64,000 nucleotides of DNA from a virus, in IMG/VR virus record IMGVR_UViG_3300025141_008848, positions 1-64,000 of that record; one strand, given 5' to 3'. A program made the translations under genes and the position numbers. The notes beneath the pieces are model-generated. The model did no database searches. It was not told the DNA's origin and worked only from the letters and a program-made list of their open reading frames with translations. Position 1 is the first letter of the stretch, and the number at the start of each line of letters is the position of its first letter. Positions 1 through 64,000 of this stretch are shown one piece after another.

Positions 1-355
1 ACATAAAAGGTTCCATTTTTTCACGTAAATTCCCTTTTAAAAAACCAATTTCTTCATTTTTAAGTGTTGTTACAGATTTTACAATTACAATTTTCCTATA
101 TTTGGCAAACCGTTTAATTAATTTTAAAGCTTCAGCACAAGCTAGAAACGTTTTACCAGTTCCAGCTGGACCTGAACAGATAACAACCTCCTTTTCTTTA
201 ATAGCCTTAACCAACTCCTTCTGATTTTCTGTTTTACACTTAACACGTACAGTCATAGTGTCAGTCATCCTGGTTTCTTCAGTGTTATTCTGATAAATCC
301 ATTCTTCTACCTCAGCTTGTTCCTCCCTACTTAATTTTTTACCTTTTCTTCCCAT
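1..355 (-). CDS. phoH: PhoH-like ATPase, N-terminal part (runs off the window)
   Basis: The reading frame starts at the ATG complementary to 353-355 and is open to the window edge, so only about 118 N-terminal residues are seen. A Walker A loop GPAGTGKT lies near residue 80, followed by a KIVIVKS strand and the TLKNEEIGFLKG segment typical of PhoH. The family comprises P-loop ATPases of uncertain role, common as accessory genes in marine phages. A basic, helical N-terminal extension of about 60 residues (MGRKGKKLSREEQ...) precedes the ATPase core. It is the last visible gene of the minus-strand glycan region, 23 bases after the SDR gene. Not recognised as anything else; the C-terminus is missing because of the window boundary, not because of a mutation. 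Confidence 0.9.
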   Translation of the reverse strand, partial: MGRKGKKLSREEQAEVEEWIYQNNTEETRMTDTMTVRVKCKTENQKELVKAIKEKEVVICSGPAGTGKTFLACAEALKLIKRFAKYRKIVIVKSVTTLKNEEIGFLKGNLREKMEPFM

Positions 356-378
356 TATCTAGTTTTTAAATTTTTATT

Positions 379-1230
379 TTAATAAAGTGATTTTATATAC
401 TCCTTTAATCTATCTATGGGGGTCCATCCTAATGACTCTATTGCGTCATTATTCTCTCTCCTAGTTTCCCTGTAGTTACCCGGTTGGTTAGGTAAATAAG
501 TACACCCAATATCCACGGACTCTTTAAATAAATTAAATACTTCATTAAGAGAGTAATTAGTACCAGTACCCAACTCCCAAGCATCTATATGGTTCCCGTC
601 ATGATTCCCAATTTTTATTAGACCGTCTACAATATCATCTACATGTGTAAAATCCCTTCTTTGTTCACCATCACCGACAATGGTAATTTTATTACCGTCT
701 CTGATTTGTCTTTGCCATAGTCCTATTACTGCAGCCCAATCACCATCTATAATTTCACCCGGACCATATACATTATAAAAACGAACAATATCCATATTTA
801 AATTATATGTTTTTCTATACATTTTACAAATTTCTTCACCTAAATGTTTATACATTGCATATGGTGATTGATAGGGGTTATGCCATTTTGATGATGAACC
901 TGCATACACAATTTTTACGTTATTTAATCTACCCCACTCACACACCGACTCTGTTCCTAGTGTATTTACTTTAAAAGTTTCTGTAGGATTATGGAAGGAT
1001 GGTTGTATACGACTTAAAGCAGCTAAATGAAAACAAATATCAAAATCTGATGCGGGTACAGAATCTATTTCTCCAATATCTAAATCATGATATATACATC
1101 CCTCTTGTCTATTATTAGGATTACCAATTATATAGTTATCTAAACAGTGGACGCTATGGTTTTCTTTTACTAACCTTTTTATAAGATTAGTCCCTATAAA
1201 TCCAGCACCACCAGTTACTAATATTTTCAT
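379..1230 (-). CDS. NAD-dependent epimerase/dehydratase (extended SDR)
   Basis: A 283-residue extended SDR that probably epimerises, dehydrates or reduces a nucleotide sugar. The nucleotide-binding GGAGFIG is at residues 7-13, the SSS segment at 112-114, and the catalytic pair Y124-xxx-K128 in YAMYK; RFYNVYGPG and a RDFTHVDD segment follow as in UDP-glucose 4-epimerases. The frame is open further upstream to 1347, but that would overlap the next gene by more than 100 bases and precede the canonical MKILVTGGAG start, so I place the start at 1230, 4 bases from the stop of the upstream gene. The exact substrate is not deducible. It belongs to the minus-strand glycan operon and ends just before phoH. 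Confidence 0.88.
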   Translation of the reverse strand: MKILVTGGAGFIGTNLIKRLVKENHSVHCLDNYIIGNPNNRQEGCIYHDLDIGEIDSVPASDFDICFHLAALSRIQPSFHNPTETFKVNTLGTESVCEWGRLNNVKIVYAGSSSKWHNPYQSPYAMYKHLGEEICKMYRKTYNLNMDIVRFYNVYGPGEIIDGDWAAVIGLWQRQIRDGNKITIVGDGEQRRDFTHVDDIVDGLIKIGNHDGNHIDAWELGTGTNYSLNEVFNLFKESVDIGCTYLPNQPGNYRETRRENNDAIESLGWTPIDRLKEYIKSLY

Positions 1231-1234
1231 TTCT

Positions 1235-2350
1235 TTAAAGTTGGGTATCCACAAGTTCTCTCGGTGAATCATAATCACCAAACTTTCTTCGGAAAACTTC
1301 ACCAGTATCAGGATTTCTTTCGTATATATACTTCTCCTCCGACTCAACAGAAGACAAATTTTTAATAACCTGTGTATTTATCCATTCGTAGGTTTTTTTC
1401 ATCCCGTCAATTAAGGGTTGGGACACCTTCCACCCAAGATTTTCAAAATAAAGAGAATTATCAGAATTTCTACCATTAACCCCTACTGGACATTTATGCC
1501 CATACTTTTTAACAAAGGAATCACCATCAATATTGTATATATCTAAATCTCTACCAGAAACCTCAATCGCCATTTTCGCAAAATCGTTTATAGAAATCAT
1601 TTCCTCGGAACCTATATTTACAGGGCCTATAAAGTCAGAGTTCATTAAACGTCTTACAGCCTCAATACACTCATCAATATATAAAAAGGAACGAGTTTGA
1701 TTTCCAGGTCCCCAAACCTCAATTGATTCTCCTTCATTAGCCACAGCTACTTTCCGACACATGGCTGCTGGTGCTTTTTCTTTACCACCATCCCATGTTC
1801 CTTCTGGGCCAAAAATATTATGGAATCTCGCTACCCTAACATCTAAACCATAATTTCTATTAAATGATAGGTACAATCGTTCACTAAATAACTTTTCCCA
1901 ACCATACTCTGAATCAGGTTCTGCTGGATACGCAGAATCCTCCGTACAGTTTGGGTTATCAGGGTCTAATTGGTTATGTTCCGGATACATACATGCAGAT
2001 GAAGAATAAAATACTTTTTTAACTTTCTTTACGACACATTCATGGACAACATTTAAGTTAACCAAAGCTGAGTTATGCATAACATCAGCATCATGGTCTC
2101 CCGTAAAAATATATCCTGCACCACCCATATCCGCCGCAAATTGATAGAGTTCGTCAACGTCAGAATCTATAACTTTGGACACTAATTCCGGATTCCTTAA
2201 ATCACCGATAATAAATTTATCAGCTTCTGTTGGAGAAAACTCCGGATTCTTAAGGTCAACACCAATAACGTAAAAACCTTCTTTTTTTAATCTTTTTACC
2301 ATATGACTTCCTATAAAGCCACCTGCACCTAATATTACTGCTTTTTTCAT
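1235..2350 (-). CDS. GDP-mannose 3,5-epimerase-like SDR
   Basis: A 371-residue extended SDR. After the GAGGFIG loop (residues 8-14) it carries a block very like plant GDP-mannose 3,5-epimerase: SSSACMYPE (116-124) with Cys120, YGWEK (149-153), RFHNIFGP, GTWDGGKEKAPAAMCRK (184-200) and QTRSFLYIDECIEAV. In the plant enzyme a Cys and a Lys in the equivalent segments are the acid/base residues, so Cys120 and Lys192 are the likely counterparts here. The family reaction makes GDP-L-galactose and GDP-L-gulose from GDP-mannose. About 45 residues at the C-terminus (ERNPDTGEVFRRKFGDY) extend past the core. The stop is 4 bases from the downstream SDR, and its ATG overlaps the stop of nadE by 4 bases, implying coupled translation. 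The substrate is inferred from motif likeness. Confidence 0.85.
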   Translation of the reverse strand: MKKAVILGAGGFIGSHMVKRLKKEGFYVIGVDLKNPEFSPTEADKFIIGDLRNPELVSKVIDSDVDELYQFAADMGGAGYIFTGDHDADVMHNSALVNLNVVHECVVKKVKKVFYSSSACMYPEHNQLDPDNPNCTEDSAYPAEPDSEYGWEKLFSERLYLSFNRNYGLDVRVARFHNIFGPEGTWDGGKEKAPAAMCRKVAVANEGESIEVWGPGNQTRSFLYIDECIEAVRRLMNSDFIGPVNIGSEEMISINDFAKMAIEVSGRDLDIYNIDGDSFVKKYGHKCPVGVNGRNSDNSLYFENLGWKVSQPLIDGMKKTYEWINTQVIKNLSSVESEEKYIYERNPDTGEVFRRKFGDYDSPRELVDTQL

Positions 2351-3123
2351 ATATTATTATTTTTTATAAATACCGGGATAGGTATCATCTTATGTTTATT
2401 TTGTTTATTAAATTTATTGTATATTTTTAAGACTTCTTCTTGTCTATCTGTACAATTGTATCCCTCTCGCACATATGCGTATTCAGATTCAGTATAATTC
2501 ATTGCCCACTCAAGTTCATCATAAGTAGCTCCTAATTGGTCTTCATCTGTCCTATCATCCCCCCAAAGACCATCGGTAGGGCTAGCTTGGATTATATCAT
2601 CTATTATTCCTAGATTAATTGCAAGTTCTCTAACTTCTGATTTCATTAAGTCTGCAATTGGACTTATATCTACACCACCATCTCCATATTTTGTAAAAAA
2701 CCCAACCCCAAAATCTTCTACTTTATTTCCTGTGCCTACGACTAAACCATCATTTGATTGTGCTATTTGATATAAGGTTGTCATTCTTAGTCGTGCTCTG
2801 GAGTTAGCCAAGGCAAGATTATTTTCGTTATCAGCAAAAATCATCTTAAACGTATCATATACATGAGATAAATTTACTTCCATAGCTGTAACATTATTAT
2901 ACTTACCCTTTAACCATTTAATGTGTTTATTAGCTCTATCTAATTCTGATGGATTTTGGTGGATTGGCATAGAAACCACAATAGTTTTTATTCCTGTCTC
3001 AGCACATAATGTAGAGACTAGTGCAGAATCCACACCACCAGACACCCCAACTACAAAGGTATTAATACTACTATTTTGTGAGTAGTCCCTTAACCAGTTT
3101 ATAATTAGTTGTTGTGTTTTCAT
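2347..3123 (-). CDS. nadE: ammonia-dependent NAD+ synthase
   Basis: A 258-residue protein that converts deamido-NAD to NAD with ATP and ammonia. The PP-loop GVSGGVDSA is at 27-34, and the deamido-NAD binding region TGNKVEDFGVGFFTKYGDGG at about 131-150 is followed by DISPIADL and the DGLWGDDRTDEDQLG loop, all as in bacterial NadE; there is no glutaminase domain. The length is normal for the short form. It is unusual in being embedded in sugar genes with a 4-base overlap with the GME-like gene and 1 base from the methyltransferase gene. The local job might be to keep NAD available for SDR and dehydrogenase steps, or to offset NAD-depleting host defences; both are inference. A sugar amidotransferase role was considered, but the KYGDGG signature favours true NadE. 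Confidence 0.9.
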   Translation of the reverse strand: MKTQQLIINWLRDYSQNSSINTFVVGVSGGVDSALVSTLCAETGIKTIVVSMPIHQNPSELDRANKHIKWLKGKYNNVTAMEVNLSHVYDTFKMIFADNENNLALANSRARLRMTTLYQIAQSNDGLVVGTGNKVEDFGVGFFTKYGDGGVDISPIADLMKSEVRELAINLGIIDDIIQASPTDGLWGDDRTDEDQLGATYDELEWAMNYTESEYAYVREGYNCTDRQEEVLKIYNKFNKQNKHKMIPIPVFIKNNNI

Positions 3124-3124
3124 A

Positions 3125-3964
3125 TTATTTATTTTTAAATTTAATCATAGTATGCCACCCTAAATGACTTTCTAAAAATCTCATAACTGAGTGTGGTAAA
3201 AATCTAAATAACAAAGTTTTTTTGTATGTATAATTTATATATTCTTTTATAATATATGGAAATATGTGGTCCTTATACATATCAACCACTTTAAAATCAT
3301 CTAGTAAGTTAATAAGTTCTTTTTCTGTATATGTATACGCTACGGGACAATTTAACTGAGCTTCTGCAAAATACTTTATAGTCTTCTTTATGTTAAAATT
3401 AAATTTCCATCCATGTTTTAAATAAAAGTATAATGTTTTATAAGATATTCTGGAGTACATCATTATACGTGCCTCCGTATCTTTCTTCATGTACTTTTTT
3501 AGTTCCTTTAATGCCTTTTCTGGTGTCGGAGTATGGTGAAGAACACCAAAGCTATAAATTAAATCATAATCTTCAATAGGTACCACTTTAGATAACTCCT
3601 CAGCATTAGCCTTATAAAATTTTGCTTTAAGATTGTAGACATCAAACCTACGTTTACAAAGTTCTAGAGACTTATCGGAAAGTTCAACACAAGTTAACTC
3701 CGCCCCAGCTCTTACAAAACTTATAGAATCAGTACCAATACCACATCCTATCTCTAATACTTTTTTACCCTTCCACTTATCAAATTCTGCAAATGTAGGG
3801 ATATGAGGTTCAACAAAATACTTTTTAGTCTCAACCTCATCAAAGTATTCTTTAGTGCCCACAGGTTTGTTAGAATGACGCACATTACAAGAGCGAGCAT
3901 TCCAAAATGCTTCAACTTCACCAACACTTACCTTACGTCCCATCGATTCACTAGTAATCCTCAT
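3125..3964 (-). CDS. class I SAM-dependent methyltransferase
   Basis: A 279-residue Rossmann methyltransferase. Motif I VLEIGCGIGTDS lies near residues 69-80, motif II CVELSD follows, and LIYSFGVLHHTPTPEKAL gives motifs IV-V. The N-terminal 60 residues (VEAFWNARSCNVRHS, GTKEYFDEVE) resemble the lead-in of methyltransferases found in polysaccharide loci. The likely job is O- or N-methylation of a sugar or glycan end. It overlaps the upstream dehydrogenase gene by 4 bases (3961-3964) and is 1 base from nadE, so it is part of the same operon. The substrate is unknown. Confidence 0.85.
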   Translation of the reverse strand: MRITSESMGRKVSVGEVEAFWNARSCNVRHSNKPVGTKEYFDEVETKKYFVEPHIPTFAEFDKWKGKKVLEIGCGIGTDSISFVRAGAELTCVELSDKSLELCKRRFDVYNLKAKFYKANAEELSKVVPIEDYDLIYSFGVLHHTPTPEKALKELKKYMKKDTEARIMMYSRISYKTLYFYLKHGWKFNFNIKKTIKYFAEAQLNCPVAYTYTEKELINLLDDFKVVDMYKDHIFPYIIKEYINYTYKKTLLFRFLPHSVMRFLESHLGWHTMIKFKNK

Positions 3965-5058
3965 TTCTTATTTTCTTTAAATTCTATTCCAGATTCTTTT
4001 AATTCTTTTATTACTGAATTTCTTTCATTAACAACAACATTATAACCTAATGTTTGTAAGGTTAGAGCAAATTTTAATTGTTGTGATTCTTCTAACATTG
4101 TACTTTGAGGTTTATAGGTAACATAATCAAAGACTACAGGAATTTCTTTATCTGGGTTAACTCTTATAAATTCTTCAACCTGGTAGGTGAGGTGGAGTTC
4201 GTTCATTTTGTCAGTGGCTTTAGATATTTGTGCATCTATGCCATTCTCTTCAGCAAAAATATGTAAAGCTCTATTATCTCTCGGAAAACACGGACCACCA
4301 TAACCATACCCCCACATTAAATATTTTCCACCAATCCTACTATCAGACCCAATCGCTGATAATATCTTATCTGTTTCACCACCAACCCGATTAGAAATAT
4401 CCCCAATCATATTAGCAAAAGATATTTTAGTCGTTAGGAAACAATTTAAAGATAATTTAGTTATTTCAGCACTAATTCTATCCATTCTACATATTCTGGG
4501 TTTGGAAGTACAATGGTCCACATAGACATTCTCTATAACATTACCAACACTGGTATTAGCTTCACCAATTAGAACCATATCTGCATTAACCTGGTCATTA
4601 ACAATGGTCCCTTGTGCAATAAATTCTGGATTATAACTTACAGTGTAGTTATAGTCCTTAAGGTCTTTTTGTAGTTCATCACAATATCCCGGGAATGTGG
4701 TACAGTTTATAACTAAATGTTTGGTTTGTTTTTGAACACCTAAAGAAATGAGTTCGTTCTTAAGGGATTCGATATGTTTATGGTCATATTTACCATTGGG
4801 TAAAGAAGGGGTATGTACTATAACAAAAATAACGTTATTTTCTAATACTTTATTTAGTTCACTCCATAAATAAAGATTTTTAGAATCTTGGAGTAACTCG
4901 TCCACCCCTGGTTCAGAGGATTTAAATTTTTTAGTTCTCAGTAAATCTAGATATTCTGTATTAATATCATAAGCATCTACCCTATAACCTACTTTTTCTA
5001 GGTTGAGAGCAAAACATAAACCTAATTTACCAATCCCTATTACCGATATTGATTTCAT
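3961..5058 (-). CDS. UDP-glucose/GDP-mannose dehydrogenase family protein
   Basis: A 365-residue enzyme that should oxidise the C6 alcohol of a nucleotide sugar to a uronic acid with two NAD+. The Rossmann start VIGIGKLGL (6-14), central LSLNCFLTTKISFANMIGD (about 202-220) with Lys201 and Asn205, and the catalytic-cysteine loop GYGYGGPCFPRDNRAL with Cys257 and Asp261 fit the family; the usual text is GFGFGGSCFPKD. The C-terminal sugar-binding domain looks short (family proteins are mostly 390-450 residues), but the reading frame shows no break. It is the first gene after a 62-base AT-rich gap and overlaps the methyltransferase gene downstream. UDP-glucose versus another sugar cannot be decided. 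Confidence 0.85.
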   Translation of the reverse strand: MKSISVIGIGKLGLCFALNLEKVGYRVDAYDINTEYLDLLRTKKFKSSEPGVDELLQDSKNLYLWSELNKVLENNVIFVIVHTPSLPNGKYDHKHIESLKNELISLGVQKQTKHLVINCTTFPGYCDELQKDLKDYNYTVSYNPEFIAQGTIVNDQVNADMVLIGEANTSVGNVIENVYVDHCTSKPRICRMDRISAEITKLSLNCFLTTKISFANMIGDISNRVGGETDKILSAIGSDSRIGGKYLMWGYGYGGPCFPRDNRALHIFAEENGIDAQISKATDKMNELHLTYQVEEFIRVNPDKEIPVVFDYVTYKPQSTMLEESQQLKFALTLQTLGYNVVVNERNSVIKELKESGIEFKENKK

Positions 5059-5120
5059 ATATTATTTTTTTTTATATTAAAATATAATTAATTTATTTTA
5101 AATATCTACTATATATTGTA

Positions 5121-5915
5121 CTAAAGTTTGTGCCATTCTTCTGGTATTATATCACCAGTATTAATATTAGCACTAGGACCAAACCAGTTAATTGGAGCAA
5201 CCACTTCCTTACCACCAAATCTATTTAGGTAAGCACCCCACCAACTGAAAGAGGAATTAACAATAATATTTTTTTTACATAACGACATTAACCATAGGTC
5301 TTCTATATCAGAATTGTCTTCCACAAATATCATATTATTAAAATTCATATTATCCTTACACCAAGATATGTCATCTGAAAATACAAAAATATTATCGTAC
5401 TCCCCCAAAATATCTAAAGCATTCTCATAATACTCTATATTTTGTACCGGGTGAAAATCAGAACGTAAAGCATCTGTTCTCCTAATATGCATAGAGATGG
5501 TAGTGGTATTAATTTGTGGATACTTATCTGTTAGTTTTTTAATAATTTTATTATTAGGTGAAAATTCAGTAATAATTGTATCTTTAGACTCTTTAAAATA
5601 TTTTTCACTTTGCCAATAACCATATAGAAAATAGTTATCGTTTGGTATACTATTTGATGAAAAAACCCAAGTATCTGTAAGAGTGTGTAAGTTAGGTAAA
5701 GATTCTGGTATCTTTAAATTTATAGTTAGGTTAGGAAATTTAGTAAGTGTAAATAATCTATGCCCCACACCTGATGCTACTAGTGAAGATTGCTCCTCCT
5801 CAAAAAATTTAGTATCTAAATAAAGTTCGGTATTATTTAATAAAGATATATTTTTTGCGTAGGCATATTGGAACATTTGGTTGCCTAGACCTCCCATAAT
5901 TTTAGAAATAATCAT
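5121..5915 (-). CDS. GT11 family (alpha-1,2-fucosyltransferase-like) glycosyltransferase
   Basis: A 264-residue protein with the three GT11 hallmarks: GGLGNQMFQYAYA (8-20), HIRRTD (143-148), which binds the GDP-sugar, and NSSFSWWGAYL (220-230). GT11 enzymes move L-fucose or a related sugar from a GDP donor onto galactose or other hexoses. It is the best-conserved of three GT11 paralogues in this cluster (the others at 10173 and 11940) and the only one retaining the full HxRRxD motif. It lies 4 bases from the exostosin-like gene upstream. A GDP-sugar donor fits the GDP-mannose epimerase-like gene nearby. Donor and acceptor are inferred. Confidence 0.88.
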   Translation of the reverse strand: MIISKIMGGLGNQMFQYAYAKNISLLNNTELYLDTKFFEEEQSSLVASGVGHRLFTLTKFPNLTINLKIPESLPNLHTLTDTWVFSSNSIPNDNYFLYGYWQSEKYFKESKDTIITEFSPNNKIIKKLTDKYPQINTTTISMHIRRTDALRSDFHPVQNIEYYENALDILGEYDNIFVFSDDISWCKDNMNFNNMIFVEDNSDIEDLWLMSLCKKNIIVNSSFSWWGAYLNRFGGKEVVAPINWFGPSANINTGDIIPEEWHKL

Positions 5916-5919
5916 AATG

Positions 5920-6867
5920 CTAGTTTTTTAAAGATTTTTTTATATATGAGTCGAACAATACGGACAAGTCTAACTTTCTGTAATCCATATCTAGAGCTTT
6001 TTTATATAGATGGTCATTAGAAAGTAATAACTCTTCGGTTACCTCAGAAAAATCATCAACAAATAGAACCGGATAACCCTTAAATATAAATTCCAAATAC
6101 TCACATCTTTTTACAACAGGAACCCTCCTCATATAAAATAATTCCCAATTTCTATGACAATCACAATCTATAGCGTTACCTACTGGGGATATCATAAATT
6201 TATGGTTTTTTAACTCCCTTAAGTAAGTTTCATAATCTAAACCACCAAGGGTTATAGTAGCCCAAGTATGTTTTTTAAATATATCATGGATGTCACCTCT
6301 AGTAGAAAAGTTATTACTAACAGTATGGTTTACATACAGTAGTTTTTCAGGGGATACCTCGTGGTCAATCAAATCCAACATGACTTCATTTTTCCTAGTA
6401 TCATGTGGTCCCATTGTTCTTTTTAACCCGTATGGTATTGGGTGAACCTTACCACCGAAAGATAGGGCATTTACCGCAAAAATAGATAAAACATTATTAG
6501 GTATTTTATCAAAAATAAAATCATCTATAGGGGTATCCTCAAAACCAGTAAAGATGATAAAATTCATATCCGGTAATTTTGAACAAAGGGATAATAAATC
6601 GTTTTTAGCTAGTAAACTATTAACATATGGTCTGTCACTTTCTTGTGTAAATTTAATATCTCTATTATAAAGCCGTATGTTATCAATGAATAGTGTCATA
6701 TAACCCTTATTAGAAGACTTTACCACTTCATAAGATTCAATGAATTCTTTATTTGATATGTTAGCGTCTTTCATAAACCCACCAGGAATATTATTAATAA
6801 TGCTCGCTTGGTCACCAAATGTGTAATCACACATATTAGCTAGATTTGTTGATTCTAATAAAGTCAT
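5920..6867 (-). CDS. exostosin-like (GT47-type) glycosyltransferase
   Basis: A 315-residue protein. The recognisable part is the C-terminal third: KFMISPVGNAIDCDCHRNWE, then RRVPVVKRCEYLEFIF and GYPVLFVDDFSEV. This follows the exostosin-like pattern in which a short P-x-G, CHRxWE and PV(I/V)VK block forms the nucleotide-sugar site of a GT-B fold. The N-terminal half has no motif I can name. The start codon overlaps the stop of the upstream methyltransferase by one base (TAATG arrangement at 6867). It presumably adds one sugar in the same glycan as its neighbours; linkage and sugar are unknown. Confidence 0.65.
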   Translation of the reverse strand: MTLLESTNLANMCDYTFGDQASIINNIPGGFMKDANISNKEFIESYEVVKSSNKGYMTLFIDNIRLYNRDIKFTQESDRPYVNSLLAKNDLLSLCSKLPDMNFIIFTGFEDTPIDDFIFDKIPNNVLSIFAVNALSFGGKVHPIPYGLKRTMGPHDTRKNEVMLDLIDHEVSPEKLLYVNHTVSNNFSTRGDIHDIFKKHTWATITLGGLDYETYLRELKNHKFMISPVGNAIDCDCHRNWELFYMRRVPVVKRCEYLEFIFKGYPVLFVDDFSEVTEELLLSNDHLYKKALDMDYRKLDLSVLFDSYIKKSLKN

Positions 6868-7505
6868 TAGGACTTAATAATCTTTACACTACCGTCATTA
6901 TGGTAATTTAATAAACCACTACCATGACCATAATGTGGGTGAGTATGCCCTACCTCACTAATATTGTATTTTTCCATTCCTAGTGATGCAAACCAATCTG
7001 TACATTGTGGGTAAATAGTAGAGTAAACATCATCACACAGAACATAACCCTTATAATCATTAGCTTCTAACATGTCACTGAATACTTTTTCAGCTGCACC
7101 ATCGTGACCGATGTCAAAGAACATGAATGGGGCATCTAATATGGTAGTAGGGTCTTCATCGTTTATGTCAATGACCTTGACCTCAATATTATCATAATCC
7201 TTCAAGTACGGTAATTCATTAGGATTATCTTCCCATTTCCAACCATTGTTAATTGGTGGTATGATATCATAAGTGATAACCTTATTGTTCTTATTTTGTG
7301 CTAACGCTAAACAAGACTCACCACCATTGGTACCAATATCTAAAATAGTAACCCCATCGAATGCGTAAGACAAATAAGTCAATAACTTATAATGTTCCCC
7401 CGGCATTCTATTATTATGTAAATGATGAGTATCATCAAAGTTATAATACTTCTCGTAAAATGAAGTATCAGTTTCAAAAATCTTTTTGTAATCTATTGTT
7501 AACAT
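6867..7505 (-). CDS. class I SAM-dependent methyltransferase
   Basis: A 212-residue protein with motif I ILDIGTNGGES near residues 53-63, an acidic residue ending strand 2 (ITYDIIPP) and FMFFDIGHDG around residue 127, which places His-Asp near the active site as in the Methyltransf_24 / CmcI-like group. The C-terminal part is rich in His and Gly (GHTHPHYGHGSG), which may bind a metal, as many sugar O-methyltransferases do. It lies between the large fusion gene (34 bases away) and the exostosin-like gene. The likely role is O-methylation of a glycan sugar; the substrate is not known. Confidence 0.75.
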   Translation of the reverse strand: MLTIDYKKIFETDTSFYEKYYNFDDTHHLHNNRMPGEHYKLLTYLSYAFDGVTILDIGTNGGESCLALAQNKNNKVITYDIIPPINNGWKWEDNPNELPYLKDYDNIEVKVIDINDEDPTTILDAPFMFFDIGHDGAAEKVFSDMLEANDYKGYVLCDDVYSTIYPQCTDWFASLGMEKYNISEVGHTHPHYGHGSGLLNYHNDGSVKIIKS

Positions 7506-7539
7506 ATTCGTATTTTATTTATTTTAATTATTACCATTT

Positions 7540-10113
7540 TTAAGCTTCGAAGTTTACCTCCTGTAAGTCCTTAATGTTAATGAAGGTAACACCCCTATCA
7601 ACTAACTCTTTATTATTTTTTACAATCATATCGAAGAAATTCCAAGCCATTACAATGATGACTTCTGGTAAATTATCTATACAATATTCTTTACTCTTAA
7701 TTGGTATGTTCACACATGGAATGTATTTACCTACCTTCATTTCGTTGTCCTCAATTATATAATCAATATCATCACCAGTGATTCCGAAATAATTAAGAGC
7801 CGTTGTTGCCTTAGCAGGTGCAGCGTATCCCACGATAACACTATATTTATCTTTCAACTTACCAATGTTATTCGTAACATTAACCTTTAATTGGTTAACC
7901 TTCTTACTGAAGTTGGTATACGTTTCTAACTCTTCGACACCATCTTTCTTTTCAGCTGATAAGAACTTATTAACACTAGGCTCTACCTCAGCACCATGAT
8001 TCTTAACGAATACACGAATCGAACCACCATGAGTATCGATGTGCTCAACCTTATAAACTACATACCCTAACCTATCAAAGAAGTTATTAATTGAAGTTAC
8101 CGTCCAGTAGTTAACGTGTTCGTGGTAGATATTATCGAATGTTAAATCCTTCATAGTATCCATAAGATACTGCACTTCAACAATAAATGAACCATCACTA
8201 TTAAGAATGCTAAAAGCGTCACGTGTAATATCAACCAATACGTCAGAATGAGCAAACACATTAGAAGCGGTAACTAAACTAGCTTTACCGTATGTCTTAT
8301 CAATTTCAGCGATAGCTCTACTATCGAAATAACCGTTAATAGTATTGATACCATTATCATTTGCCATCTTAGCGATATTCTTAGCTGGTTCAACACCAAG
8401 TACTTTAATGCCACTTTCTTGTAATGGTTTAAGTGCTATACCATCATTACTACCTATATCAATTACTAATGTTTTATCATTTAACCCAAACTCTGTTATG
8501 TACTGGGTAGAAACATCCTCAAAGTGCTTTCTAAATGATTTTGCTGTTGAGGAGACGTATAGATAGTTATCAAACATTTTTTGTGGTGGTACACTAACTG
8601 ATAATTGACAGTTATGACATTTTGGGCAATAATTCATCTCTAAAGGATACACCTCAGAATTTTCGTCAACTGACCCTTTTAAATTATTAGCTAAAGGTGA
8701 GTCACCTAAAGAAATAACCCTATGTAAATCTGTCGAACCACAACCTCGACAATCAACCCTATAACTCTCAAGTAACCTAACTCTAGTTTGCTCATCAACT
8801 AGTACATAAGGCATTGTATGTGTTGTACCATAATTTTCATGTTCTCTTTCACCCCTAACAAGATTTAAGAAAATAGAATCTTTAGTGAAAACCATTGTGT
8901 GTGCAACATTTGGTTTGATTATTGCAATATCACCTTCATTTATTACCCTAGTTTCTATTGGTGCATTTGGTATTGATAGGTCTTGAATAACACTAATGTA
9001 TTGACCTTTAATTAATAGACATTTTTGTTCTTGGATTGGGTGATAGTGATTAGCTCTAACTGTACCTTTTTTAGATTCTATATACCCTATTAAGTTAATA
9101 GGTTCCGTAAGTTCATAATTACTTATTTTACCCCTATCATCAATATATTCTTTTCCACCTTGTACAGTATATTCTAATTCCGGCCTGATATCTCTTTTAG
9201 ACCAATTCGATATCATTTCACCTAAACTTTCCTCTAAACTGTACCTGAATTCAAACCCAGTTCCCATCAGTTTTTTATTTGATATGGTATATCCCAGATT
9301 AGGTATTTCATCATCAGTTTCTATAAGAGTAAGATTAGGGTTAATTTTTTTACATAGTTCAGCTACTTCCTTAACAGTCATATTATCTTTAGATAAATGG
9401 AAAGTTTCTCTCTTAATCTCTTCATTTTCCGTCATAAACTTCATGCATCTAACAACATCCATCAAAGGAACTAAACTTTTTAATTGTATGCCACCAGAAA
9501 ATAAACTTATAGTACCATTCTGAGACGCTATTTTAGAAAACAGATTTGGCATAATACCCATCCTCATAGTATCTGTAGAATAACCATAAACAGAGGCTAG
9601 TCTTAATACAACATAATTAAGGTTAGAATTATTTAAATCTTTTTCTGACTCTACTTTTCCTTGTGCATAGGTTAATACTGGACAAGTTGGTTCTGATTCT
9701 GGAATATTAGTTTTTGTTTCATTAAAACCTTCATACACAACATGTGTTGATGGAAATATAATTTTAGCATTTTTATTAGCATATTTAATAACATTTTGGG
9801 TACCTACTATACCTATCTGTTTTACTTGGTTATCGTGCTCCTTATTAGATTGTGTTTTAACATAGGCAACATCCGTAATACCTGCTAAATGGATTATAGT
9901 ATCTGCATCCCCAAGTTCTCTACTTAAAACTACCTCATCTAATATAGATGATTGAATAAAGTTTATCCCCCAATCCCTCAGTTGCTTAACTCTTTCAGAT
10001 ATAAATCTGTTATCAATTACTGTTATTTCTTTAAATCTAGCTTCCCCAGAATAAAGTTTACATAGTTCGGTTCCGATATACCCCAAACCACCTGTTATTA
10101 CTATTTTTTTCAT
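7540..10113 (-). CDS. three-domain fusion: SDR epimerase - cupin - sugar C-methyltransferase
   Basis: An 857-residue single frame joining three enzymes that are usually separate. Residues 1 to about 310 are an extended SDR (TGGLGYIG, STHVVYEG, YAQGK as Y-xxx-K). About 315-435 is a cupin of the WxcM / RmlC-like type (RANHYHPIQEQKCLLIKG, NEGDIAIIKPNVAHTM). About 440-857 is an NDP-hexose C-methyltransferase of the TylC3 kind: a zinc-binding head (CRGCGS, CPKCHNC), motif I VIDIGSNDG, NIYHEHVNYW, and the C-terminal nucleotide-like domain (GYAAPAKATTALNYFG). Together they could isomerise, C-methylate and reduce one 4-keto-6-deoxysugar. No stop or frame change is visible at the junctions. GC counted by hand on a few 60-base lines is somewhat higher in the C-terminal third (30-43%) than upstream (27-33%). 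Confidence 0.88.
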   Translation of the reverse strand: MKKIVITGGLGYIGTELCKLYSGEARFKEITVIDNRFISERVKQLRDWGINFIQSSILDEVVLSRELGDADTIIHLAGITDVAYVKTQSNKEHDNQVKQIGIVGTQNVIKYANKNAKIIFPSTHVVYEGFNETKTNIPESEPTCPVLTYAQGKVESEKDLNNSNLNYVVLRLASVYGYSTDTMRMGIMPNLFSKIASQNGTISLFSGGIQLKSLVPLMDVVRCMKFMTENEEIKRETFHLSKDNMTVKEVAELCKKINPNLTLIETDDEIPNLGYTISNKKLMGTGFEFRYSLEESLGEMISNWSKRDIRPELEYTVQGGKEYIDDRGKISNYELTEPINLIGYIESKKGTVRANHYHPIQEQKCLLIKGQYISVIQDLSIPNAPIETRVINEGDIAIIKPNVAHTMVFTKDSIFLNLVRGEREHENYGTTHTMPYVLVDEQTRVRLLESYRVDCRGCGSTDLHRVISLGDSPLANNLKGSVDENSEVYPLEMNYCPKCHNCQLSVSVPPQKMFDNYLYVSSTAKSFRKHFEDVSTQYITEFGLNDKTLVIDIGSNDGIALKPLQESGIKVLGVEPAKNIAKMANDNGINTINGYFDSRAIAEIDKTYGKASLVTASNVFAHSDVLVDITRDAFSILNSDGSFIVEVQYLMDTMKDLTFDNIYHEHVNYWTVTSINNFFDRLGYVVYKVEHIDTHGGSIRVFVKNHGAEVEPSVNKFLSAEKKDGVEELETYTNFSKKVNQLKVNVTNNIGKLKDKYSVIVGYAAPAKATTALNYFGITGDDIDYIIEDNEMKVGKYIPCVNIPIKSKEYCIDNLPEVIIVMAWNFFDMIVKNNKELVDRGVTFINIKDLQEVNFEA

Positions 10114-10172
10114 TATGTTTGTTTTTTGTTCATATAAAAATAATAATTTATTTTTATATTATAAAGTATTAT

Positions 10173-10970
10173 TTAAGTATACAAAAAGTTTTTAGCTTTT
10201 ATATCTTTAGGAAAGAAAAAATCATCCTGAGGCTTATTGTAATTTAACCAATTATGTGGGGCAATTACTATTTCCTTTGGGCTCAACCAAGCTGACCACC
10301 ACGAAAATGAGGAGGCTGAAATAATATTATATCTAGAGTTGTAAAGACATTTAAAATCTGACATTATACTATTGGAAACTACAGGAATATCTGGAAATAT
10401 CGAAGATGAAAATTCCACGTCATCCGTGACTATAAGAAATTTTACATCACTTTTAACTTCCTTAACCATTTTAAAAGCCTTTAGATAATATTCTTTAGGT
10501 ATTAACCAATTATTAGTTCCGAATAGATTATCACCACCCCTAATATGGACATAACAATATTCATCCACAGGATACTTGGCAATTACTGATTTTGTAACCT
10601 CATCCATTTCCAACTCAAACCAAGATTTAACCATATCCTCATAACCCTCAAAGTATTTTTCTGTTTGGAAATACCCACGTAAGTGAGTAAAATCTGACAC
10701 ATCAAATACAGATGGGTTAAAGGCCTGGTCGGGACTTTCTTGAAATATCTTTTGTATGGGTCCATCCACCACACCTAAGTCAATGGTGGGGAAACATTCT
10801 TTTAGATTTCCCGCGTAGGGAAGGTTAAAATTACACCCTTTTTTATGAGCAATTAATCTACATAATGCATATTGGAACATATGATTACCTAATGATATAT
10901 TATTCTGTTGTGCGACACCAAATTTCTTTAATTGAGATTCGGATAATTGGTTAACGTGTATTGAAATCAT
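10173..10970 (-). CDS. GT11-like glycosyltransferase (divergent paralogue)
   Basis: A 265-residue paralogue of the GT11 gene at 5121. The N-terminal motif is displaced by about 20 residues and reads NISLGNHMFQYALCRL. The donor motif is HIRGGDNL instead of HxRRxD, so the second Arg is replaced by Gly. The C-terminal motif SASSFSWWSAWL is intact. Loss of the RR pair suggests a different donor or acceptor from classical fucosyltransferases. It stands between two AT-rich gaps (59 and 58 bases), unlike most neighbours, so it may have its own promoter, although I see no clear one. Confidence 0.8.
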   Translation of the reverse strand: MISIHVNQLSESQLKKFGVAQQNNISLGNHMFQYALCRLIAHKKGCNFNLPYAGNLKECFPTIDLGVVDGPIQKIFQESPDQAFNPSVFDVSDFTHLRGYFQTEKYFEGYEDMVKSWFELEMDEVTKSVIAKYPVDEYCYVHIRGGDNLFGTNNWLIPKEYYLKAFKMVKEVKSDVKFLIVTDDVEFSSSIFPDIPVVSNSIMSDFKCLYNSRYNIISASSFSWWSAWLSPKEIVIAPHNWLNYNKPQDDFFFPKDIKAKNFLYT

Positions 10971-11028
10971 ATATATTATTTTTATTAAAAATATAATGAA
11001 TTAAGGTTAAAGTGAATGACTATCTTAT

Positions 11029-11934
11029 CTATTTAATTAAATAAGTAAATTTGGTTTTTATTAAGTCAAGAATTTCTTGAGGGTAAGTATAGGAATCTAA
11101 ATCTACCTCTTTTAAACCATCAAAATAGAATTCTTGTATACTATCCCTATACGAATTATTCGTCCTCCCAAATAAATCTACACCACTCTGGATTTTATTC
11201 TCTATATTCGATGTGATGTGGGTATTATTAAATTCTTGATGAGCATACGAGTCAATTTTTGTTTTAATTCTATCCACACCACCCATAAATGATAAGTGCC
11301 ATCCACCTTTCTCTATTTTATCAAAATCAACTCTTTTATTTTTAAGGTGTGTTAGGGAGACCTCTTTAGTGTCTTTATATCTAACTACATAATTTCCATA
11401 CCAGTTAGTGTGTGCCATGGTATTTATGTGGTAATAAAAACAATCTTGTAGAACACAGTAGTTATATAATTTTTTTTCTTTTATATCTTTCACCACTTCT
11501 GGTTTTGGGATTTCATCTAAATCAGAAAGCATAATCATATCATCATCATCACAATCCATCAAACCAAACTGGATAAATTCTTTTTGTAGGTAGTCCCTAC
11601 AGAATGTGGGGTATTGTTTGAGCTGACTCTCAGACTCTTCTATATCATATCGTTCCGATATTTTATTATACATTAAACTATGTTTATCACCACCAACTTT
11701 TTTACCCATATCTAATATATTAGACGGGAAGTCATTCACAACATGTATAATCTTATCATTATATTTACTAAATAATTCTTTATTCTCTTGGTAGTATAAT
11801 TTTTTTTCTTTATCGGAATGAGTTCTAGTGGCCTCACTTATTACAAAGTAATCAACGTGGTCGTACAACAACTCTAATCGTATCTCTAGTAAGTCCAATT
11901 CATTAAAGAATTGAAAACAATCGTAAATTTTCAT
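11029..11934 (-). CDS. GT17-like glycosyltransferase
   Basis: A 301-residue protein whose opening MKIYDCFQFFNELDLLEIRL, the FVISEATRTHSD segment, the acid-rich MIMLSDLDEIPK (a D-x-D type metal site) and GGWHLSFMGG followed by KIDSYAHQEF are the order seen in GT17, the family of beta-1,4-N-acetylglucosaminyltransferase III and many bacterial and viral relatives. Length is normal. It lies 5 bases from the downstream end of the GT11-like gene at 11940. The donor sugar in bacterial and phage members is not established, so only the family is claimed. Confidence 0.82.
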   Translation of the reverse strand: MKIYDCFQFFNELDLLEIRLELLYDHVDYFVISEATRTHSDKEKKLYYQENKELFSKYNDKIIHVVNDFPSNILDMGKKVGGDKHSLMYNKISERYDIEESESQLKQYPTFCRDYLQKEFIQFGLMDCDDDDMIMLSDLDEIPKPEVVKDIKEKKLYNYCVLQDCFYYHINTMAHTNWYGNYVVRYKDTKEVSLTHLKNKRVDFDKIEKGGWHLSFMGGVDRIKTKIDSYAHQEFNNTHITSNIENKIQSGVDLFGRTNNSYRDSIQEFYFDGLKEVDLDSYTYPQEILDLIKTKFTYLIK

Positions 11935-11939
11935 AATAT

Positions 11940-12851
11940 CTATTTATTTATTTTTTTATTATATTCTAATGCCTCTTTTTTACATGTATCATAATCATAT
12001 AACACACCTTCTCTATCTAAGTACTCAAAACGACTTGTATAGATTTCACGTTGTGACCAATACCCATCACTTAAATTATGTGAGTTAAAATATTTAGGGG
12101 CCAATACTTTATTTGAATTATCATTTAACCAAGCAGCCCACCAAGAAAAGGTGGAGTTGGATATTATAAGCCACTTTGCTTGGGTAACAACATAAAAATC
12201 AAAACCAATATCCACATGAATTGCTTTTATATCAAACGGCATATAATTTTTAGCTGTCTGGATATCATCTGTTACTATAAGGAATTCCATATTCTCATTA
12301 ATAGACTTCATATGGTTAATAGAATCCCTCCAGTACTCCTTTCGTAAAAGAACGTTTGGTATGTTTCTATATTCACCACCTCTAAAATTAATAACACATA
12401 AATTATCATTTAATGATATTCCCATCTCATTTAATCTACCATCAAATATTATTTTATAGGAGTCATTTATTGTAAACCATTTTTTAATATCATCCCTTCT
12501 ATCCACTATATAGTTTTCAGACTGGTATATACCACCAACAGAACCATTATCACCAATTAGTCTAGTATTATCCTCAATTTCATATAGTCGTTTATCTAAA
12601 CTATTAAACCAGACTTTTTCACCATTACCTTCGTGAAAATCCCATCTTTCATGAAAATTATTTAATATCCCACTAACTGGCTTACCGAAATCAACATCCA
12701 TAAATGTCATTTGACTATTACCTTGGTGATAGTCGTTAGATGTCTGTGGGTCAATACCCCATTCATATCCTAGCTTTTCCGCTACAATCCTACAGACAGC
12801 ATATTGCCACATATGATTACCTAAATTTCCAGTTAAATTTGTTGTTATCAT
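11940..12851 (-). CDS. GT11-like glycosyltransferase (third paralogue)
   Basis: A 303-residue protein, longer than its two paralogues. N-terminal NLTGNLGNHMWQYAVCRI matches the GT11 start. The donor loop reads NFRGGEYRN, replacing HxRRxD much as HIRGGD does in the paralogue at 10173. The C-terminal NSTFSWWAAWL motif is kept. The shared R-G-G form in two paralogues argues that they descend from one diverged copy. The start codon overlaps the stop of the upstream methyltransferase gene by 4 bases (12848-12851). It probably adds a sugar from a GDP donor; specificity is unknown. Confidence 0.8.
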   Translation of the reverse strand: MITTNLTGNLGNHMWQYAVCRIVAEKLGYEWGIDPQTSNDYHQGNSQMTFMDVDFGKPVSGILNNFHERWDFHEGNGEKVWFNSLDKRLYEIEDNTRLIGDNGSVGGIYQSENYIVDRRDDIKKWFTINDSYKIIFDGRLNEMGISLNDNLCVINFRGGEYRNIPNVLLRKEYWRDSINHMKSINENMEFLIVTDDIQTAKNYMPFDIKAIHVDIGFDFYVVTQAKWLIISNSTFSWWAAWLNDNSNKVLAPKYFNSHNLSDGYWSQREIYTSRFEYLDREGVLYDYDTCKKEALEYNKKINK

Positions 12852-13513
12852 ATTTTTGTTATTACTATTAGATAGTTATCATAACTATGACCAGCCCTTA
12901 GGTCTTTAACTGTAACGGAATAACCTTCCGGTAAAATATTGTTAACCTCACCCAACCAATAATCAGGTTGTTGACAATCCTCAATAACTAGTACTCCATT
13001 AGGACGTAACATAGATAAAAAATTATTCACCACGAATAACACATCAGGTAACATATGACTTCCATCATCAATAATAATATCAAACGTCACACCACTTAAT
13101 TGTTCTTTTAGAGAAGCATCTTTTATATCTTTGAATATAAAAGTAATATCGTCCTTACGGTATTCCGGTAATACAACATCAACTATATCTACCCCATAAA
13201 TGTTAACATTAGGGAAATAGTCTCTACAGGCCATTAAACCACCTCCTCTTTGGATTCCTATCTCTAAAAAGTTAATCTCAGTGCCCTTATCGAAATTCTC
13301 GAATAGAGAATCATAAGATTCTCCATAGGTATGACCTATAGGGGTCTCCGCGTTATCAACAACTACTCTATCATCTAAATTGTTATAGATGTTTCTTATT
13401 GTTCCATGATTCTTATCGGTCACATACTTTAATAATAACTCACCAAAGTTAGGTCCCAGGGTCTTATTTTCCATAATTAGGGGTATACTATTTTTTCCAT
13501 TTATTTTAACCAA
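12848..13513 (-). CDS. class I SAM-dependent methyltransferase
   Basis: A 221-residue protein. FLEIGIQRGGGL near residue 82 is motif I, IYGVDI ends strand 2, and FDIIIDDGSHMLPDV with Asp-Asp and His resembles the metal-dependent sugar O-methyltransferases of the MycE / Methyltransf_24 type; GVLVIEDCQ follows. The first 13 bases of the frame overlap the upstream DUF5672-like gene; a second in-frame ATG (residue 14, MENKTLG) would remove that overlap, so the start is uncertain. It is one of four methyltransferase domains in the cluster. Confidence 0.78.
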   Translation of the reverse strand: MVKINGKNSIPLIMENKTLGPNFGELLLKYVTDKNHGTIRNIYNNLDDRVVVDNAETPIGHTYGESYDSLFENFDKGTEINFLEIGIQRGGGLMACRDYFPNVNIYGVDIVDVVLPEYRKDDITFIFKDIKDASLKEQLSGVTFDIIIDDGSHMLPDVLFVVNNFLSMLRPNGVLVIEDCQQPDYWLGEVNNILPEGYSVTVKDLRAGHSYDNYLIVITKI

Positions 13514-14190
13514 TTATTTCCTATAGTGTTTACTTCGTCAATATTGTTCCATTTAGAACTCTTACCATGAAACCCAAACGGTGTAATACCTTCTATCTCA
13601 GGTATATATGATTCATGTGAAAAATACTTAGCCACATCTAGAGGTGCGTACCTCATACCATTTTCTTCAAATATGTGTCTATAATTTACACATATATAAC
13701 CATCTTCATTGTAAAACCCATGAAAGGACTTCCACTCTAACCCTAATTTATTCGGTAGGTCCACCAATTTTTTAGACCTCAAAGAAAATCCACCATTACC
13801 AACCCTAAAAAGATTACCCTTGGTATCTCTATAAGAGAAGTTATCATTTGGTAAAGACCAAGGAGCACCAATATAATCGTACTCTAAAAATTCGTTACGC
13901 CAAGATGAAGGATTAACTACATAACCATCGGGTTGTATAACTAAAACAAATTCAGTCTCAAAGTACCCACCCAACTTGTATATTATATTATAACTATATT
14001 CATCTATACTGTTCATTTTATCAATATACTCAAACTTAATGTTTGGTGGGAGGTTATTTGGTTTTTCATGTGACACTAATTTGACTGCACCAAAATTAAT
14101 GCCCCGACAACTATATTCTAAAGCTTTTATCGACTCATCTAATTTAATAGAACTTAATATTACTAATGTTACATTTTTTAAATTAAGCAT
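13501..14190 (-). CDS. DUF5672-like putative glycosyltransferase
   Basis: A 229-residue protein matching the pattern I recall for DUF5672: LVIQPDGYVVNPSSW, YDYIGAPW, VGNGGFSLRSKKL, an EDGYICVNYR block and final HGK. These are GT-A-like sugar transferases seen in bacterial and viral glycan loci. The P-D-G segment replaces the usual D-x-D. The gene overlaps the upstream fusion gene by 8 bases and the downstream methyltransferase by 13. The donor is unknown; the assignment rests on motif order only. Confidence 0.7.
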   Translation of the reverse strand: MLNLKNVTLVILSSIKLDESIKALEYSCRGINFGAVKLVSHEKPNNLPPNIKFEYIDKMNSIDEYSYNIIYKLGGYFETEFVLVIQPDGYVVNPSSWRNEFLEYDYIGAPWSLPNDNFSYRDTKGNLFRVGNGGFSLRSKKLVDLPNKLGLEWKSFHGFYNEDGYICVNYRHIFEENGMRYAPLDVAKYFSHESYIPEIEGITPFGFHGKSSKWNNIDEVNTIGNNWLK

Positions 14191-15589
14191 ATTTTAATTT
14201 TAACATATTAAATTCTGTATCTTTTAATGATTGTGGTATTGTGTCCGTCAATCGTTCCCCCCAAGTCCTGTTAACTACAGTTATTTCCTCCAGTATAGAA
14301 GGTTCACCATGTAAATCAAACATCCGTTTATAGTAATCTACATCCATCAACCAATTTAACCCCTCATCGAAGAAAAGTAAATTTTTATTTTTAATGGTCA
14401 TACCACTTGGACATCCCATAGTATTGTTACCCGTCCATATCATATTATTCCAGTGTGGGTTATAAAGTCGATAGTAAGATTTACCATCATTACTGTGATA
14501 AAATTTAGACATCAACCAACTAATATTAGGTTGCGAAATAAGAAAATCTGACTGTATTTTTAACGAATTTTTATCATATAAAAAATCATCCTGGAATAAA
14601 ACTTTAATCCATTTTCCAGAACATAACCTCATAGCGTTATTGATATTTGGAGATATAATACCCCTACCTCTTGAATTCCTAAAATATTTTATATTTAATT
14701 TATCCGACCACTGAGTATAAACATCCTTTATAGTGTCATCCTCACTATGGTCAGATAATACCACCTCAAAGTCCTTAAATGTCTGATTACTCAAAATAGT
14801 TAAACTATGCTCCAAAAACTCCCTACCCCTACCACCGTAACCATAAGTTGGAATCGCAATAGAAAAAAATGGTTTATTTAGTGTGGTGACTAATTTACTA
14901 ATATTCATGGATAAATTTTTGGGTACGTGTGGTGGGGAATAACTTTTTTTAACTTTTTTAGTTTCTGAAGCTAATTCGTAAATAGTTTTTGTTTCGGTAC
15001 CAACATTATACAAACCACTTAAATTATCCATTACCATAGAAATTATAATTTTAGATATGTTAGGACAGTAGTCAAAATTTCCCACCTGGTCAATCCAAGC
15101 ATTATCATAAGGAAATGGGGTTGGTTTATGAGTACATCTACACAAAAGATAATTTTTAGAACTTAACTGAACTAAACCGTCACCTAACAATTTTGTGTAA
15201 CCATACCAATTATTACAATGAACTGGTACAGTATTTTCTGTAGCTTCAGAATCAGAATTAGAGTAAAGATAGTCGGTAGAAATGTGCACCAGTTTAACAT
15301 TCCAGTTATTACAAAAATCTATTAAGTTGGATACCCCCACGTAGTTAACGTCCCAATGAACATCTCTATTTTTATTGTAGGTGTCGGTATTAGCGATACA
15401 ATTAACTATTACATCATATTTACAATGTTGTATCGCACCAAACTCTACATTAGTTAGTAGGTGGTAAGTACCCAAGTCGGTAATATCAAAACCATCACTA
15501 TTTCTAGAAATACAATCCCATTGGGTTTGCTTAACTATCTCTGAACCCAATAACCCATCACCTAATACTAAAACTCTTAATTTTTCCAT
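14183..15589 (-). CDS. fusion: RmlD-like SDR reductase - GT2 glycosyltransferase
   Basis: A 468-residue frame joining two activities. Residues 1 to about 230 look like a dTDP-4-dehydrorhamnose reductase relative: VLGDGLLGSEIV, NCIANTDTYN, VHISTDYLYS and WYGYTKLLGD as Y-xxx-K. From about residue 240, SIAIPTYGYGGRGREFLEHS, DFEVVLSDHSEDDT and KWIKVLFQDDFLYD are the GT2 GT-A fold with its metal-binding acidic pair. One chain could make the deoxysugar and then transfer it. No stop or frame slip at the junction (around 14870-14900). It overlaps the DUF5672-like gene by 8 bases and the RfbH-like gene by 13. Confidence 0.82.
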   Translation of the reverse strand: MEKLRVLVLGDGLLGSEIVKQTQWDCISRNSDGFDITDLGTYHLLTNVEFGAIQHCKYDVIVNCIANTDTYNKNRDVHWDVNYVGVSNLIDFCNNWNVKLVHISTDYLYSNSDSEATENTVPVHCNNWYGYTKLLGDGLVQLSSKNYLLCRCTHKPTPFPYDNAWIDQVGNFDYCPNISKIIISMVMDNLSGLYNVGTETKTIYELASETKKVKKSYSPPHVPKNLSMNISKLVTTLNKPFFSIAIPTYGYGGRGREFLEHSLTILSNQTFKDFEVVLSDHSEDDTIKDVYTQWSDKLNIKYFRNSRGRGIISPNINNAMRLCSGKWIKVLFQDDFLYDKNSLKIQSDFLISQPNISWLMSKFYHSNDGKSYYRLYNPHWNNMIWTGNNTMGCPSGMTIKNKNLLFFDEGLNWLMDVDYYKRMFDLHGEPSILEEITVVNRTWGERLTDTIPQSLKDTEFNMLKLKYA

Positions 15590-16878
15590 TTATTAACGAA
15601 TATACTTTCTATATAATCAAACACTTCATTTGTATAATGTGGTGCAGCACCAACAAAAAATACTTTATCTAAAACCTTATTTGCGTTAGGATAATCTCCT
15701 AACTCCCCCAAATGACTATAACCTGGATGCATTAGTATATTACCAGCAAAATAATTCCTAGTCTGAATTTTATTCTCTTCTAAAAAAGACACTAACCGAC
15801 CCTTTAATTTTTTATCTTTACAAATAAAGGGGGTACCAAACCAACAAGTGTCAGCTTTTGGTAGCATAGAAACTCCTTTGATTCCAGACACATACTTTAG
15901 AAAAATAGACTCAATAGTATTTTTACTACGTTTTCTATTTGTATCTATCTCATCAAATTTCTTTAATTGTACTAACCCAATGGACCCTTGTAAGTCCATA
16001 GGTTTTAAATTGTACCCCATATTGGTAAAAACATACTTATGGTCTATTATCCCATCATATGTGTCTAACCACGTATCAAACCTTTTACCACACGTACCAC
16101 AAGATAGTAGGTTAGCAGAACCAACACAATAACAATCTCTACCCCACCAAGCAAAACTAGTAAATAATTTTTTTAATGGGGCTATGTTAGTACAAACAGC
16201 ACCACCTTCACCAGTAGATATGTGATGAGCTGGATAAAAGGAAGAAGTCCAAGCTTCATAGTACTCACTTAAATGTTTACCGTCCCATTTAGAACCAATA
16301 CTATCACAACTATCACCTATTAATTTTATATCATGTTTTTTACATAATTCACTTAAAAAATCCATGTCAGGTACATTACCTAATACCGGAGATACAAATA
16401 TAGCCTTAGTTCTAGAAGTTATTTTTTCCTCTATTTTAGTGACATCAAAGTTCAACGTATCATATTCTATATCTACAAATACTGGAGTTAAATTATTTTG
16501 TACTATAACAGAGATTGTCGTTGGAAACCCAACAGGTGAAACAATAACCTCATCACCATCTCCCCAACCAAAATACTTCTTAAGAGCTGACATTAGAACT
16601 AAATTAGCTGAACTACCTGAGTTTACCATTTGGACAAACTCGGCACCAAATAACTTACCAAACTTACGTTCAAATTTATGGACATTTTCTCCAGCAACAA
16701 CCCACTTACCTTCTATAAAAGTTTTTATGGCTGCCATAATCTCTTCTTCATCCCAGTAAGGTCCAGAATACAACACTTGGCTTTTACCTGGAACAAATGC
16801 TTGGTTGTAAAGGTATTTTGGTTTGTTTTCTTTTAGATAACCTAAAAGTGATGGTAATATAGTATCTATTTCTTTCAT
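15577..16878 (-). CDS. RfbH-like nucleotide-sugar 3-dehydrase (DegT/DnrJ fold, PMP and Fe-S)
   Basis: A 433-residue member of the DegT/DnrJ/EryC1 fold. The position that normally holds the PLP-binding lysine reads SFYPAHHISTGEGG with His218-His219, the signature of 3-deoxysugar dehydrases (RfbH/E1, ColD) rather than aminotransferases. Four cysteines, C249-x-C251-x8-C260-x2-C263 before GKRF, correspond to the iron-sulfur cysteines of E1, and GYNLKPMDLQGSIGL matches the same family. RfbH removes the C3 hydroxyl of a CDP-4-keto-6-deoxyhexose, the step toward 3,6-dideoxyhexoses, and needs an E3-type reductase, which I do not see here. It overlaps the fusion gene downstream by 13 bases and its ATG overlaps the stop of the upstream GT2 gene by one base. 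Confidence 0.87.
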   Translation of the reverse strand: MKEIDTILPSLLGYLKENKPKYLYNQAFVPGKSQVLYSGPYWDEEEIMAAIKTFIEGKWVVAGENVHKFERKFGKLFGAEFVQMVNSGSSANLVLMSALKKYFGWGDGDEVIVSPVGFPTTISVIVQNNLTPVFVDIEYDTLNFDVTKIEEKITSRTKAIFVSPVLGNVPDMDFLSELCKKHDIKLIGDSCDSIGSKWDGKHLSEYYEAWTSSFYPAHHISTGEGGAVCTNIAPLKKLFTSFAWWGRDCYCVGSANLLSCGTCGKRFDTWLDTYDGIIDHKYVFTNMGYNLKPMDLQGSIGLVQLKKFDEIDTNRKRSKNTIESIFLKYVSGIKGVSMLPKADTCWFGTPFICKDKKLKGRLVSFLEENKIQTRNYFAGNILMHPGYSHLGELGDYPNANKVLDKVFFVGAAPHYTNEVFDYIESIFVNKWKN

Positions 16879-17597
16879 TATCTAACTAATTTATTATACG
16901 GGGGCTTGTTTCGTATTTTTGCGGCTACATCATTAACCAAACCCAAATCAACCTTATGGTCATTTAGTGGGTTAGTTTCGTTATACGTATATAGTTGTTC
17001 GTTTACAAATAAATAATGTTCATCAGTTGCCATTTCTAACATTGGGAACATAAAAGCTAAATCACCAGTCACTTTCCAATACACACCATTTTCATCCTTC
17101 AAGTCATCTACTTCTATTTCTCTCCATAAAAAAGCTCTCCAAGTTCTTAAATGTGAACAAGTCATTCTACTTTTTCTTAAATGAGGGGTTATTTCTTGCT
17201 TAGAAGAAAAACCATTTGCTCCAGTTGAATAACCAAATGAACCGTTGGTAATCCATACATTATTATCACTATATATTTTAGCAACTTTCCCTAACACAGA
17301 GGAATTGGGTAACCAATCATCACCATCTACTTCCACACATACTTCATTGTCTTTAACTCCATAATCACCTCTAATTATTTGGTCATAGTTTCCAGGCTGA
17401 TACATTTTTGTCTCGTTCTCGACTAAAATAAACCTATCATCATCTTTAATTATATCTTTTACCAAGGTAACAGAGTTGTCAGTTGATAAATCATCAGTAA
17501 TGTAACATTTAAAATCTTTAAAGTCTTGAGCCATAATAGAACCCAAACAACGCTCGACATATTGGTCGCAGTTATATAGTGTAGTTAGTATAATCAT
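16878..17597 (-). CDS. GT2 family glycosyltransferase
   Basis: A 239-residue GT-A protein. ILTTLYNCDQYVERCLGSI, KCYITDDLSTDNS and CVEVDGDDWLP give the nucleotide site and D-x-D metal motif of GT2 enzymes. The C-terminal part has CSHLRTWRAFLW, seen in glycan-locus GT2 members. An 82-base AT-rich gap precedes it, so it could be first in a transcript, although no recognised promoter is visible. Sugar and linkage are unknown. Confidence 0.85.
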   Translation of the reverse strand: MIILTTLYNCDQYVERCLGSIMAQDFKDFKCYITDDLSTDNSVTLVKDIIKDDDRFILVENETKMYQPGNYDQIIRGDYGVKDNEVCVEVDGDDWLPNSSVLGKVAKIYSDNNVWITNGSFGYSTGANGFSSKQEITPHLRKSRMTCSHLRTWRAFLWREIEVDDLKDENGVYWKVTGDLAFMFPMLEMATDEHYLFVNEQLYTYNETNPLNDHKVDLGLVNDVAAKIRNKPPYNKLVR

Positions 17598-17679
17598 AGT
17601 ATTTTTTATTTTTTATTTTTTATTTTATTAAGTACTTAAAATATAGCCAATTTATTTATTTAAGTCAATATTCGTACAA

Positions 17680-18465
17680 TTACAATTCTAGGAGTTTAAC
17701 CCATTCTGTAATTATTTCATCATTAGATAGAGTTATGGTGTCATGTTCAGTGGCTTTACTACCATAAAATTTTGTACCCGTAGTTTCACACTCATCCTTA
17801 ACTAAAGATGCTACCTCACTATGTGAGGAAAGATACACAGCTTCTACTTCATCATATATTTTTTGTTTATCACTCATAAACCCTCTCTCTATCACATTAT
17901 CATTCACCAGAGGTTTTACAAAATTATTATAGTAGTTCGGGTCAGTAACATTACCGAACAACATAACTTTTTTAAACCCATCTCTGAGCGCTTTATGGAT
18001 AGATACGTGTGTTTGTTTGTTTTCGTCTATAGAGCCTATAATTCCTGCAATACCTTTTGTTTCGGGAGATTTTGGGGTGCATTTTAATACCTCTTTTAGA
18101 TTAGGTATTATACTATATTTTCCAGTATACTTATAGTGATAATTTCTTTGTTTTTCATTTAAAAAAACTACTTCATCCCAGTGTTGAGGCATAGACCCTA
18201 CCTCGAAAACATTTTTTTCATGACAAGAGAGTAAAACTTTATCGGCTTCCGGTCGGGAATTTAAAGGGATAAAATGAAAAATTACCTTATCTTTTTTATT
18301 TATATGTAATTTATTTATTTTACCAGATTTACATTTATCTAAATGCCATTCATGAGGACCATAAAATGTAGTATCATATCCCGCCTTATTTAACTCATTT
18401 GTAAGGTTTATAAATGCAAAGGTAGACCCACCACGATTACTCCAACCAGAAACTATTTTTACCAT
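17680..18465 (-). CDS. GT-B fold glycosyltransferase (GT4-like, short)
   Basis: A 261-residue protein. The opening VKIVSGWSNRGGSTFAFINL is a glycine-rich GT-B N-terminal loop. KGIAGIIGSIDENKQTHVSI and KKVMLFGNVTD match the linker and first strand of a GT4 C-terminal domain, and ERGFMSDKQKIYDEVEAVYL the following helix. The canonical E-x7-E region appears only weakly (SEVASLVKDECE). It is shorter than most GT4 proteins (350-400). It overlaps the upstream GT gene by 7 bases. Call based on fold-like pattern, so moderate. Confidence 0.6.
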   Translation of the reverse strand: MVKIVSGWSNRGGSTFAFINLTNELNKAGYDTTFYGPHEWHLDKCKSGKINKLHINKKDKVIFHFIPLNSRPEADKVLLSCHEKNVFEVGSMPQHWDEVVFLNEKQRNYHYKYTGKYSIIPNLKEVLKCTPKSPETKGIAGIIGSIDENKQTHVSIHKALRDGFKKVMLFGNVTDPNYYNNFVKPLVNDNVIERGFMSDKQKIYDEVEAVYLSSHSEVASLVKDECETTGTKFYGSKATEHDTITLSNDEIITEWVKLLEL

Positions 18466-19556
18466 TCTAATACAGTTTTATATTTTTTTATCATATCCCC
18501 ATCTAAACCTTCATCGTCATCACTATTAAATTGTGGTGTCATAGGGTAAAAAGACTTAATATACTCTATCAGTCTATTTTCAGTAGTATGGACCAAATCA
18601 AACTTAATGTCTTTTATTTTGTACATTTTACCGTTTTCAGACGGTACAGGTCCTGCGTTTGAATTAACTATCCATTTACCATCACCTATCTGATACCCTG
18701 GTGGGGAATTAAGAGGTCCATTCATTATACCTTTTCTATTAAGGACATTTATTAGGTTTGGGGGTATCTCTGCACAAACACTAATACCATGACCCATACC
18801 CTTAAGGTTTAGTAATAAATCCATTGCCTTATCATGTAAGGTGTCACACACAAAAAGAACATCAAACTTTTCATTATCCCTAAAAGACCTTTTAATTTTA
18901 ATGGGTAAAACATCTTTATATTTTTCTGCAAATAAAGACCTATTTTTTTCCCATTCGTCATTAGTTTGACCAATAGATAAGTGAGTGATTCTAATATCGG
19001 TACAGACACCAATCTTAACATCCGACAAATAATTAGAAAAACAGAACTCAACATCATAAAAGTGAAAACCACTAACCGATTCATCAAAATGATTAATAAT
19101 CCTATTTTTAGACACACCAAAAAATAACCCATCTACTAATGCGACCTCAGTCAACCTAATTCCACTATCTTTAGAATATCTAGTTAACCATTTTTTACCT
19201 TCATGTTCATGATAAACAGCACCATGCATTTTAGAAAAATCATCCCACCACCTTCCAGTTGATGACAGATACCTAGTACCAGCCACACCTATAATCCCAA
19301 ACGAAGGATTCCTCTTAAAATGTTTTAAAATTTTTCTACCCCAATTCTTAGTCTCAAATTTAATATCATCGTGACAAAAAACTACAATATCGTTAGTGGA
19401 TTTTTCTAAACCCATATTATAGACTTCATTTAGTGAATATTTACCAGGATTTTCATAGGGTAAAATTTCTACATTATGAACACCACAGGTAGATTTAATG
19501 AGTGCAATAAAATCTTCATTTATTTTTTTAGTACTAAATATTACCGATAATCCCAT
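18459..19556 (-). CDS. GT2-like glycosyltransferase with C-terminal extension
   Basis: A 365-residue protein. The first 230 residues follow the GT2_5 pattern of glycan-locus enzymes: SVIFSTKKINEDFI, EVYNMGLEKSTNDIVVFCHDD, IGVAGTRYL, and EVALVDGLFFGVSKNRI with FHFYDVEFCF. The HDD segment is the likely metal site. The last 130 residues (after RSFRDNEKFDVLFVCDTLHD) form a second, Rossmann-like strand-helix segment with no motif I can name, perhaps a degenerate GT-B half. It is separated by nothing from the dUTPase stop, so it is in the same transcript. Confidence 0.72.
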   Translation of the reverse strand: MGLSVIFSTKKINEDFIALIKSTCGVHNVEILPYENPGKYSLNEVYNMGLEKSTNDIVVFCHDDIKFETKNWGRKILKHFKRNPSFGIIGVAGTRYLSSTGRWWDDFSKMHGAVYHEHEGKKWLTRYSKDSGIRLTEVALVDGLFFGVSKNRIINHFDESVSGFHFYDVEFCFSNYLSDVKIGVCTDIRITHLSIGQTNDEWEKNRSLFAEKYKDVLPIKIKRSFRDNEKFDVLFVCDTLHDKAMDLLLNLKGMGHGISVCAEIPPNLINVLNRKGIMNGPLNSPPGYQIGDGKWIVNSNAGPVPSENGKMYKIKDIKFDLVHTTENRLIEYIKSFYPMTPQFNSDDDEGLDGDMIKKYKTVLEW

Positions 19557-20165
19557 TTATTCTATACCTGTTGAACCAAAACCACCATCACCTCTTGCTG
19601 TTTTGGTTAAGTTATTTACTTTAACTAAATTAGCCCATCTTCCTGAGATAACTGGAGATACTACGGCTTGAGCAATTCTATCTCCATGAGTAATAGTAAA
19701 ATTTTCATTACTTAAATTTATTAAAATTACTTTTATTTCACCACTATATCCCCTATCTACAGTACCTGGAGTATTTAATACTGTTATACCATTTTTTATA
19801 GCTAATCCACTTCTGGGTCTGACTTGGACCTCAAAACTTTCAGGTAACTCAAAATGGATACCTGTAGGGACTAAAACTCTTTCTAATGGTTTTACCGTAA
19901 GGGTGGAAGATAAATCAGCTCTTAAATCCATCCCACTATCATCCAAGTACTTATACTCTAAATTTGGGTTATTTGAGGTATTCTGATATACGATTTTAGG
20001 TTTTACTTGTTCCATCGCAGATTTAACAGTTTCTTCTTCTAATTTGGTTAACATATTACGGTCCACACCTAAATGAGACAACATTTGTTCATCATCTAAA
20101 GAGTCTTTTCTATTTCCAGCTAAATTCTTAATTCTCTCCCATGTCGTACCTTCTTTACGTCCCAT
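19557..20165 (-). CDS. dut: dUTPase with N-terminal extension
   Basis: A 202-residue trimeric-type dUTP diphosphatase that keeps uracil out of DNA and supplies dUMP for dTMP synthesis. The five motifs are present: DSGMDLRA (76-83), RPRSGLA (116-122), GTVDRGYSGEI (134-144), GDRIAQ (161-166) and RGDGGFGSTG (191-200). The core starts near residue 56. The first 55 residues form a helical, charged extension (MGRKEGTTWERIKNL...) absent from ordinary dUTPases of about 145 residues and with no clear motif. It sits between glycan genes and two small genes, so nucleotide metabolism is interleaved with the glycan operon. Confidence 0.95.
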   Translation of the reverse strand: MGRKEGTTWERIKNLAGNRKDSLDDEQMLSHLGVDRNMLTKLEEETVKSAMEQVKPKIVYQNTSNNPNLEYKYLDDSGMDLRADLSSTLTVKPLERVLVPTGIHFELPESFEVQVRPRSGLAIKNGITVLNTPGTVDRGYSGEIKVILINLSNENFTITHGDRIAQAVVSPVISGRWANLVKVNNLTKTARGDGGFGSTGIE

Positions 20166-20166
20166 A

Positions 20167-20400
20167 TTAAATATTATAATATTTAGGTGTTAGTTGTGGG
20201 TGTAAAAAGTCCTCAAAAGGGGCTTTAGCTATTGAAACAACTTCAGAATCTCTTGTATCTTCTGATAGGTATGAAGCCAGTCTTTTATTAACCTCGAATA
20301 GAGATTCTGCTTCTACGACATATTTAAATTTTTTAACTTTAGCATTTCCTTCGTTATCCATAACTCCAGTTTCGAATGCTACGATTGCTTGATAGTACAT
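20167..20400 (-). CDS. DUF4494-like small protein
   Basis: A 77-residue protein. I use the internal start MYYQAIVAFETG because an AAGGATAAAAATATG arrangement gives a ribosome site there; the longer frame to 20469 would overlap the upstream CDGSH gene. The shape (M-x-x-Y/F start, a KKFKYVVEAESLFEVNKRL segment, and a final IAKAPFEDF) resembles DUF4494, a small family known mainly from Bacteroidetes and their phages. No function is established. It is 1 base from dUTPase and 4 bases after the CDGSH gene. Confidence 0.7.
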   Translation of the reverse strand: MYYQAIVAFETGVMDNEGNAKVKKFKYVVEAESLFEVNKRLASYLSEDTRDSEVVSIAKAPFEDFLHPQLTPKYYNI

Positions 20401-20404
20401 ATTT

Positions 20405-20587
20405 TTATCCTTTAAAATTACACGATTTGTGAGTTCCATCACACATCGGTTGTTTATGAGTCTGACCACATCTACATAATGCGTACTGCTCCGTTACTTC
20501 TAATTCTTTTCCATTTCTAGTTACACTAGTTTTTCCTTTGACCAAAATAGGTCCATTTTCCAGTATATTAATTTCCACTTTTTCCAT
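20405..20587 (-). CDS. CDGSH-type iron-sulfur protein
   Basis: A 60-residue protein. CRCGQTHKQPMCDGTH at residues 38-53 matches the CDGSH consensus C-x-C-x2-(S/T)-x3-P-x-C-D-G-(S/A/T)-H exactly, giving Cys38, Cys40, Cys49 and His53 as ligands of a [2Fe-2S] cluster. The first 30 residues form the beta strands that usually frame the site. Family members are small electron-transfer or redox-sensing proteins. There is no membrane anchor. It lies between a glycosyltransferase and a DUF4494-like gene. A role as electron donor to an iron-sulfur enzyme such as the RfbH-like dehydrase is conceivable but is only inference. Confidence 0.93.
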   Translation of the reverse strand: MEKVEINILENGPILVKGKTSVTRNGKELEVTEQYALCRCGQTHKQPMCDGTHKSCNFKG

Positions 20588-20597
20588 AATTTATGTT

Positions 20598-21836
20598 TTA
20601 TGATTTTCTTATTAATTCTCTATACCACTCAGCTCTTTGTTGAGTAACCGTTTTAAGAGCGTATTTAGGGAAAACCGTTTCATATAACTTTTCACCTAAA
20701 TCCTCCACCAAAGCAGGGCTATCAATTAACCTCTTAAGGTGTTGATACCACATTTTGTGATTTTTTACTTTAGGGACTAATAGAGCATTCCCATTTTTAT
20801 TTATACCACCACCTTTCTCAAAAGCATTTATACAATCAATGGTATAAGGACCATAGTCCTGTAATACTAAAGCTTTTTTATGAAACCCAGCCTCAATTAC
20901 TTTTAGTTGTGACTTAACCTTATTAAAAATATGTTGTTTTAAAGGTGCGACACTAATATCAAAGTTATTATAGTTTGATGCATATGTGGTAATCGGCTTA
21001 GTCCAAACTCTTCTATAGTTAGAATCTAAATTACCAGTAATTTGTTTCTTTTTAAAAGACAGAAGTTCTTCTTTGTATTTGTCATCAGATAAAATCCTAT
21101 AATTATCTGTCATTATTTGTTCATATTTATACCACACTGATTCAGTTGGTGTAATTGGTCTTTGTGATTGTTTACCTGTCTTTTGGTCAAATACTGTCAT
21201 GGAGCCACGTAAATCGTACCCACATAAAACAATTTGAAACTGGTCCTTTCTTGAACCATATAATTTACCAGATACACCACTAAGAATCTCTAAATCTTTA
21301 ATGTGTGAAGAACCCCCTAACCACCCGATTCTAACTTTATTTGATTTTGTAGGTTTGGGAACATACTGTTTCTCCTCATGGTCAATAGCGTTAGGGTATA
21401 TATAAACATTTTTATTTAGTTTTGCTATTTCTTCAGCAAAAACAGTTGTGGTGGTGGTAACCGCTCCAGCTAATCGGATATTAGCTTTTATCTTCTCATC
21501 AATTTTATTCTCCTTAACAATCATATGGGCAGGATGGTCCTGAGTAGGTAACCAATAATCATCCAGGTCCATAATATGGGGTATCCCCCACTTGGTTAAT
21601 CTTTTTGCAACCGACTTAGAGGCATCATAATCGGGACCAATACTTCTATGGTAGTGAACCAAATCATATTGTTTCCACCAATTATCATCATGGTAAGGGG
21701 GGTCGTAAACTATATCTACCCAGAAATCTTCTGGATACATATCTTGTAAGTAGGTATGGGGGTCCACAGACCTAAATTTGGATACACCAGTTCTATCACT
21801 GGGTAGTACTAAAATTCTGTATTTTGCTTTTTTCAT
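20598..21836 (-). CDS. GT-B (GT4-like) glycosyltransferase
   Basis: A 412-residue protein. ILVLPSDRTGVSKFRSVDPH is the N-terminal loop, LVHYHRSIGPDYD and PHIMDLDDYWLP lie in the acceptor domain, TTTTTVFAEEIAKLNKNVYIYPNAID marks the domain linker, and VRIGWLGGSSHIKDLEIL begins the donor domain. The later ISVAPLKQHIFNKVKSQLKVIEAG is the nucleotide-binding E-x7-E-like segment. This pattern is common in phage and cyanophage glycan genes. It is the most upstream glycosyltransferase of the cluster, with a 49-base gap to the preceding gene. Acceptor unknown. Confidence 0.82.
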   Translation of the reverse strand: MKKAKYRILVLPSDRTGVSKFRSVDPHTYLQDMYPEDFWVDIVYDPPYHDDNWWKQYDLVHYHRSIGPDYDASKSVAKRLTKWGIPHIMDLDDYWLPTQDHPAHMIVKENKIDEKIKANIRLAGAVTTTTTVFAEEIAKLNKNVYIYPNAIDHEEKQYVPKPTKSNKVRIGWLGGSSHIKDLEILSGVSGKLYGSRKDQFQIVLCGYDLRGSMTVFDQKTGKQSQRPITPTESVWYKYEQIMTDNYRILSDDKYKEELLSFKKKQITGNLDSNYRRVWTKPITTYASNYNNFDISVAPLKQHIFNKVKSQLKVIEAGFHKKALVLQDYGPYTIDCINAFEKGGGINKNGNALLVPKVKNHKMWYQHLKRLIDSPALVEDLGEKLYETVFPKYALKTVTQQRAEWYRELIRKS

Positions 21837-21885
21837 AAATTAATAGTAAAGCAAAAAACCGAATATGTCAAAGGCTAAAGGTACC

Positions 21886-22521
21886 TTATTTTACTGTTTT
21901 TGTTGAAGTGATTTTTCCATAGAAAACTTTGTCACCCACACGGAATTGAAAATTTTCTCCCATATCTCTCCTTAAACCAATACTCTCATTAATTTTAGTG
22001 TTAACAACTTCATCTAAAAGTTCTTTAACTGATTCTTTAATTATTGATTTTAAATTTTTGGATGATAGTTTTTGGGTCTTAGGTTTAACGGACTCTGTTA
22101 CTAATTCATTAATATTATTTTGTGGTTGGGTGGAAGTAGAAATGCCTTGTTTATCCATTTGGGTTCTTACACCACTTAAGAAATCATCACTTAGACTAGT
22201 ACCACCACCATTAAAAGGGATATCTGGTATAGGGGTTGATATCATTGCTTGTTTAATAGCATCTGGTAATCTGGAGTTATTAATTCTTTCTTCACTCATA
22301 TTTGCTTTAGGGTGTAAGTTAGGTGGTTTGTTACTTAAAGTTGGTTCTGGTGTAGTAGGAAGTTGTGGAATATGTTGTTGAACACTTTCCATATTAATAT
22401 TTTGTGTTGGACTAGAAGAAGTGAGGTTATTACTACTTTTAGTAAAATTACCCCCATCTACTTTATTCATAACCTTTTTTGCGTTTATTAAAGATTGTTG
22501 TAATGTTGTTATATCTGCCAT
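21886..22521 (-). CDS. conserved-looking hypothetical protein, low-complexity N-terminus
   Basis: A 211-residue protein that I do not recognise. Residues 1-130 are Pro-, Ser-, Asn- and Gln-rich and probably disordered. Residues 130-175 form a charged amphipathic helix (KNLKSIIKESVKELLDEV). The end, FQFRVGDKVFYGKITS, looks like an SH3-like strand pair. Its place in a small-gene operon behind a late-type promoter at 24594 suggests a virion component or assembly factor. No enzyme motif seen. Confidence 0.6.
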   Translation of the reverse strand: MADITTLQQSLINAKKVMNKVDGGNFTKSSNNLTSSSPTQNINMESVQQHIPQLPTTPEPTLSNKPPNLHPKANMSEERINNSRLPDAIKQAMISTPIPDIPFNGGGTSLSDDFLSGVRTQMDKQGISTSTQPQNNINELVTESVKPKTQKLSSKNLKSIIKESVKELLDEVVNTKINESIGLRRDMGENFQFRVGDKVFYGKITSTKTVK

Positions 22522-22525
22522 AATT

Positions 22526-22927
22526 TTAAAATTTTGAGTTATACATTAGTCTATCCATAGAATTATCACCTACAGGATTATATAATGGCGGTTCGTCAAA
22601 AGTCAAGAATAAACTACCATCACCTTTAATAGGTTTCATACTTTTTATCCTATCTACCCTAAATAACCTCCAGTCAGGTAAAGGTATACCTTTTTTATTA
22701 ACTTTTAAAGAGGGACCTGAAGTTTGATATGCTCTAATTACCGGATTATTTTTTTTAGAATATCCGTAAGCTACCGGTTGTATAGTTCTAGCTTGTGAAC
22801 CATCAGGTAGTTTCTCGTCATCTAGATATTTTAACTCACAAGTATTTTTGTTAGTTATCACATCTTTAATTACTTGATTAGAAACATTTTCAGTTAATAA
22901 TTGTATTAATGACTCGAGTAATTTCAT
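22526..22927 (-). CDS. small protein with WYL-like C-terminal pattern
   Basis: A 133-residue protein. The start MKLLESLIQLLTEN is a short amphipathic helix ending in an L-T-E site. The rest, ARTIQPVAYGYSKKNNPVIR followed by RLFRVDRIKSM, resembles the beta core of WYL-type domains (R..I.P...Y, R.FR.DRI), which bind ligands or nucleic acids. Family membership is tentative. Part of the 24575-21886 operon, 4 bases downstream of which the next gene starts. Possibly packaged (see the finding on N-terminal segments). Confidence 0.55.
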   Translation of the reverse strand: MKLLESLIQLLTENVSNQVIKDVITNKNTCELKYLDDEKLPDGSQARTIQPVAYGYSKKNNPVIRAYQTSGPSLKVNKKGIPLPDWRLFRVDRIKSMKPIKGDGSLFLTFDEPPLYNPVGDNSMDRLMYNSKF

Positions 22928-22933
22928 TTGAGC

Positions 22934-23275
22934 TTATTTTTGTGGTGCGTAACCATTACCCGAATCGACATTCCCAGAATTATATGGGTTGTCTTTGCCA
23001 TAAAGATTAGTCTTGAGGTTATTAAGTCTTCCGGTATTCACTTCACCATTACCCATAATATCAGTTTTAGTACCTATATCCTCACCATAAACACCTAAAT
23101 ATATAGAATTACCTCTACCTTTACCATCACCATCTGACAATGCATTAGGGTGGTTAGGACTATATCCTTCGGTATCACTTATCTGGTAGGTATTTTTTAC
23201 TGTCATCTGTTTTCTGAATTTTTCTGATTCGTCAGTTAATTTTTCACCTGGTTGTTTTTGATTAAAATCTGCCAT
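22934..23275 (-). CDS. hypothetical hydrophilic protein
   Basis: A 113-residue protein, rich in Gly, Asn and Asp with no predicted helix of any length and no motif I recognise (for example DGDGKGRGNSIYLGVYGEDIG). The composition suits a disordered or surface-decorating virion protein. It is packed 6 bases from the gene on each side in the same operon, so it is probably expressed late. Function unknown. Confidence 0.55.
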   Translation of the reverse strand: MADFNQKQPGEKLTDESEKFRKQMTVKNTYQISDTEGYSPNHPNALSDGDGKGRGNSIYLGVYGEDIGTKTDIMGNGEVNTGRLNNLKTNLYGKDNPYNSGNVDSGNGYAPQK

Positions 23276-23281
23276 AATTAT

Positions 23282-23737
23282 TTATTTTATTAATTGTTTT
23301 ATTCTGTCTATTTCTTCATAAACAGCTCTATTATTACTTATGTCGTTACTACTTGTAGCTACTTTTATTTTTCTTACTTTAGTTGGGTTTTTAGACCTAT
23401 CCTTCGTATGAGTTTTTTTAAAAACATTTTCTTCACCGGAATCCTGTCTAATTTTTTTAGAGTTGTGTACCCCATCTCTTCTTCTAGTTAAAGAATCATT
23501 TATGAAAGTTAACATATCATCTCCACCAACTACATTATAATCCTCATCCTCCAAATCATTTTCTAATTCATGTTTAAACTTTTTTGCTTGAGGGTAGGTT
23601 AAACTGCCATCACTAACCATATTCTTACATCTATCATATCCTTTATCACCAGGACCCAAAGACTTTAAATTGTTGGACAATAGAGATAATATAGAATCTG
23701 GCAATACATAAGTATCATCTTTTAAATCATTATTCAT
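23282..23737 (-). CDS. hypothetical protein
   Basis: A 151-residue protein with a helical first half (DSILSLLSNNLKSL, DGSLTYPQAKKFKHELE) and a basic central stretch (NPTKVRKIKVATSS). The Asp/Glu-rich part DLEDEDYNVVGGDD lies between them. I do not recognise the family. It overlaps the upstream gene by 8 bases (23730-23737), so its translation is probably coupled. Function unknown; virion or head-core protein possible from context. Confidence 0.55.
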   Translation of the reverse strand: MNNDLKDDTYVLPDSILSLLSNNLKSLGPGDKGYDRCKNMVSDGSLTYPQAKKFKHELENDLEDEDYNVVGGDDMLTFINDSLTRRRDGVHNSKKIRQDSGEENVFKKTHTKDRSKNPTKVRKIKVATSSNDISNNRAVYEEIDRIKQLIK

Positions 23738-24575
23738 TATATAATTCTATTTTATCAATTAACTCTTCAAGAGAAACATCTTCCGCAGAAGCAAGCTTCA
23801 ATAGTTGTTTTATTTTAATGTCCAATAAAGAATTCTTACCATCTGAAATCTCACCACCAGAGTCTTTTTTAGATAACAAAACCTCAATCATCTTTCTAGC
23901 TTTGACTTCCGATAATTTTTTTAACCTTTCCTTTTCAGTTAATCGTTGTTGACCTTTCTTATCTAAACCTACCGTCTTACCCATAGATTCAGCTCTTTCA
24001 ACCGCTTCTACCTCATCCATATCATGTTCCTTCTCAAAATATTCAATAGTTTCAGCCGCATCTTTAAATTCCGTATCCTCAAACCCTAAAACCTCACTCA
24101 TATCATGTTCACCCAGTTCTTCTACGGATTCACCATAATATCTTTTAAAGTAATGACCAGCTCCGGTCCAAGCACCAGCTTGTCTAGTGGCTTTAACTAC
24201 ATCGTCAGTTGTTTTTCTAGAACTAAGACTTTTTACATTATCCGCCCCAGGAGGAATCTTACTATTTTGTATTGACCCATCAAAATCTAATAATTCCGTC
24301 ACCTCCTCTACTTCACTATCATCACTATCGTCATTATCTAACTCATCCCTTAAAATATCATCTATCATTTTTAAATGTTCTTCATCATTCTGACTTTTGG
24401 CTGCTTCATCCAAACACACAGCTGTAAACCTGTCAGATTTAGGTTCTATTTGAAATTTAAAGACCTCAGATAATGTCAAGAAATCTAACGGAGAAATACT
24501 TTTTCCACCACCTAATTCTTCTTTCAGTATCTTAAGCTCTTTAATAACATGAGTAATTGCTTCAATTCTTTTCAT
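23730..24575 (-). CDS. hypothetical acidic protein, first gene of late operon
   Basis: A 281-residue, highly charged and mostly helical protein. It opens with MKRIEAITHVIKELKILKEE, an amphipathic helix. An acidic stretch lies near 75-95 (DELDNDDSDDSEVEEV), and a C-terminal helix (SAEDVSLEELIDKIELY) ends it. No known domain is recognised. The late-type element TATTTATATATAAAAG on the minus strand begins 19 bases upstream of the ATG, which makes this the promoter-proximal gene of the operon running left to at least 21886. Confidence 0.6.
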   Translation of the reverse strand: MKRIEAITHVIKELKILKEELGGGKSISPLDFLTLSEVFKFQIEPKSDRFTAVCLDEAAKSQNDEEHLKMIDDILRDELDNDDSDDSEVEEVTELLDFDGSIQNSKIPPGADNVKSLSSRKTTDDVVKATRQAGAWTGAGHYFKRYYGESVEELGEHDMSEVLGFEDTEFKDAAETIEYFEKEHDMDEVEAVERAESMGKTVGLDKKGQQRLTEKERLKKLSEVKARKMIEVLLSKKDSGGEISDGKNSLLDIKIKQLLKLASAEDVSLEELIDKIELYNE

Positions 24576-24578
24576 TTT

Positions 24579-24594
24579 CTTTTATATATAAATA
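24579..24594 (-). promoter_or_regulatory. probable late promoter (minus)
   Basis: TATTTATATATAAAAG on the minus strand, its first base 19 bases before the ATG of the gene ending at 24575. It shares the TATTTAT...TAAAAG pattern of other sites in the window. It faces away from the plus-strand copy at 24613, making a divergent promoter pair in a 50-base gap. Confidence 0.65.
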
Positions 24595-24612
24595 TCTAAA
24601 CCAATCAAATAG

Positions 24613-24620
24613 TATTTATT
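24613..24620 (+). promoter_or_regulatory. possible late promoter, short leader
   Basis: TATTTATT followed by AATA, only 13 bases before the ATG of the fibre gene, closer than the usual 19-24 bases. No other promoter-like sequence is visible in the gap. Confidence 0.45.
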
Positions 24621-24625
24621 AATAC

Positions 24626-27600
24626 ATGGGAACACAAAATTTAAATAATTTTTATTTCAATAAACTAGATACTAAAATTAATTATAGTCAGTATTATGAT
24701 TTATTTTTAGCGTCTGATGAGAAAGATTTTAATACTGATGTGGTATGGTCTAGTGGGATTACTGCTTATGATGATGGTGACATACTACCAGTATGGATTG
24801 ACCTTAATGATACCAATTGTTCCACACAACCAACCACAACATGTGCATTCCAGTATCCAACAGGAAATACCCCAACCTACTACACCAATACGGGATACAC
24901 ACCTTTTGTCATTTTAAGTAAGAATATTTGGCCTGAAGCAAAATCTATGTGTGACTGTCCTTGGAATAATTATGGGTATACCGCGTCAACCCAATGGTTT
25001 GAAATTTGTGACTCAATATATACAGGTTTGGATAATGGTTTGCTTAATGAAGAGCAACTTTTGGATGGATACTGCCTATACTTAGTGGACTCATTTTCAG
25101 CAGCGGGATGGACCAATGGTACTTTTGACCAACACACATACGATAAAAGGTTAAAAATGAACCAAGTAAAAGCATTCGGACACCCTACTTTAGGAGCCAC
25201 TAATGAATGGTACACAGATACTAGTATTTTAAATAATTTTGATAGCTCTGGTTATTACCAAGACCTACGAGGAGGATTCTATCAAGGATTCTATAAATTA
25301 TATGGTTATCCATATGAGGTACTACCAACCAGACCTAAGAAAGGATGGTCTTTCGAGACTTATTTAAAATTAAATACGATTGGTAGTACTCTTTGTGATG
25401 GTGGTGAAGGATTTATTAATCCTTGTTGTCAACCAGTAGGTGATGAGTCACTTACGTGTGGTGAAAACGGAAATTGTTACAATACTAGTGGGTGGAATAA
25501 TATTAATTTTGTAACAACCGCAACGAGTATTACTTTTGGTTTCGCGACAAATGTCTGTAGTCCCCTAACATCACCACCTAACAGTTTACCCCAACATTTA
25601 TTAAATTATAGTGTAGCGGGACTTAATGTTATTAATGTAGAAAATAGTAATAATGGAGGGTTCTTCTTTTATAAAGGAATCAGAGCAGAGGACAAATATC
25701 AAAACAGAGGAGGACTATCTGCCGATACCCAATTAGATACCTTATCAGCATGTACCACATTAAGTGGGGGGCATTATACAATATCAGGTGTTACAGGTTG
25801 TTGTAATACAGTGGAAAAAGCGGTAAAGCTAACCAACCAAAATAAATCACCAGACCCAAGATATGACGTTTATAGTAATGCTTTTGGTGTGAGATTAACG
25901 GATGACATGAGAATAGGTTATCGAACTATTAGATATACGGGTGAATGTATAACAACGGGGGATACAACTGGTATTGTACCCCCATACTACTACAATGGTC
26001 AGTGGTTGGAAGGTGGAACAACCGGAAACACATGTAATACAGGAAGTAGTTTTTCATGTGGGTATACTATAGAGGAAAGTTATTCGGACCCAATATGTCA
26101 ATTTATAACACAAAGTGGTAATTGTGCGGAGACTTGGATTCAGGTAGATGTTGTTTTTGATAGAAACCTATACCTAGAAGAATGTGAAATATATAATAAT
26201 GGTGGTGTTAATGATTTGGTTAAGATTAGGGTTGATAAGTTTGAGAGGTATGGTAGTCATGTAGCAAATAATGGGGGCCCTTTTGGGTGTCACCCGACAG
26301 AACATGCTCAAGAAGTGAAACCATGTAAAGACCAATACCCTAGGTTCATAGAAGATGCATATTTTGATTTTAATTGTCATGGTGCACAAGTACAAAGTTG
26401 GTTTAATGAAAGAGAGTATAGGTTGGGAACTCTAACCTTCTATGTAAATGGAAGAAGAGTGCATAAAGTAGAAAATTATGAAGAAATAATACCTAGACAA
26501 TTAAATACAAATAAACAAACACAGGTAGGTGTGGCTTATAATATGTCTTGGGGTGGTGGAGCACTAGGACTAAGAGAAAGCCTAATCCAACAAAGACCTT
26601 CACCATGGGACCCATGTGTTATTGACAGTGGTGGGCCTAATCAGACAACCTTCACCAACTTAGATTTAACACCAGATAGAAGATTGATAAGTGATAATTT
26701 TGCTGGTTCATTTGTGGGTGGAATATCACAAATGATGTATTACCTCAAACCACTAAGTGCTGATGAAATATATCATAATTTTTTAATTAACAAAGATAGA
26801 TATAGTTTAATAGACTGTGAAGAATGTAAGAATTGTAATAGTATGTGTGCTGATTGTGACTTACCTGGAGCTATTAATCCACAAGATACGTCACCAGTGG
26901 CTACATATCCATTACACACCTATATTGCTTGTACCGGTGGAAATAATCAAGTTCCTGGATATATAGCAAATGGATTCCCAGTAATTTTTATATCTGACTC
27001 CGGAGGGACTAATAATTACGAAGTGGATTCAGAGGACTACTACCAGATTATAGGGGCTCCAGAGGTAGGTACGGTAGTAAGACGTAATGTTTTACAGAAT
27101 GATGGAGTAACTTATCTACAACAATGTTATGAATATGTGGGAGTACAACAGTTCCCAATACCTGATGTTGGATGGACTTATTTAGTAATTATAGCAGCTC
27201 CTGGTGGGGTTAACGAATTAACTATATTTCCATATAGTAACCCACCTTTTACTGGGGATACTAGATGTAACGATTGTTGTGTGGGTTGTGGTTCTTCATC
27301 TGCACCCGTAGGTCCACCACCACCACCACCGCCACCTCCTAGTCCAAATAGTTGCCCAGCACAAACTACAGTACCACCACCGGGTAATTGTATTGGTAAA
27401 ATATTTGGTGGTGAGTATACAAATATAGTAGGTGCTACTGTAGACTACTTTATAGACCCAGCAAATGGAAACCAGAATGTACTTTTTGGTGACATTTATT
27501 TTGAAATACCAAGAAATCAACCATGTCCACCAATACCAGAATGTAATGGGTTGTTAAATGGAGGTAGTCATATGTTACATCACATAACAACTATCCATGT

Positions 27601-27775
27601 GACTTATTTAGGTGTAACACAAGTATTTACAATGACTTCTACATGGGCAGATGTGGTGGCTGGATTACTAGTACAAGGAGCTCCAGTTACAACAATGATG
27701 GGTTATAACCAAATACTATCCCTTGGAATAAGTGTGTCAGCAGTAAATGGTACTCCATGTACAGGTTGTTCGTAA
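24626..27775 (+). CDS. cysteine-rich LamG-like tail fibre / virion adhesin
   Basis: A 1049-residue protein. The middle (about 240-740) is a jelly-roll lectin-like region: GWSFETYLKL, LTFYVNGRRVHKVENYEEI and AGSFVGGISQMMYYLKPLSADEI give the typical strands and end motif of LamG/concanavalin-type domains of large phage fibres. I count about 42 cysteines, many paired or in CxxC (DCEECKNCNSMC, RCNDCCVGCG), very rare in phage proteins. A run of nine prolines near residue 900 is a linker to a 150-residue C-terminal domain. It probably binds a host surface glycan. The only plus-strand gene before the polymerase region, with its own promoter. Confidence 0.72.
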   Translation: MGTQNLNNFYFNKLDTKINYSQYYDLFLASDEKDFNTDVVWSSGITAYDDGDILPVWIDLNDTNCSTQPTTTCAFQYPTGNTPTYYTNTGYTPFVILSKNIWPEAKSMCDCPWNNYGYTASTQWFEICDSIYTGLDNGLLNEEQLLDGYCLYLVDSFSAAGWTNGTFDQHTYDKRLKMNQVKAFGHPTLGATNEWYTDTSILNNFDSSGYYQDLRGGFYQGFYKLYGYPYEVLPTRPKKGWSFETYLKLNTIGSTLCDGGEGFINPCCQPVGDESLTCGENGNCYNTSGWNNINFVTTATSITFGFATNVCSPLTSPPNSLPQHLLNYSVAGLNVINVENSNNGGFFFYKGIRAEDKYQNRGGLSADTQLDTLSACTTLSGGHYTISGVTGCCNTVEKAVKLTNQNKSPDPRYDVYSNAFGVRLTDDMRIGYRTIRYTGECITTGDTTGIVPPYYYNGQWLEGGTTGNTCNTGSSFSCGYTIEESYSDPICQFITQSGNCAETWIQVDVVFDRNLYLEECEIYNNGGVNDLVKIRVDKFERYGSHVANNGGPFGCHPTEHAQEVKPCKDQYPRFIEDAYFDFNCHGAQVQSWFNEREYRLGTLTFYVNGRRVHKVENYEEIIPRQLNTNKQTQVGVAYNMSWGGGALGLRESLIQQRPSPWDPCVIDSGGPNQTTFTNLDLTPDRRLISDNFAGSFVGGISQMMYYLKPLSADEIYHNFLINKDRYSLIDCEECKNCNSMCADCDLPGAINPQDTSPVATYPLHTYIACTGGNNQVPGYIANGFPVIFISDSGGTNNYEVDSEDYYQIIGAPEVGTVVRRNVLQNDGVTYLQQCYEYVGVQQFPIPDVGWTYLVIIAAPGGVNELTIFPYSNPPFTGDTRCNDCCVGCGSSSAPVGPPPPPPPPPSPNSCPAQTTVPPPGNCIGKIFGGEYTNIVGATVDYFIDPANGNQNVLFGDIYFEIPRNQPCPPIPECNGLLNGGSHMLHHITTIHVTYLGVTQVFTMTSTWADVVAGLLVQGAPVTTMMGYNQILSLGISVSAVNGTPCTGCS

Positions 27776-27791
27776 TAACCAATATATATGA

Positions 27792-27805
27792 TATTTATAA
27801 TAAAA
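27792..27805 (+). promoter_or_regulatory. probable late promoter
   Basis: TATTTATAATAAAA, starting 22 bases before the ATG at 27814. It is identical over 14 bases to the sites at 35650 and 41022. Confidence 0.7.
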
Positions 27806-27813
27806 TAAGATAA

Positions 27814-28209
27814 ATGGAATTTTTTATAAGAAAAAACTCACTAGAACCGATACTTAAAATGCAACTTGTGCAAGATGGTAGAAATGACTTTAAAAGTTTT
27901 CATGACAAGTTAGCAAATTCCAGTATATATTTTTCTATGAAAGACGTAAAAACTGGGATTCCTAAGATATTAAACGCGAAAGCACATATAGTTGCTAAAA
28001 CTACTGTATCGGTTAATTCTCCGGTTGAGTATTACATATATTATAAGTGGAAATCTAGAGATGTTAATAAATCTGGTAGATTTGAAGGACAATTTATCGT
28101 ATATTTTCATGAACAAAATTGTTCAGAACTAATAGTACCAATCCGAGAAGACCTATACATTAATATTTCCGAATCTTTTGTTGGTGCCCCTTGTAACCCA
28201 CCTTGTTAA
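27814..28209 (+). CDS. hypothetical beta-rich virion protein
   Basis: A 131-residue protein, probably beta-structured. SSIYFSMKDVKTGIPKILNA, EYYIYYKWKSRDVN and GRFEGQFIVYFHE follow the strand order of an Ig-like or BppU N-terminal-type baseplate domain, a weak resemblance only. Cysteines in the C-terminal GAPCNPPC echo the Cys-rich neighbour. Its late-type promoter and place directly after the fibre gene suggest a tail or fibre accessory protein. Function unknown. Confidence 0.6.
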   Translation: MEFFIRKNSLEPILKMQLVQDGRNDFKSFHDKLANSSIYFSMKDVKTGIPKILNAKAHIVAKTTVSVNSPVEYYIYYKWKSRDVNKSGRFEGQFIVYFHEQNCSELIVPIREDLYINISESFVGAPCNPPC

Positions 28210-28212
28210 TTT

Positions 28213-28244
28213 ATTGATTAGTTAGAGTTTTTTATTTATATTTG
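28213..28244 (+). promoter_or_regulatory. Bacteroidetes-type host promoter (for DNA polymerase)
   Basis: ATTG at 28213-28216, 20 bases, then TATATTTG at 28237-28244, fitting the Bacteroidetes -33 TTG / -7 TAnnTTTG promoter. The ATG of DNA polymerase is 12 bases downstream. A TATTTATA late-like match overlaps it (28233-28240), so the site may serve both programmes. Confidence 0.6.
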
Positions 28245-28255
28245 TATGTAATAAT

Positions 28256-30991
28256 ATGCAAGAATTAAGTATAAATAATATGATGGAAAAAGCTACTATA
28301 GAAGAAATAGAACAATTTTTACACGGTAATGACCCCGAACAATATATTGTTGCTTTAGAATATGGGTGGAGAAGTAGTAAAATTTATAAAATAAAAGAAT
28401 ATCCAGACAGAGGTAAAGTTATAGAAACAGACACCTTTATACCTTTTTGCTGGGTTGGTGATTTAAGTAAGAAAAACTTTTATCGGGGAAGTAAACAAGC
28501 ACAGAAAGAAGCCATAACCAAATACGGAATATTAATAGAGAAATTATATTGTGGTGATGATGAAAGATTGGGTGAAGGTCTAACTTATTTAATAAAAACA
28601 ACAAAAACTTATAGAGATTTAGTAAGTTTTTTTAAACAAGGTGGTTTAAATCCTTGGGGTGAAGATAATAGAGACTCGATAATGATTTTACCACCTATAG
28701 AACAATATCTAGTACAAAAAGAAAAAAGGTTATTTAAAGGGTTTGAGGACTATGATGACATACATAGATTTGTTTTTGATTTAGAAACTACATCCTTAAA
28801 TCCAGAAGATGGAAGAATTTTTATGGTCGGAATGAAGGATAACAGGGGTTTTGAAAAAGTAATAGAAGTCGGGGATAATGATTTAGAGGAGTCTGAAGCG
28901 ATATACAAATTTTTTGAAACCATAGAGGAAATAAAACCTAGTATAATAGGGGGGTACAACTCATCTAATTTTGATTGGAACTGGTTATTCAAACGAGCAG
29001 AAATACTACAAATGGATACCACACAATTCAAAACCCTAAATCCAAATGAGGGGTATAAATTTAAGGACAACGTTTTAAAATTGGGAGCGGAAATTGAAAA
29101 CTACCAACAGGTAAAGATATGGGGATGTAATTCCTTAGATATTGCACATGCGGTAAGACGGGCACAAACAATCAATTCAGAAATAAAGAGCTGGGGGTTA
29201 AAGTACATAACTAAGTTCACTAAGTCCGAAAAACCTAATAGGGTGTATGTAGAGGGGGATAAGATAGCTTCAACGTATAGGGAGAATAAAGAGTTTTATT
29301 TAAATGTAGAGAATGGAAAATATAAACCAGTTGGTTCAGAGGGACTATTCAATATAGACAAAAAGTTTCCTGATGTTTATAAAAAAGTTAATGGAGCTAA
29401 AATAGTTGAACAATATCTAATGGATGACTTATGGGAGACCATGGAAGTCGATGAACAATTTAACCAAGCATCTTTTTTATTAGCAAGTATGGTACCAACT
29501 TCTTATGAAAGAGTATCTACAATGGGTACAGCTACTCTTTGGAAAATGTTAATGTTGGCTTGGTCATACCATAAAGGGTTAGCTGTCCCTAAGAAAGACA
29601 GTAAACGACCTTTCGTGGGTGGGTTATCTAGGTTAGTAAAAACTGGATATTCTACAAATGTATTAAAACTAGATTTTAGTTCACTATACCCATCGATACA
29701 ACTTGTACATAATGTTTTTCCAGAATGTGACATTACTGACGCTATGAAAGGTATGTTAAAATATTTTAGGGATACCAGGATTAGATATAAAAATTTAGCT
29801 TCTGAATATTATAACACTGATAAAAAGAAATCAGAATCATTTAGTAGAAAACAATTACCTATTAAAATATTTATTAATTCTATGTTTGGTTCTTTATCTG
29901 CACCACAGGTCTTTCCTTGGGGTGATATGAATATGGGGGAAAAAATAACCTGTACAGCTAGACAATATCTTAGACAAATGGTTATGTTTTTTATGGAAAA
30001 AGGTTATGACCCTTTAGTAATGGACACTGATGGAGTAAACTTTTCTTGTCCTTTAGATGTAGAAGATAGGTCATACATTGGATTAGGAAATAATAGTTTG
30101 GTGATTAAAGATAAGTCTTATCTGGGTAGTGAAGCTGATGTTGCTGAATATAATGATTTATTTATGAGAGGTGAGATGGGGTTAGACACAGATGGACAAT
30201 GGCCTTCATGTATTAACGTAGCAAGAAAAAATTACGCTTTATTAACAGGTGACGGAGTAGTTAAATTAACAGGAAACTCCATTAAATCCAAAAAGATTCA
30301 AGGATATTTAGAAGAATTTATAGATAAAGGATTAACATTGTTATTGGAGGGTAAAGGCGACGAATTTGTTGAGTACTACTACGAATACCTTCAAAAAATA
30401 TATGATAGGGGTGTATTACTTGCAAAAATAGCTAATAAATCTAGAGTTAAACAAACTATAGAATCCTACAAAAAAAGATGTACACAAAGAACAAAAGCTG
30501 GCAATCTTATGGCTAGACAAGCACATATGGAGTTGATTATAAAAAATAATCTACAAGTCTCTTTAGGTGATACAATTTATTATGTTAATAATGGTACAGC
30601 AATGTCACACGGTGACGTCCAGAGGAAAAAGAAAAAAGATGGAACAGAAGAAATTGTTTTAAATTCTTACCTAATATCGGAAAATGATTTAGAGAATGGG
30701 ATGAAGGGGGAGTATAACGTACCAAGATATATAAATGTGTTTAATAAAAGAGTAGAACCACTATTGGTATGTTTTAATACAGAGGTTAGAGAGTCTTTAC
30801 TTAAAAAAAATCCTGAAGACAGAGAATATTACACAAAAACACAGTGTGAGTTACTTAATGGTGTACCTAGAAAAGAAGGTGACCAAGACTCTCTAGAAGA
30901 AATACTTACACTATCATCCGAAGAAAAAGCTTATTGGGAGAGAATGGGTCTTAAAGAAAATTATTTTGTAGAGGAACTAGGACTCCTTTAA
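28256..30991 (+). CDS. 43: family B DNA polymerase (T4 gp43-like) with 3'-5' exonuclease
   Basis: A 911-residue replicative polymerase, about T4 gp43 length. The exonuclease domain has Exo I FDLETTSL (Asp175, Glu177), Exo II GYNSSNFDWNWL and Exo III YLMDDLWETM (Y-xxx-D). The polymerase domain has motif A DFSSLYPSI (Asp473), motif B KIFINSMFGSLSA (from about residue 540) and motif C DTDG (Asp590, Asp592). All metal-binding residues are intact, so it should be active. The C-terminus overlaps the end of the convergent S74 fibre gene by 15 bases. A host-type promoter precedes it, consistent with early or middle expression. Confidence 0.97.
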   Translation: MQELSINNMMEKATIEEIEQFLHGNDPEQYIVALEYGWRSSKIYKIKEYPDRGKVIETDTFIPFCWVGDLSKKNFYRGSKQAQKEAITKYGILIEKLYCGDDERLGEGLTYLIKTTKTYRDLVSFFKQGGLNPWGEDNRDSIMILPPIEQYLVQKEKRLFKGFEDYDDIHRFVFDLETTSLNPEDGRIFMVGMKDNRGFEKVIEVGDNDLEESEAIYKFFETIEEIKPSIIGGYNSSNFDWNWLFKRAEILQMDTTQFKTLNPNEGYKFKDNVLKLGAEIENYQQVKIWGCNSLDIAHAVRRAQTINSEIKSWGLKYITKFTKSEKPNRVYVEGDKIASTYRENKEFYLNVENGKYKPVGSEGLFNIDKKFPDVYKKVNGAKIVEQYLMDDLWETMEVDEQFNQASFLLASMVPTSYERVSTMGTATLWKMLMLAWSYHKGLAVPKKDSKRPFVGGLSRLVKTGYSTNVLKLDFSSLYPSIQLVHNVFPECDITDAMKGMLKYFRDTRIRYKNLASEYYNTDKKKSESFSRKQLPIKIFINSMFGSLSAPQVFPWGDMNMGEKITCTARQYLRQMVMFFMEKGYDPLVMDTDGVNFSCPLDVEDRSYIGLGNNSLVIKDKSYLGSEADVAEYNDLFMRGEMGLDTDGQWPSCINVARKNYALLTGDGVVKLTGNSIKSKKIQGYLEEFIDKGLTLLLEGKGDEFVEYYYEYLQKIYDRGVLLAKIANKSRVKQTIESYKKRCTQRTKAGNLMARQAHMELIIKNNLQVSLGDTIYYVNNGTAMSHGDVQRKKKKDGTEEIVLNSYLISENDLENGMKGEYNVPRYINVFNKRVEPLLVCFNTEVRESLLKKNPEDREYYTKTQCELLNGVPRKEGDQDSLEEILTLSSEEKAYWERMGLKENYFVEELGLL

Positions 30992-32026
30992 TCCATCAGA
31001 ACTAACAATAACCCAGGTAGACAACTCATCCACAAAAACAAATTCAACACAACTATCACCACTTAAACTGAGTGATTCCCATTTATTATCTATTAATCCT
31101 ATGTCTGGTAAAATATCTACATTAGATAAAGATTTTATCTTTATTTTTTTATCTTTTTGTGAGTTTAAAGTTATTGTACATTCTTTAGTTATAACTAATA
31201 AATATTCACCATCCGTAGTGTGATTAGAACTAATAACTTTAGTTTTTATGTCAGTTTCTACTGTAGAATCATAATCTACTTTAATACCATCCTTATACAA
31301 TCCCTGTAATAAACTTAATAATGCGACTGAAAGCAGGTTATATCGAATATTGTCAGGTCTACCCAAACTATCGTAGACCACCAACTCACCAAAACCTAAC
31401 GATTCTAATTCTTCAGCTATCATACCAAATCCATCACCACCAGTCTCTATATATTTAAAAAAGTAAGTTCTAAGGTCTAATAATTTTTTATACCTTTGTG
31501 AGTTTATAGGACGTAAATTATTTTTATATCTTCGAGAGGAAGAAGAGCCTCTAACAACATTACCAAACTCGTCTATTTGTAAATCTACATTTCCACTAGT
31601 AACAGCATCTAATAATAAACCTAATTTATCTATTTGTAGGGTACTTGCACTTATCCCTGGATTTGTCGTACCCCCACTTAATGGTGGTGTAGGGGTTTTT
31701 CCTATAGATAAAACTGCTGTATACCCTGTTACTGCAGAAAATGGAGTAATTGTTACTACCGAAGAAGCTGAGGTTGAGGAATACGGTCCCACCATAAATG
31801 TGTATCCAGTAGTTCCAGAGTTATAAACACAACCAATACCACACTGTTCTTCCCAATCCTTACACTTATATACCATAAATTCACCACAACCAGTCAATCC
31901 CGCACCTACGGTACATGCCGAACCTATATTTACCGTCTGTTCAAATATAGAGGAACCCGAAAAAGTGGCAGTACCACCAGTCTGTCTTAATTGTCTATTA
32001 TAATCTACTTTAGTATAAAAAGCCAT
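30977..32026 (-). CDS. tail fibre protein with C-terminal S74 intramolecular chaperone
   Basis: A 349-residue protein. Residues 1-125 are Thr/Gly/Ser-rich and Cys-containing with short beta strands. Residues 161 to about 240 are an endosialidase-type S74 chaperone: SSSSRRYKNNLRPI (161-174), LLDLRTYFFKY, GFGMIAEELESLG, then IRYNLLSVALLSLLQGL. These domains trimerise fibres and usually cut themselves off at a Ser. About 110 further residues follow the chaperone, an unusual extension. It is on the minus strand, ends inside the 3' end of the polymerase gene by 15 bases, and starts 1 base from the neck-like gene. Confidence 0.85.
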   Translation of the reverse strand: MAFYTKVDYNRQLRQTGGTATFSGSSIFEQTVNIGSACTVGAGLTGCGEFMVYKCKDWEEQCGIGCVYNSGTTGYTFMVGPYSSTSASSVVTITPFSAVTGYTAVLSIGKTPTPPLSGGTTNPGISASTLQIDKLGLLLDAVTSGNVDLQIDEFGNVVRGSSSSRRYKNNLRPINSQRYKKLLDLRTYFFKYIETGGDGFGMIAEELESLGFGELVVYDSLGRPDNIRYNLLSVALLSLLQGLYKDGIKVDYDSTVETDIKTKVISSNHTTDGEYLLVITKECTITLNSQKDKKIKIKSLSNVDILPDIGLIDNKWESLSLSGDSCVEFVFVDELSTWVIVSSDGLKES

Positions 32027-32027
32027 T

Positions 32028-33164
32028 CTATATTACAAATATTGTACCAGGATTCATTGGTCGATAACCTAACGATTTATTTAAACTTTCCGCTTCTAGA
32101 GCTTTTCTTTCTAACATTTTATCATTTCTTAATCTTTCTAATCTAGTCATTAATTCTTCTACTAATTTGGCTATTTCATCTTTAGATTCACTAAGTAAAT
32201 CTGCATACTCCATTGTTAATTCTGAATCCGGTGTTTTAAGGTTACCACTAAATTTACCTCTAACCCTACCTAACATTTCTTTTCCTTTTGCGAAAAAGTA
32301 ACGTCTTACCCATGATTGGGCAGGAGGATTAAGTTCAGTAAAAGTCATTTCATCTAATGTGACATCACTAGGTAATAATATAATATCTTTATTCGCGTCT
32401 AAACAATCATCTCTATTTTCAGGTCCCGAGTCGTAGTACCAATACCAAACCCGGTGTTGATGAGTCATAATATTACCAAAGTCAAATCTACCACCAGGAA
32501 CATTATATAAATGAACATATTTTGGTCCGTGTACACCACCTGGTCCAGCAGTAACTCTGTACGTCATCTCACCACCAATCATACGATTTTTTATATTTCT
32601 ATCCTGCATCCTCAACAAGACATCAAAAGCGGGCATTAAGAAATAAGAACCTTGTATTCCCATCTGAGCCATACCTCCACCGCCCCCTAAGCCCATACCA
32701 CCACCCATACCACCAAAACCACCTAGGAAAGGGTCAATAAAGGACTCATTTAGCTCGGCTCTAGAGTACCAAAGTAATTCATTAAGTTCTCTACCTGCAG
32801 GAATTTCATATATTTGAGTGTCAGCACTAAGAGTAATATAGTCTTGTTTTAGTTGGTACGGTCCACCAGCTTGTAAACCAACAATTTTAGAATAAGCATA
32901 AGTAAAGGAGGTTTCAAAACTCAAGTCTCTTGTTAAGAAGGCACTTGTTAAAGATATAACATCTAGGTCTTGACCATATAACGAAGACCACTGATTTTCT
33001 ATTAACCAGTCCTGCACATACTGACCATAATCAAGTATTGCCAATTCAATAGCTGTATCTAACATCTCATCTTCAAGTTCTACCCCACGTAATGGTGCAC
33101 CTAAGGTATGTCTAAGTTGGGTAAATAATTTCTCTCTTTTTGCTGGGTCAATTGTTGCTGGCAT
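32028..33164 (-). CDS. neck / head-completion-like structural protein (gp13-like)
   Basis: A 378-residue protein. The helical N-terminus (KLFTQLRHTLGAP, DEMLDTAIELAILDYGQYV) and C-terminal helix bundle (WVRRYFFAKGKEMLGRVRG, SELTMEYADLLSESKDEIAKL) match what I recall of gp13-type neck proteins of marine myoviruses. Between them is a strand-rich core with a striking Gly/Met stretch (residues about 145-170, GGFGGMGGGMGLGGGGGM), a flexible insertion. A TATTTATATAG-like element starts 23 bases before the ATG, and a terminator from the upstream gene lies just before it. Assignment by pattern only. Confidence 0.55.
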   Translation of the reverse strand: MPATIDPAKREKLFTQLRHTLGAPLRGVELEDEMLDTAIELAILDYGQYVQDWLIENQWSSLYGQDLDVISLTSAFLTRDLSFETSFTYAYSKIVGLQAGGPYQLKQDYITLSADTQIYEIPAGRELNELLWYSRAELNESFIDPFLGGFGGMGGGMGLGGGGGMAQMGIQGSYFLMPAFDVLLRMQDRNIKNRMIGGEMTYRVTAGPGGVHGPKYVHLYNVPGGRFDFGNIMTHQHRVWYWYYDSGPENRDDCLDANKDIILLPSDVTLDEMTFTELNPPAQSWVRRYFFAKGKEMLGRVRGKFSGNLKTPDSELTMEYADLLSESKDEIAKLVEELMTRLERLRNDKMLERKALEAESLNKSLGYRPMNPGTIFVI

Positions 33165-33171
33165 AATATAT

Positions 33172-33187
33172 CCTTTCTATATAAATA
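33172..33187 (-). promoter_or_regulatory. probable late promoter (minus)
   Basis: TATTTATATAGAAAGG on the minus strand, first base 23 bases before the ATG of the neck-like gene; AAAGGA within it also serves as ribosome binding site. Confidence 0.65.
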
Positions 33188-33203
33188 CTTGGAAGTTGGT
33201 ATT

Positions 33204-33227
33204 AAAAAAGGTCCCATAAGGACCTTT
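33204..33227 (-). terminator. intrinsic terminator (minus)
   Basis: On the minus strand AAAGGTCC, a 5-base loop and GGACCTTT form an 8-bp hairpin, followed by more Ts (plus strand AAAAAA before it). It lies between the gene ending at 33253 and the start of the neck-like gene. The GGTCC stem core is the same as in the terminator at 43007. Confidence 0.85.
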
Positions 33228-33252
33228 CATAAAATATGTGTTTAAATGAGGA

Positions 33253-33837
33253 TTATTTAGTATATGAATTAAGTATTGACTTTAATTCTGTAACGGCTTT
33301 CTTTTTACCGTCTGCAAGTTCTTTATCGGTAAGTGCAGGTTCGGACTTTTCCCACGCAGTGGTAGAAACCTTTTTAATTCTGGTAACAGCTGTCGAAAGG
33401 TTACTAAGCATATCAGCAAAACTAACATTTTTTTGTTCTTTAATAACTCGTTCTACAATTCTTTTTAAAGTACCTTCAGTAACCTTAACAACCTTACCTT
33501 CTCTTACACCTTGTAATGCGTTATACATTTTTCCATGACCTTCAGATTGTTCATTTTTCTTTTCTACCTCTTTTGATTTTTTTTCTTCTTTATCAGTCAT
33601 TTCTTCGTCAGTCATATCTTCATAGATGTCTTCTATATGACGAGCAGCGGTTTTAATTTTCTTTAAATCACTAAATGATAAGGTTTGGTCACCAGTCTTA
33701 TGACCTACTAATAAAGATTTAAGGTTTTTTAAAGCTTTATAAGCTTTTTTTAATTCTGATTTAATATCTCCTTTAGCCTCAGTTAAAGTAACCAACCGGC
33801 TTCTAAGTTGTTTTTTCGTAAATTCTTTTTTACCCAT
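33253..33837 (-). CDS. hypothetical helical protein
   Basis: A 194-residue Lys/Glu-rich, mostly helical protein. I start it at MGKKEFTKKQLRSR (complement of 33835-33837), because a late-type element lies 23 bases upstream; the longer frame to 33918 runs into the helicase gene. It opens with a segment ending in L-T-E (residues 18-20), and a second one, VTEGTLKRIVERVIKEQ, lies near residue 115. A charged middle (EDMTDEEMTDKEEKKSKEVEKK) separates the two. No known domain. Late expression and packaging in the head are possible. Confidence 0.6.
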   Translation of the reverse strand: MGKKEFTKKQLRSRLVTLTEAKGDIKSELKKAYKALKNLKSLLVGHKTGDQTLSFSDLKKIKTAARHIEDIYEDMTDEEMTDKEEKKSKEVEKKNEQSEGHGKMYNALQGVREGKVVKVTEGTLKRIVERVIKEQKNVSFADMLSNLSTAVTRIKKVSTTAWEKSEPALTDKELADGKKKAVTELKSILNSYTK

Positions 33838-33844
33838 TTCAGTT

Positions 33845-33860
33845 TGTTTATATATAAATA
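33845..33860 (-). promoter_or_regulatory. probable late promoter (minus)
   Basis: TATTTATATATAAACA on the minus strand, first base 23 bases before the ATG at 33837. It lies in the short gap after the helicase stop and helps decide the start of the downstream gene. Confidence 0.65.
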
Positions 33861-33877
33861 TAAGGAAAAGTAGGTTT

Positions 33878-35611
33878 CTACAACCCACCAAGTATTTCAC
33901 CCAAAATATCCGCTTCATTTATATTATCACCCATAACAGTATCTATAACGGACTTCTTTTTATTAACTAATTCGTAGATTGTTCTTTCTATGGTGTTGTC
34001 ATAAATTGGGTATATACACGATACTTTTTTATCTTGACCTATTCTAAATGCTCGGTCTTCACATTGGGACATATCAGAAGGGACAAAGGAAAGGTCGTTG
34101 AATATTACCACTTCTGCTGAGGTTAATGTTATACCCACTCCCGCTGCTTTGACATTACCTATAAAAACCTTTATTTTATCATCATTTTGAAATCGGTCCA
34201 CACTTTCTTGTCTGTCTTCTTTTTTCATAGTACCATTAAGAACTACAGATTCTTTTTTATATTTCTGGTGCAGAGTCATTAAAGGTTCTGTAAAATTAGT
34301 AAAAACAATAACTTTTTTATCTTGTTGTAGACATTGGTCTATTAGTTGTGTTGTCTCCTTAACTTTTTCTAACGCAATTATCTGTCTAACTTTCATTAGT
34401 TTAGCTAGTTGTATAGACAAACCACTACCTCTATGTTGTCGACGCCAGTCAAGATATTCTCCCATCTCATCTTCGTAGGATTTGGATTTAAGCTCCATAT
34501 AGATTGGGGTAATTATTTTATCGGGCAAGTCTAGTACATCCTCCTTCAATCTCCTCAAGACCTTATCGTTAGTTTTATCTCTAAGTTCTTCCAAGTTAGT
34601 CGCACCAAAAGTTAACCATATTTTCCTATAACCCCTAAAAATCTGTTTACCATCACAGTATCGTCTAACATAATTAATCCAATTATTAGCAACTCTTGAC
34701 CCAACCAGCTTTAATAAATTATAATAATTCATAGGTCTAGATGTCATAGGTGTACCTGATAATAACCATAACCTATCTATTTTACTTGTAAGATTATTAA
34801 CTAATTTAGTTCTTTGTGCTTTACCATTAGAAACATAATGTGCTTCATCTATTATAACTAAGTCAAATTTAGCATCTAATATGTGTGTTTTTTTGTCGGA
34901 ATCTTTAGGGAGAGAATGAAAATTCTTTAATATATCATAATTTATAATAACATATTCCCCATCTTCCCATTTTTTACCTTCCACAATACCTACTTCTACA
35001 TTACTATAATTTTCTATTTCTCTTTTCCAATTAACCTTTAATGAAGCGGGACATATTATTAATACTTTTTTTAATTTAAGATTGATACTAGCCATAATAG
35101 CAGAGCTAGTTTTACCTAAACCCATATCATCAGCCAATATATATTTTTTATTAGAAACTAATTTAATGATAGCTTTTTTTTGATGCTCAAATGGTGGACG
35201 ATGTGAAAAAGCTGTAAAATTAACATCTAAATCAGGATTTTCTCTAGGTACAATTTGGTTCTTAGGGACCCAGAAAGAGTTAAGAGGGTGAGAATCTATC
35301 ACCTTACCCCAGACATGATAAGCTTTTTCAGTTTCAGATAAAAGTTTTTCTATCCAGATAGATTTAGGTGGGGTCTGTAGAAATTTAGTTGACATAAGCT
35401 CTTTAGATAAGTAATCGTCTATTTCCATCCACAACCTAACAATTTTAGGTTTTTCATTATAATTGTTATTAATATAGTCTGATTGGGCCCTTGTCAATGT
35501 CAAAGATTTACTATTAAGCATGTTATTTTTAAGACCTATAATATAGTTATTGGCCCCATCATAATTAACTAATGTATTTTTAGCTTTAATCTCTGAAGGA
35601 AAATTTTCCAT
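33878..35611 (-). CDS. SNF2-family DEAH helicase/translocase
   Basis: A 577-residue superfamily 2 ATPase. Walker A DDMGLGKTSS (161-170), Walker B DEAH (255-258), motif III LSGTPM, motif V NVKAAGVGITLT and motif VI QCEDRAFRIGQ follow the SNF2/SMARCAL1-like order, and KVSCIYPIYDNTIE is the usual tail. The 130-residue N-terminus (SIWIEKLLSETEKAYHVWGK) resembles HARP-like lead-ins. It could remodel forks or anneal DNA strands, the role UvsW plays in T4. The gene points away from the structural gene at 35674; no recognised promoter is seen in the 62-base gap on its strand. Confidence 0.93.
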   Translation of the reverse strand: MENFPSEIKAKNTLVNYDGANNYIIGLKNNMLNSKSLTLTRAQSDYINNNYNEKPKIVRLWMEIDDYLSKELMSTKFLQTPPKSIWIEKLLSETEKAYHVWGKVIDSHPLNSFWVPKNQIVPRENPDLDVNFTAFSHRPPFEHQKKAIIKLVSNKKYILADDMGLGKTSSAIMASINLKLKKVLIICPASLKVNWKREIENYSNVEVGIVEGKKWEDGEYVIINYDILKNFHSLPKDSDKKTHILDAKFDLVIIDEAHYVSNGKAQRTKLVNNLTSKIDRLWLLSGTPMTSRPMNYYNLLKLVGSRVANNWINYVRRYCDGKQIFRGYRKIWLTFGATNLEELRDKTNDKVLRRLKEDVLDLPDKIITPIYMELKSKSYEDEMGEYLDWRRQHRGSGLSIQLAKLMKVRQIIALEKVKETTQLIDQCLQQDKKVIVFTNFTEPLMTLHQKYKKESVVLNGTMKKEDRQESVDRFQNDDKIKVFIGNVKAAGVGITLTSAEVVIFNDLSFVPSDMSQCEDRAFRIGQDKKVSCIYPIYDNTIERTIYELVNKKKSVIDTVMGDNINEADILGEILGGL

Positions 35612-35649
35612 ATTAAAATATAATAAAAAGAGAAAAGAAAGACAAATTG

Positions 35650-35663
35650 TATTTATAATAAAA
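35650..35663 (+). promoter_or_regulatory. probable late promoter
   Basis: TATTTATAATAAAA starting 24 bases before the ATG at 35674, followed by GGAAGGA, which is a good ribosome binding site. Confidence 0.7.
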
Positions 35664-35673
35664 GGAAGGACCT

Positions 35674-36189
35674 ATGACTAATAAAAAAATACCGATTACA
35701 AGAATATCTAAATTTTTTAGTTCCGAAGATTTTCAACTAGAACAAGATGTGGGCATGGAGTGGTTACATGGTGATATGCATTTTACTATGGTTTTATTTA
35801 GGGTAGATAAAAAATTATCTGATGTTGATGATGTATATGGGGAGTCGAATGTTGAAGAAATTAGATATAAGCCCCCGGTAGAGTTTAATGCTTATGTAAA
35901 AATTGACCCACCTAACAATAAAAGTTATGGTGGTGGATTAGTTAATCAGATGGAACCAGGCAATATGACTTTAGGTGTGTACAAAAAACATTTAGAAGAA
36001 TTAGATATCGACATAAATTATGGTGACTATATTGGGTACCCAGAAAATGAAACTACAATGAGATATTATGTGGTCGCAAATGATGGAAGAGTGACTTCAG
36101 ATATTAAACACACTATAGGTGGGTATAAAGCTTTCTACAGAACAATAGTATGTTCGTGGGTTAGTGAAAATGAATTTAGAGGAGTGTAA
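35674..36189 (+). CDS. gp14-like neck protein (tentative)
   Basis: A 171-residue protein. MHFTMVLFRVDKKLSDVDDVYGES, VEFNAYVKIDP, YGDYIGYPENETTMRYYVVA and YKAFYRTIVC follow the strand order I recall for T4 gp14 (peptide VECYYVPRE, GEDLKN, GDLIYFP, FEINWVEP), though it is shorter (T4 gp14 has 256). The context favours this: the next gene is gp15-like and the one after is the sheath. The neck protein joins the packaged head to the tail. It overlaps the next start by one base. Confidence 0.5.
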   Translation: MTNKKIPITRISKFFSSEDFQLEQDVGMEWLHGDMHFTMVLFRVDKKLSDVDDVYGESNVEEIRYKPPVEFNAYVKIDPPNNKSYGGGLVNQMEPGNMTLGVYKKHLEELDIDINYGDYIGYPENETTMRYYVVANDGRVTSDIKHTIGGYKAFYRTIVCSWVSENEFRGV

Positions 36190-37268
36190 TGGGAATACCT
36201 AAAAAAATAAAAAAAACCTTAAATATAGCACCAGGACCTATACAAGGGCACTACCCAACAGGGTACAATGGGATAACAACGCCCTATAGACGAAAGGAGT
36301 TAGCAGAGTTCATTACTGACGATGGAACTTATTTACCTAAATCAGTTTTACATGCTGACCTTGATAAAGGAATGTTAGATTTTACACAAGAGCAATTAAA
36401 AACAGTAGCTAATGGAAAAAAAGTTAATGTTATTGACCGTATTCTCACCCTACAAAGGTGGGCAGAATTTGCTCAAACATGGAAATTTGCTAATCAGGAT
36501 AAAAATGTAGAGTTACCATTTATTGTTGTGGTGAGAAAACCAGATGTACAATACGGAACCAATCCCGCTTTACAATATACTATACCCGATAGAAAACAAT
36601 TTCATTATGCTAAGGTACCTACTTGGGACGGCAATAGAAAAGGGTACGACGTCTATACTATACCACAACCGGTCCCAGTAGATATTACATATGATGTGAA
36701 AATAATATGTAATAGAATGAGAGAATTAAATAATTTTAATAGGGTGGTACTCCAAAAGTTCACTTCTAGACAAGCATATACTTTTGTTAAAGGTCATTAT
36801 ATTCCTATAGTATTAAGTTCTATTGGGGACGAAAGTCAGATAGATACAGAGGAAAGAAGATACTATCAACAGAATTACCAATTCCAATTACAAGGGTTTT
36901 TACTAGATGAGGAAGAGTTTGAAGTTAAACCAGCTATTAGTAGGAGTTTAACGATGTTTGGGGTAGACGAAAAGGAAAGAAAAAAAGAACAAAAGAATAT
37001 TGGAGAAGATAACGCCACAAAAACAAATAGAAAATTAACATTCCAGGCGGGTGTTACAGTAATTGTTATATCATATAAGGATAAGGTGAATGTTTCAGCT
37101 TTAAGAATTAAAAATATAGCATCTTATTCTCTTTCTGTTAATGCTATAAATTTTGGTCAGTCATATGACCCGATTATGATTAATCCTGGTGATATTTTAC
37201 AAGTAACGATTGTAAAACAAAATCCTGGTGTGGCTATGTTAACTTTACAAGAAATCCTAATCGGTTAA
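36189..37268 (+). CDS. 15: tail sheath stabiliser / completion protein (gp15-like)
   Basis: A 359-residue protein. PVDITYDVKIICNRMRELNNF, HYIPIVLSSIGDESQID and EERRYYQQNYQFQLQGFLL parallel the T4 gp15 core (IYELSIFTRYEDDM, KIVLMSAAIDEAID, RRRIEWSLTFEVNGW), and it lies directly before the sheath gene as expected. In T4 this protein caps the finished sheath and joins it to the neck. The C-terminal 90 residues form a separate small beta-rich part. Its start overlaps the previous stop, and its last 12 bases overlap the convergent RHH gene. Confidence 0.65.
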   Translation: MGIPKKIKKTLNIAPGPIQGHYPTGYNGITTPYRRKELAEFITDDGTYLPKSVLHADLDKGMLDFTQEQLKTVANGKKVNVIDRILTLQRWAEFAQTWKFANQDKNVELPFIVVVRKPDVQYGTNPALQYTIPDRKQFHYAKVPTWDGNRKGYDVYTIPQPVPVDITYDVKIICNRMRELNNFNRVVLQKFTSRQAYTFVKGHYIPIVLSSIGDESQIDTEERRYYQQNYQFQLQGFLLDEEEFEVKPAISRSLTMFGVDEKERKKEQKNIGEDNATKTNRKLTFQAGVTVIVISYKDKVNVSALRIKNIASYSLSVNAINFGQSYDPIMINPGDILQVTIVKQNPGVAMLTLQEILIG

Positions 37269-37436
37269 ATCCTCACCATATATATCTTTAGTGGTTTTAC
37301 AATTTTCCTTTATTAAGTGTTCTATGAATGCAAACATCTTTAACCCTTTCTTATTACAATAGACTTTAAGTTGGGTATGTGATTTAACACTTATCTTTAA
37401 ATTTTTTATTTTTGGTTTTTTATCTGTGGTGGGCAT
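37257..37436 (-). CDS. small ribbon-helix-helix regulator (59 aa)
   Basis: A 59-residue frame from the ATG at 37434-37436 to a TAG at 37257-37259. LKISVKSHTQLKVYCNKKGL followed by MFAFIEHLIKENC is the CopG/Arc-like pattern: a short beta strand with alternating hydrophobic residues, a helix, a K-K-G turn, then a second helix. A basic N-terminal tail (PTTDKKPKIKN) is typical. Ribbon-helix-helix dimers bind repeated operators, and three GTATG half-sites lie just upstream at 37470-37498. It lies convergent to the gp15-like gene (overlap 12 bases) and divergent from the sheath gene, so it may regulate itself and the tail genes. Confidence 0.7.
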   Translation of the reverse strand: MPTTDKKPKIKNLKISVKSHTQLKVYCNKKGLKMFAFIEHLIKENCKTTKDIYGEDLTD

Positions 37437-37469
37437 TACAGGGTATATTTTTAATATAACTATGGTATT

Positions 37470-37498
37470 GTATGAAAAAAGTATGAAAATTTACATAC
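37470..37498. promoter_or_regulatory. putative RHH operator (GTATG half-sites)
   Basis: GTATG at 37470-37474 and 37481-37485 in the same orientation, 11 bases (one helical turn) apart, and CATAC at 37494-37498 as the inverted copy. The cluster lies 34-62 bases upstream of the RHH start and about 50 bases before the sheath late promoter. Spacing fits RHH dimers binding side by side. Confidence 0.5.
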
Positions 37499-37548
37499 TA
37501 ACCCTAAAATATAGCTATTTACTACGTAACTTTTGTCAATACCACATG

Positions 37549-37563
37549 TATTTATTATAAAAG
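37549..37563 (+). promoter_or_regulatory. probable late promoter of tail sheath
   Basis: TATTTATTATAAAAG, 44 bases before the sheath ATG. It is the same as the site at 48507. The leader is longer than at other late genes. Confidence 0.65.
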
Positions 37564-37592
37564 AAAATAAAATATCTTAAAAATTATAAAAC

Positions 37593-40500
37593 ATGGCAGA
37601 CGGTAATAAAATATTTGTTTCTCCAGGGGTATATACTTCAGAGAAAGATTTAACATTTGTAGCACAAAGTGTAGGTGTTACTACATTAGGTATAGTTGGA
37701 GAAACCTTAAAGGGTCCAGCTTTTGAACCAATATACATTCAATCATATGATGATTTTACAACTAGGTTTGGTGGGACTTCACCAATGACTTATGTGGATT
37801 CACAAATACCTAAATACGAATTAGGTTATATAGCTAAATCGTATTTAAGTCAATCAAACCAATTATTTGTAACAAGAGTATTGGGGATAAGTGGTTATGA
37901 CGCAGGACCATCATGGAGTGTTGTTACAATAGGAGAATTAGACGGCACTACTTTAACAGGTAGTACATCCGCAACCACCCAACTAACACTACCATTCTTT
38001 ATTCCTTTAACAGGGACAAATGGTACTATTGGGGCTAATTTTTCTGCGAATGATGCTTTACACGATGATTTCTTCAGACAACTTCCTGGAACCATAGCGA
38101 GTCATTTTTACAGTGAACCATATCAAACGGGTGATACAACAGCAGATAATGTGAACACTCCGTTTACAATGAATAATGGTACCACACTACCTAATTTACA
38201 AACATCTTTTATAAATTTCTTTAACGGAGGATACTCCCCAACAACAGTAGCATCAGGGTCAACTTGTTATTCAGGAGGACCAGTTTATTATTCTTCTACT
38301 ACTTTAGCTTCATGGAGTTGTCCACTAGTATACCAATACGGTTGTATACCTGAAGCAGTTGAATCAGCAGCAACAGGTACTACAATTGCAACATTTTCTG
38401 CTGAAACATCAGCACTAACAGTAACTAATGTACTATCCACTGAATGTACTGATTTTTCATCTTACAAAAATGATTCGTGGTATTATGGGTTATTCGATTA
38501 TGTAGATGCGGAATGTTGTACCGGTACAACATTTAGTGGGATATCTTATCAACTATGGTTAAGTGGTGGATGTAATAATGGTGGTGGTCTTAACGCTTGT
38601 ACAGGGGTTACAGGAACAACATCAGCTGGAACTGAAGTATATTCTGGTAATGTTATTGTAGATTTAATTACTTATACTGGTGTTGAACCGTACACCGACT
38701 ATGATGGTATGGTAGTATTAACATTAAGGTCTAGAGGACTTAGTACTAAGGCTTCGGGTGGACCGGTATATGCTTTAACAGCAGACACGGCGAGTTTTGA
38801 TTGTACTGGAGATTATGCTAAAGTATTAACAAATCCATTTGCTTCATTTGGGGTAAGTGCAACCACTACCGGTGGTGATGTATATACATTTAAAACTTCT
38901 ATGGCGAACACTTCACAAGATTATGTGTCAAGAGTGTTTGGTAGAAGTCCATTTGATAAAAAAGAATCTGAGGTTCCTTTATTTGTTGAGGAGACTTACC
39001 CAGCACTTTTAACTGATGGTTGGAAGAAAGGAAAAATTAGAGGGTTACAATGTTGTTTTAAATATTTACCTTCTGCACGAGACATAACTAATACAAATAC
39101 CATTGCGTGGTATATGAGAGAATGGACAACACCAGAAACACCATGGATTGTTTCCGAGTTACAAGGTACGGACATATTCAGATTATTTAAATTCATCTCA
39201 ATATCTGATGGTACAGCAGCAAATAGAGAAATTAAAGTTTCTATAATTAACTTATCATTCGAAAGAGGGGAGTTCGATGTAATCGTAAGAGATTTCTATG
39301 ATACAGACGCAAACCCACAAGTTTTAGAAAAATACACTAGATGTAGCTTAGACCCAACAAAAGTATCCTTTATAGGTAGAAAAATTGGTACTTCTACAGG
39401 GGAATTTGAATTAAAGTCTAAATATACAATGTTATATCTAGGTGAAGGATTGTTGGATGGTGTATTTAAGAATTCATTACCAGCTGGTTTTGAAGGATAT
39501 AGATTTAGAGGGTATGATTGCCCAGTTAATCCACGTATTATTTATAAAACAAAATATTATAAAGCAGGAGAAGTAGTGTATGACCCAGCTTTCGGTAGTG
39601 GTGTAGGTAATAACCAAACTATAAGTGGGGGTGATAAGATAAGTAAAGTTTATCTAGGAGTCTCAAATAGTATAGGAGCTGCTTATGACCCAGATTTCTT
39701 TGAATATAAAGGAAAACAAGTACCTAGTACATTATGTACAGCAGTGGAAGGTGGTGACTGGAATGTAATAACTCCTGGTTTCCACATGGATTCAGGAGCT
39801 ACAGTAGTGTTGGGTGGAACAGGAACTTATTTAGATTGGTCAGGAACTACATTAAATGGTAAACAAGTATTTGATTGTGGTGCCGGACAATTTAATCACG
39901 AACCAACTTTAAGTACTGAACCGTACAAACAACTTAGAAGTCGTAAATTTACAGTTGCTCCACATGGTGGGTTTGATGGTTGGGATATTTACAGAAAAAC
40001 AAGAACAAATTCTGACGATTATAGAATGGGACTAAGCGGATTCTTAGCAGGACAATGTGCTGGAACATCGGAATTCCCACAAGCAACTGGAAAGGGTACC
40101 TTTAAAAAATTAAGTAGTACAGAAGCTAACACAGATTATTTTGCTTATTTAAGAGGTATTAATACATTCAGTAATCCTGAAGCGGTAAATATTAATGTGT
40201 TTACCACACCTGGTATTGATTATGTGGATAATTTAGGTCTAGTAAATGAAACTATTGATATGGTAGAAACTGATAGAGCGGATTCATTATATGTAGTAAC
40301 GACACCAGACTACAATATGTTTGTTTCTAGTACGACAGACCCAGCTAACCAAATAACACCAGAAGAAGCGGTAGATAATATGGAAGACTCACTGATAGAC
40401 TCTAATTATACCGCTACGTATTATCCTTGGGTACAAGTTAGAGATACGGCAAATAACAAACAAATATTTATACCACCAACAGCGGAGGTAATGAGAAATA

Positions 40501-41021
40501 TAGCTTTAACCGATAATATTGCATTCCCATGGTTCGCATCTGCGGGATATACTAGAGGTATTGTGAACGCTATAAAAGCTAGAAAGAAACTTACATTAGA
40601 TGAAAGAGATACTTTATATGTGGGAAGACTTAATCCTATAGCAACATTTAGTGATGTCGGACCAATTATTTGGGGTAATAAAACACTACAAATTAGAGAA
40701 TCAGCACTAGATAGAATAAATGTTAGAAGATTATTATTACAAACTAGAAAGTTAATCTCAGCAGTATCAATTAGACTACTATTTGAACAAAATGATGATG
40801 TAGTAAGACAACAATTCTTAGACTTAGTTAACCCAATTCTAGACTCTATTAGAAGAGATAGAGGTTTAACTGACTTTAGAGTGGTACTTTCTAATGACCC
40901 AGAGGAGATAGATAGAAATGAAATGAATGGTAAAATCTACATAAAACCAACAAGAGCATTAGAATACATATTCGTTGAATTCTTGATAACACCTACTGGT
41001 GCATCTTTTGAGGATGTATAG
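37593..41021 (+). CDS. 18: tail sheath protein (gp18-like), very large
   Basis: A 1142-residue contractile sheath protein, against 659 in T4. The N-terminal VSPGVYTSEKDLTFV, LGIVGETLKGPAFEPIYI and FGGTSP, and the C-terminal core ARKKLTLDERDTLYVGRLNP, IWGNKTLQ, NVRRLLLQTRKLIS, YIFVEFLITP are the family hallmarks. The extra roughly 480 residues are insertions in the middle (about residues 110-460 and 640-830), Thr/Gly/Ser-rich with many cysteines (ECCTGTTFSG, GLNACTGVTG), probably surface-exposed domains on the sheath. It is preceded by a late promoter and followed by another, so it is probably its own transcript. Confidence 0.95.
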   Translation: MADGNKIFVSPGVYTSEKDLTFVAQSVGVTTLGIVGETLKGPAFEPIYIQSYDDFTTRFGGTSPMTYVDSQIPKYELGYIAKSYLSQSNQLFVTRVLGISGYDAGPSWSVVTIGELDGTTLTGSTSATTQLTLPFFIPLTGTNGTIGANFSANDALHDDFFRQLPGTIASHFYSEPYQTGDTTADNVNTPFTMNNGTTLPNLQTSFINFFNGGYSPTTVASGSTCYSGGPVYYSSTTLASWSCPLVYQYGCIPEAVESAATGTTIATFSAETSALTVTNVLSTECTDFSSYKNDSWYYGLFDYVDAECCTGTTFSGISYQLWLSGGCNNGGGLNACTGVTGTTSAGTEVYSGNVIVDLITYTGVEPYTDYDGMVVLTLRSRGLSTKASGGPVYALTADTASFDCTGDYAKVLTNPFASFGVSATTTGGDVYTFKTSMANTSQDYVSRVFGRSPFDKKESEVPLFVEETYPALLTDGWKKGKIRGLQCCFKYLPSARDITNTNTIAWYMREWTTPETPWIVSELQGTDIFRLFKFISISDGTAANREIKVSIINLSFERGEFDVIVRDFYDTDANPQVLEKYTRCSLDPTKVSFIGRKIGTSTGEFELKSKYTMLYLGEGLLDGVFKNSLPAGFEGYRFRGYDCPVNPRIIYKTKYYKAGEVVYDPAFGSGVGNNQTISGGDKISKVYLGVSNSIGAAYDPDFFEYKGKQVPSTLCTAVEGGDWNVITPGFHMDSGATVVLGGTGTYLDWSGTTLNGKQVFDCGAGQFNHEPTLSTEPYKQLRSRKFTVAPHGGFDGWDIYRKTRTNSDDYRMGLSGFLAGQCAGTSEFPQATGKGTFKKLSSTEANTDYFAYLRGINTFSNPEAVNINVFTTPGIDYVDNLGLVNETIDMVETDRADSLYVVTTPDYNMFVSSTTDPANQITPEEAVDNMEDSLIDSNYTATYYPWVQVRDTANNKQIFIPPTAEVMRNIALTDNIAFPWFASAGYTRGIVNAIKARKKLTLDERDTLYVGRLNPIATFSDVGPIIWGNKTLQIRESALDRINVRRLLLQTRKLISAVSIRLLFEQNDDVVRQQFLDLVNPILDSIRRDRGLTDFRVVLSNDPEEIDRNEMNGKIYIKPTRALEYIFVEFLITPTGASFEDV

Positions 41022-41035
41022 TATTTATAATAAAA
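41022..41035 (+). promoter_or_regulatory. probable late promoter
   Basis: TATTTATAATAAAA begins immediately after the sheath stop, 21 bases before the ATG at 41043. Confidence 0.7.
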
Positions 41036-41042
41036 TTTAATT

Positions 41043-41948
41043 ATGAAATTTAATAAAAAATTAGTAACAGACACTATAAGTCAACCTAAATCGGGTAAAA
41101 AAGTATTTACGGAAGGTAAAAAACAAAACGTTATTCTTAGTGAAGAACAATTAGATAGACTGCTGTTACAATTAAATGAATCTAGAGAAAAATCTATAAA
41201 TGGTATAATAAAAGATGCTTATGAGTTGATTAGAGAGGCAATTAAGAGTGAAAATTTAGATTTAAGTATAGATAATTATTCTCCAGTACTTACCGAAGAC
41301 CAATCAGAGTGGAGTGGAGGTAGGAATCCAGGTGTTGCTGCGGCGGAAGGTTTAGAAAATGTACTTAACGGTATAAAGAAAGCGTATGACATGATTAAAG
41401 ATAGTGATACGAGAAAGAAATTAGCTAATTCTATTACTAAATTAGGTAATTTTATGACTATTACTGCTGACGCAATTGGAGCCGGAAGAGACCAAAGAGC
41501 TCCTAGAAGTAGTGACTCACTAAGAGACCCACTACCATATCCTGAATTAGAAACCGTAACTGTAGATGATGAAGAAGAAATTTCTGAAGACGATGTAATT
41601 GATGTTAGTGATGTGGATGGGATAGAACTAGTTACCGGTGATGATGAAGTAGAAGACATTCAAGAACAGAAAGAAAAATTAATCCAAGAAGAGATTAAAA
41701 AAATGAAACAAATAATAAAACCACTCACAAAATCAATGTTAAGAGAAGATGAGAGGTGGATGCAAGATGTTAATAAAGATATAGAAAAAAGAGGTACGGA
41801 AGGTGTATTTCATAAATGGTGTGTTGACCATGGATATGAAAATGGATGTTCAAAAGGTTGTTGGGATAAAGCAGAGAAAGCGGGAGACCCGTGGAGAGAA
41901 AGAGCTGCACTAGCAAAAACTTTTTGTGACGATAATCCATATAACTAA
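41043..41948 (+). CDS. hypothetical acidic protein with N-terminal L-N-E segment
   Basis: A 301-residue protein of unknown family. ILSEEQLDRLLLQLNE (residues 31-46) is an amphipathic helix of the type shared with several neighbours. An acidic stretch follows at about 175-215 (VDDEEEISEDDVIDVSDVDG). The C-terminal 70 residues, with GVFHKWCVDHGYENGCSKGC and WRERAALAKTFC, contain several Cys and His and might form a small zinc- or disulfide-stabilised domain. Late promoter 21 bases upstream. Possibly a head-internal or tail accessory protein; function unknown. Confidence 0.6.
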   Translation: MKFNKKLVTDTISQPKSGKKVFTEGKKQNVILSEEQLDRLLLQLNESREKSINGIIKDAYELIREAIKSENLDLSIDNYSPVLTEDQSEWSGGRNPGVAAAEGLENVLNGIKKAYDMIKDSDTRKKLANSITKLGNFMTITADAIGAGRDQRAPRSSDSLRDPLPYPELETVTVDDEEEISEDDVIDVSDVDGIELVTGDDEVEDIQEQKEKLIQEEIKKMKQIIKPLTKSMLREDERWMQDVNKDIEKRGTEGVFHKWCVDHGYENGCSKGCWDKAEKAGDPWRERAALAKTFCDDNPYN

Positions 41949-41973
41949 TAAAACCAATATAAAAAGGTAAAAA

Positions 41974-42486
41974 ATGAAGAAAATTAAATTAAAAGAAGAA
42001 GAATTAGTGAGTCTAATTCAAAAACTAGTTAAAGAAAACCTAGGTAGTGGAAATGGTCAAAACTTTGGAATGATGGGAACACCAACGGCAAAGTATAAAG
42101 AAATGTTTGAAGCTGAAAATATCGAAGAAGATAGTGAAGGTGAAGAAACTTATAACTATGGTGAAGATGAAGGTGAGGACCGAAAAGAAGAAGGTAGATT
42201 AGAGGATGAAAAAGATATGGCTCCCCATGATAGGATTCGTGAGATAGAAAAACATTTAGATGCACTTAAAGATGACATGTCTTATGATGAAGACCATGAA
42301 GATAGAGATGAGGAAGGTGAACATTTTGAGGGCCTAGATAAAGAAGGTACCTATAAAGGAGCACCTAGTAAAGTAGAAAAAAGAGATACGTATGATGGGA
42401 GACCAGGAAAAGTGGTTGGTGTATACTCAAACATAAAAGACCAAAGAAATGAGTCTAGAAAAATAAAACGTACATTAAAAAAATAA
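41974..42486 (+). CDS. hypothetical acidic protein
   Basis: A 170-residue protein, more than a third Glu and Asp. It begins KLKEEELVSLIQKLVKEN, the same type of helix as in the previous gene, with V-K-E at 19-21. The middle is nearly all acidic and probably disordered (EEDSEGEETYNYGEDEGED); the end is basic (ESRKIKRTLKK). I recognise no domain. The ribosome site AAAAAGG lies before the ATG, 25 bases after the previous stop. Confidence 0.55.
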   Translation: MKKIKLKEEELVSLIQKLVKENLGSGNGQNFGMMGTPTAKYKEMFEAENIEEDSEGEETYNYGEDEGEDRKEEGRLEDEKDMAPHDRIREIEKHLDALKDDMSYDEDHEDRDEEGEHFEGLDKEGTYKGAPSKVEKRDTYDGRPGKVVGVYSNIKDQRNESRKIKRTLKK

Positions 42487-42492
42487 CTAACA

Positions 42493-42978
42493 ATGAGAAA
42501 TAGATTTAAACTTAACGAAGAAGAAAAAAATAGAATTAGAGGTTTACACGGAATAAGCGTTATAACGGAACAAGATGACGCTTCGTTTGAGGTGGTAAAT
42601 GCTGTGGATGACGAAGAGGGTGTAGTAACAGCAGATACTCAAGGAGAACCAGAGGTTGAAGAGATAGTAGACGACGAAATAACAGCTGAAGAAATAGTTG
42701 ATGTACCAGAGGATGAAGATTCTTGGTTAGAAGAGAGATGGGAAGACCTATCAGAAGTAGTTAGAAATATATTCCGAAGAAGTAAGGCGTTCGCTGCTTG
42801 TAAACCATCAGTAACATCTTGTCCAGCCTTTAATGAGGTAAGTAGAAGACGTAAAAAAAGAATATTACGTGGTATAAGTTTGTCTTGGCCAAAAATAAAA
42901 TGGCCGAAATTTGTGTTACGTTTTCCTAAAATACGTTTTAGAAAAAATCCTTTTAAAGGAGCTGGAAAACATCACTAA
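42493..42978 (+). CDS. small protein, acidic front and basic aromatic tail
   Basis: A 161-residue protein. It starts KLNEEEKNRIRGLHG and has an I-T-E site at 24-26, as in the genes around it. Residues 30-90 are acidic (EEIVDDEITAEEIVDVPEDE). From about 112 the charge flips: RRRKKRILRG, then a repeat-like SWPKIKWPKFVLRFPKIRFRK with alternating aromatic-Pro-Lys triplets. That tail could bind DNA or membranes. No family recognised. A terminator follows it directly. If the front part is cut off in the head, the basic tail would be released. Confidence 0.6.
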   Translation: MRNRFKLNEEEKNRIRGLHGISVITEQDDASFEVVNAVDDEEGVVTADTQGEPEVEEIVDDEITAEEIVDVPEDEDSWLEERWEDLSEVVRNIFRRSKAFAACKPSVTSCPAFNEVSRRRKKRILRGISLSWPKIKWPKFVLRFPKIRFRKNPFKGAGKHH

Positions 42979-43006
42979 ATTCTACCTGCTAAAAAGAAGA
43001 TAAATT

Positions 43007-43031
43007 AAAAGGTCCGGAAGGACCTTTTTTT
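43007..43031 (+). terminator. intrinsic terminator (bidirectional-looking)
   Basis: AAAAGGTCC, loop GGAA, GGACCTTTT with three more Ts: a 9-bp stem with T-rich ends on both strands (AAAA on the left). It closes the 41043-42978 genes and would also end minus-strand transcription from the gene at 43030-43266. Confidence 0.9.
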
Positions 43032-43266
43032 ATTTCACTAATTTACCAGCATTTAATAATAATAAAACTAATATCATTGGAGCGAGTATAGGGGCTTTAA
43101 GTATGTGGGTAATGATATAGAACACATACCATCTGTTAGTTGGTTCATCCCCTCGTCTAGACTCAAACGATAAATAACCACCATAAATGTCTTTTTCGTT
43201 AATTAACAAAAATACAAACATTAGTATTTGTGATATAATAAGATAAGATATGATATATTCTAACAT
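43030..43266 (-). CDS. small membrane protein, two TM segments
   Basis: A 78-residue protein. Hydrophobic stretches at residues 3-22 (EYIISYLIISQILMFVFLLI) and about 56-75 (LKAPILAPMILVLLLLNAG) look like two transmembrane helices with a polar loop (ESRRGDEPTNRW) between them, probably in the host inner membrane. It is on the opposite strand to the tail module together with the lipoprotein gene, so the two may be a cargo unit. No known family; holin-like or superinfection roles are only possibilities. Confidence 0.55.
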   Translation of the reverse strand: MLEYIISYLIISQILMFVFLLINEKDIYGGYLSFESRRGDEPTNRWYVFYIITHILKAPILAPMILVLLLLNAGKLVK

Positions 43267-43330
43267 AATTTTATTTTTTTTTTAAGGGTTAAACTTCTAT
43301 ACTAATATATACGAGTATATTGAAGATAGG

Positions 43331-43909
43331 TTACAATTTTTTAAATCTAAGTTTGGTAAAATAATAGTAATTGTACCCACCAATATTTTCATAAGTCTCT
43401 TGTACATATATATTAATTATTTTATTTTCTATATTTACTACTTCATACTGTATTGGTCTTGATGAACCACCTAAAAGTGAGTAAGTACTTGATATGTCTT
43501 CAGTTATTGTAATGTTATTATTGGTGACGGATAAACCATAGGGGTATATAGAATCACCATTCAGAGTAAATACACCATTACCAGGGATATTTTTGGGAAA
43601 CTCAAAACACCATACTGTTTCATACCTTACTAAAGACTCGATATCGTATAAAGAAATACCATCGTATCTTAAACTACTTTGGACACCACTATCAAACAAA
43701 AATTCTTCACTAGTCTCCTCAGTATCTAAATTTTGTACATACATAGTTCCTTTAACCAAACTCCAACAACCATTTAAAAAGTCTACATGGGTCTGACCCC
43801 CATTATTTTGGGTGGTTGGGTAAGTTGTTGTACAAGGTGGGTATACCTGTTCTTTCACACAGGAAACCAGAACCAACATCAACGACAATATTTTTATTAG
43901 ATTTTTCAT
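43331..43909 (-). CDS. lipoprotein with Bacteroidetes-type export signal, lipocalin-like
   Basis: A 192-residue protein with a lipoprotein signal: basic KNLIK, hydrophobic LSLMLVLVS, and lipobox LVSC with Cys17. The residues after it, V-K-E-Q, resemble the Bacteroidetes surface-export signal (K-D/E pattern at +2/+3). The mature part has short strands (FLNGCWSLVKGTMYV, NNNITITEDIS, YYYFTKLRF) as in lipocalin-like host proteins. It probably sits on the host outer membrane and might block superinfection, as phage T5's Llp does; that is inference. The Bacteroidetes-type promoter 5 bases upstream suggests expression by host polymerase, independent of the late genes around it. Confidence 0.72.
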   Translation of the reverse strand: MKNLIKILSLMLVLVSCVKEQVYPPCTTTYPTTQNNGGQTHVDFLNGCWSLVKGTMYVQNLDTEETSEEFLFDSGVQSSLRYDGISLYDIESLVRYETVWCFEFPKNIPGNGVFTLNGDSIYPYGLSVTNNNITITEDISSTYSLLGGSSRPIQYEVVNIENKIINIYVQETYENIGGYNYYYFTKLRFKKL

Positions 43910-43913
43910 ACTA

Positions 43914-43945
43914 CAAAGATAAACAATTAAAATGAATAAACCAAA
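43914..43945 (-). promoter_or_regulatory. Bacteroidetes-type host promoter (for lipoprotein)
   Basis: On the minus strand TTTG (43942-43945), 20 bases, TATCTTTG (43914-43921): a complete match to -33 TTTG / -7 TAnnTTTG. The ATG is only 4 bases farther, so the transcript would be leaderless or nearly so. Confidence 0.7.
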
Positions 43946-43953
43946 TTATTTTA

Positions 43954-43961
43954 TATTTATA
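43954..43961 (+). promoter_or_regulatory. possible late promoter
   Basis: TATTTATA 12 bases before the ATG at 43966, closer than usual. It overlaps no other element; divergent from the lipoprotein promoter. Confidence 0.4.
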
Positions 43962-43965
43962 TTAT

Positions 43966-44832
43966 ATGTCAAAACAAATTATAATAAGTAAAAATCAGTT
44001 AAGTCTTTTAAGTAATTTATTAAAAGAAGAAGAAGTTACGGACTCATCTAATGTTAGAGCGTATTCTTTTGACTGGGATGATAATATCATTAATATGCCT
44101 ACGATTATTAAAATGTTAAAGTCTGGTGATGATGGTTGGGAAAATGTAAGTGTGAGTACTGAAGATTTTGCCTCATTTAGGAATAATAAAGACTATAAAT
44201 TAGATGTGGGTGCTTTTGACAATTTTGTAGATGATGAGGCATTCTTAACAGATTTAGATAAAGCATTAAAAAATAATTCATTCGCCCCATCATTTGATAA
44301 ATTTAAAGAAGCATTAATTTACGCAAACCCCATATCAATTATTACCGCTAGAGGTCATAAACCAGAAACACTAAGGAAGGGGATGGACCTGGTAATCTCC
44401 CACACATTCACCGAAGAAGAGCTAGCCAACATGATAGACAATATACAACAAAATACCCCAGAACTTGATGGACAAAATGCTGATATAATACTAAAAACTT
44501 ATTTAGATAGTCATGATTACCATCCAGTAACTTCTAATTCTTTTACTGATACGTTTGGCCTGGAGGGGGGGTCCGCCGCAAATCCAGAAGAAAATAAAAA
44601 AATAGCTTTAAGAGATTATGTAAGTAAAATAGTGATGAAAACTAAAGAGATGTTGGGTACCAGTTATAATAAATTATCGGTTGGTTTTAGTGATGATGAT
44701 TTAGGTAACATAAACGCGATGATACCTTTTATACGAGAGGTGTTACAGGTGGAGTTTCCTGAGGTAGATTTTATAGTTTACGACACTTCAGAGGGCGGTA
44801 TGAAGAAAATAGTACTAAAACAAACGAATTAA
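43966..44832 (+). CDS. HAD-like phosphatase with N-terminal packaging-type segment
   Basis: A 288-residue protein. AYSFDWDDNIINMP near residue 31 carries the HAD nucleophile pair D-x-D, ISIITARGHKPETL gives the second motif (S/T) and LSVGFSDDDLGNINA the final acidic motif. HAD enzymes remove phosphate from nucleotides, sugars or proteins. In front is the segment IIISKNQLSLLSNLLKEEE, like those of neighbouring small proteins, with L-K-E at 19-21. A phosphatase placed between sheath and tube genes is unusual for a myovirus. Substrate unknown. Confidence 0.7.
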   Translation: MSKQIIISKNQLSLLSNLLKEEEVTDSSNVRAYSFDWDDNIINMPTIIKMLKSGDDGWENVSVSTEDFASFRNNKDYKLDVGAFDNFVDDEAFLTDLDKALKNNSFAPSFDKFKEALIYANPISIITARGHKPETLRKGMDLVISHTFTEEELANMIDNIQQNTPELDGQNADIILKTYLDSHDYHPVTSNSFTDTFGLEGGSAANPEENKKIALRDYVSKIVMKTKEMLGTSYNKLSVGFSDDDLGNINAMIPFIREVLQVEFPEVDFIVYDTSEGGMKKIVLKQTN

Positions 44833-44854
44833 GTCATTTTTTCTATTACCGATA

Positions 44855-44862
44855 TATTTATA
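44855..44862 (+). promoter_or_regulatory. possible late promoter of tail tube
   Basis: TATTTATA, then GTATATAATAAAAAA; 49 bases before the tube ATG. Longer leader than at most late genes. Confidence 0.4.
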
Positions 44863-44903
44863 GTATATAATAAAAAACTAACACAGTAAAAAATTAAAAA
44901 ATT

Positions 44904-45392
44904 ATGGCCGACTTATTAATGAAAATGCCGATACCCTACGAACCTAAGAAAAAGAATAGGTTTATAATGAGATTTGATTCATCTCTAGGTATTAACGAAT
45001 GGTATGTAGAAAGTACATCCAGACCCCAAGTTACTATAGGAGCTGTAGAAATACCATTTTTAAATACATCCACATATGTAGCTGGTAGATTTGTGTGGAA
45101 TACAATAAATGTAACGTTTAGAGACCCAATTGGACCATCTGCTTCACAAGCATTAATGGAGTGGGTTAGAGCACACGCAGAATCAGTGACAGGTAGAATG
45201 GGTTACGCGGCAGGATACAAGAAAGATATCGGACTAGAATTACTAGACCCAACTGGAGTTGTTGTGGAAAAATGGATACTTCAAGGATGTTTCTTAACTG
45301 ATGTTAATTTTAATGACTTAGCTTATAGTGATGAAGGTCTTGTAAATATTGCAGCCACATTAAGACCGGATAGGTGTGTATTAGTTTACTAA
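44904..45392 (+). CDS. 19: tail tube protein (gp19-like)
   Basis: A 162-residue protein, T4 gp19 length. FIMRFDSSLGINEWYVESTSRP, PFLNTSTYVAGRFVWNTINVTF and ALMEWVRAHAESVTGRMG are characteristic of gp19, which stacks in hexameric rings as the inner tube of the tail. DIGLELLDPTGVVVEKW and the final DEGLVNIAATLRPDRC complete the fold. It is a single-gene unit between its promoter and a strong terminator, fitting the high expression needed for a major structural protein. Confidence 0.95.
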   Translation: MADLLMKMPIPYEPKKKNRFIMRFDSSLGINEWYVESTSRPQVTIGAVEIPFLNTSTYVAGRFVWNTINVTFRDPIGPSASQALMEWVRAHAESVTGRMGYAAGYKKDIGLELLDPTGVVVEKWILQGCFLTDVNFNDLAYSDEGLVNIAATLRPDRCVLVY

Positions 45393-45413
45393 TTAAAAAT
45401 ACATAAATTTTAT

Positions 45414-45438
45414 AAAACCCTTTAATTAGGGTTTTTTT
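45414..45438 (+). terminator. intrinsic terminator after tail tube
   Basis: AAAACCCT, six-base loop TTAATT, AGGGTTTT plus more Ts: an 8-bp hairpin with T-tract, starting 21 bases after the tube stop. Confidence 0.9.
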
Positions 45439-45520
45439 ATTGCTTATCACTTGACTTTATTTGTATAGTTTATAATTCTTATAGCGCAACCTATTTAAAT
45501 TAATAAAAACTAAACATATA

Positions 45521-45528
45521 TATTTACA
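45521..45528 (+). promoter_or_regulatory. possible late promoter
   Basis: TATTTACA with a following AT-rich run, 37 bases before the ATG at 45558; one mismatch to the consensus, so weak. Confidence 0.3.
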
Positions 45529-45557
45529 ATTATAATATATATATTAAATTATAAGCT

Positions 45558-46316
45558 ATGCAAGAACAAATGGGACAACAACCCGAAACTATACTACCAT
45601 ATGATGTGGTAACCTTACCTTCACAGGGGATATTTTATAAAAATAAAAAGAAGTCTGTAAAGGTAACTTATTTAAACGCTTCCGACGAAAATTTACTTGC
45701 TACACCATCACTACAAGCAAACGGTGAATTAGTGAATACTCTACTTTCTAGAAAAATTTTAGATAAAGATATTAATATTATGGATATGCCAGAATGTGAT
45801 AAGGAAGCTATTTTGGTTTTTTTACGTAATACAGCCTTTGGTTCAGACTATTCCATAACATTAACAGACCCTAAGACTAAGAAATCTTTTGATACTACGA
45901 TTGACCTCGCTGTTTTAAAAACAAATGAGGTTGGTGTCGAAGTAGACGAAAAAAATGAATTCGAATTTTATCTAGAGGTATCTAAACAAAAAGTAAAACT
46001 TGCGTTTTTAACGCCAGAAAACGAGAGAACATTAAAAACTCTTGATGAGGAAAACAAAAAATCTCCTATTAGTAACTATATGACTAGACAATTAGAAATG
46101 TTAGTTAAAGAGATAGATGGTAATAGACAACCGATGACTATTGCAAACCAAATACAAATAATGCCAATTCGAGACTCCCAAGCTATTAGAAAGATAGTAA
46201 GAGAGAACTCGCCTTCACTAGACCTAACTATCTCCGTGTTAACTCCGTCGAATGAAGAGATAAATGCGAGAATTACATTCGGGGTTGAGTTTTTTCGCCC
46301 TTTCTACGGCATATAG
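45558..46316 (+). CDS. 26: gp26-like baseplate hub / tail assembly protein
   Basis: A 252-residue protein. LPSQGIFYKNKKKSVKVTYL, DENLLATPSLQANGELVNTL, CDKEAILVFLRNTAFGSDY and the final NARITFGVEFFRP follow the gp26-type (T4 baseplate protein) pattern. Being between the tube and tape-measure genes, it occupies the place where phages encode tail assembly chaperones, often with a frameshifted extension. A second frame overlaps its last 53 bases. Whether it is a hub part or a chaperone is not settled. Confidence 0.65.
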   Translation: MQEQMGQQPETILPYDVVTLPSQGIFYKNKKKSVKVTYLNASDENLLATPSLQANGELVNTLLSRKILDKDINIMDMPECDKEAILVFLRNTAFGSDYSITLTDPKTKKSFDTTIDLAVLKTNEVGVEVDEKNEFEFYLEVSKQKVKLAFLTPENERTLKTLDEENKKSPISNYMTRQLEMLVKEIDGNRQPMTIANQIQIMPIRDSQAIRKIVRENSPSLDLTISVLTPSNEEINARITFGVEFFRPFYGI

Positions 46317-46488
46317 GAATGCCCTATTGCAAGAATTTTATTATTTAATGAGACACCTCCATATATCATGGGTAGACCTCCTGTCTATGCCTACATTTGA
46401 ACGTAGATTTTATATAAACTTCCTAACAGAAGAGTTCCAAAAGAAAAATGAGGCAGTATCACAAGCAAAAAACAAAAACAAATTCTAA
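46264..46488 (+). CDS. 51: gp51-like small baseplate / chaperone extension, overlapping frame
   Basis: A 74-residue frame, +1 relative to the gene at 45558 and overlapping its end by 53 bases. FALSTAYRNALLQEFYYLMRHLHISW and SMPTFERRFYINFLTEEF resemble the small gp51-like proteins next to gp26 genes in marine phages (an L-x-x-EF...M...P..xRR pattern). Its homologous part begins upstream of any later ATG, so it is read either from the ATG at 46264, or by +1 slippage at GAG-TTT-TTT-C near 46287-46296 to give a longer fused product. Lys-rich tail (KKNEAVSQAKNKNK). Confidence 0.6.
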   Translation: MRELHSGLSFFALSTAYRNALLQEFYYLMRHLHISWVDLLSMPTFERRFYINFLTEEFQKKNEAVSQAKNKNKF

Positions 46489-46489
46489 C

Positions 46490-46504
46490 TATTTATAGTA
46501 AAAG
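46490..46504 (+). promoter_or_regulatory. probable late promoter of tape measure gene
   Basis: TATTTATAGTAAAAG, 23 bases before the ATG at 46513, starting 2 bases after the previous stop. Confidence 0.7.
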
Positions 46505-46512
46505 TACTATAA

Positions 46513-48462
46513 ATGACAATTCAAGAAGAATTACTTAAGGCAGCCAGGGACAAGAAAACCTGGATACAATTATCTGGTCCCCAGCAAGATGAAGCTAGAA
46601 ACCAATCCTACGACCCAACCAGTTGGAACGCAGCTTTTGCACCTCCAGTTAGTAGGAATAGGTCAGGACCACCAGTAACACCAGGAACTACATGGGAAAA
46701 ATTACAAAAACTTGTTACAGAAAGGACACCAAATAAAGGTTTAGAAGTTGGTGACCTGGAAAAAATGTCTACAATACTTAAAGAAATTAGAACTGCAAAT
46801 GTTGGAACTATAGCTCAGATGGAAGTAATTCTTGACCTATTAGCTTTAGAAGACACTATAAGGTTAGATATATCCAAGTCACTGGGTATGTCCAACGAAC
46901 AACTGTTTGATACTATTGGTGGTTTAAATGAAGCGGGTATGGCCGCAGCTCAGTTTGCTCTAACAGTTGATGACTTATTTGCGACATTTAAAGAAATGTC
47001 CATGGAAGTTGGGAGAAACATATATATACCACCGGAAACAGTGACAAGAGCTGCACTACTAACCAAAACATTAGACGGATTTGATGCTGGATTATTTGCA
47101 GAAGGGTTTGACACGATAGGTTTAAGTTTAGAGACTGCAATGGGAGCGGTAGATGAAAGTGATAATTCCATGTCGGAGATACTACAAACAGGTAGAGAGT
47201 TTGGTGTGGTTATGGAAAAATTTCTAGGTAATGTTGGTTCTAATCTAAAATTAATTAATACATATGGATTTGAAAAGGGTATTGCTGGATTAGGAAGTAT
47301 GGTTGCGAGAGGACAGGCATTGGGTATAGAAATGAGTACTGTTACTAGTTTAGCTGATAAATTCTTTGACCCAGAAGGTGCAATTGATTTCGCTGCACAA
47401 ATGAATGTAATAGGTGGTGCTGTTGGTGATTTAGCCGACCCATTCAAACTTATGTATATGGCAACAAACGACTTAGAAGGTCTACAAGTAGCCATTGCAG
47501 ATACCGCTGCGGCTGCTGTACATTTTGATAAAGAAAAAAATAAATTCTCGATATCACCAGATTCAAGAAGACAGTTAAAGGCAATGGCCGAACAAATGGG
47601 TATGAGTTACCAAGAATTAGCGGATACTGCAGTTAGGTCAGCTAGAAGAGCCGAAGTATTTACCCAGATTGGAGACTTTAGTGATATGAAGGAAACCGAT
47701 AAAGAACTACTAGCTTCAATGGCTCAGATTGGAAAAGGTGGTAGAGCGGAGGTAAAAATACCAGGAATTGAAGAAATGGTGGATGTTTCTAATGTTACCG
47801 AACAACAAATGGAACTATTAAGAAAAGAAGGTATGTCCGATAGTGATATCTACGCACAACAACTTACAGTAGCTGAAAAGGCAAATCAAATGTTAGCGAC
47901 AATAGACGCTAGTATGAGATTATTTGTGGGACAATCTGGGATTAATGATGAAGGTATTAAAAGAGAGTCACTAACCCAAACGATAGCAGGGTCACTTCCT
48001 GGTTTATCACCAGAAGATTTACAAGATTTAAGAGATGGTGATTTTGATAAAATTGAAGCTAAGATTGAAAAAGCTGGACTTGATGGGGCAACCAAAGCAC
48101 TAAAGGAATTAAAAAAGATGCAAGTTAACGATGCGATAATCACTCCAGAGGGTATAACCACTTTTGATAAAGGTGACATTTTAGTAGCCGCACAAAAAGC
48201 AAACGTCCATCTTGGGGATGGACAAGATAATGCAAGTAGAACAGAGACACTAAGTAAAAGCATAACAGAACACACAAATACCAATACAAATACTAATAAT
48301 ACATCTTTTAGAGGAGCTAAATTAGAATTAAGTGGTAATATTAATGTGAATAATGGGGAAGGTAAAATGAATGGACAACAGTTTTTAAAATTACTAGAGA
48401 TGGACAGGGGAGTCGCTTTACAAGCAAGTAAATTAATAAGTGACGCAATGGGCCAAGGATAG
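46513..48462 (+). CDS. tape-measure-like tail protein
   Basis: A 649-residue, mostly helical protein. DLFATFKEMSMEVGRNIYIP, YGFEKGIAGLGSMVARGQAL, EMSTVTSLADKFFDPEGAID, QMNVIGGAVGDLADPFKLMYM and EQMGMSYQELADTAVRSARRA follow a pattern I know from tape measure proteins of large myoviruses. At roughly 1.5 angstroms per residue its length predicts a tail near 97 nm, close to T4. It has a Thr/Asn-rich run at about residues 588-605. It lies directly after the gp26/gp51-like pair, as expected for such genes. Confidence 0.75.
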   Translation: MTIQEELLKAARDKKTWIQLSGPQQDEARNQSYDPTSWNAAFAPPVSRNRSGPPVTPGTTWEKLQKLVTERTPNKGLEVGDLEKMSTILKEIRTANVGTIAQMEVILDLLALEDTIRLDISKSLGMSNEQLFDTIGGLNEAGMAAAQFALTVDDLFATFKEMSMEVGRNIYIPPETVTRAALLTKTLDGFDAGLFAEGFDTIGLSLETAMGAVDESDNSMSEILQTGREFGVVMEKFLGNVGSNLKLINTYGFEKGIAGLGSMVARGQALGIEMSTVTSLADKFFDPEGAIDFAAQMNVIGGAVGDLADPFKLMYMATNDLEGLQVAIADTAAAAVHFDKEKNKFSISPDSRRQLKAMAEQMGMSYQELADTAVRSARRAEVFTQIGDFSDMKETDKELLASMAQIGKGGRAEVKIPGIEEMVDVSNVTEQQMELLRKEGMSDSDIYAQQLTVAEKANQMLATIDASMRLFVGQSGINDEGIKRESLTQTIAGSLPGLSPEDLQDLRDGDFDKIEAKIEKAGLDGATKALKELKKMQVNDAIITPEGITTFDKGDILVAAQKANVHLGDGQDNASRTETLSKSITEHTNTNTNTNNTSFRGAKLELSGNINVNNGEGKMNGQQFLKLLEMDRGVALQASKLISDAMGQG

Positions 48463-48506
48463 GAGTATTATTTACCTAAACACTTTTACAAAATCACCTT
48501 ACAATC

Positions 48507-48521
48507 TATTTATTATAAAAG
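48507..48521 (+). promoter_or_regulatory. probable late promoter
   Basis: TATTTATTATAAAAG, 23 bases before the ATG at 48530; identical to the sheath promoter. Confidence 0.7.
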
Positions 48522-48529
48522 AATAATAA

Positions 48530-51500
48530 ATGTCAATAGGAACAAATACAGGAGGAGTGCAAGCATTTGGTATGATGGGGCCTTATAAACCCAATGTCGC
48601 ATCCACCAAAAGCATAAGGACATTCCTACTAGGTAAAAACCTACAGAGTTCCTATTTAGCGGATGGTAATCCTGTATCACCATCTTTTGGTATCCAACCA
48701 CCAGGAAATCAAATAATAAATGAAATACACGAACAATCGGTAATAGACCACCCAACAGTAGAAGAGACCGCACAACCAAAACTAAAGAGTTTATTTTTAG
48801 ATAATAGTTATGGTCCAGAAGACGGGTACACCGATGTTCAAATAATAGACGTTAAAAAAGTATTACCTAGAAGAGGTGTGGACTACATAACACCATATAC
48901 ATTACAACCTAAATCATTTGTTTCTTCCGAGTATACTCCAGGTGAGATACTCGAAACAGTAAATATAACTAATGGAATTGTTAATACAGTTAATAGTAAA
49001 ATTTTAAATGATAGTGAATTACAACAAAGGTCTAGTGGAGCATTAAGAGAACAATTAGGTTATAATCAAGGGTGGTTTGATAAAGATACAAGTGAGACCG
49101 GTTCCTATGTCTTTAATGTAAGTGCGTCTCCAGGAAAAAAAGAATTAACAGGCACTGATTATTTATCCAGAATAACTAATTTATATTACGGATACTCAAA
49201 TATACCAGGGTATTATTTTGCAGGAATCTTTAAACCAGATATTAATTATTTGGTTAAAAATGGGGTTAGTATGACAGATACTTTTGGTAATGTACAGGCG
49301 ACAGCCAATGCTCTAGCTAATATACTAGGAGGTGGGAATAACATACCCACGACGCCCACACAAAATCCCGAACCAAGTGATAGATTTATCACCTATATGG
49401 GTGAAGAACAACAACATGTATTATTTACTTCTTTAAGTTATAACAAATATAGACCAGATTATTCTAGGGTACAACTAAGACAATCTGTAGATAATGTAAC
49501 CCCATACTACTATGTAGGGTCCAAAGAATCGGACCCAAGCACTATACAATCTCCAATGGGAGCCATTCCGATGGATGAATTTGGTAGACCAGTATTAGCT
49601 CTAGTATATGGACCATCTACATTAGCAAAACAATTAGAAACAGTAAATGGACAAGCGTTGTGGCCTTATTATATGTTTGGTCTGGAAGGGAGTGCGTATA
49701 TCGATGGTGGTAGTTTAGCGGGTGGTTGGACCTGGATGGGAAACCAATCATTTGCCTCATTAAACGCACCATATGATTTATTAGCAACTAGGTCATTCCA
49801 AAAACCAAAACGAAAAGGCGGGATATTAGACCAAACTCAGAAATTAATAGACTCCGCCCCACTAATGGGAGGTGCTAGAAGAAAACATGCTGGTCATGCC
49901 ATAGACCAGACCTCAAAAGTATTTAATGATGGGTACAAAGACATATCTAAAGGTTCCGGAGTTAGATTTGTGGATGAAAGTAAGGGTGTTTTTGGTATTG
50001 GAGCTGGATTAGTAGCGAGAGAATTTTGTAGGACTTGGACAAAAGATAACCCATATTATAAAATGAGTAATCTACAACGATATAAAGGTAATCATTTAGG
50101 TAAGGAAGGGTCAGTACTAACAAATACATTTAATTTAAATATTGCTCCTATTTTTGGAGTAAATGTAGATGCGAATGCAACAGAAAAAAATGTAAAAAAA
50201 TATATGTTTTCTATTGAAAATCTTGCGTGGAGAGGTACTTCTGAACTTTTACAATTACCTAAATCTGAAAGAGGGCCCGGTGGTGGTAGGGTTATGTGGT
50301 TTCCTCCATATGAGTTAACCGTTGGTGATACTAGTTCGGCTCAGTGGAACCCAGTAACTTTTTTAGGAAGGCCCGAACCTATATATACGTATAGTCACGC
50401 AGAAAGAATTGGTACTTTAGGATTTAAAATAGTAGTTGACCATCCATCGATATTAAATACTATTGTTGAAAACACATTAAAAGGTATTCCGGACTATGTT
50501 GCGGACCAAGCATTAGAAGCTTTCTTTGCTGGATGTAAAGAATATGATATTTACGAATTAGCTGCTATGTACCCTAATTTATCTGTGGATGATATTATTA
50601 CCTTACAGAATGATGTAACTGCAGAATTTAAGTCAGACGCAAAAGAAACACTTAAAGATAACACTAATGGTGTAAACTCAGCAACAAAACCTGTGGGAGA
50701 TGATGATTTTCCTAATGATGCTAATAGTGCAAGCTCGGATGGGTCATTCCCTAATACAGCCAACAACAATACAGAAAATACATCCAAAGGAGTATCATTT
50801 GCTTCTTTTTGGGAAAAACTAAAAGGTGAAAAACCAACACAAGAAGAACAAAACGCAGCAAACAATAAAGTAACAACAACTAAAAAATTAGATACAGCAA
50901 AAATACTGGCTAAATTATTAGGAGAAGAGAATTATTTTAACGCATTAAAAGAAGATGACGAGTTTGTGTACAACTCCTTAAAAAGAGAACTACAACACTT
51001 CCACCCGTCATTTCACTCGATGACACCAGAAGGGTTAAATAACAGGTTAAGTTTCCTATTACAATGTACTAGACCAGGGAATACAATACCAACCGTAAAC
51101 CAAGACGGTTCTTTAGATAGTGAAAGAGATGTTGATAATACTGCATTCGGAGCACCACCAGTTTGTATATTAAGGATTGGTGATTTTTACCACACTAAAA
51201 TTGCAATTGATTCTGTAAGTTTTAGTTACGACCCGTTAATACTTGATTTAAATCCTGAAGGAATAGGTGTACAACCTATGATAGCAACGGTTTCTATGAA
51301 CTTTAAATATATCGGGGGTCAAGGACTAGAAGGTCCAGTATCACAATTACAAAACGCTTTATCAAATAATTTCTTTGCTAACACAGAGATGTATAATAAT
51401 AGAAGCGTGAGTACAGCATCCGATGGAGAGAAAAGTATTGTAGACGAACAAGAAATAATAAGAGAGTTAGAAACTGAACAAGCTAACGCAGCGAATGGAG

Positions 51501-51583
51501 AGAAAGAAGGTAATGGTTCTAAAGGGTCGAGTTCAGATGGAGACCCATCAGGCAAAGGATGGAGTTGGTTTAAGAAGAAATAA
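48530..51583 (+). CDS. baseplate / tail-end structural protein
   Basis: A 1017-residue protein. The region at about 560-660 (MFSIENLAWRGTSELLQLP, RVMWFPPYELTVGD, EPIYTYSHAERIGTLGFKIVVDHPS) and the end (VCILRIGDFYHTKIAIDSVSF, DLNPEGIGVQPMIATVSMNFKY) match conserved blocks I have seen in baseplate proteins of large marine phages. The middle has a long Asn/Asp/Glu-rich, low-complexity stretch (residues about 690-790), probably a linker. It may be at the tube-baseplate junction (gp48/gp54 role), but I cannot assign it. It is the first gene of the four-gene baseplate operon. Confidence 0.6.
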   Translation: MSIGTNTGGVQAFGMMGPYKPNVASTKSIRTFLLGKNLQSSYLADGNPVSPSFGIQPPGNQIINEIHEQSVIDHPTVEETAQPKLKSLFLDNSYGPEDGYTDVQIIDVKKVLPRRGVDYITPYTLQPKSFVSSEYTPGEILETVNITNGIVNTVNSKILNDSELQQRSSGALREQLGYNQGWFDKDTSETGSYVFNVSASPGKKELTGTDYLSRITNLYYGYSNIPGYYFAGIFKPDINYLVKNGVSMTDTFGNVQATANALANILGGGNNIPTTPTQNPEPSDRFITYMGEEQQHVLFTSLSYNKYRPDYSRVQLRQSVDNVTPYYYVGSKESDPSTIQSPMGAIPMDEFGRPVLALVYGPSTLAKQLETVNGQALWPYYMFGLEGSAYIDGGSLAGGWTWMGNQSFASLNAPYDLLATRSFQKPKRKGGILDQTQKLIDSAPLMGGARRKHAGHAIDQTSKVFNDGYKDISKGSGVRFVDESKGVFGIGAGLVAREFCRTWTKDNPYYKMSNLQRYKGNHLGKEGSVLTNTFNLNIAPIFGVNVDANATEKNVKKYMFSIENLAWRGTSELLQLPKSERGPGGGRVMWFPPYELTVGDTSSAQWNPVTFLGRPEPIYTYSHAERIGTLGFKIVVDHPSILNTIVENTLKGIPDYVADQALEAFFAGCKEYDIYELAAMYPNLSVDDIITLQNDVTAEFKSDAKETLKDNTNGVNSATKPVGDDDFPNDANSASSDGSFPNTANNNTENTSKGVSFASFWEKLKGEKPTQEEQNAANNKVTTTKKLDTAKILAKLLGEENYFNALKEDDEFVYNSLKRELQHFHPSFHSMTPEGLNNRLSFLLQCTRPGNTIPTVNQDGSLDSERDVDNTAFGAPPVCILRIGDFYHTKIAIDSVSFSYDPLILDLNPEGIGVQPMIATVSMNFKYIGGQGLEGPVSQLQNALSNNFFANTEMYNNRSVSTASDGEKSIVDEQEIIRELETEQANAANGEKEGNGSKGSSSDGDPSGKGWSWFKKK

Positions 51584-51597
51584 TTAAAAACTAAAAA

Positions 51598-52680
51598 ATG
51601 GCAGAAGATTTAAATTATAAAAACCTATTAAATAATTTTATAGATAGTAGTAAATTATATTCTCTAGATGTTAAAACTAGACTGAATAATTTATTCCTAT
51701 ACTCCAGTATGGGAAATGTAGAAGAAATAATGTTTTCTAGAAATTTTTATACTGGTACATTAGGAACAACTTCAGGTAATCTAGTGGGCATACCAAATGA
51801 GGTTATAAGTAGGATAACAACTTATTATACAACTCTTAAACAAAATATAAGTGGGGAAACCACCACAATACAAATAAAACTTAATGAGTGTGCCCCATCA
51901 GAATATGAAAAATTATATATTAAAAATGTACTATACACTACATTAGAACAACAATTAAATGAGGTAATGAGACAAACAATAACGGTAGTTAATAGTTTTA
52001 GAGGCCTACAAGAAAATATCACTAAAACAATAGATAAATTAAATTTTATAACTACTAATAGTTACGATGGACAATATATCGACCCTAATGGTGGTAGAGT
52101 AGTAGCTTTACAACTAACAGGGACCACCGCATTAAATACATTAACCACTAGTTATAATACCAGTAATACCTACTTAAATACCTTTATAACTAATCATATT
52201 AATACAACGTTCCCAAAAAACTATCCCTCGAATGAGGAATATCTTTTCTTTAGTCCACTTATCTATACAAATGATTCACTCATATTTACATTTAATAATA
52301 GAGTACAATTAGAAAAATTATTAAAATATAGAAAAAGTACTCTATATGATGATTTAATAAAAGAAGATAAATCTGGAAAAAATGGGTTATATACTAGTAC
52401 CAAAATCAGATTTCAGGAAAAACTAAATAAAATAATAAGACCATGGATAGATTACGATACTAGTTTATTAGAACCTAGATTCACATCGAAGGTAGATTTA
52501 GGATATGAAACATTAATTGGTAGTTTAAATAATTATTATGTAGATTTTAAAGTGGGGTACAGTATCAATACCGGATATACCGCAGAAAATCTAATTAGAG
52601 TTAATTTACGTGATAAAAACATGGGAATAAGTGACAATAAGTTCAACTATAAAATGGAACAACAATTATACGTTAGTTAA
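51598..52680 (+). CDS. hypothetical baseplate-operon structural protein
   Basis: A 360-residue, Asn/Thr/Tyr-rich protein with a long helical middle (YTTLEQQLNEVMRQTITVVN). I recognise no domain. It lies 14 bases after the previous structural gene and 5 bases before the gp53-like gene, so it is very likely a baseplate component made from the same late transcript. Confidence 0.6.
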   Translation: MAEDLNYKNLLNNFIDSSKLYSLDVKTRLNNLFLYSSMGNVEEIMFSRNFYTGTLGTTSGNLVGIPNEVISRITTYYTTLKQNISGETTTIQIKLNECAPSEYEKLYIKNVLYTTLEQQLNEVMRQTITVVNSFRGLQENITKTIDKLNFITTNSYDGQYIDPNGGRVVALQLTGTTALNTLTTSYNTSNTYLNTFITNHINTTFPKNYPSNEEYLFFSPLIYTNDSLIFTFNNRVQLEKLLKYRKSTLYDDLIKEDKSGKNGLYTSTKIRFQEKLNKIIRPWIDYDTSLLEPRFTSKVDLGYETLIGSLNNYYVDFKVGYSINTGYTAENLIRVNLRDKNMGISDNKFNYKMEQQLYVS

Positions 52681-52685
52681 TAGAT

Positions 52686-53003
52686 ATGAGTTATTATAAT
52701 AGATATAATGAATTTATTGTTAATGGAGATTATATTATGGTCCCTAGCATAAGACTATCACCCAAATCCAGTGATAGAAAAATAGTTTATAAAGTTGGGA
52801 AAACTAGATTAGATAAACTCTCAGAACAATTTTACACATCACCGTATTACGGTTGGCTAATAATGCAAGCAAACCCAACTTACGGTGGACAAGAATGGAA
52901 TATACCAGACGGGACCATAATTACCGTACCATTCCCATTAATGCAATCACTAGAGGACTATAAATCAAAATTAGACCAACACTTCCTCTATTATGGCAGA
53001 TAA
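52686..53003 (+). CDS. gp53-like baseplate wedge protein (LysM-like fold)
   Basis: A 105-residue protein. VYKVGKTRLDKLSEQFYTSPYYGWLIMQANP and IPDGTIITVPFPL follow the LysM-type / tail protein X pattern (two strands around a pair of helices, with a Y-x-x-W-I/L-x-x-A/N-P signature) that also forms the core of T4 gp53, a wedge component. It overlaps the next gene's start by 11 bases (52993-53003), showing coupled translation into the giant hub protein. Confidence 0.65.
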   Translation: MSYYNRYNEFIVNGDYIMVPSIRLSPKSSDRKIVYKVGKTRLDKLSEQFYTSPYYGWLIMQANPTYGGQEWNIPDGTIITVPFPLMQSLEDYKSKLDQHFLYYGR

Positions 53004-56000
53004 ATTAAATTCAGGAAATATACTCACCACACAAATAGGTGGTAATGTTGTACTCATAGACCCGAATAAGATAGTTACATCAGATGGTGAGGTCAAAGAT
53101 AGATTAGTAGAACAAGAAGATTTTGTGATGTATGCTAATTTAACAGCTAAAATTTTTCCACGTAGTAAATTATTAGTTGGGGCAGCAGCTGGAGACGAGA
53201 TAAGGGTAGAAATTGCAGGTGGGGATTTAAATTTCTTAAAACCAGAAGGGAAAAGTTCCTTGGACTCAGATTGGACCGAAGCATTCACTAATCCAGATGT
53301 AAATAAAAAAATTAAAACAACGACTAAGGCAGGTGTAGAGATAGCTACTGATATACAAAACCGAAATGACTTCCAAGGGTTTGGAATAACATCTATAAGT
53401 ATTAAAGTAAATTCCTCCTATATACCCCAAGTAAGTATAAACTTTACCGATATTCGAGGTAAAACGCTATTTGAACAAGCAAAAGTTAATACACCCTACA
53501 CAGCTTTTTTTCACCTACCATACCCCACATTTTTTTTAACATTAAAAGGTTATTACGGTAAAGCGGTACAATATCAGTTAACTTTAGAAAAATTTGTATC
53601 GAGATTTGACCCTAGTAGTGGAGACTATTTGGTTACATGTGATTTTAAAGGTAATCATATAGCATTACTAAGGGATATAAATATGCATGAAGCGGTGACG
53701 GCACCCTACATGTACCCAACTAGACAAGACCCAAAGAGTGGAGATGTCACAATGACCAAAGGAAGACAAACATTAGGGGAGGTATATAGAGAATACTATA
53801 CTAAAGGATTGATTGGAGATGACATCTATGAAAGACAATATACTATAGTAGAACTTATAGAAAAAATTCAAGCGATAGATAATGATATGTCCGAGGTATT
53901 TGGTAAGGCTAATTTGGAATCTACCACACATAAATTAGAATTCGCAGAAACTTTGAAGAAATTTAAAGAAGGTGTTATGGGTAAAAAGGGATGGGCTGGT
54001 AAATATCTAGACACTAGACAAATAATGAGAAGGGATATAACTGTAGACGAACCCCCACTTCCCGTATTTAATTCTGACGGTACATTAAATCACAACCCTT
54101 CTAATACCGGAAGAACAATCACAACCGCTGCATATCCTTTAAAAGGGATGTCAGCCACAACATTAGAGACAGACCCCACAAAAAAATTAGATGCTGTAAA
54201 GAAAATTAAAGATAAGGCTGAACAGGCATTAGAAGCAATAACAACTAAGTATATAAAGTTACTGTCTCAAAACCCAACGTTTAATTTTAATAGTGATGAA
54301 GAAGGTGGTAAATATGCGGTAAAAACTCGGCTTAACGACCCTTCATTTAATGTGTTTGAGAATGCACAAGTTAAAGGCAATGTTACAATTGGAACCACCA
54401 CAACACAATTAAACCAAAATGTAGCACCCTGGTTTGTTTTTGAGGGTGGCCAAGATAGCTTCATGACTATATGGCTCATAACAAAAAGAGTGTTTGAAAG
54501 TAAAGGGGAACAATTAGCTAATGATTTAAGTGTTAAATTAAATAGTAGACTACAAAAAGTAATAGGATTTAAACCCACCATTAGAAATGTATTCTCTATT
54601 ATTTTAGCTGGTGCAGATACTTTTCTTAAATTATTAGATGATGTACATGTAGATGCGTTTGCACAACGTACCAACGAACAAAGATTAGCAGCCGCTAATT
54701 CATCTGATGATACAATAAAAAATGTACCAAAAGACAAACAAATAGTTTATCCATGGCCCCAATATTATAAAATTGAAGACCAACAAAAAGGGGAGGGATG
54801 TAGCACAACTTCTTCTGTTTTAACTTATCCTGGGGCAAATGACGTTATAGCGAATACATTAGCTAATAATAGTAAAATTTGGCCAGAAGTAGCTTTTGTA
54901 GAAGAATACACAAAAGCGACAAATTATAAATTTGCCACCTTCAACCCAACAGTTGTTAATGAAGGGGTAGATAAAGACTTTACACCAATAACTGTGGAGG
55001 ATTGGCCACCAACACTAACCCCATACGATAATCCCGAAGATGTAGAAATATGGTTTGAAATTTTAAATAGAGCACAATCAGTTGCTTTAAAGGGTGGTCT
55101 CACAACACGATATCCTAGCTCAACAACACAAGTAGGTTCAGCTATAAGTGAACTTGCAACGTATGATGGTTTAAATCTATACAAAAGAATAAGAGATTAT
55201 GCTACGAGGAAACAGATTTTTTTAGATATAGCTGGACTAACCCAAATACTAAGTATTATATCAGAAGCGGAACCATCTAGATTTTTTTTGTATCAAACAT
55301 TTGGGGTGATTACACCATATGACACAAAACCCACATTTACTCTAAACTATAAACCAAACGCTTATACCGTAGTTGGACAAGAATTTAGTATAAATTCAAC
55401 AGCTTTGGCAATAGGTAAAATGCCCGGATTTTGGGATTTAGCTCCATGCATTTGGGGACCATGGGCACAAGAGAATTATGCAAATGGTAGGTCTACCGAA
55501 ATGTCACCAAACACTTTCTACAACATATCAAAAAATCTAACGTATGATATATTTGAAAAAAATGTTTTAACAGATACATGGACCACATTATATCTTACAA
55601 AAGGAAAATATAATTCTAATAATTTTATAGATGCGGACCAAGAACAAGCAGTGGAGAGAAGTTATAATGCATATCATTTGAATAGTGTTGATACAGTTGA
55701 TGAAGCATATGAATCTTATATAGAGCACAAACTAGTAACTGAAGGAGAAATACACATTAATCCCTCTACAACACTACCACCGACCGACCCACTAGGAAAC
55801 CCAACCGCGGTATCGTCTAGTTCAAATGCACAACCAACCAGACTAACATCCATGTTAAATACCCCTTATTTCATTAACTCATTGTTGGTGGGGGTTGATA
55901 TGGAAAAAAATAATACAACTCCTAATCCATATACACAATCAGCCTACCTATTTTTAAATTCATTACCATTACCTACTTTTAGAGAAAAAGCTTTATCTAC

Positions 56001-59000
56001 TAACGCAGAAGGAAATGAAGAATTTGGTGACTATATTTCCCAAATGTTTAATCAAATGCCTGCTGTACACAAGATACCAGTTTCTCTAATGTTAAAAATA
56101 GGTTCTATATGGTGGAGATATAAAGAACAAGTAAGGACACAAGTAGACCCACTATCATCAATATGGGGAAATATAGGATTTGCCACTGCTATTCCTGGAT
56201 TTACTGGTCCCGCTAATGTATATGATGATGTTAATGGTAATTTAAATACACTGAATTATTATAATGTAAATATAAATGGTAATACTTACCCTTATACCAC
56301 ACAACAAAATGTTACTAAGATTATGCAGGTTGGTGTGTATCCAGCTTTAATAAATGCCATAAATTTTATCGCTACCGGTACGGACACTTACGTGAATATT
56401 GGTGCAGGTCAAGTATTAAATAACTTAGTTGGGGCCGGAAGACCACTAACTATAAAACCTAACTCTAATTTAAAGTATACCGCAACTGATGGTACCGAAG
56501 TAAACTTCTATGATGTATATTTGAATTCAGCAAACATAACTTCACCTACCAACATCAGTACTCCGAATCAACCAGCACAGAATGATTTTCACATTCTTTA
56601 TCCTTCATCAGGTGGACTAGAACAAACAGACGCAAGTACTTATGACACAACAACTTTTGGGAATACAGCTTTACATAATGGAGCCTCAAGAATTCTATGG
56701 GGAGCTTCTAACTATGGTTATTTTGAGCATCGTCCAGGATACCAACCTACAGAATTCCAATACTTTAAAAAAATAGATAATACAAAAGATGAACAAGAAG
56801 CTTGGGAATTTAGAGAACTTGGTGACTACTCGACTATAGAAGTATTAAGAGGGGTGTTTAACACCGAACAATTAGATGCTTTTGAACAAGAATTTCTAAC
56901 ATTCTCAACACCACTAGGGTCTACTAGCCTTGGAGGTTCCTTAAAACAACTAATTAAAGAATTGGTGGTTGTTGAAAAGTCATGGGTGGAGACAGTAGCT
57001 CCAACTGCTTGGGGGTCATCGGTTGGTAGTAACAAATTAGCTGAAGCACAATTACTAAAATTTAATACTTCTATGTTTCACTTTTTAAATAAAAAAGTAG
57101 AATATATTCATAGAACAACCACTAATTTAGACTTAGTAGTAGGTAATGAAACATTATTACAAAGATTGAATTACATACACATGGTAAATAATAATGAAAT
57201 CAATACCACCAAAAACTCAAATAACATATCAGAAATTTATGGTACGTATTCTTCAAGTGTGGTACCAATTCCAGCTTCAGGGAGTCTAATAGGATTCCCA
57301 ACCAACCCACCAGCATACCAAGCAGTTAGAATATTTGTTGGTGAATATTACGCGAGTTCATTGGACCCACAGTTTGGTACACTAACACCAGAAAATCTAG
57401 CCAACCCCATATATAATTTTTTCACTACAATTAATAAAATAACACCAGATGGTATAGAGTTTAATGCAGCCAACGTTCGAGATTTCGCTCCACTTATTAA
57501 GTTATATGCGTCCTATGTTGCATTAAATGGTGTAGTACCTAATGGTGCAGCAGAGTTTTTAGATATTCTTATGGTTGAGGTAGATAGTTTACAACAACCA
57601 CAAGAATTATATATTAGTAATTTATTAACTGAAGTTAAAAAGTTAATAAAACAAAATCTAGAAAAAGATGACACAGCACTAACTGTTATAACAGATGATA
57701 GACCCGAAGTTAAATCCGATGACCTTAAACTAGAACTATACAACCAATTTAAAATAATTAATGATAGGTGGGTATCAGGAACTAACTTAACAGACCAGAC
57801 CCTATTTGAAAAATTTTTATTTTTAGATAGGGGAAACCAAGACATCGGAGACGAAGCAATTATTAATATTTGGGATATACTAAAACTGGATTCACCTTTC
57901 GAACAAACAAACTCTACAACCCTAACCCAAAGTGTCGCGAGTTACCTTAGTATAATATTAGGTAATAATTACTTTAATTTTATTCCACTGCCATCTTATA
58001 TAAATTTCTTTAGTGTGGAGAAGAAAGGATTAAACACCCAATTACAAGGAAATGCAATGTTTGGTACATTTAAAACAGTAGACTATATAGATTCTAGTCC
58101 TGCATTCCTATGTCAATACGTGGGAAAACCATCATCACAATTAAATGTTAAAACACCTAACAATGGTTATGAAGGAGACTCTTTTAAGTTTTCATCACCT
58201 AACAATCCACTAATAAGTGATGAGTGTGGAGATAAAGAGCTATCCAACAAAGTAATGGGATTCAATGTAGACTTTGGAATACCTAACCAAAACATTTTCG
58301 AGTCCATCACATTAGACCAATCACAATACCAGAACACCGCGGAAAGTTTTAAAATATTACAAAGTATGGCAGATTCAGGTGGTGGTGGTGCAACTTCACC
58401 AGCATCAGTATCATTATTTAATGTTTATGCTAGTAGGTCCTATACCGCAAAAGTATCTTGTGTGGGGAATGTTACCATACAGCCAACACAATATTTTCAG
58501 TTAAGGTACCTCCCTATGTTTAACGGGCCCTATTTAATTATTAATGTAGAACATGAAGTAAGACCAAATACTATTGAAACAAGTTTTGAAGGGGTAAGAG
58601 TACCACGACCAGTACTACCAAACATTAAAGACCTAATCCAACGAGTAAATAAAAAATTATATGAAAAAGCAGAAGAAAGATTAGGGGAGATACCTATAGA
58701 TTTATATTTTGACGCCTTAAGTGCAACAAAAAGTCAGAAAAACTTAGACAACACTAAAAATAATCATATAGCAAGTGCAACTACATTCCAGTCACCAGAG
58801 ATAGTAGCGGATAATGTAAGTTGGCAGGACGTCACATTATCAGCGGGAACCTTTGCGGTAACACCTAACGAAGACCCAGAAAAATTACATTTAGGGGTAG
58901 ACATATGCCCAACCTCTGATAAGTTACAAGATGCAAGTGATACGAATGGTGGAATATTAGTATACCCAACCATATACGGGAAAGTTACAAAGGTTGTTGA

Positions 59001-59352
59001 TGGATGCAAACCACTAGAAAAAGAAAATAACTGTGCTAAGTATGGAAATCATATAGAGATTAAAACCAGTATAAATGTAAATCCTAATGAAGATGAGACT
59101 GCTTACTATCTTACTAGGTATGCATTTCTAAGAGAGGGTGTTTTAGTAAACCTTGGTGATGAAATTTTAAGAAATGAAGTGGGGACCGGAACAGGAAAGA
59201 AAATTTTAGGTAAAATGGGGAATAGTGGACTATCCAAAGAAGTCCATCTTCATTTAGAAATAAAAAGAGGACTCAAGAAAAACGATAAAATAATAGAACA
59301 TTATTTAAATCCAACTTACTTCTTACCTAGATTTATAATCAGAAACAACTAA
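52993..59352 (+). CDS. giant baseplate hub-like protein with C-terminal M23 peptidase
   Basis: A 2119-residue protein, the largest in the window. The N-terminal third is beta-rich with short gp27-like phrases (SISIKVNSSYIPQVSINFTD, LTLKGYYGKAVQYQLTLEKF). Residues about 1780-1880 (SRSYTAKVSCVGNVTIQPTQ, YLPMFNGPYLIINVEHEV) look like the end of a hub/late-control domain. The last 160 residues are an M23 peptidase: LHLGVD with zinc ligands His1966 and Asp1970, and VHLHLE with His2085 and His2087. It would cut peptidoglycan peptides during penetration, taking the place of T4 gp5 lysozyme. Reads as one frame from a late transcript. Confidence 0.85.
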   Translation: MADKLNSGNILTTQIGGNVVLIDPNKIVTSDGEVKDRLVEQEDFVMYANLTAKIFPRSKLLVGAAAGDEIRVEIAGGDLNFLKPEGKSSLDSDWTEAFTNPDVNKKIKTTTKAGVEIATDIQNRNDFQGFGITSISIKVNSSYIPQVSINFTDIRGKTLFEQAKVNTPYTAFFHLPYPTFFLTLKGYYGKAVQYQLTLEKFVSRFDPSSGDYLVTCDFKGNHIALLRDINMHEAVTAPYMYPTRQDPKSGDVTMTKGRQTLGEVYREYYTKGLIGDDIYERQYTIVELIEKIQAIDNDMSEVFGKANLESTTHKLEFAETLKKFKEGVMGKKGWAGKYLDTRQIMRRDITVDEPPLPVFNSDGTLNHNPSNTGRTITTAAYPLKGMSATTLETDPTKKLDAVKKIKDKAEQALEAITTKYIKLLSQNPTFNFNSDEEGGKYAVKTRLNDPSFNVFENAQVKGNVTIGTTTTQLNQNVAPWFVFEGGQDSFMTIWLITKRVFESKGEQLANDLSVKLNSRLQKVIGFKPTIRNVFSIILAGADTFLKLLDDVHVDAFAQRTNEQRLAAANSSDDTIKNVPKDKQIVYPWPQYYKIEDQQKGEGCSTTSSVLTYPGANDVIANTLANNSKIWPEVAFVEEYTKATNYKFATFNPTVVNEGVDKDFTPITVEDWPPTLTPYDNPEDVEIWFEILNRAQSVALKGGLTTRYPSSTTQVGSAISELATYDGLNLYKRIRDYATRKQIFLDIAGLTQILSIISEAEPSRFFLYQTFGVITPYDTKPTFTLNYKPNAYTVVGQEFSINSTALAIGKMPGFWDLAPCIWGPWAQENYANGRSTEMSPNTFYNISKNLTYDIFEKNVLTDTWTTLYLTKGKYNSNNFIDADQEQAVERSYNAYHLNSVDTVDEAYESYIEHKLVTEGEIHINPSTTLPPTDPLGNPTAVSSSSNAQPTRLTSMLNTPYFINSLLVGVDMEKNNTTPNPYTQSAYLFLNSLPLPTFREKALSTNAEGNEEFGDYISQMFNQMPAVHKIPVSLMLKIGSIWWRYKEQVRTQVDPLSSIWGNIGFATAIPGFTGPANVYDDVNGNLNTLNYYNVNINGNTYPYTTQQNVTKIMQVGVYPALINAINFIATGTDTYVNIGAGQVLNNLVGAGRPLTIKPNSNLKYTATDGTEVNFYDVYLNSANITSPTNISTPNQPAQNDFHILYPSSGGLEQTDASTYDTTTFGNTALHNGASRILWGASNYGYFEHRPGYQPTEFQYFKKIDNTKDEQEAWEFRELGDYSTIEVLRGVFNTEQLDAFEQEFLTFSTPLGSTSLGGSLKQLIKELVVVEKSWVETVAPTAWGSSVGSNKLAEAQLLKFNTSMFHFLNKKVEYIHRTTTNLDLVVGNETLLQRLNYIHMVNNNEINTTKNSNNISEIYGTYSSSVVPIPASGSLIGFPTNPPAYQAVRIFVGEYYASSLDPQFGTLTPENLANPIYNFFTTINKITPDGIEFNAANVRDFAPLIKLYASYVALNGVVPNGAAEFLDILMVEVDSLQQPQELYISNLLTEVKKLIKQNLEKDDTALTVITDDRPEVKSDDLKLELYNQFKIINDRWVSGTNLTDQTLFEKFLFLDRGNQDIGDEAIINIWDILKLDSPFEQTNSTTLTQSVASYLSIILGNNYFNFIPLPSYINFFSVEKKGLNTQLQGNAMFGTFKTVDYIDSSPAFLCQYVGKPSSQLNVKTPNNGYEGDSFKFSSPNNPLISDECGDKELSNKVMGFNVDFGIPNQNIFESITLDQSQYQNTAESFKILQSMADSGGGGATSPASVSLFNVYASRSYTAKVSCVGNVTIQPTQYFQLRYLPMFNGPYLIINVEHEVRPNTIETSFEGVRVPRPVLPNIKDLIQRVNKKLYEKAEERLGEIPIDLYFDALSATKSQKNLDNTKNNHIASATTFQSPEIVADNVSWQDVTLSAGTFAVTPNEDPEKLHLGVDICPTSDKLQDASDTNGGILVYPTIYGKVTKVVDGCKPLEKENNCAKYGNHIEIKTSINVNPNEDETAYYLTRYAFLREGVLVNLGDEILRNEVGTGTGKKILGKMGNSGLSKEVHLHLEIKRGLKKNDKIIEHYLNPTYFLPRFIIRNN

Positions 59353-59409
59353 TGTACTCGGCTTTATAAAACAGAATGAGACAATGTTGACTATTAATGA
59401 ATTTACATA

Positions 59410-59417
59410 TATTTATA
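59410..59417 (+). promoter_or_regulatory. possible late promoter
   Basis: TATTTATA, then GATATATAAAAAC; 30 bases before the ATG at 59440. Confidence 0.4.
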
Positions 59418-59439
59418 GATATATAAAAACTATACAATT

Positions 59440-59679
59440 ATGATTACAGAATCACTTAAACAAAAATTAGGAAATTTCATAGGTAAGAAAACGGATAATA
59501 TTGTAGAAAATGGACAAACACCAGAAGGACAACAAGTTTGTGACTTAGACACTGGAATTTGTTATACTATTAAAAGTAGAGATGGTTTAATAGAAAGAGT
59601 AGAAAATAGTATTAGAGTTAATAGAAAAGTACAGGTGGAATCACCATCAGGACAAGTAAAACAATTATTAAATGGGTAA
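59440..59679 (+). CDS. hypothetical small protein
   Basis: A 79-residue protein. It starts MITESLKQKLGNFIGKK, with I-T-E at residues 2-4. TPEGQQVCDLDTGICYTIKS and VQVESPSGQVKQLL are short, strand-like segments, perhaps forming a small SH3-like or hairpin domain with two Cys. I do not recognise a family. It overlaps the next gene by 8 bases. Its context, between baseplate and replication genes, gives no clear role. Confidence 0.55.
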   Translation: MITESLKQKLGNFIGKKTDNIVENGQTPEGQQVCDLDTGICYTIKSRDGLIERVENSIRVNRKVQVESPSGQVKQLLNG

Positions 59680-60451
59680 TAAAGTAGAAAAAGAGTTATT
59701 GGATGAATTAAAAAGATTCGCCCAAATAAACCATAACTTAAACAATCTAACGGAACAAAACATGGCCACTAATAATGGTTCAGGGTTTTTACAGACTCAA
59801 GGAGCATCCGACCTACTAAAAAAGTTCACTACTCGTCAAGAGATGGGGGAACAAGAAGAAGAGGAGGTGGACTTAGATATTCCTACTGACCCAGAAGCTG
59901 AAGTGGAAGATGTTGAAGTAGATATTCCTACTGACCCAGAAGCTGAAGTTGAGGATGTTGACTTAGATACTCCTACTGGTGAAGATGAAATACTTGACAC
60001 TGAAATAGACAGTGAAGTTGTAGATGATTCTGACTCTACAGAGTTAGATGTTACTGACCTAGTGGCAAAACAAGATGAGGTAAGTGATGAGTTAACCGAC
60101 CAAAAAGACATACTATCTAAAAACACACAGAGTTTAGACGATTTAATGGGTAAATTAACCGACCTAGAATCACACCTTAGTTCCATGGATAACATGGTTA
60201 GTAAAATTGAAGACCTAGAAGGTAAGTTAGAAGAATTCAGACCAAAAACAGAAGAAGAAAAATTAGGTTTAAGAAAACATGATAGTGGCCCATATAACAA
60301 AACACTAAGTGATTTCTTCACGGACAAAGAAGATGTTTTTGACAAAACAGGTAAAAAACAATATATTTTAACCAAAGATGATGTAGAAGACTACAGCGAA
60401 GCCGACATACAAAAGAGCTTCTCAACCCCAGAAGACGAAGAGGAAAATTAA
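59672..60451 (+). CDS. acidic coiled-coil protein with tandem repeat
   Basis: A 259-residue protein, strongly acidic. Residues 69-98 contain two near-identical 15-residue repeats (DIPTDPEAEVEDVEV / DIPTDPEAEVEDVDL), then a partial third. About 145-195 forms a likely coiled coil (DDLMGKLTDLESHLSSMDNM). The start has L-T-E at 26-28. The C-terminal part (DFFTDKEDVFDKTGKKQYILTKDDVEDY) is less acidic. Composition resembles prohead-core or scaffold proteins, but position alone does not prove it. Function unknown. Confidence 0.55.
   Translation: MGNKVEKELLDELKRFAQINHNLNNLTEQNMATNNGSGFLQTQGASDLLKKFTTRQEMGEQEEEEVDLDIPTDPEAEVEDVEVDIPTDPEAEVEDVDLDTPTGEDEILDTEIDSEVVDDSDSTELDVTDLVAKQDEVSDELTDQKDILSKNTQSLDDLMGKLTDLESHLSSMDNMVSKIEDLEGKLEEFRPKTEEEKLGLRKHDSGPYNKTLSDFFTDKEDVFDKTGKKQYILTKDDVEDYSEADIQKSFSTPEDEEEN
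59876..59965 (+). repeat. two 45-base tandem repeats
   Basis: Units at 59876-59920 and 59921-59965, both starting GATATTCCTACTGACCCAGA and differing at only a few bases. A degenerate third unit begins at 59966 (GATACTCCTACTGG). They encode the 15-residue acidic repeat. Confidence 0.9.
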
Positions 60452-60462
60452 ACCTCACTTCA

Positions 60463-60494
60463 TTTGACATCCCAAAACTATATTCCTATATTTA
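60463..60494 (+). promoter_or_regulatory. Bacteroidetes-like promoter (for ssDNA-binding protein)
   Basis: TTTG (60463-60466), 20 bases, TATATTTA (60487-60494), one mismatch from TAnnTTTG. It lies 41 bases before the ATG of the ssDNA-binding gene. A TATTTATC late-like match overlaps it. Confidence 0.5.
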
Positions 60495-60535
60495 TCCATA
60501 TGTTTATTAATTAATAATATTTAAAAAAAAAATTT

Positions 60536-61402
60536 ATGAGTAATAGTTTAGATGCTGTATTAGCCCAATACGAAAAAAACAAAGTTAGTGGTAGTTCCAC
60601 AAAACCACAGATGACATCCGAGGAAAGAATGAAACAATATCTTTCCATTATGTTACCAAAAGGAACAAAACAAGGAGAAAAAAGAATTAGAATAGTACCC
60701 ACATCAGATGGTTCATCACCATTTAAAGAGGTATTTTTTCATAATATACAAGTACAAGGAAGATGGCAAAAAATTTATGACCCAGGAAAAGATGAACATG
60801 GGAAACCATCTGGAGAAAGAAGTCCATTAAATGAAGTTGAAGAAGCTTTAAGATTAGCTGGTGATGCACAATCAAAAGAATTAGCACGCTCTTATCGTTC
60901 ACAAAAATTTTATATTGTAAAAGTTGTTGATAGAGATAATGAAGAAGATGGTGTAAAATTTTGGAGATTTAAACATAATTGGAAAGGCGACGGACCAATA
61001 GATAAGATTATCCCTATTTGGAGAAATAAAGGTGATGTTACTGATATTAATGAAGGAAGAGACTTAATTTTAATCCTACAAACAGTACCTTTACCAGGTG
61101 GAAGAGGAGAATATACTACAGTATCTTCAGTTATGTATGAAGACCCAGGAAAATTATCAGAAGACACAACATTACTAAAAGAGTGGACAGAAGACGAAAG
61201 AACTTGGAAAGATGTATATTCACAAAAACCAGTAGAATATTTAGAAGCTATTTCTAAAGGATTGGACCCAGTTTGGGATTCAGAACTTAAAAAATATGTT
61301 TATGATGACCCTAATAGTGTTAAGAACGCAACCAATACATCTACGATAGGTTCAACCGACCCACAAGCAAACGACCCACAATCCGAAGACTTACCATTTT
61401 AA
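60536..61402 (+). CDS. 32: single-stranded DNA-binding protein (gp32-like)
   Basis: A 288-residue protein. MTSEERMKQYLSIMLPKGTKQGEKRIRIVP, VFFHNIQVQGRWQKIYDPG and KFYIVKVVDRDNEEDGVKFW followed by LILILQTVPLPGGRGEYTTV follow the OB-fold strand order of phage gp32-like proteins. The gp32 zinc cysteines are absent. The tail is acidic and ends EDLPF, like the DDIPF tip of bacterial SSB that docks repair proteins. It protects ssDNA and loads UvsX. It is the first gene of the recombination block and 9 bases from uvsX. Confidence 0.85.
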   Translation: MSNSLDAVLAQYEKNKVSGSSTKPQMTSEERMKQYLSIMLPKGTKQGEKRIRIVPTSDGSSPFKEVFFHNIQVQGRWQKIYDPGKDEHGKPSGERSPLNEVEEALRLAGDAQSKELARSYRSQKFYIVKVVDRDNEEDGVKFWRFKHNWKGDGPIDKIIPIWRNKGDVTDINEGRDLILILQTVPLPGGRGEYTTVSSVMYEDPGKLSEDTTLLKEWTEDERTWKDVYSQKPVEYLEAISKGLDPVWDSELKKYVYDDPNSVKNATNTSTIGSTDPQANDPQSEDLPF

Positions 61403-61411
61403 TTAAGGATT

Positions 61412-62416
61412 ATGGCATTGAAAAAAAGAACATTTTCAGAACTGAAAAACAAGTTTTCAAAGAAAGCTAACTTTAAACCAGAAAGATTTTTTGATTTAGG
61501 GAAAGCTTTTCTTGATGCTACCGGACTACCAGGACCAGCAATGGGACATCTACAAATGTTTCTTGGCCATTCAGATACCGGTAAAACTACAGCTTTAATT
61601 AAAGCAGCTGTTGATGCACAAAATAAAGGAATTTTACCAGTATTAATTATTACTGAACAAAAATGGGGATTCGAACACGCTAAACTTTTGGGTTTTGATT
61701 GTGAAGAAGTGGTAGACCAAACTACTGGTGAAGTAGATTGGGACGGATTCTTTCTTTTTAATAACGACTTTCAGTATATAGAAGAAATTACGGACTATAT
61801 TAATACTTTATTAGATGCACAAGCTAAAGGTGAATTAGAATATGATTTATTATTTTTATGGGATTCTGTTGGTTCAGTACCCTGTAAAATGACTTTTGAT
61901 GGGAAAGGTGGTAAAATGCATAATGCAGCAACTTTAGCTGATAAAATTGGTATGGGATTAAACCAAAGGATAGGTAAATCCAGAAGACAAGATTCAAAAT
62001 ATACAAACACCCTAGTTGTGGTAAATCAACCCTGGGTGGAATTACCCGACAACCCATTTGGACAACCAAAAATTAAAGCAAAAGGAGGAGAATCTTTATG
62101 GTTAAACTCTACTTTAGTTTTTAGGTTTGGGAACCAAAAAAATGCAGGAACTACAAATATTTCTGCTGTTAAAGATAAAAGAAAAGTAAAATTTGCCACT
62201 AGGACAAAAATAACTATTATGAAAAATCACGTAAATGGTTTAGGTTATGAGGATGGTAAAATTTTAATAACCCCACACGGTTTTGTTTCAGGCAGAGAAC
62301 CGGTAGAAGAGAAAAAATCAATTGAAAAATATAAACAAGAATACGCTACATTTTGGAGTGACCAACTAGGTTCCGGTGGTGAATTCGACTTAAAAATAGA
62401 AAAAGAAAATGACTAA
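61412..62416 (+). CDS. uvsX: UvsX/RecA-like recombinase
   Basis: A 334-residue ATPase. Walker A GHSDTGKTT (52-60), the Walker B strand LLFLWDSVGS (about 145-155), VVVNQPWVE (the L1/Q region) and a late RTKITIMKNHVNG are in RecA order. UvsX forms filaments on ssDNA and drives strand exchange for repair and recombination-dependent replication. The ribosome site AAGGATT precedes the ATG. It overlaps the FKBP gene by 8 bases, so the two are translated together. Confidence 0.93.
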   Translation: MALKKRTFSELKNKFSKKANFKPERFFDLGKAFLDATGLPGPAMGHLQMFLGHSDTGKTTALIKAAVDAQNKGILPVLIITEQKWGFEHAKLLGFDCEEVVDQTTGEVDWDGFFLFNNDFQYIEEITDYINTLLDAQAKGELEYDLLFLWDSVGSVPCKMTFDGKGGKMHNAATLADKIGMGLNQRIGKSRRQDSKYTNTLVVVNQPWVELPDNPFGQPKIKAKGGESLWLNSTLVFRFGNQKNAGTTNISAVKDKRKVKFATRTKITIMKNHVNGLGYEDGKILITPHGFVSGREPVEEKKSIEKYKQEYATFWSDQLGSGGEFDLKIEKEND

Positions 62417-62843
62417 ATTAAAAACAGGAGATAAAGTAAAAGTACACTATATAGGCACTTTAAAGGATGGTACTACATTTGATAATTCTAGAGACCATGG
62501 AGATGGGTTAGAATTTATTATTGATGACGGAAAATTACTTAAAGGTTTTAATGATACAGTAAAAGAATTAAATGTTGGTGAAAAAAATACTGTAGCATTA
62601 AAAGCAAAAGAAGCTTATGGTGAATACATTCCAGAAGCTATCATTACTGTAAAAAAGACAGAACTCCCACCAGATTTAAAGTATGATATAGATGGGTTTA
62701 TTCACGGACAGGACGACCAAGGAAGACCAGTCCAAGGACAGGTAGTGAAAATCAATGAAGAGGACATTAATTTAAATATGAATCACCCACTAGCTGGTGA
62801 AGATTTAAATTTTGAAATTGAGTTGTTAGAAGTAGTAAAGTAA
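62409..62843 (+). CDS. SlyD-like FKBP peptidyl-prolyl isomerase
   Basis: A 144-residue protein. KLKTGDKVKVHYIGTLKDGTTFDNSRD, FIIDDGKLLKGFNDTVKELNVGEK and NHPLAGEDLNFEIELLEV are FKBP strands with the SlyD-type insert (AYGEYIPEAIITVKKTELP) between them, giving isomerase plus chaperone activity. The metal-binding His-rich tail of bacterial SlyD is missing. It catalyses Xaa-Pro isomerisation. Phages very rarely carry such a gene. Its overlap with uvsX (8 bases) suggests it works with early/middle gene products; a virion-folding role is also possible. Confidence 0.9.
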   Translation: MTKLKTGDKVKVHYIGTLKDGTTFDNSRDHGDGLEFIIDDGKLLKGFNDTVKELNVGEKNTVALKAKEAYGEYIPEAIITVKKTELPPDLKYDIDGFIHGQDDQGRPVQGQVVKINEEDINLNMNHPLAGEDLNFEIELLEVVK

Positions 62844-62873
62844 AAAAATTGTTTAACCTTTTAAAAATGTGTT

Positions 62874-63881
62874 TTGACAAGAACATTATTAGTTGACGGA
62901 AATTCCTTATTAAGTACTGGTTTTCATGGCATAAAAAATATGTATAATGGTACAGACCATATAGGTGGTTTGTACCATTTTTTAAATACCATTAGAAAAC
63001 ATATTGATGGTTATCTTATAACTAAGGTTGTGGTGCTATGGGATGGAGAAGAAAATTCTTCTTCACGACTTAGTTTATACCCTGACTATAAGTTAAATAG
63101 AAGACTAAGAAAGAAATCTACAGATGACATACAGTCCTATAACAAACAAAAATTACGGATACAAGAGTACCTAGAAGAACTTTACGCGAGACAGGCAACA
63201 TTTGATAAGTGTGAAGCTGACGATGGGATAGGGTACTACTGTGAAAAATCCAACGACAATAATATTATTATACTTACGTCCGATAGAGACCTATTACAAT
63301 TAATATCCCCTAAAGTATCCTTACATATAATATCTTTAAATAAACTCTTTAAAGAGGGAGACAAGGTTCCACTAAACGGGGTAAATATTCCATCAAGTAA
63401 TGTAAGACTAGTTAAAACTATTTGTGGGGACACTTCCGATAATATATATGGGATAAAAATGGTTGGTGTAAAATCACTAATAAAAATAAAACCAGAAATA
63501 CTACAAGAAAAAGTAACACTAAAAGAGGTTATAGAGACGATTAGCTCAAAAGACAAACTTAGTCAAAAAGAAAAAAATATATTAGAAGGTAAAACTAAAA
63601 ATAAAGAACAAAAACTTAATATATTAGATATTAACTATAATATTATAGGAGTGGGAAAACAATTCCTCACTCAAGAAGCAATAAATGGGATAAAAGAATT
63701 AGCCAAAGATGCGATAGACCCAGAAGGTAGACACTGGAAAAATGCTTTAGGCTTGATGATGTCAGATGGAATTCTTAATATTTTACCTAAGAAAGATGAT
63801 TCTTGGGTAGACTTTATAAGACCATTTTTAAGATTAACTAGAATAGAAAAAGATTTTTATAAAAATGAAAAAAATAATTAA
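62874..63881 (+). CDS. 5'-3' exonuclease / RNase H of the FEN family
   Basis: A 335-residue protein starting at TTG (62874): the only ATG near the start is out of frame, and TRTLLVDGNSLL is the expected N-terminal metal site. VVVLWDGEENSSSRLSLYPDYK, CEADDGIGYY, IILTSDRDLLQLI and CGDTSDNIYGIKMVGVKSL give the acidic clusters and helix-hairpin-helix typical of T4 RNase H and other 5' nucleases. It removes RNA primers and 5' flaps. It lies 30 bases after the FKBP gene and overlaps or abuts the next start. Confidence 0.88.
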   Translation: MTRTLLVDGNSLLSTGFHGIKNMYNGTDHIGGLYHFLNTIRKHIDGYLITKVVVLWDGEENSSSRLSLYPDYKLNRRLRKKSTDDIQSYNKQKLRIQEYLEELYARQATFDKCEADDGIGYYCEKSNDNNIIILTSDRDLLQLISPKVSLHIISLNKLFKEGDKVPLNGVNIPSSNVRLVKTICGDTSDNIYGIKMVGVKSLIKIKPEILQEKVTLKEVIETISSKDKLSQKEKNILEGKTKNKEQKLNILDINYNIIGVGKQFLTQEAINGIKELAKDAIDPEGRHWKNALGLMMSDGILNILPKKDDSWVDFIRPFLRLTRIEKDFYKNEKNN

Positions 63882-64000
63882 AATGAGACAAACAATAGAT
63901 AACGCACAAAAGTGTGAAGTGGTATTAAAATTAGAAAATAATATAGTATGCCAAAGATTCTTTTCAGTAAGGAATTTTAACAATAGAGCATGCAATTCAT
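63865..64000 (+). CDS. unknown protein, N-terminal part (runs off the window)
   Basis: An open frame from the ATG at 63865 (or at 63883, in frame) to the window end: about 45 residues, starting MKKIIKMRQTIDNAQK, then KLENNIVCQRFFSVRNFNN. No motif recognised. If the first ATG is used it overlaps the nuclease gene by 17 bases. The true start is not decided. Confidence 0.45.
   Translation, partial: MKKIIKMRQTIDNAQKCEVVLKLENNIVCQRFFSVRNFNNRACNS

Follow-up and report, generated by a model that had tools for sequence, protein, structure and literature searches.

The sugar gene cluster in this viral DNA is real and phage-borne, and the region comprises a replaceable glycan island with a fixed genomic position between phoH and a core of GT2, dUTPase and glycosyltransferase genes. 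ORF calling on the 64,000-nucleotide window (the whole stretch analysed, part of an incomplete 128-kb record) placed a run of genes in one direction, all on the minus strand, at 379-21836 (Table 1). The original prediction read this as one cluster of ~20 kb. The gene run stands, but the single unit does not: a discrete island of 18 ORFs and ~18 kb (379-18465) lies between a truncated phoH and a conserved block, W18459 to W20598, that holds two glycosyltransferases. The NAD synthetase, dUTPase and truncated PhoH genes had gone unnamed in that prediction.

Table 1. Genes of the island and its borders, with the evidence for each assignment.
Feature	Position	Strand	Assignment and evidence
PhoH	2-355	-	Left border; cut by contig end; 118-aa open-ended ORF; Pfam PhoH E=2.6e-21
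W379	379-1251	-	NAD-dependent sugar epimerase/dehydratase (SDR); Pfam Epimerase E=3.5e-46; mechanical ORF start 1347
W1235	1235-2350	-	GDP-mannose 3,5-epimerase (GME) homolog; PDB 2c59 E=2e-88
W2347	2347-3123	-	NH3-dependent NAD+ synthetase; Pfam E=2.9e-51; PDB 3fiu E=2e-35
W3125	3125-3964	-	Class I SAM methyltransferase; Pfam Methyltransf_25 E=5e-16
W3961	3961-5058	-	Nucleotide-sugar (UDP-glucose-type) 6-dehydrogenase; TIGR03026 205 bits, cut-off 189.8
W5121	5121-5915	-	GT11 glycosyltransferase; Pfam Glyco_transf_11 E=4e-29
W5920	5920-6867	-	Predicted GT114-family glycosyltransferase (A075L homolog); profile vs A075L E=1.8e-49
W6867	6867-7505	-	Possible methyltransferase (weak); Methyltransf_31 14.9 bits, cut-off 27
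W7540	7540-10113	-	857-aa fusion: SDR (1-310), cupin-like (about 340-420), zinc-binding 3-C-methyltransferase (452-852)
W10173	10173-10970	-	GT11 glycosyltransferase; Pfam E=6.7e-12
W11029	11029-11934	-	GT17 glycosyltransferase; Pfam E=4.5e-20
W11940	11940-12851	-	GT11 glycosyltransferase; Pfam E=1e-12
W12848	12848-13513	-	Methyltransferase; Methyltransf_24 29.6 bits, cut-off 26.3
W13501	13501-14190	-	DUF5672 glycosyltransferase-like; Pfam E=4.9e-19
W14183	14183-15589	-	Fusion, RmlD-like reductase + GT2; Pfam RmlD E=1.7e-17, GT2 E=8e-12
W15577	15577-16878	-	RfbH/E1-type CDP-4-keto-6-deoxyglucose 3-dehydrase homolog; PDB 3bcx E=5e-81
W16878	16878-17597	-	GT2 glycosyltransferase; Pfam E=1.5e-13
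W17680	17680-18465	-	Island right end; no Pfam or PHROG match
W18459	18459-19556	-	Right border; GT2-like core glycosyltransferase; Pfam Glyco_tranf_2_5 E=3e-28
W19557	19557-20165	-	dUTPase (core); Pfam dUTPase E=1.5e-26
W20167	20167-20469	-	Small core protein; 72-96% identical in near relatives; 12/15 near, 0/11 far loci
W20598	20598-21836	-	Core glycosyltransferase; phrog_7162 'glycosyltransferase' E=2e-39

Island content is replaced between fixed borders

PhoH at the left border shares 86-94% identity with its counterpart at the island's end in seven close relatives. On the right, W18459, the dUTPase and W20598 were present in 11, 12 and 14 of 15 near lineage loci, respectively, and each in 7 of 11 far loci, several loci stopping short of W18459. 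These three and W20167 are the core of the phage lineage and lie outside the island. Across the four core proteins, identity is 77-88% with G018, G008, G002, G004, G009, G006 and G011, and 69% with G012. Island genes common at ≥50% identity numbered 9/18 in G018, 6/18 in G008, 1/18 in G012 and 0/18 in the other five relatives; among the lineage loci read, W17680 was found only in G008 and G018. As a whole-record control we used the 156-kb relative G006, in which 84 of 89 non-island ORFs had a match of ≥40% identity and collinearity held for 85 of 87 matches, while no island ORF matched at that level and 4/18 had any match. The collinear relatives contradict an insertion or assembly join of host DNA, which the original prediction had named as grounds for refutation; its phage-borne set of nucleotide-sugar and glycan assembly genes is supported. 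That relatives carry largely or wholly different sets at the same spot suggests changeable, phage-built sugar coats, probably on virions or infected cells. The uncultured 642-kb phage LR756502 carries 12 of the 18 island genes, nine of them in order (P=0.0003 by shuffling), and this largely collinear cassette shows that phages of very different kinds can exchange most of such a gene set.

Nucleotide-sugar enzymes

Six nucleotide-sugar enzymes or domains have Pfam support (W379, W1235, W3961, W15577 and the N-termini of W7540 and W14183), where at least four had been expected. The best PDB match of W379 was UDP-glucose 4-epimerase (4zrm, E=7e-32), and UDP-glucuronate decarboxylase (4m55) matched at E=2e-27. 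The GDP-mannose epimerase-like gene proved to be a GME homolog, W1235, whose C120, K192, Y149 and K153, which we take to be the catalytic Cys, Lys, Tyr and Lys of GME, are kept in 84/84 viral homologs. GME homologs also occur in cyanophages. W2347 scored 184.7 bits against TIGR00552 (cut-off 63.65) and 186.9 against NF010587, below that model's cut-off of 255. The two halves of W14183 are separate ORFs in G008.

A 3-dehydrase homolog was likewise recovered, W15577. Its H218, presumably the His that replaces the PLP lysine in E1/RfbH, and C191, C249, C251 and C263, which we assume to be the four [2Fe-2S] cysteines, are kept in 8/8 homologs at ≥50% identity. In the wider DegT group, the His is kept in only 19/25 and the last three cysteines in 12/25. 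W15577 scores 363.7 bits, under the curated NCBIfam equivalog cut-off of 423 bits, and is therefore filed as an E1/RfbH homolog only. The incomplete 128-kb record yielded neither a reductase-domain (PF00970) nor a nucleotidyltransferase (PF00483) partner, so we do not claim a finished CDP-3,6-dideoxy pathway.

An 857-residue fusion with a 3-C-methyltransferase

W7540 matched MtmC (E=6e-74) and a Cj1427-like SDR (E=1e-23) in the PDB; its predicted model had pLDDT 84, and the VIA Z values were 49 and 35. The C-terminal part has the three-part fold, zinc-binding N-domain and catalytic Tyr/His/Glu/His of the sugar 3-C-methyltransferases MtmC and TcaB9; the residue roles are those we take TcaB9 to have, in agreement with the titles of structure entries for its mutants. 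Eleven sites are kept in 33/33 phage and 80/80 bacterial homologs. Homology for the cupin-like part is weak (Pfam E=0.03; Cap5F just E=0.14), while its metal-site residues, HxH...E...H as in CapF-like SDR-cupin proteins, are invariant and the model has eight strands there.

Relatives of the fusion were found in 67 viral loci, 49 spanning ≥800 residues and one being a weak match, and in the chromosomes of many SAR11 genomes; the two closest relatives of this phage lack it. The phage fusions are diverse and group separately from those of SAR11. Of the 80 bacterial fusion loci, 48 also carry a W11029 (GT17) homolog, which in 46 cases lies no more than two ORFs from the fusion. The fusions (W7540 and W14183), the C-methyltransferase and the 3-dehydrase and GME homologs, for which the set had been called unusual, are supported, yet the parts are widespread. 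In abundant marine bacteria, the enzyme is a candidate for making 3-C-methyl sugars with one protein.

Glycosyltransferases and methyltransferases

Eight glycosyltransferases lie above Pfam cut-offs (W5121, W10173, W11940, W11029, W13501, the W14183 C-terminus, W16878 and W18459), and two more have other support, W5920 by GT114/A075L homology and W20598 by PHROG 7162. The earlier count of at least ten therefore holds. W5920 had been called GT47-like; it is a glycosyltransferase, but of predicted family GT114, whose type member was formerly filed under GT47 according to excerpts of PMC11571054. The profile match to A075L covers profile positions 109-319, and Foldseek gave E=6e-15. W5920 residues D111, R190, N231, R239 and E242, invariant in 14/14 sequences, align with A075L D73, R158, N202, R208 and E211 (hand-counted numbering), described in the same excerpts as catalytic and donor-binding. 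In PBCV-1, A075L assembles the core of the N-glycan on the major capsid protein, and GT114 is found in bacteria too (PMC11571054). This link to chlorovirus capsid glycans leads to a biochemical hypothesis, that W5920 may use UDP-xylose on a deoxysugar of a virion glycan. Of four methyltransferase domains predicted, three are clear (W3125, W12848 and W7540) and the fourth, W6867, is weak and below cut-off.

Selection on the island

The dN/dS of the island was 0.061-0.276 (18 comparisons, 10 of 18 genes testable) at dS values near saturation (0.63-1.66), and that of a conserved-gene reference was 0.052-0.211 (12 comparisons, six genes). The ten testable island genes are under purifying selection and the checked active sites are conserved. 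A 2010 comparison did not settle if large marine phages use their sugar genes or carry them to fill the head, and kept the latter reading open for cyanophages (Sullivan 2010). Low dN/dS in the testable genes, complete catalytic sites, the similar GC of the island (0.321 vs 0.336 for the rest) and the separate grouping of the phage fusions argue against non-functional 'stuffer' DNA or recently captured host DNA; we regard either origin as barely credible. Taken together, the fixed borders, the exchange of content between them, the purifying selection and the intact active sites argue that the sugar genes work.

Proposed product and acceptor

We propose, with confidence just short of even, that the island is a cytoplasmic glycan-assembly 'serotype' cassette, with a virion protein, synthesised in the cytoplasm, as the likeliest acceptor. 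Host NDP-sugars would be converted there, by GME to GDP-L-galactose/gulose and by UGDH to UDP-hexuronate, possibly also to UDP-xylose through an additional enzyme. A third product, a 3-C-methyl deoxy or hexose sugar, would come from the fusion, with C4 oxidation by bound NAD, C3 methylation, epimerisation and re-reduction on one chain, and NAD synthetase would keep NAD supplied. Soluble glycosyltransferases (GT11, GT17, GT114, GT2, DUF5672) would assemble a phage-specific glycan, short and methylated, which might be built on something placed by the conserved core glycosyltransferases. The acceptor would be chlorovirus-like, a parallel drawn because W5920 is closest to A075L, and an island swap would alter the phage surface type as an O-antigen locus alters serotype. 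The broader claim, that phages, like chloroviruses, build a branched, methylated virion-protein glycan, with a 3-C-methyl sugar supplied by one self-contained SDR-cupin-methyltransferase protein, and swap the set between unrelated phages of ~150 kb to 642 kb, with O-antigen-like surface types under diversifying selection, we consider possible but less likely than not.

No cluster protein has a TM-like window, and no ORF in 12 stretches of relatives encodes a protein with three or more. Peripheral glycosyltransferases without TM segments also extend the lipooligosaccharide core at the inner membrane face, so solubility cannot separate a virion from a lipooligosaccharide acceptor. A close rival, to which we give somewhat less credence than to the virion reading, is that soluble glycosyltransferases lengthen or cap the host's lipooligosaccharide, or some other envelope glycan, from the cytoplasmic side, which would block adsorption by sister phages or present grazers and neighbours with a changed surface. 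Host-surface change is the published view in excerpts on cyanophages, jumbo phages and pelagimyophages (PMC9602691, PMC7824862, PMC7029224). The isolated cyanophage S-SSM7 clusters similar genes, and island hypervariability suits superinfection exclusion; in SAR11 chromosomes the fusion accompanies a GT17 gene, in keeping with a cell-surface glycan as the product. Against it, the nearest solved W5920 relative acts on a viral capsid glycan (PMC11571054), and the record, incomplete as it is, has no flippase (Polysacc_synt) or lipid-carrier transferase (Bac_transf) match and the island no membrane-type protein, so export must be borrowed from the host within the lytic cycle. These absences agree with the earlier view that no complete polymer pathway is present. 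A Wzx/Wzy-type polysaccharide locus is not supported, as the incomplete 128-kb record has no flippase or initiating transferase match; for a Wzy polymerase, the cluster was judged by TM-like windows, of which it has none.

A sugar coat on phage DNA (hypermodified bases) against restriction, one option of the original prediction, is very unlikely on present evidence. Several of the glycosyltransferase families are oligosaccharide builders, and the record gave no thymidylate synthase/hydroxymethylase family match, although it lacks ~30 kb present in G006, so this absence is no proof. For DNA coating, a dUTPase gene lies within the same run and DNA-modifying phage glycosyltransferases are known (cited in PMC12619734). 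Equally improbable to us is that the set makes a secreted small molecule or a nucleotide sugar in place of a glycan coat: the 3-C-methyltransferase and 3-dehydrase resemble deoxysugar-tailoring enzymes, and a passage in Iyer 2021 proposes a secondary metabolite for a different cyanophage cluster, but there are about ten glycosyltransferases here, and Pfam matched none of the island proteins to a scaffold-making enzyme. The Pfam matches of the island include no tail-fibre domain either.

Comparison with known systems and lineage

Phage glycan clusters are already known from cyanophages and pelagimyophages; the island is a variant with a parallel to chlorovirus capsid glycosylation. Bacterial O-antigen (rfb) loci also exchange one set of glycan genes for another between conserved flanks, whereas this island has no flippase or lipid-carrier transferase match and no membrane-type polymerase candidate. 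By annotation, the S-SSM7 cluster similarly has epimerases, GME, NAD synthetase, UDPG dehydrogenase, a methyltransferase and glycosyltransferases, and that of P-SSM2 lies near phoH (excerpts of PMC3037559). Unlike these T4-like cyanophage LPS clusters (P-SSM2, S-SSM7, S-SCSM1), the island belongs to another phage lineage with SD-poor genes, has its content swapped between two fixed borders, and includes an SDR-cupin-CMT fusion and a GT114 enzyme. The pelagimyophage host-recognition cluster is also a hypervariable, glycosyltransferase-rich island in syntenic marine myoviruses, but excerpts place it among structural genes, vrlC to gp14, with tail fibres, and term its divergence gradual, not replacement (PMC7029224); here the borders are phoH and GT2/dUTPase. 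PBCV-1 capsid glycosylation (A075L/GT114, A064R), as described in excerpts, likewise involves viral glycosyltransferases, methyltransferases and multi-domain glycan enzymes. W5920 keeps the five checked A075L residues and represents the one glycosyltransferase family shown to be shared, but PBCV-1 is a eukaryotic algal virus with an established acceptor, where the one given here is proposed.

The lineage is one of T4-like phages, probably with Bacteroidota hosts. Shine-Dalgarno-like motifs preceded 3/95 ORFs here, compared with 19/35 in T4, 7/34 in S-SSM7 and 3/36 in Cellulophaga phi38:1, so upstream signals resemble those of a Bacteroidota phage and not those of S-SSM7. As a point against this host signal, near relatives had 37/255 (14.5%) over a 6.2% background, three gene families supplying 32 of the 37. 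The DNA polymerase matched 17 phage records, none from Synechococcus or Prochlorococcus. Flavobacterium phage immuto 3-5A (Immutovirus), an aquatic cultured myophage of a Bacteroidota host, has T4-like gp20/gp23 and its own glycosyltransferase/transaminase/epimerase block, with 44% identity in UvsX, 54% in W109888 (DegT) and 43% in W379. It differs in cluster content and in its annotated family A DNA polymerase (family B here), and just 12 of 107 ORFs have a match in 142 of its 160 kb.

The phage and its probable host

The virus record comprises 128,462 bases, of which the first 64 kb form the window. Encoded within the window are a tail sheath with relatives among T4-like phages, an ssDNA-binding protein of the gp32 type (Pfam E=1e-14) and a DNA polymerase of family B (exonuclease domain E=6e-12). 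The polymerase matched 17 phage records, from phages of Salinibacter, Nostoc, Anabaena and Dolichospermum, with 22-31% identity among the matches listed, and the recombinase was 44% identical to its counterpart in a cultured Flavobacterium phage. A cultured Flavobacterium phage also has T4-like head genes and a sugar block comparable to that described here. Judged from its leader sequences, the phage likely infects a member of the Bacteroidota. A Shine-Dalgarno-like motif was detected in 3/95 ORFs (background 7.3%), and the leaders were A-rich (55% A at -15 to -10). The phage thereby resembles Cellulophaga phage phi38:1 (motif in 3/36, 62% A), in contrast to T4 (19/35, 41% A) and S-SSM7 (7/34, 32% A). 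In near relatives the motif was present in 37/255 compared to a background of 6.2%, with three gene families supplying 32 of the 37.

The sugar-gene island and its borders

The genes of the sugar cluster all lie on the minus strand, and most were assigned using Pfam, NCBIfam and PDB searches. ORFs are named here by W and the window position at which they begin. The original prediction of at least four sugar-modifying enzymes and at least ten glycosyltransferases was borne out, with six nucleotide-sugar enzymes or domains and ten supported glycosyltransferases; of the four methyltransferase domains proposed, three are clear and one is weak. The cluster also encodes an NAD synthetase and, inside the same run, a dUTPase. 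An NAD synthetase near a UDP-glucose dehydrogenase was also observed in the sugar clusters of S-SSM7 and of the uncultured phage LR756502, and the enzyme may supply NAD to sugar enzymes or amidate a sugar acid.

Coordinates of the cluster, its borders and other features
Feature	Window position	Position elsewhere	Strand	Evidence or size
First part of PhoH (truncated at contig end)	2-355		minus	Pfam E=2.6e-21
Sugar cluster	379-21836		minus	
Island	379-18465		minus	18 genes
NAD synthetase (W2347)	2347-3123		minus	
Glycosyltransferase W20598	20598-21836		minus	
FKBP-type peptidyl-prolyl isomerase	62409-62843			Pfam E=2.6e-18
Second sugar locus		record 109888-112100 (L003:7888-10097)		
MORN-repeat protein		record 121208-122551 (L004:208-1548)		Pfam E=1.4e-9
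W14183 counterpart in G008		L242:3320-4722		two adjoining ORFs
Interrupted PhoH of G025		L247:5798-8836		1012 aa
Longer phage fusion homolog		L036:9992-13366		1124 aa
Cassette in LR756502		445-465 kb		

One border of the island is PhoH; seven close relatives have a PhoH of 86-94% identity that closes this region too. The opposite border is a core block of W18459 (GT2-like), the dUTPase, W20167 and the glycosyltransferase W20598. This places the actual island at 379-18465, all of it inside the window. Searching with the DNA polymerase gave 26 relatives, 15 near (76-91%) and 11 far (54-60%). W20598 was found in 14/15 near and 7/11 far loci, the dUTPase in 12/15 and 7/11, W18459 in 11/15 and 7/11, and W20167 in 12/15 and 0/11, with several loci stopping before the border genes. 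A PDB sequence search with W20598 gave no match; it has distant relatives in many Escherichia phage records (~25% identity among the matches listed) and in five Campylobacter phage records. The PhoH of relative G025 is interrupted within a single ORF by ~350 residues, which look like an intein or similar insert.

Outside the island, the record has a second sugar locus, encoding a DegT aminotransferase and a GT2; the G006 homolog of this DegT (60%) sits within the island instead. A MORN-repeat protein is also encoded, as is an FKBP-type isomerase amid replication genes.

Replacement of the island between relatives

We examined the DNA past W18459 in ten relatives, eight of the nearer lineage and two distant. 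Of the twelve stretches fetched, two were not used: L249 repeats the gene list of L248, and L250 is 2.7 kb long. Counting only DNA inside the fetched stretch, the island ran for 13.5-18.5 kb before reaching the PhoH block in 7/8 nearer-lineage relatives and did not close inside 20 kb in G012. The two distant relatives had 5.5-5.6 kb.

Core-protein identity and shared island genes (at least 50% identity, at least 60% cover) in the nearer lineage
Relative	Four core proteins, identity (%)	Shared island genes of 18
G018	88	9
G008	87	6
G002	85	0
G004	85	0
G009	84	0
G006	83	0
G011	77	0
G012	69	1

G002, G004 and G009 have one island type in common (16 to 18 genes). The remainder of the G006 record (155,892 bases) served as a control. 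Of the non-island ORFs, 84/89 matched it at 40% identity or more, and 85 of the 87 with any match were collinear, compared to 0/18 island ORFs at this identity and four with any match (23-31%). Host-DNA insertion or an assembly join, either of which would have undermined the original prediction, is contradicted by these collinear relatives and was ruled out. Samples of the other islands were searched against Pfam. Matches were obtained for 8/10 proteins of G004 (two GT2, FkbM methyltransferase, Caps_synth, Gly_transf_sug, DegT, epimerase and a weak RXYLT1_C, in a protein that also matches the GT114 model), 6/10 of G006 (GT10, HAD plus NTP-transferase domain, DegT, FkbM, epimerase and one weak) and 4/7 of G011 (GT2, APH kinase, DegT and GDP_Man_Dehyd). 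These matches indicate that the other islands are sugar-gene islands too, with many genes lacking assignment. In G008, the counterpart of the RmlD-GT2 fusion W14183 is separate RmlD and GT2 ORFs, so the fusion arose or split within the lineage.

Selection on the island genes

A passage of PMC3037559 leaves open the possibility that such genes in cyanophages are "stuffer DNA". Against the two closest relatives, G018 and G008, dN/dS was 0.061-0.276 in 18 comparisons covering 10/18 island genes (Nei-Gojobori; dS near saturation; partners <150 bits excluded); the fusion W7540 and seven others had no scorable partner there. Conserved genes, for contrast, gave 0.052-0.211 in 12 comparisons of six genes, by the same method and also with dS near saturation. 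Active-site residues were likewise intact. C120, K192, Y149 and K153 of the GME W1235 were kept in 84/84 viral homologs, and H218 and four cysteines of the E1 homolog W15577 in 8/8 homologs at 50% identity or more; in a mixed DegT group of 25 members, the His was kept in 19 and the last three cysteines in 12. Residues Y149, K153, H356, H358, E362, H405, Y519, H622, Y663, E665 and H666 of the fusion were kept in 33/33 phage and 80/80 bacterial sequences. The purifying dN/dS and intact active sites argue against the stuffer DNA possibility.

Transfer of the cassette between phages

LR756502, a 642-kb uncultured phage that was not among the records matching the DNA polymerase, carries 12/18 island genes. 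Identities were 79% for the E1 homolog, 69% for the GT17 W11029, 68% for the fusion, 61% for DUF5672, 59% each for the RmlD-GT2 fusion and NAD synthetase, 54% for the GT114 W5920, 48-52% for three GT11, 46% for a methyltransferase and 31% for a dehydrogenase; best-hit assignment cannot separate the three GT11 paralogs, and matches to W379 and W1235 (24-25%) were excluded from the count. Nine genes were in the same order compared to 4.8 expected (P=0.0003), and viral contigs L015, L038 and L039 had similar gene orders. The shared, largely collinear genes indicate that most of this gene set has been transferred between phages that differ greatly.

The GT114 homolog and the putative glycan acceptor

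W5920 had no Pfam match at E<=0.05. For the model of its family (pLDDT 81), the nearest structure was the chlorovirus PBCV-1 protein A075L (Foldseek E=6e-15), and the family profile matched A075L in the PDB at E=1.8e-49, with just two matches elsewhere, near E=0.1. PMC11571054 describes A075L as a beta-xylosyltransferase working on the core N-glycan of the virus's major capsid protein, with key residues D73, R158, N202, R208 and E211. All five align with invariant columns of the W5920 family. Among 50,697 phage records, W5920 had two matches only. The island UDP-glucose-type dehydrogenase corresponds to the step preceding decarboxylation of UDP-glucuronate to UDP-xylose. The SDR W379 may be a candidate UDP-xylose synthase; it matched UDP-glucose 4-epimerase best (E=7e-32), and a UDP-glucuronate decarboxylase came lower in the list (E=2e-27).

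No TM-like window was found in any cluster protein, nor any ORF with three or more in the 12 stretches of relatives, and the island machinery looks cytoplasmic. The record, which misses ~the first 30 kb of G006, contained no initiating lipid-carrier transferase, flippase or sugar nucleotidyltransferase, nor any enzyme of the thymidylate synthase family or FAD_binding_6 reductase domain. Both virion proteins and lipooligosaccharide at the inner face of the membrane would fit as the acceptor, and DNA fits poorly. By a small margin, we prefer virion proteins over lipooligosaccharide as the putative acceptor, given the relation of W5920 to GT114 and the conservation of the core glycosyltransferases. 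This would parallel the chloroviruses, where virion proteins are the glycosylation target.

Phage sugar clusters and glycosyltransferase-bearing hypervariable islands are already described in passages of the literature (PMC3037559, PMC9602691, PMC7824862, PMC7029224). As far as literature searches not naming the exact features show, the phoH-bounded island swapped within a lineage, the selection test on island genes, the link of a phage island to GT114 and a huge phage's largely collinear copy of the cassette are new.

The W7540 fusion

The SDR part of the 857-aa W7540 is closest to Campylobacter Cj1427 (E=1e-23; VIA Z 35), whose structure, titled NAD-dependent dehydrogenase, was solved with GDP-heptose. 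The middle part is cupin-like, with eight strands in the model and an invariant HxH/E/H; its homology is weak only, and cupin was not among the matches listed by VIA-align. The 3-C-methyltransferase part matched MtmC (E=6e-74; Foldseek TM 0.90 by target; VIA Z 48-49). We infer that W7540 would provide a self-contained 3-C-methylation route, in which C4 oxidation by bound NAD would be followed by C3 methylation, epimerisation and C4 reduction.

Missing from the two closest relatives, the fusion was found in 45 viral loci by first scans and in 67 with alignment, 49 of which span at least 800 query residues. Among the best 80 of 330 bacterial loci, 77 bear Pelagibacterales names, and 48 have a GT17 homolog, in 46 cases no more than two ORFs away from the fusion; 77 of 197 genomes from the family of one bacterial carrier match across at least 820/856 positions. 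A GT17 lies in the displayed stretch of 11/34 phage fusion loci, adjacent in five, and one GT11 gene separates the two in the window. In a quick, unrooted tree (24 random and four named bacterial sequences out of the 80 loci), 26 bacterial rows (25 SAR11-named, one "Proteobacteria") formed one side (100*), and 31 phage rows with two bacterial rows the other. The latter two, L133 (a Patescibacteria MAG) and L135 (SAR86), carry full-length fusions in apparently chromosomal contexts. The tree gives no support for the phages having taken the fusion from SAR11 recently, as the phage rows split from the SAR11 side. It excludes the longer phage homolog L036, phage rows shorter than 800 aa and two rows each repeating one contig.

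Follow-up and report, generated by a model that had tools for sequence, protein, structure and literature searches.

The gene at positions 7540-10113 (minus strand) of the analysed window, which covers positions 1-64000 of a virus record of 128,462 bases and carries phage DNA polymerase, helicase and tail sheath genes, encodes an 857 amino acid protein in which an SDR domain (approximately residues 1-305), a metal-binding cupin (306-450) and a sugar C3-methyltransferase (451-857) are joined. The diagnostic catalytic residues of all three domains are intact across an alignment of 113 such fusions, and the favoured reading, held tentatively, is that of a trifunctional nucleotide-sugar enzyme which builds a 3-C-methyl-branched sugar, with the SDR serving as C4 oxidase. 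Sugars with a C-methyl branch are most familiar as constituents of antibiotics and of some bacterial surface glycans. The SDR-cupin-C-methyltransferase arrangement is common, yet undescribed as far as the open-access literature goes, with no published description of the fusion found in open-access full text.

The frame opens with an ATG, contains no internal stops and is common to 113 sequences which cover all three domains, including 33 viral sequences (that of the window among them) and 80 genome contigs, nearly all from SAR11. A preliminary description of this DNA had placed SDR, cupin and C-methyltransferase, in that order, on one 857-residue frame, and this is confirmed by the open frame, Pfam, the cupin motifs and the fold matches. 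A frame error at a domain junction, which it had raised as a possible refutation, is ruled out by the 113 sequences reading through the three domains in one frame, while its claim that the architecture is singular falls with the same 113 sequences, the discovery of such homologues being the outcome it had named as counting against it. That an assembly or frame artefact joined neighbouring genes is so improbable as to be negligible: nothing within this sequence points to it, its one external support being the existence of natural split forms (L040, with an ATGA overlap), whereas the single frame recurs in many unrelated samples, in single-cell genomes and in a 642-kb phage genome. The linkers are nearly constant in length, with 21 residues between W304 and D325 (SDR-cupin) in 111/113 fusions and 16 residues between V439 and C455 (cupin-methyltransferase) in 112/113. 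This suggests a fixed spatial arrangement of the domains and favours a single origin of the fusion, and on the basis of these fixed linkers channelling of a 4-keto intermediate between the sites is plausible. An AlphaFold2 model of the whole protein, built on 34 relatives, gave a mean pLDDT of 88.3 and a pTM of 0.72.

The SDR domain (residues 1-305; positions 9199-10113, minus strand) matches the Pfam Epimerase family at residues 4-232 (1.5e-23) and incorporates the Rossmann GxxGxxG motif (residues 8, 11 and 14), an acidic D34 of the NAD type, S122/T123 and Y149-x3-K153. Both Y149 and K153 occur in 113/113 fusions. A single fusion has Thr in place of S122, and D34 and the glycines of the Rossmann motif are retained in all 112 fusions having those columns. 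The best matches of this domain are Cj1427 and 4-epimerases. Enzymes of the Cj1427 type oxidise C4 of an NDP-sugar, with the bound NADH recycled by 2-oxoglutarate. Among solved structures, the best relative by both sequence (E 9.7e-24) and fold (Foldseek TMt 0.86) is Cj1427 (6vo6), the GDP-heptose C4-dehydrogenase of Campylobacter jejuni, for which dehydrogenation of an NDP-sugar at C4 is proven (PMC10680097). The features of its class are found in the SDR, namely a whole-length sequence and fold match, the YxxxK motif and the NAD-type Asp, with D34 at the end of beta-2 aligning with the Asp of Cj1427, a position typical of NAD use. The two differ in that Cj1427 is free-standing, with the epimerases and reductases of its pathway being separate proteins (PMC10680097, PMC7949155). 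CapF, the other candidate model for this domain, was absent from the best 50 fold matches and from the 60 sequence matches listed, and a CapF subtype was thus not recovered. The product had previously been termed a deoxysugar, which finds little backing here, as the sugar used by the closest SDR relative of known structure is not a deoxysugar, and none of the window proteins scanned scored over a curated cut-off as a 4,6-dehydratase.

The cupin domain (residues 306-450; positions 8764-9198, minus strand) carries both cupin motifs, with putative metal ligands at H356-x-H358-x3-E362 and H405, all four of which are present in 113/113 fusions. Its sequence lies under the Pfam cut-offs, with weak profile matches to Cupin_2 (0.0012) and to PF14667 (0.0023), the C-terminal Zn cupin of CapF type, for which the score was 18.5 bits against a cut-off of 28.7. 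CapF was the best, but weak, match in a profile search (E 0.15) and supplied the four best PDB matches of a cupin-only AlphaFold model (pLDDT 80; Foldseek, 9.5e-9; moderate TM-score of ~0.6). The domain is therefore predicted to be a CapF-like metal cupin, an identity resting on these weak sequence scores and the TM-score of ~0.6. An RmlC- or WxcM-type cupin, named in the preliminary description among the domains to look for, is disfavoured, with both profile and fold searches pointing to CapF. It is rather improbable that the fusion serves co-expression or stability, with the cupin having a role other than epimerisation (such as that of a 3,4-ketoisomerase or of a structural module) and the three consecutive steps not being performed. 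The weak cupin scores and the FdtA ketoisomerase at rank 17 of the fold matches would accord with such a role, but CapF holds the top four ranks, the four putative ligands are invariant and the domain is well conserved (mean column identity of 77 % in alignment A2).

CapF (Cap5F) of Staphylococcus aureus (3st7, 4yrd) resembles the fusion in carrying a metal cupin behind an SDR in a single chain, in the HxHx3E motif and matching fold of that cupin, and in nucleotide-sugar chemistry around a 4-ketone. It differs in lacking a methyltransferase domain, in an SDR which is not the closest relative of that of the fusion, and in its use of NADPH, where the conserved Asp suggests NAD in the fusion. The SDR of CapF acts as final NADPH-dependent reductase, and its cupin as epimerase (PMC5393024).

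The third domain (residues 451-857; positions 7543-8763, minus strand) matches the methyltransferase MtmC (4rv9; E 1.4e-74 across 388 residues) and, by Foldseek, MtmC, KijD1 and TcaB9 (TMt 0.90-0.93). Over its whole length it has the make-up of these enzymes: a zinc-ribbon part (Methyltransf_13, residues 455-514, 6.6e-16; positions 8572-8751, minus strand), a SAM domain (Methyltransf_23, 541-688) and a C-terminal domain (Methyltransf_14, 694-845, 1.1e-41; positions 7579-8034, minus strand). Y519, H622, Y663, E665 and H666, present in 113/113 fusions, correspond by alignment position to Y76, H181, Y222, E224 and H225 of TcaB9, with the equivalence taken from the KijD1 and MtmC alignments and the residue list from the titles of TcaB9 mutant structures. 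The zinc-ribbon cysteines C455, C458, C496 and C499 are each found in 106-112 of the 113 fusions; one or more are missing in the viral fusions L021, L024 and L028, in which the catalytic residues are still there. The sugar 3-C-methyltransferases MtmC, TcaB9 and KijD1 thus share full length, fold, the Tyr/His/Tyr/Glu/His set and the zinc-ribbon cysteines with this domain, but are free-standing proteins of antibiotic pathways, whereas that of the fusion sits behind an SDR and a cupin. By analogy with this family, methylation would take place at C3.

Since all three families work around the C4 ketone of a nucleotide sugar, it is likely that the three sites share a single substrate, a 4-keto nucleotide sugar, which upholds the earlier suggestion that the chemistry of all domains centres on one such reactive compound. 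In the proposed sequence of reactions, the SDR, as a relative of Cj1427, would oxidise C4 of an NDP-sugar (possibly non-deoxy) in an NAD-dependent manner, the CapF-like metal cupin would epimerise the carbon beside the 4-ketone (C3, perhaps C5) and the TcaB9/MtmC-type domain would transfer the methyl group of SAM onto C3 of the enolate. The ketone would then be reduced, either by the same SDR returning the hydride or by another reductase, and the adjacent GT17-like transferase would use the product. The direction of the SDR reaction, the nucleotide and the sugar are provisional assignments. Counted in favour of C4 oxidation were the Cj1427 match, D34, the retained active sites, the fixed linkers, the lack of a shared dehydratase and the lone GT17 companion in SAR11; counted against it were that the direction of an SDR cannot be read from homology, that the CapF SDR reduces last, that the genomes are incomplete, that CDP-glucose dehydratase is commoner in carriers and that the cupin scores are weak. 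A more speculative and somewhat unlikely version is a redox-neutral, self-contained synthase, in which the SDR, with tightly held NAD, oxidises C4 and later returns the hydride, converting an NDP-sugar to its 3-C-methyl epimer with SAM alone consumed.

A sizeable, if minority, probability is given to a CapF-like order of reactions, in which the substrate is an NDP-4-keto-6-deoxysugar supplied by a separate 4,6-dehydratase. Epimerisation by the cupin would be followed by methylation at C3, with C4 reduction by the SDR as the last step. The C3-methyltransferases of known structure (MtmC, TcaB9, KijD1) use 4-keto-6-deoxysugars, and the cupin fold best matches CapF. In CapF, furthermore, the same SDR-then-cupin arrangement is associated with a reducing SDR and an epimerising cupin (PMC5393024). 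A CDP-glucose dehydratase was also found over the cut-off in 9/14 fusion-bearing and 4/16 other SAR11 genomes (Fisher p = 0.063), and a GDP-mannose dehydratase in 6/14 carriers (p = 0.46); neither value is decisive, and the substrate of the fusion could not be identified on the basis of dehydratase co-occurrence. Against the CapF-like order, the SDR is nearer to Cj1427 than to the SDR of CapF, and its conserved Asp lies at an NAD position rather than in an NADPH-type site. Moreover, the CDP-glucose dehydratase of two SAR11 genomes, G006 and G044, is encoded within a few kilobases of a separate stand-alone C-methyltransferase gene, and the dehydratase is thus perhaps unlinked to the fusion. No single 4,6-dehydratase is common to the carriers, with G112 lacking either type and G005 having neither over the cut-off (gmd just under), but as many SAR11 genomes are incomplete single-cell assemblies, the absent dehydratases may be gaps. 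The closeness to Cj1427, the NAD-type Asp and the carriers without a shared 4,6-dehydratase lead to a slight lean towards the SDR as maker of the ketone.

The fusion gene forms part of a phage minus-strand block (positions 379-22521) with many glycan genes, including those for SDRs, GT11, GT17 and GT2 glycosyltransferases, an RfbH-like enzyme and a nucleotide-sugar dehydrogenase. A GT11-type glycosyltransferase (positions 10173-10970, minus strand; PF01531, 6.7e-12) is encoded immediately upstream and a GT17-like glycosyltransferase (11029-11934, minus strand; PF04724, 4.5e-20) two genes upstream. No conserved NDP-sugar pathway emerged from a neighbour scan of 132 phage proteins. Elsewhere in the window, positions 14183-15589 encode another fusion (468 aa) of an N-terminal RmlD-like SDR and a C-terminal GT2 glycosyltransferase, and positions 15577-16878 an RfbH-like PLP enzyme (363.7 bits, under the 423-bit cut-off); enzymes of this kind serve in the 3-deoxygenation of NDP-4-keto-6-deoxysugars. 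An NAD synthase (NadE; 2347-3123) is likewise encoded within the glycan gene block, and the 1142 aa tail sheath protein (37593-41021) matches known sheath families only in its C-terminal part (~850-1139).

GT17 is the most frequent neighbour of the fusion in SAR11 and also adjoins it in several phages. The SAR11 copies are often flanked by tig-clpP-clpX-lon on one side and the nuo operon on the other, next to a GT17 gene in divergent orientation, and in many genomes this is the sole companion of the fusion between the housekeeping operons. A GT17 was found in 13/14 fusion-bearing and 4/16 other SAR11 genomes (p = 0.0002), with the carriers being interrelated and the non-carriers unmatched by clade; as kinship among the carriers is uncontrolled, this association is suggestive only. 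The GT17-like transferase is the probable user of the product of the fusion. At the SAR11 loci L056, L061 and L119, extra variable genes separate the fusion from the nuo operon, and the stretch from lon to nuo may be a place where glycan genes insert.

A scan of viral contigs yielded 45 loci, mostly full length, with 57-71 % identity, and the 642-kb huge phage LR756502 carries the fusion with 68 % identity. Among 84,980 species genomes, 380 relatives were detected, the best 80 of which make up the genome contigs considered here; almost all of these 80 belong to SAR11 (Pelagibacteraceae) and contain the complete fusion (56-60 % identity), and fused copies in other phyla may occur among the remaining relatives. 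The full-length fusion is present in 11/117 sampled SAR11 genomes, or about a tenth, with the centre genome counted in. In a sample of 399 Pseudomonadota genomes, the SAR11 centre genome was the only carrier. Sampling of the SAR86 order (1/101 genomes) and of the phylum of the Patescibacteria carrier (1/287) recovered only the genomes already known, and no plasmid record matched the SDR-cupin pair at 80 % query coverage. The SAR86 copy adjoins gshB, dnaG and rpoD, and is thus evidently chromosomal.

In the tree, the SAR11 sequences are united (SH-aLRT 100) and set apart from the viral ones, while the SAR86 and Patescibacteria copies fall among the viral sequences; as the root of the tree is uncertain, phages and SAR11 may have exchanged the gene in either direction. 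Several natural departures from the fusion identify the cupin/methyltransferase joint as a site of module exchange. For example, L040 is split at this joint, where the sequence ATGA contains both the stop and the next start, and its halves group with different relatives; L029 switches position between the two trees, and in L037, L039 and L042 the SDR-cupin half is followed by a very different methyltransferase. In L031 (7992-11366; 1124 aa) the fusion is extended by a fourth, C-terminal domain, FkbM-like by eye. At the SAR11 locus L130 (4368-6065), a cupin gene and a C-methyltransferase gene lie side by side, ordered as in the fusion and forming an unfused counterpart of its second and third domains, but the methyltransferase is distant from that of the fusion (33 % identity).

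The preliminary description had taken a GC difference at the C-terminal third of the gene as a sign of separately inherited parts. The difference itself is real, with a GC3 of 0.295 in the methyltransferase against 0.203 in the SDR and 0.159 in the cupin (~0.19 for the part ahead of the methyltransferase), although both halves lie within ~2 SD of the window genes examined (0.241 ± 0.031). The interpretation did not hold, as the step of +0.105 between the methyltransferase and the preceding part is not shared by the viral relatives (mean -0.019, SD 0.029). Being limited to this genome, it has no bearing on the age of the fusion, and a recent fusion in this genome was ruled out. The step may reflect a recent swap of the methyltransferase module in this phage lineage, such exchange being seen on the trees in other members. 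The fusion is old and shared, not a recent or singular event.

Carriage of the fusion by dozens of large aquatic phages, and by about one in ten of the SAR11 genomes sampled, is a pointer to a C-methyl branched sugar of uncharacterised kind both on bacteria of the ocean and in the glycan pathways of phages. It also provides a glycan gene which links large phages and SAR11. The fused and split forms together offer a ready protein for the study of 4-keto intermediate channelling. If the self-contained reaction proposed above is true, a redox-neutral branched-sugar synthase would be common to huge phages and SAR11.
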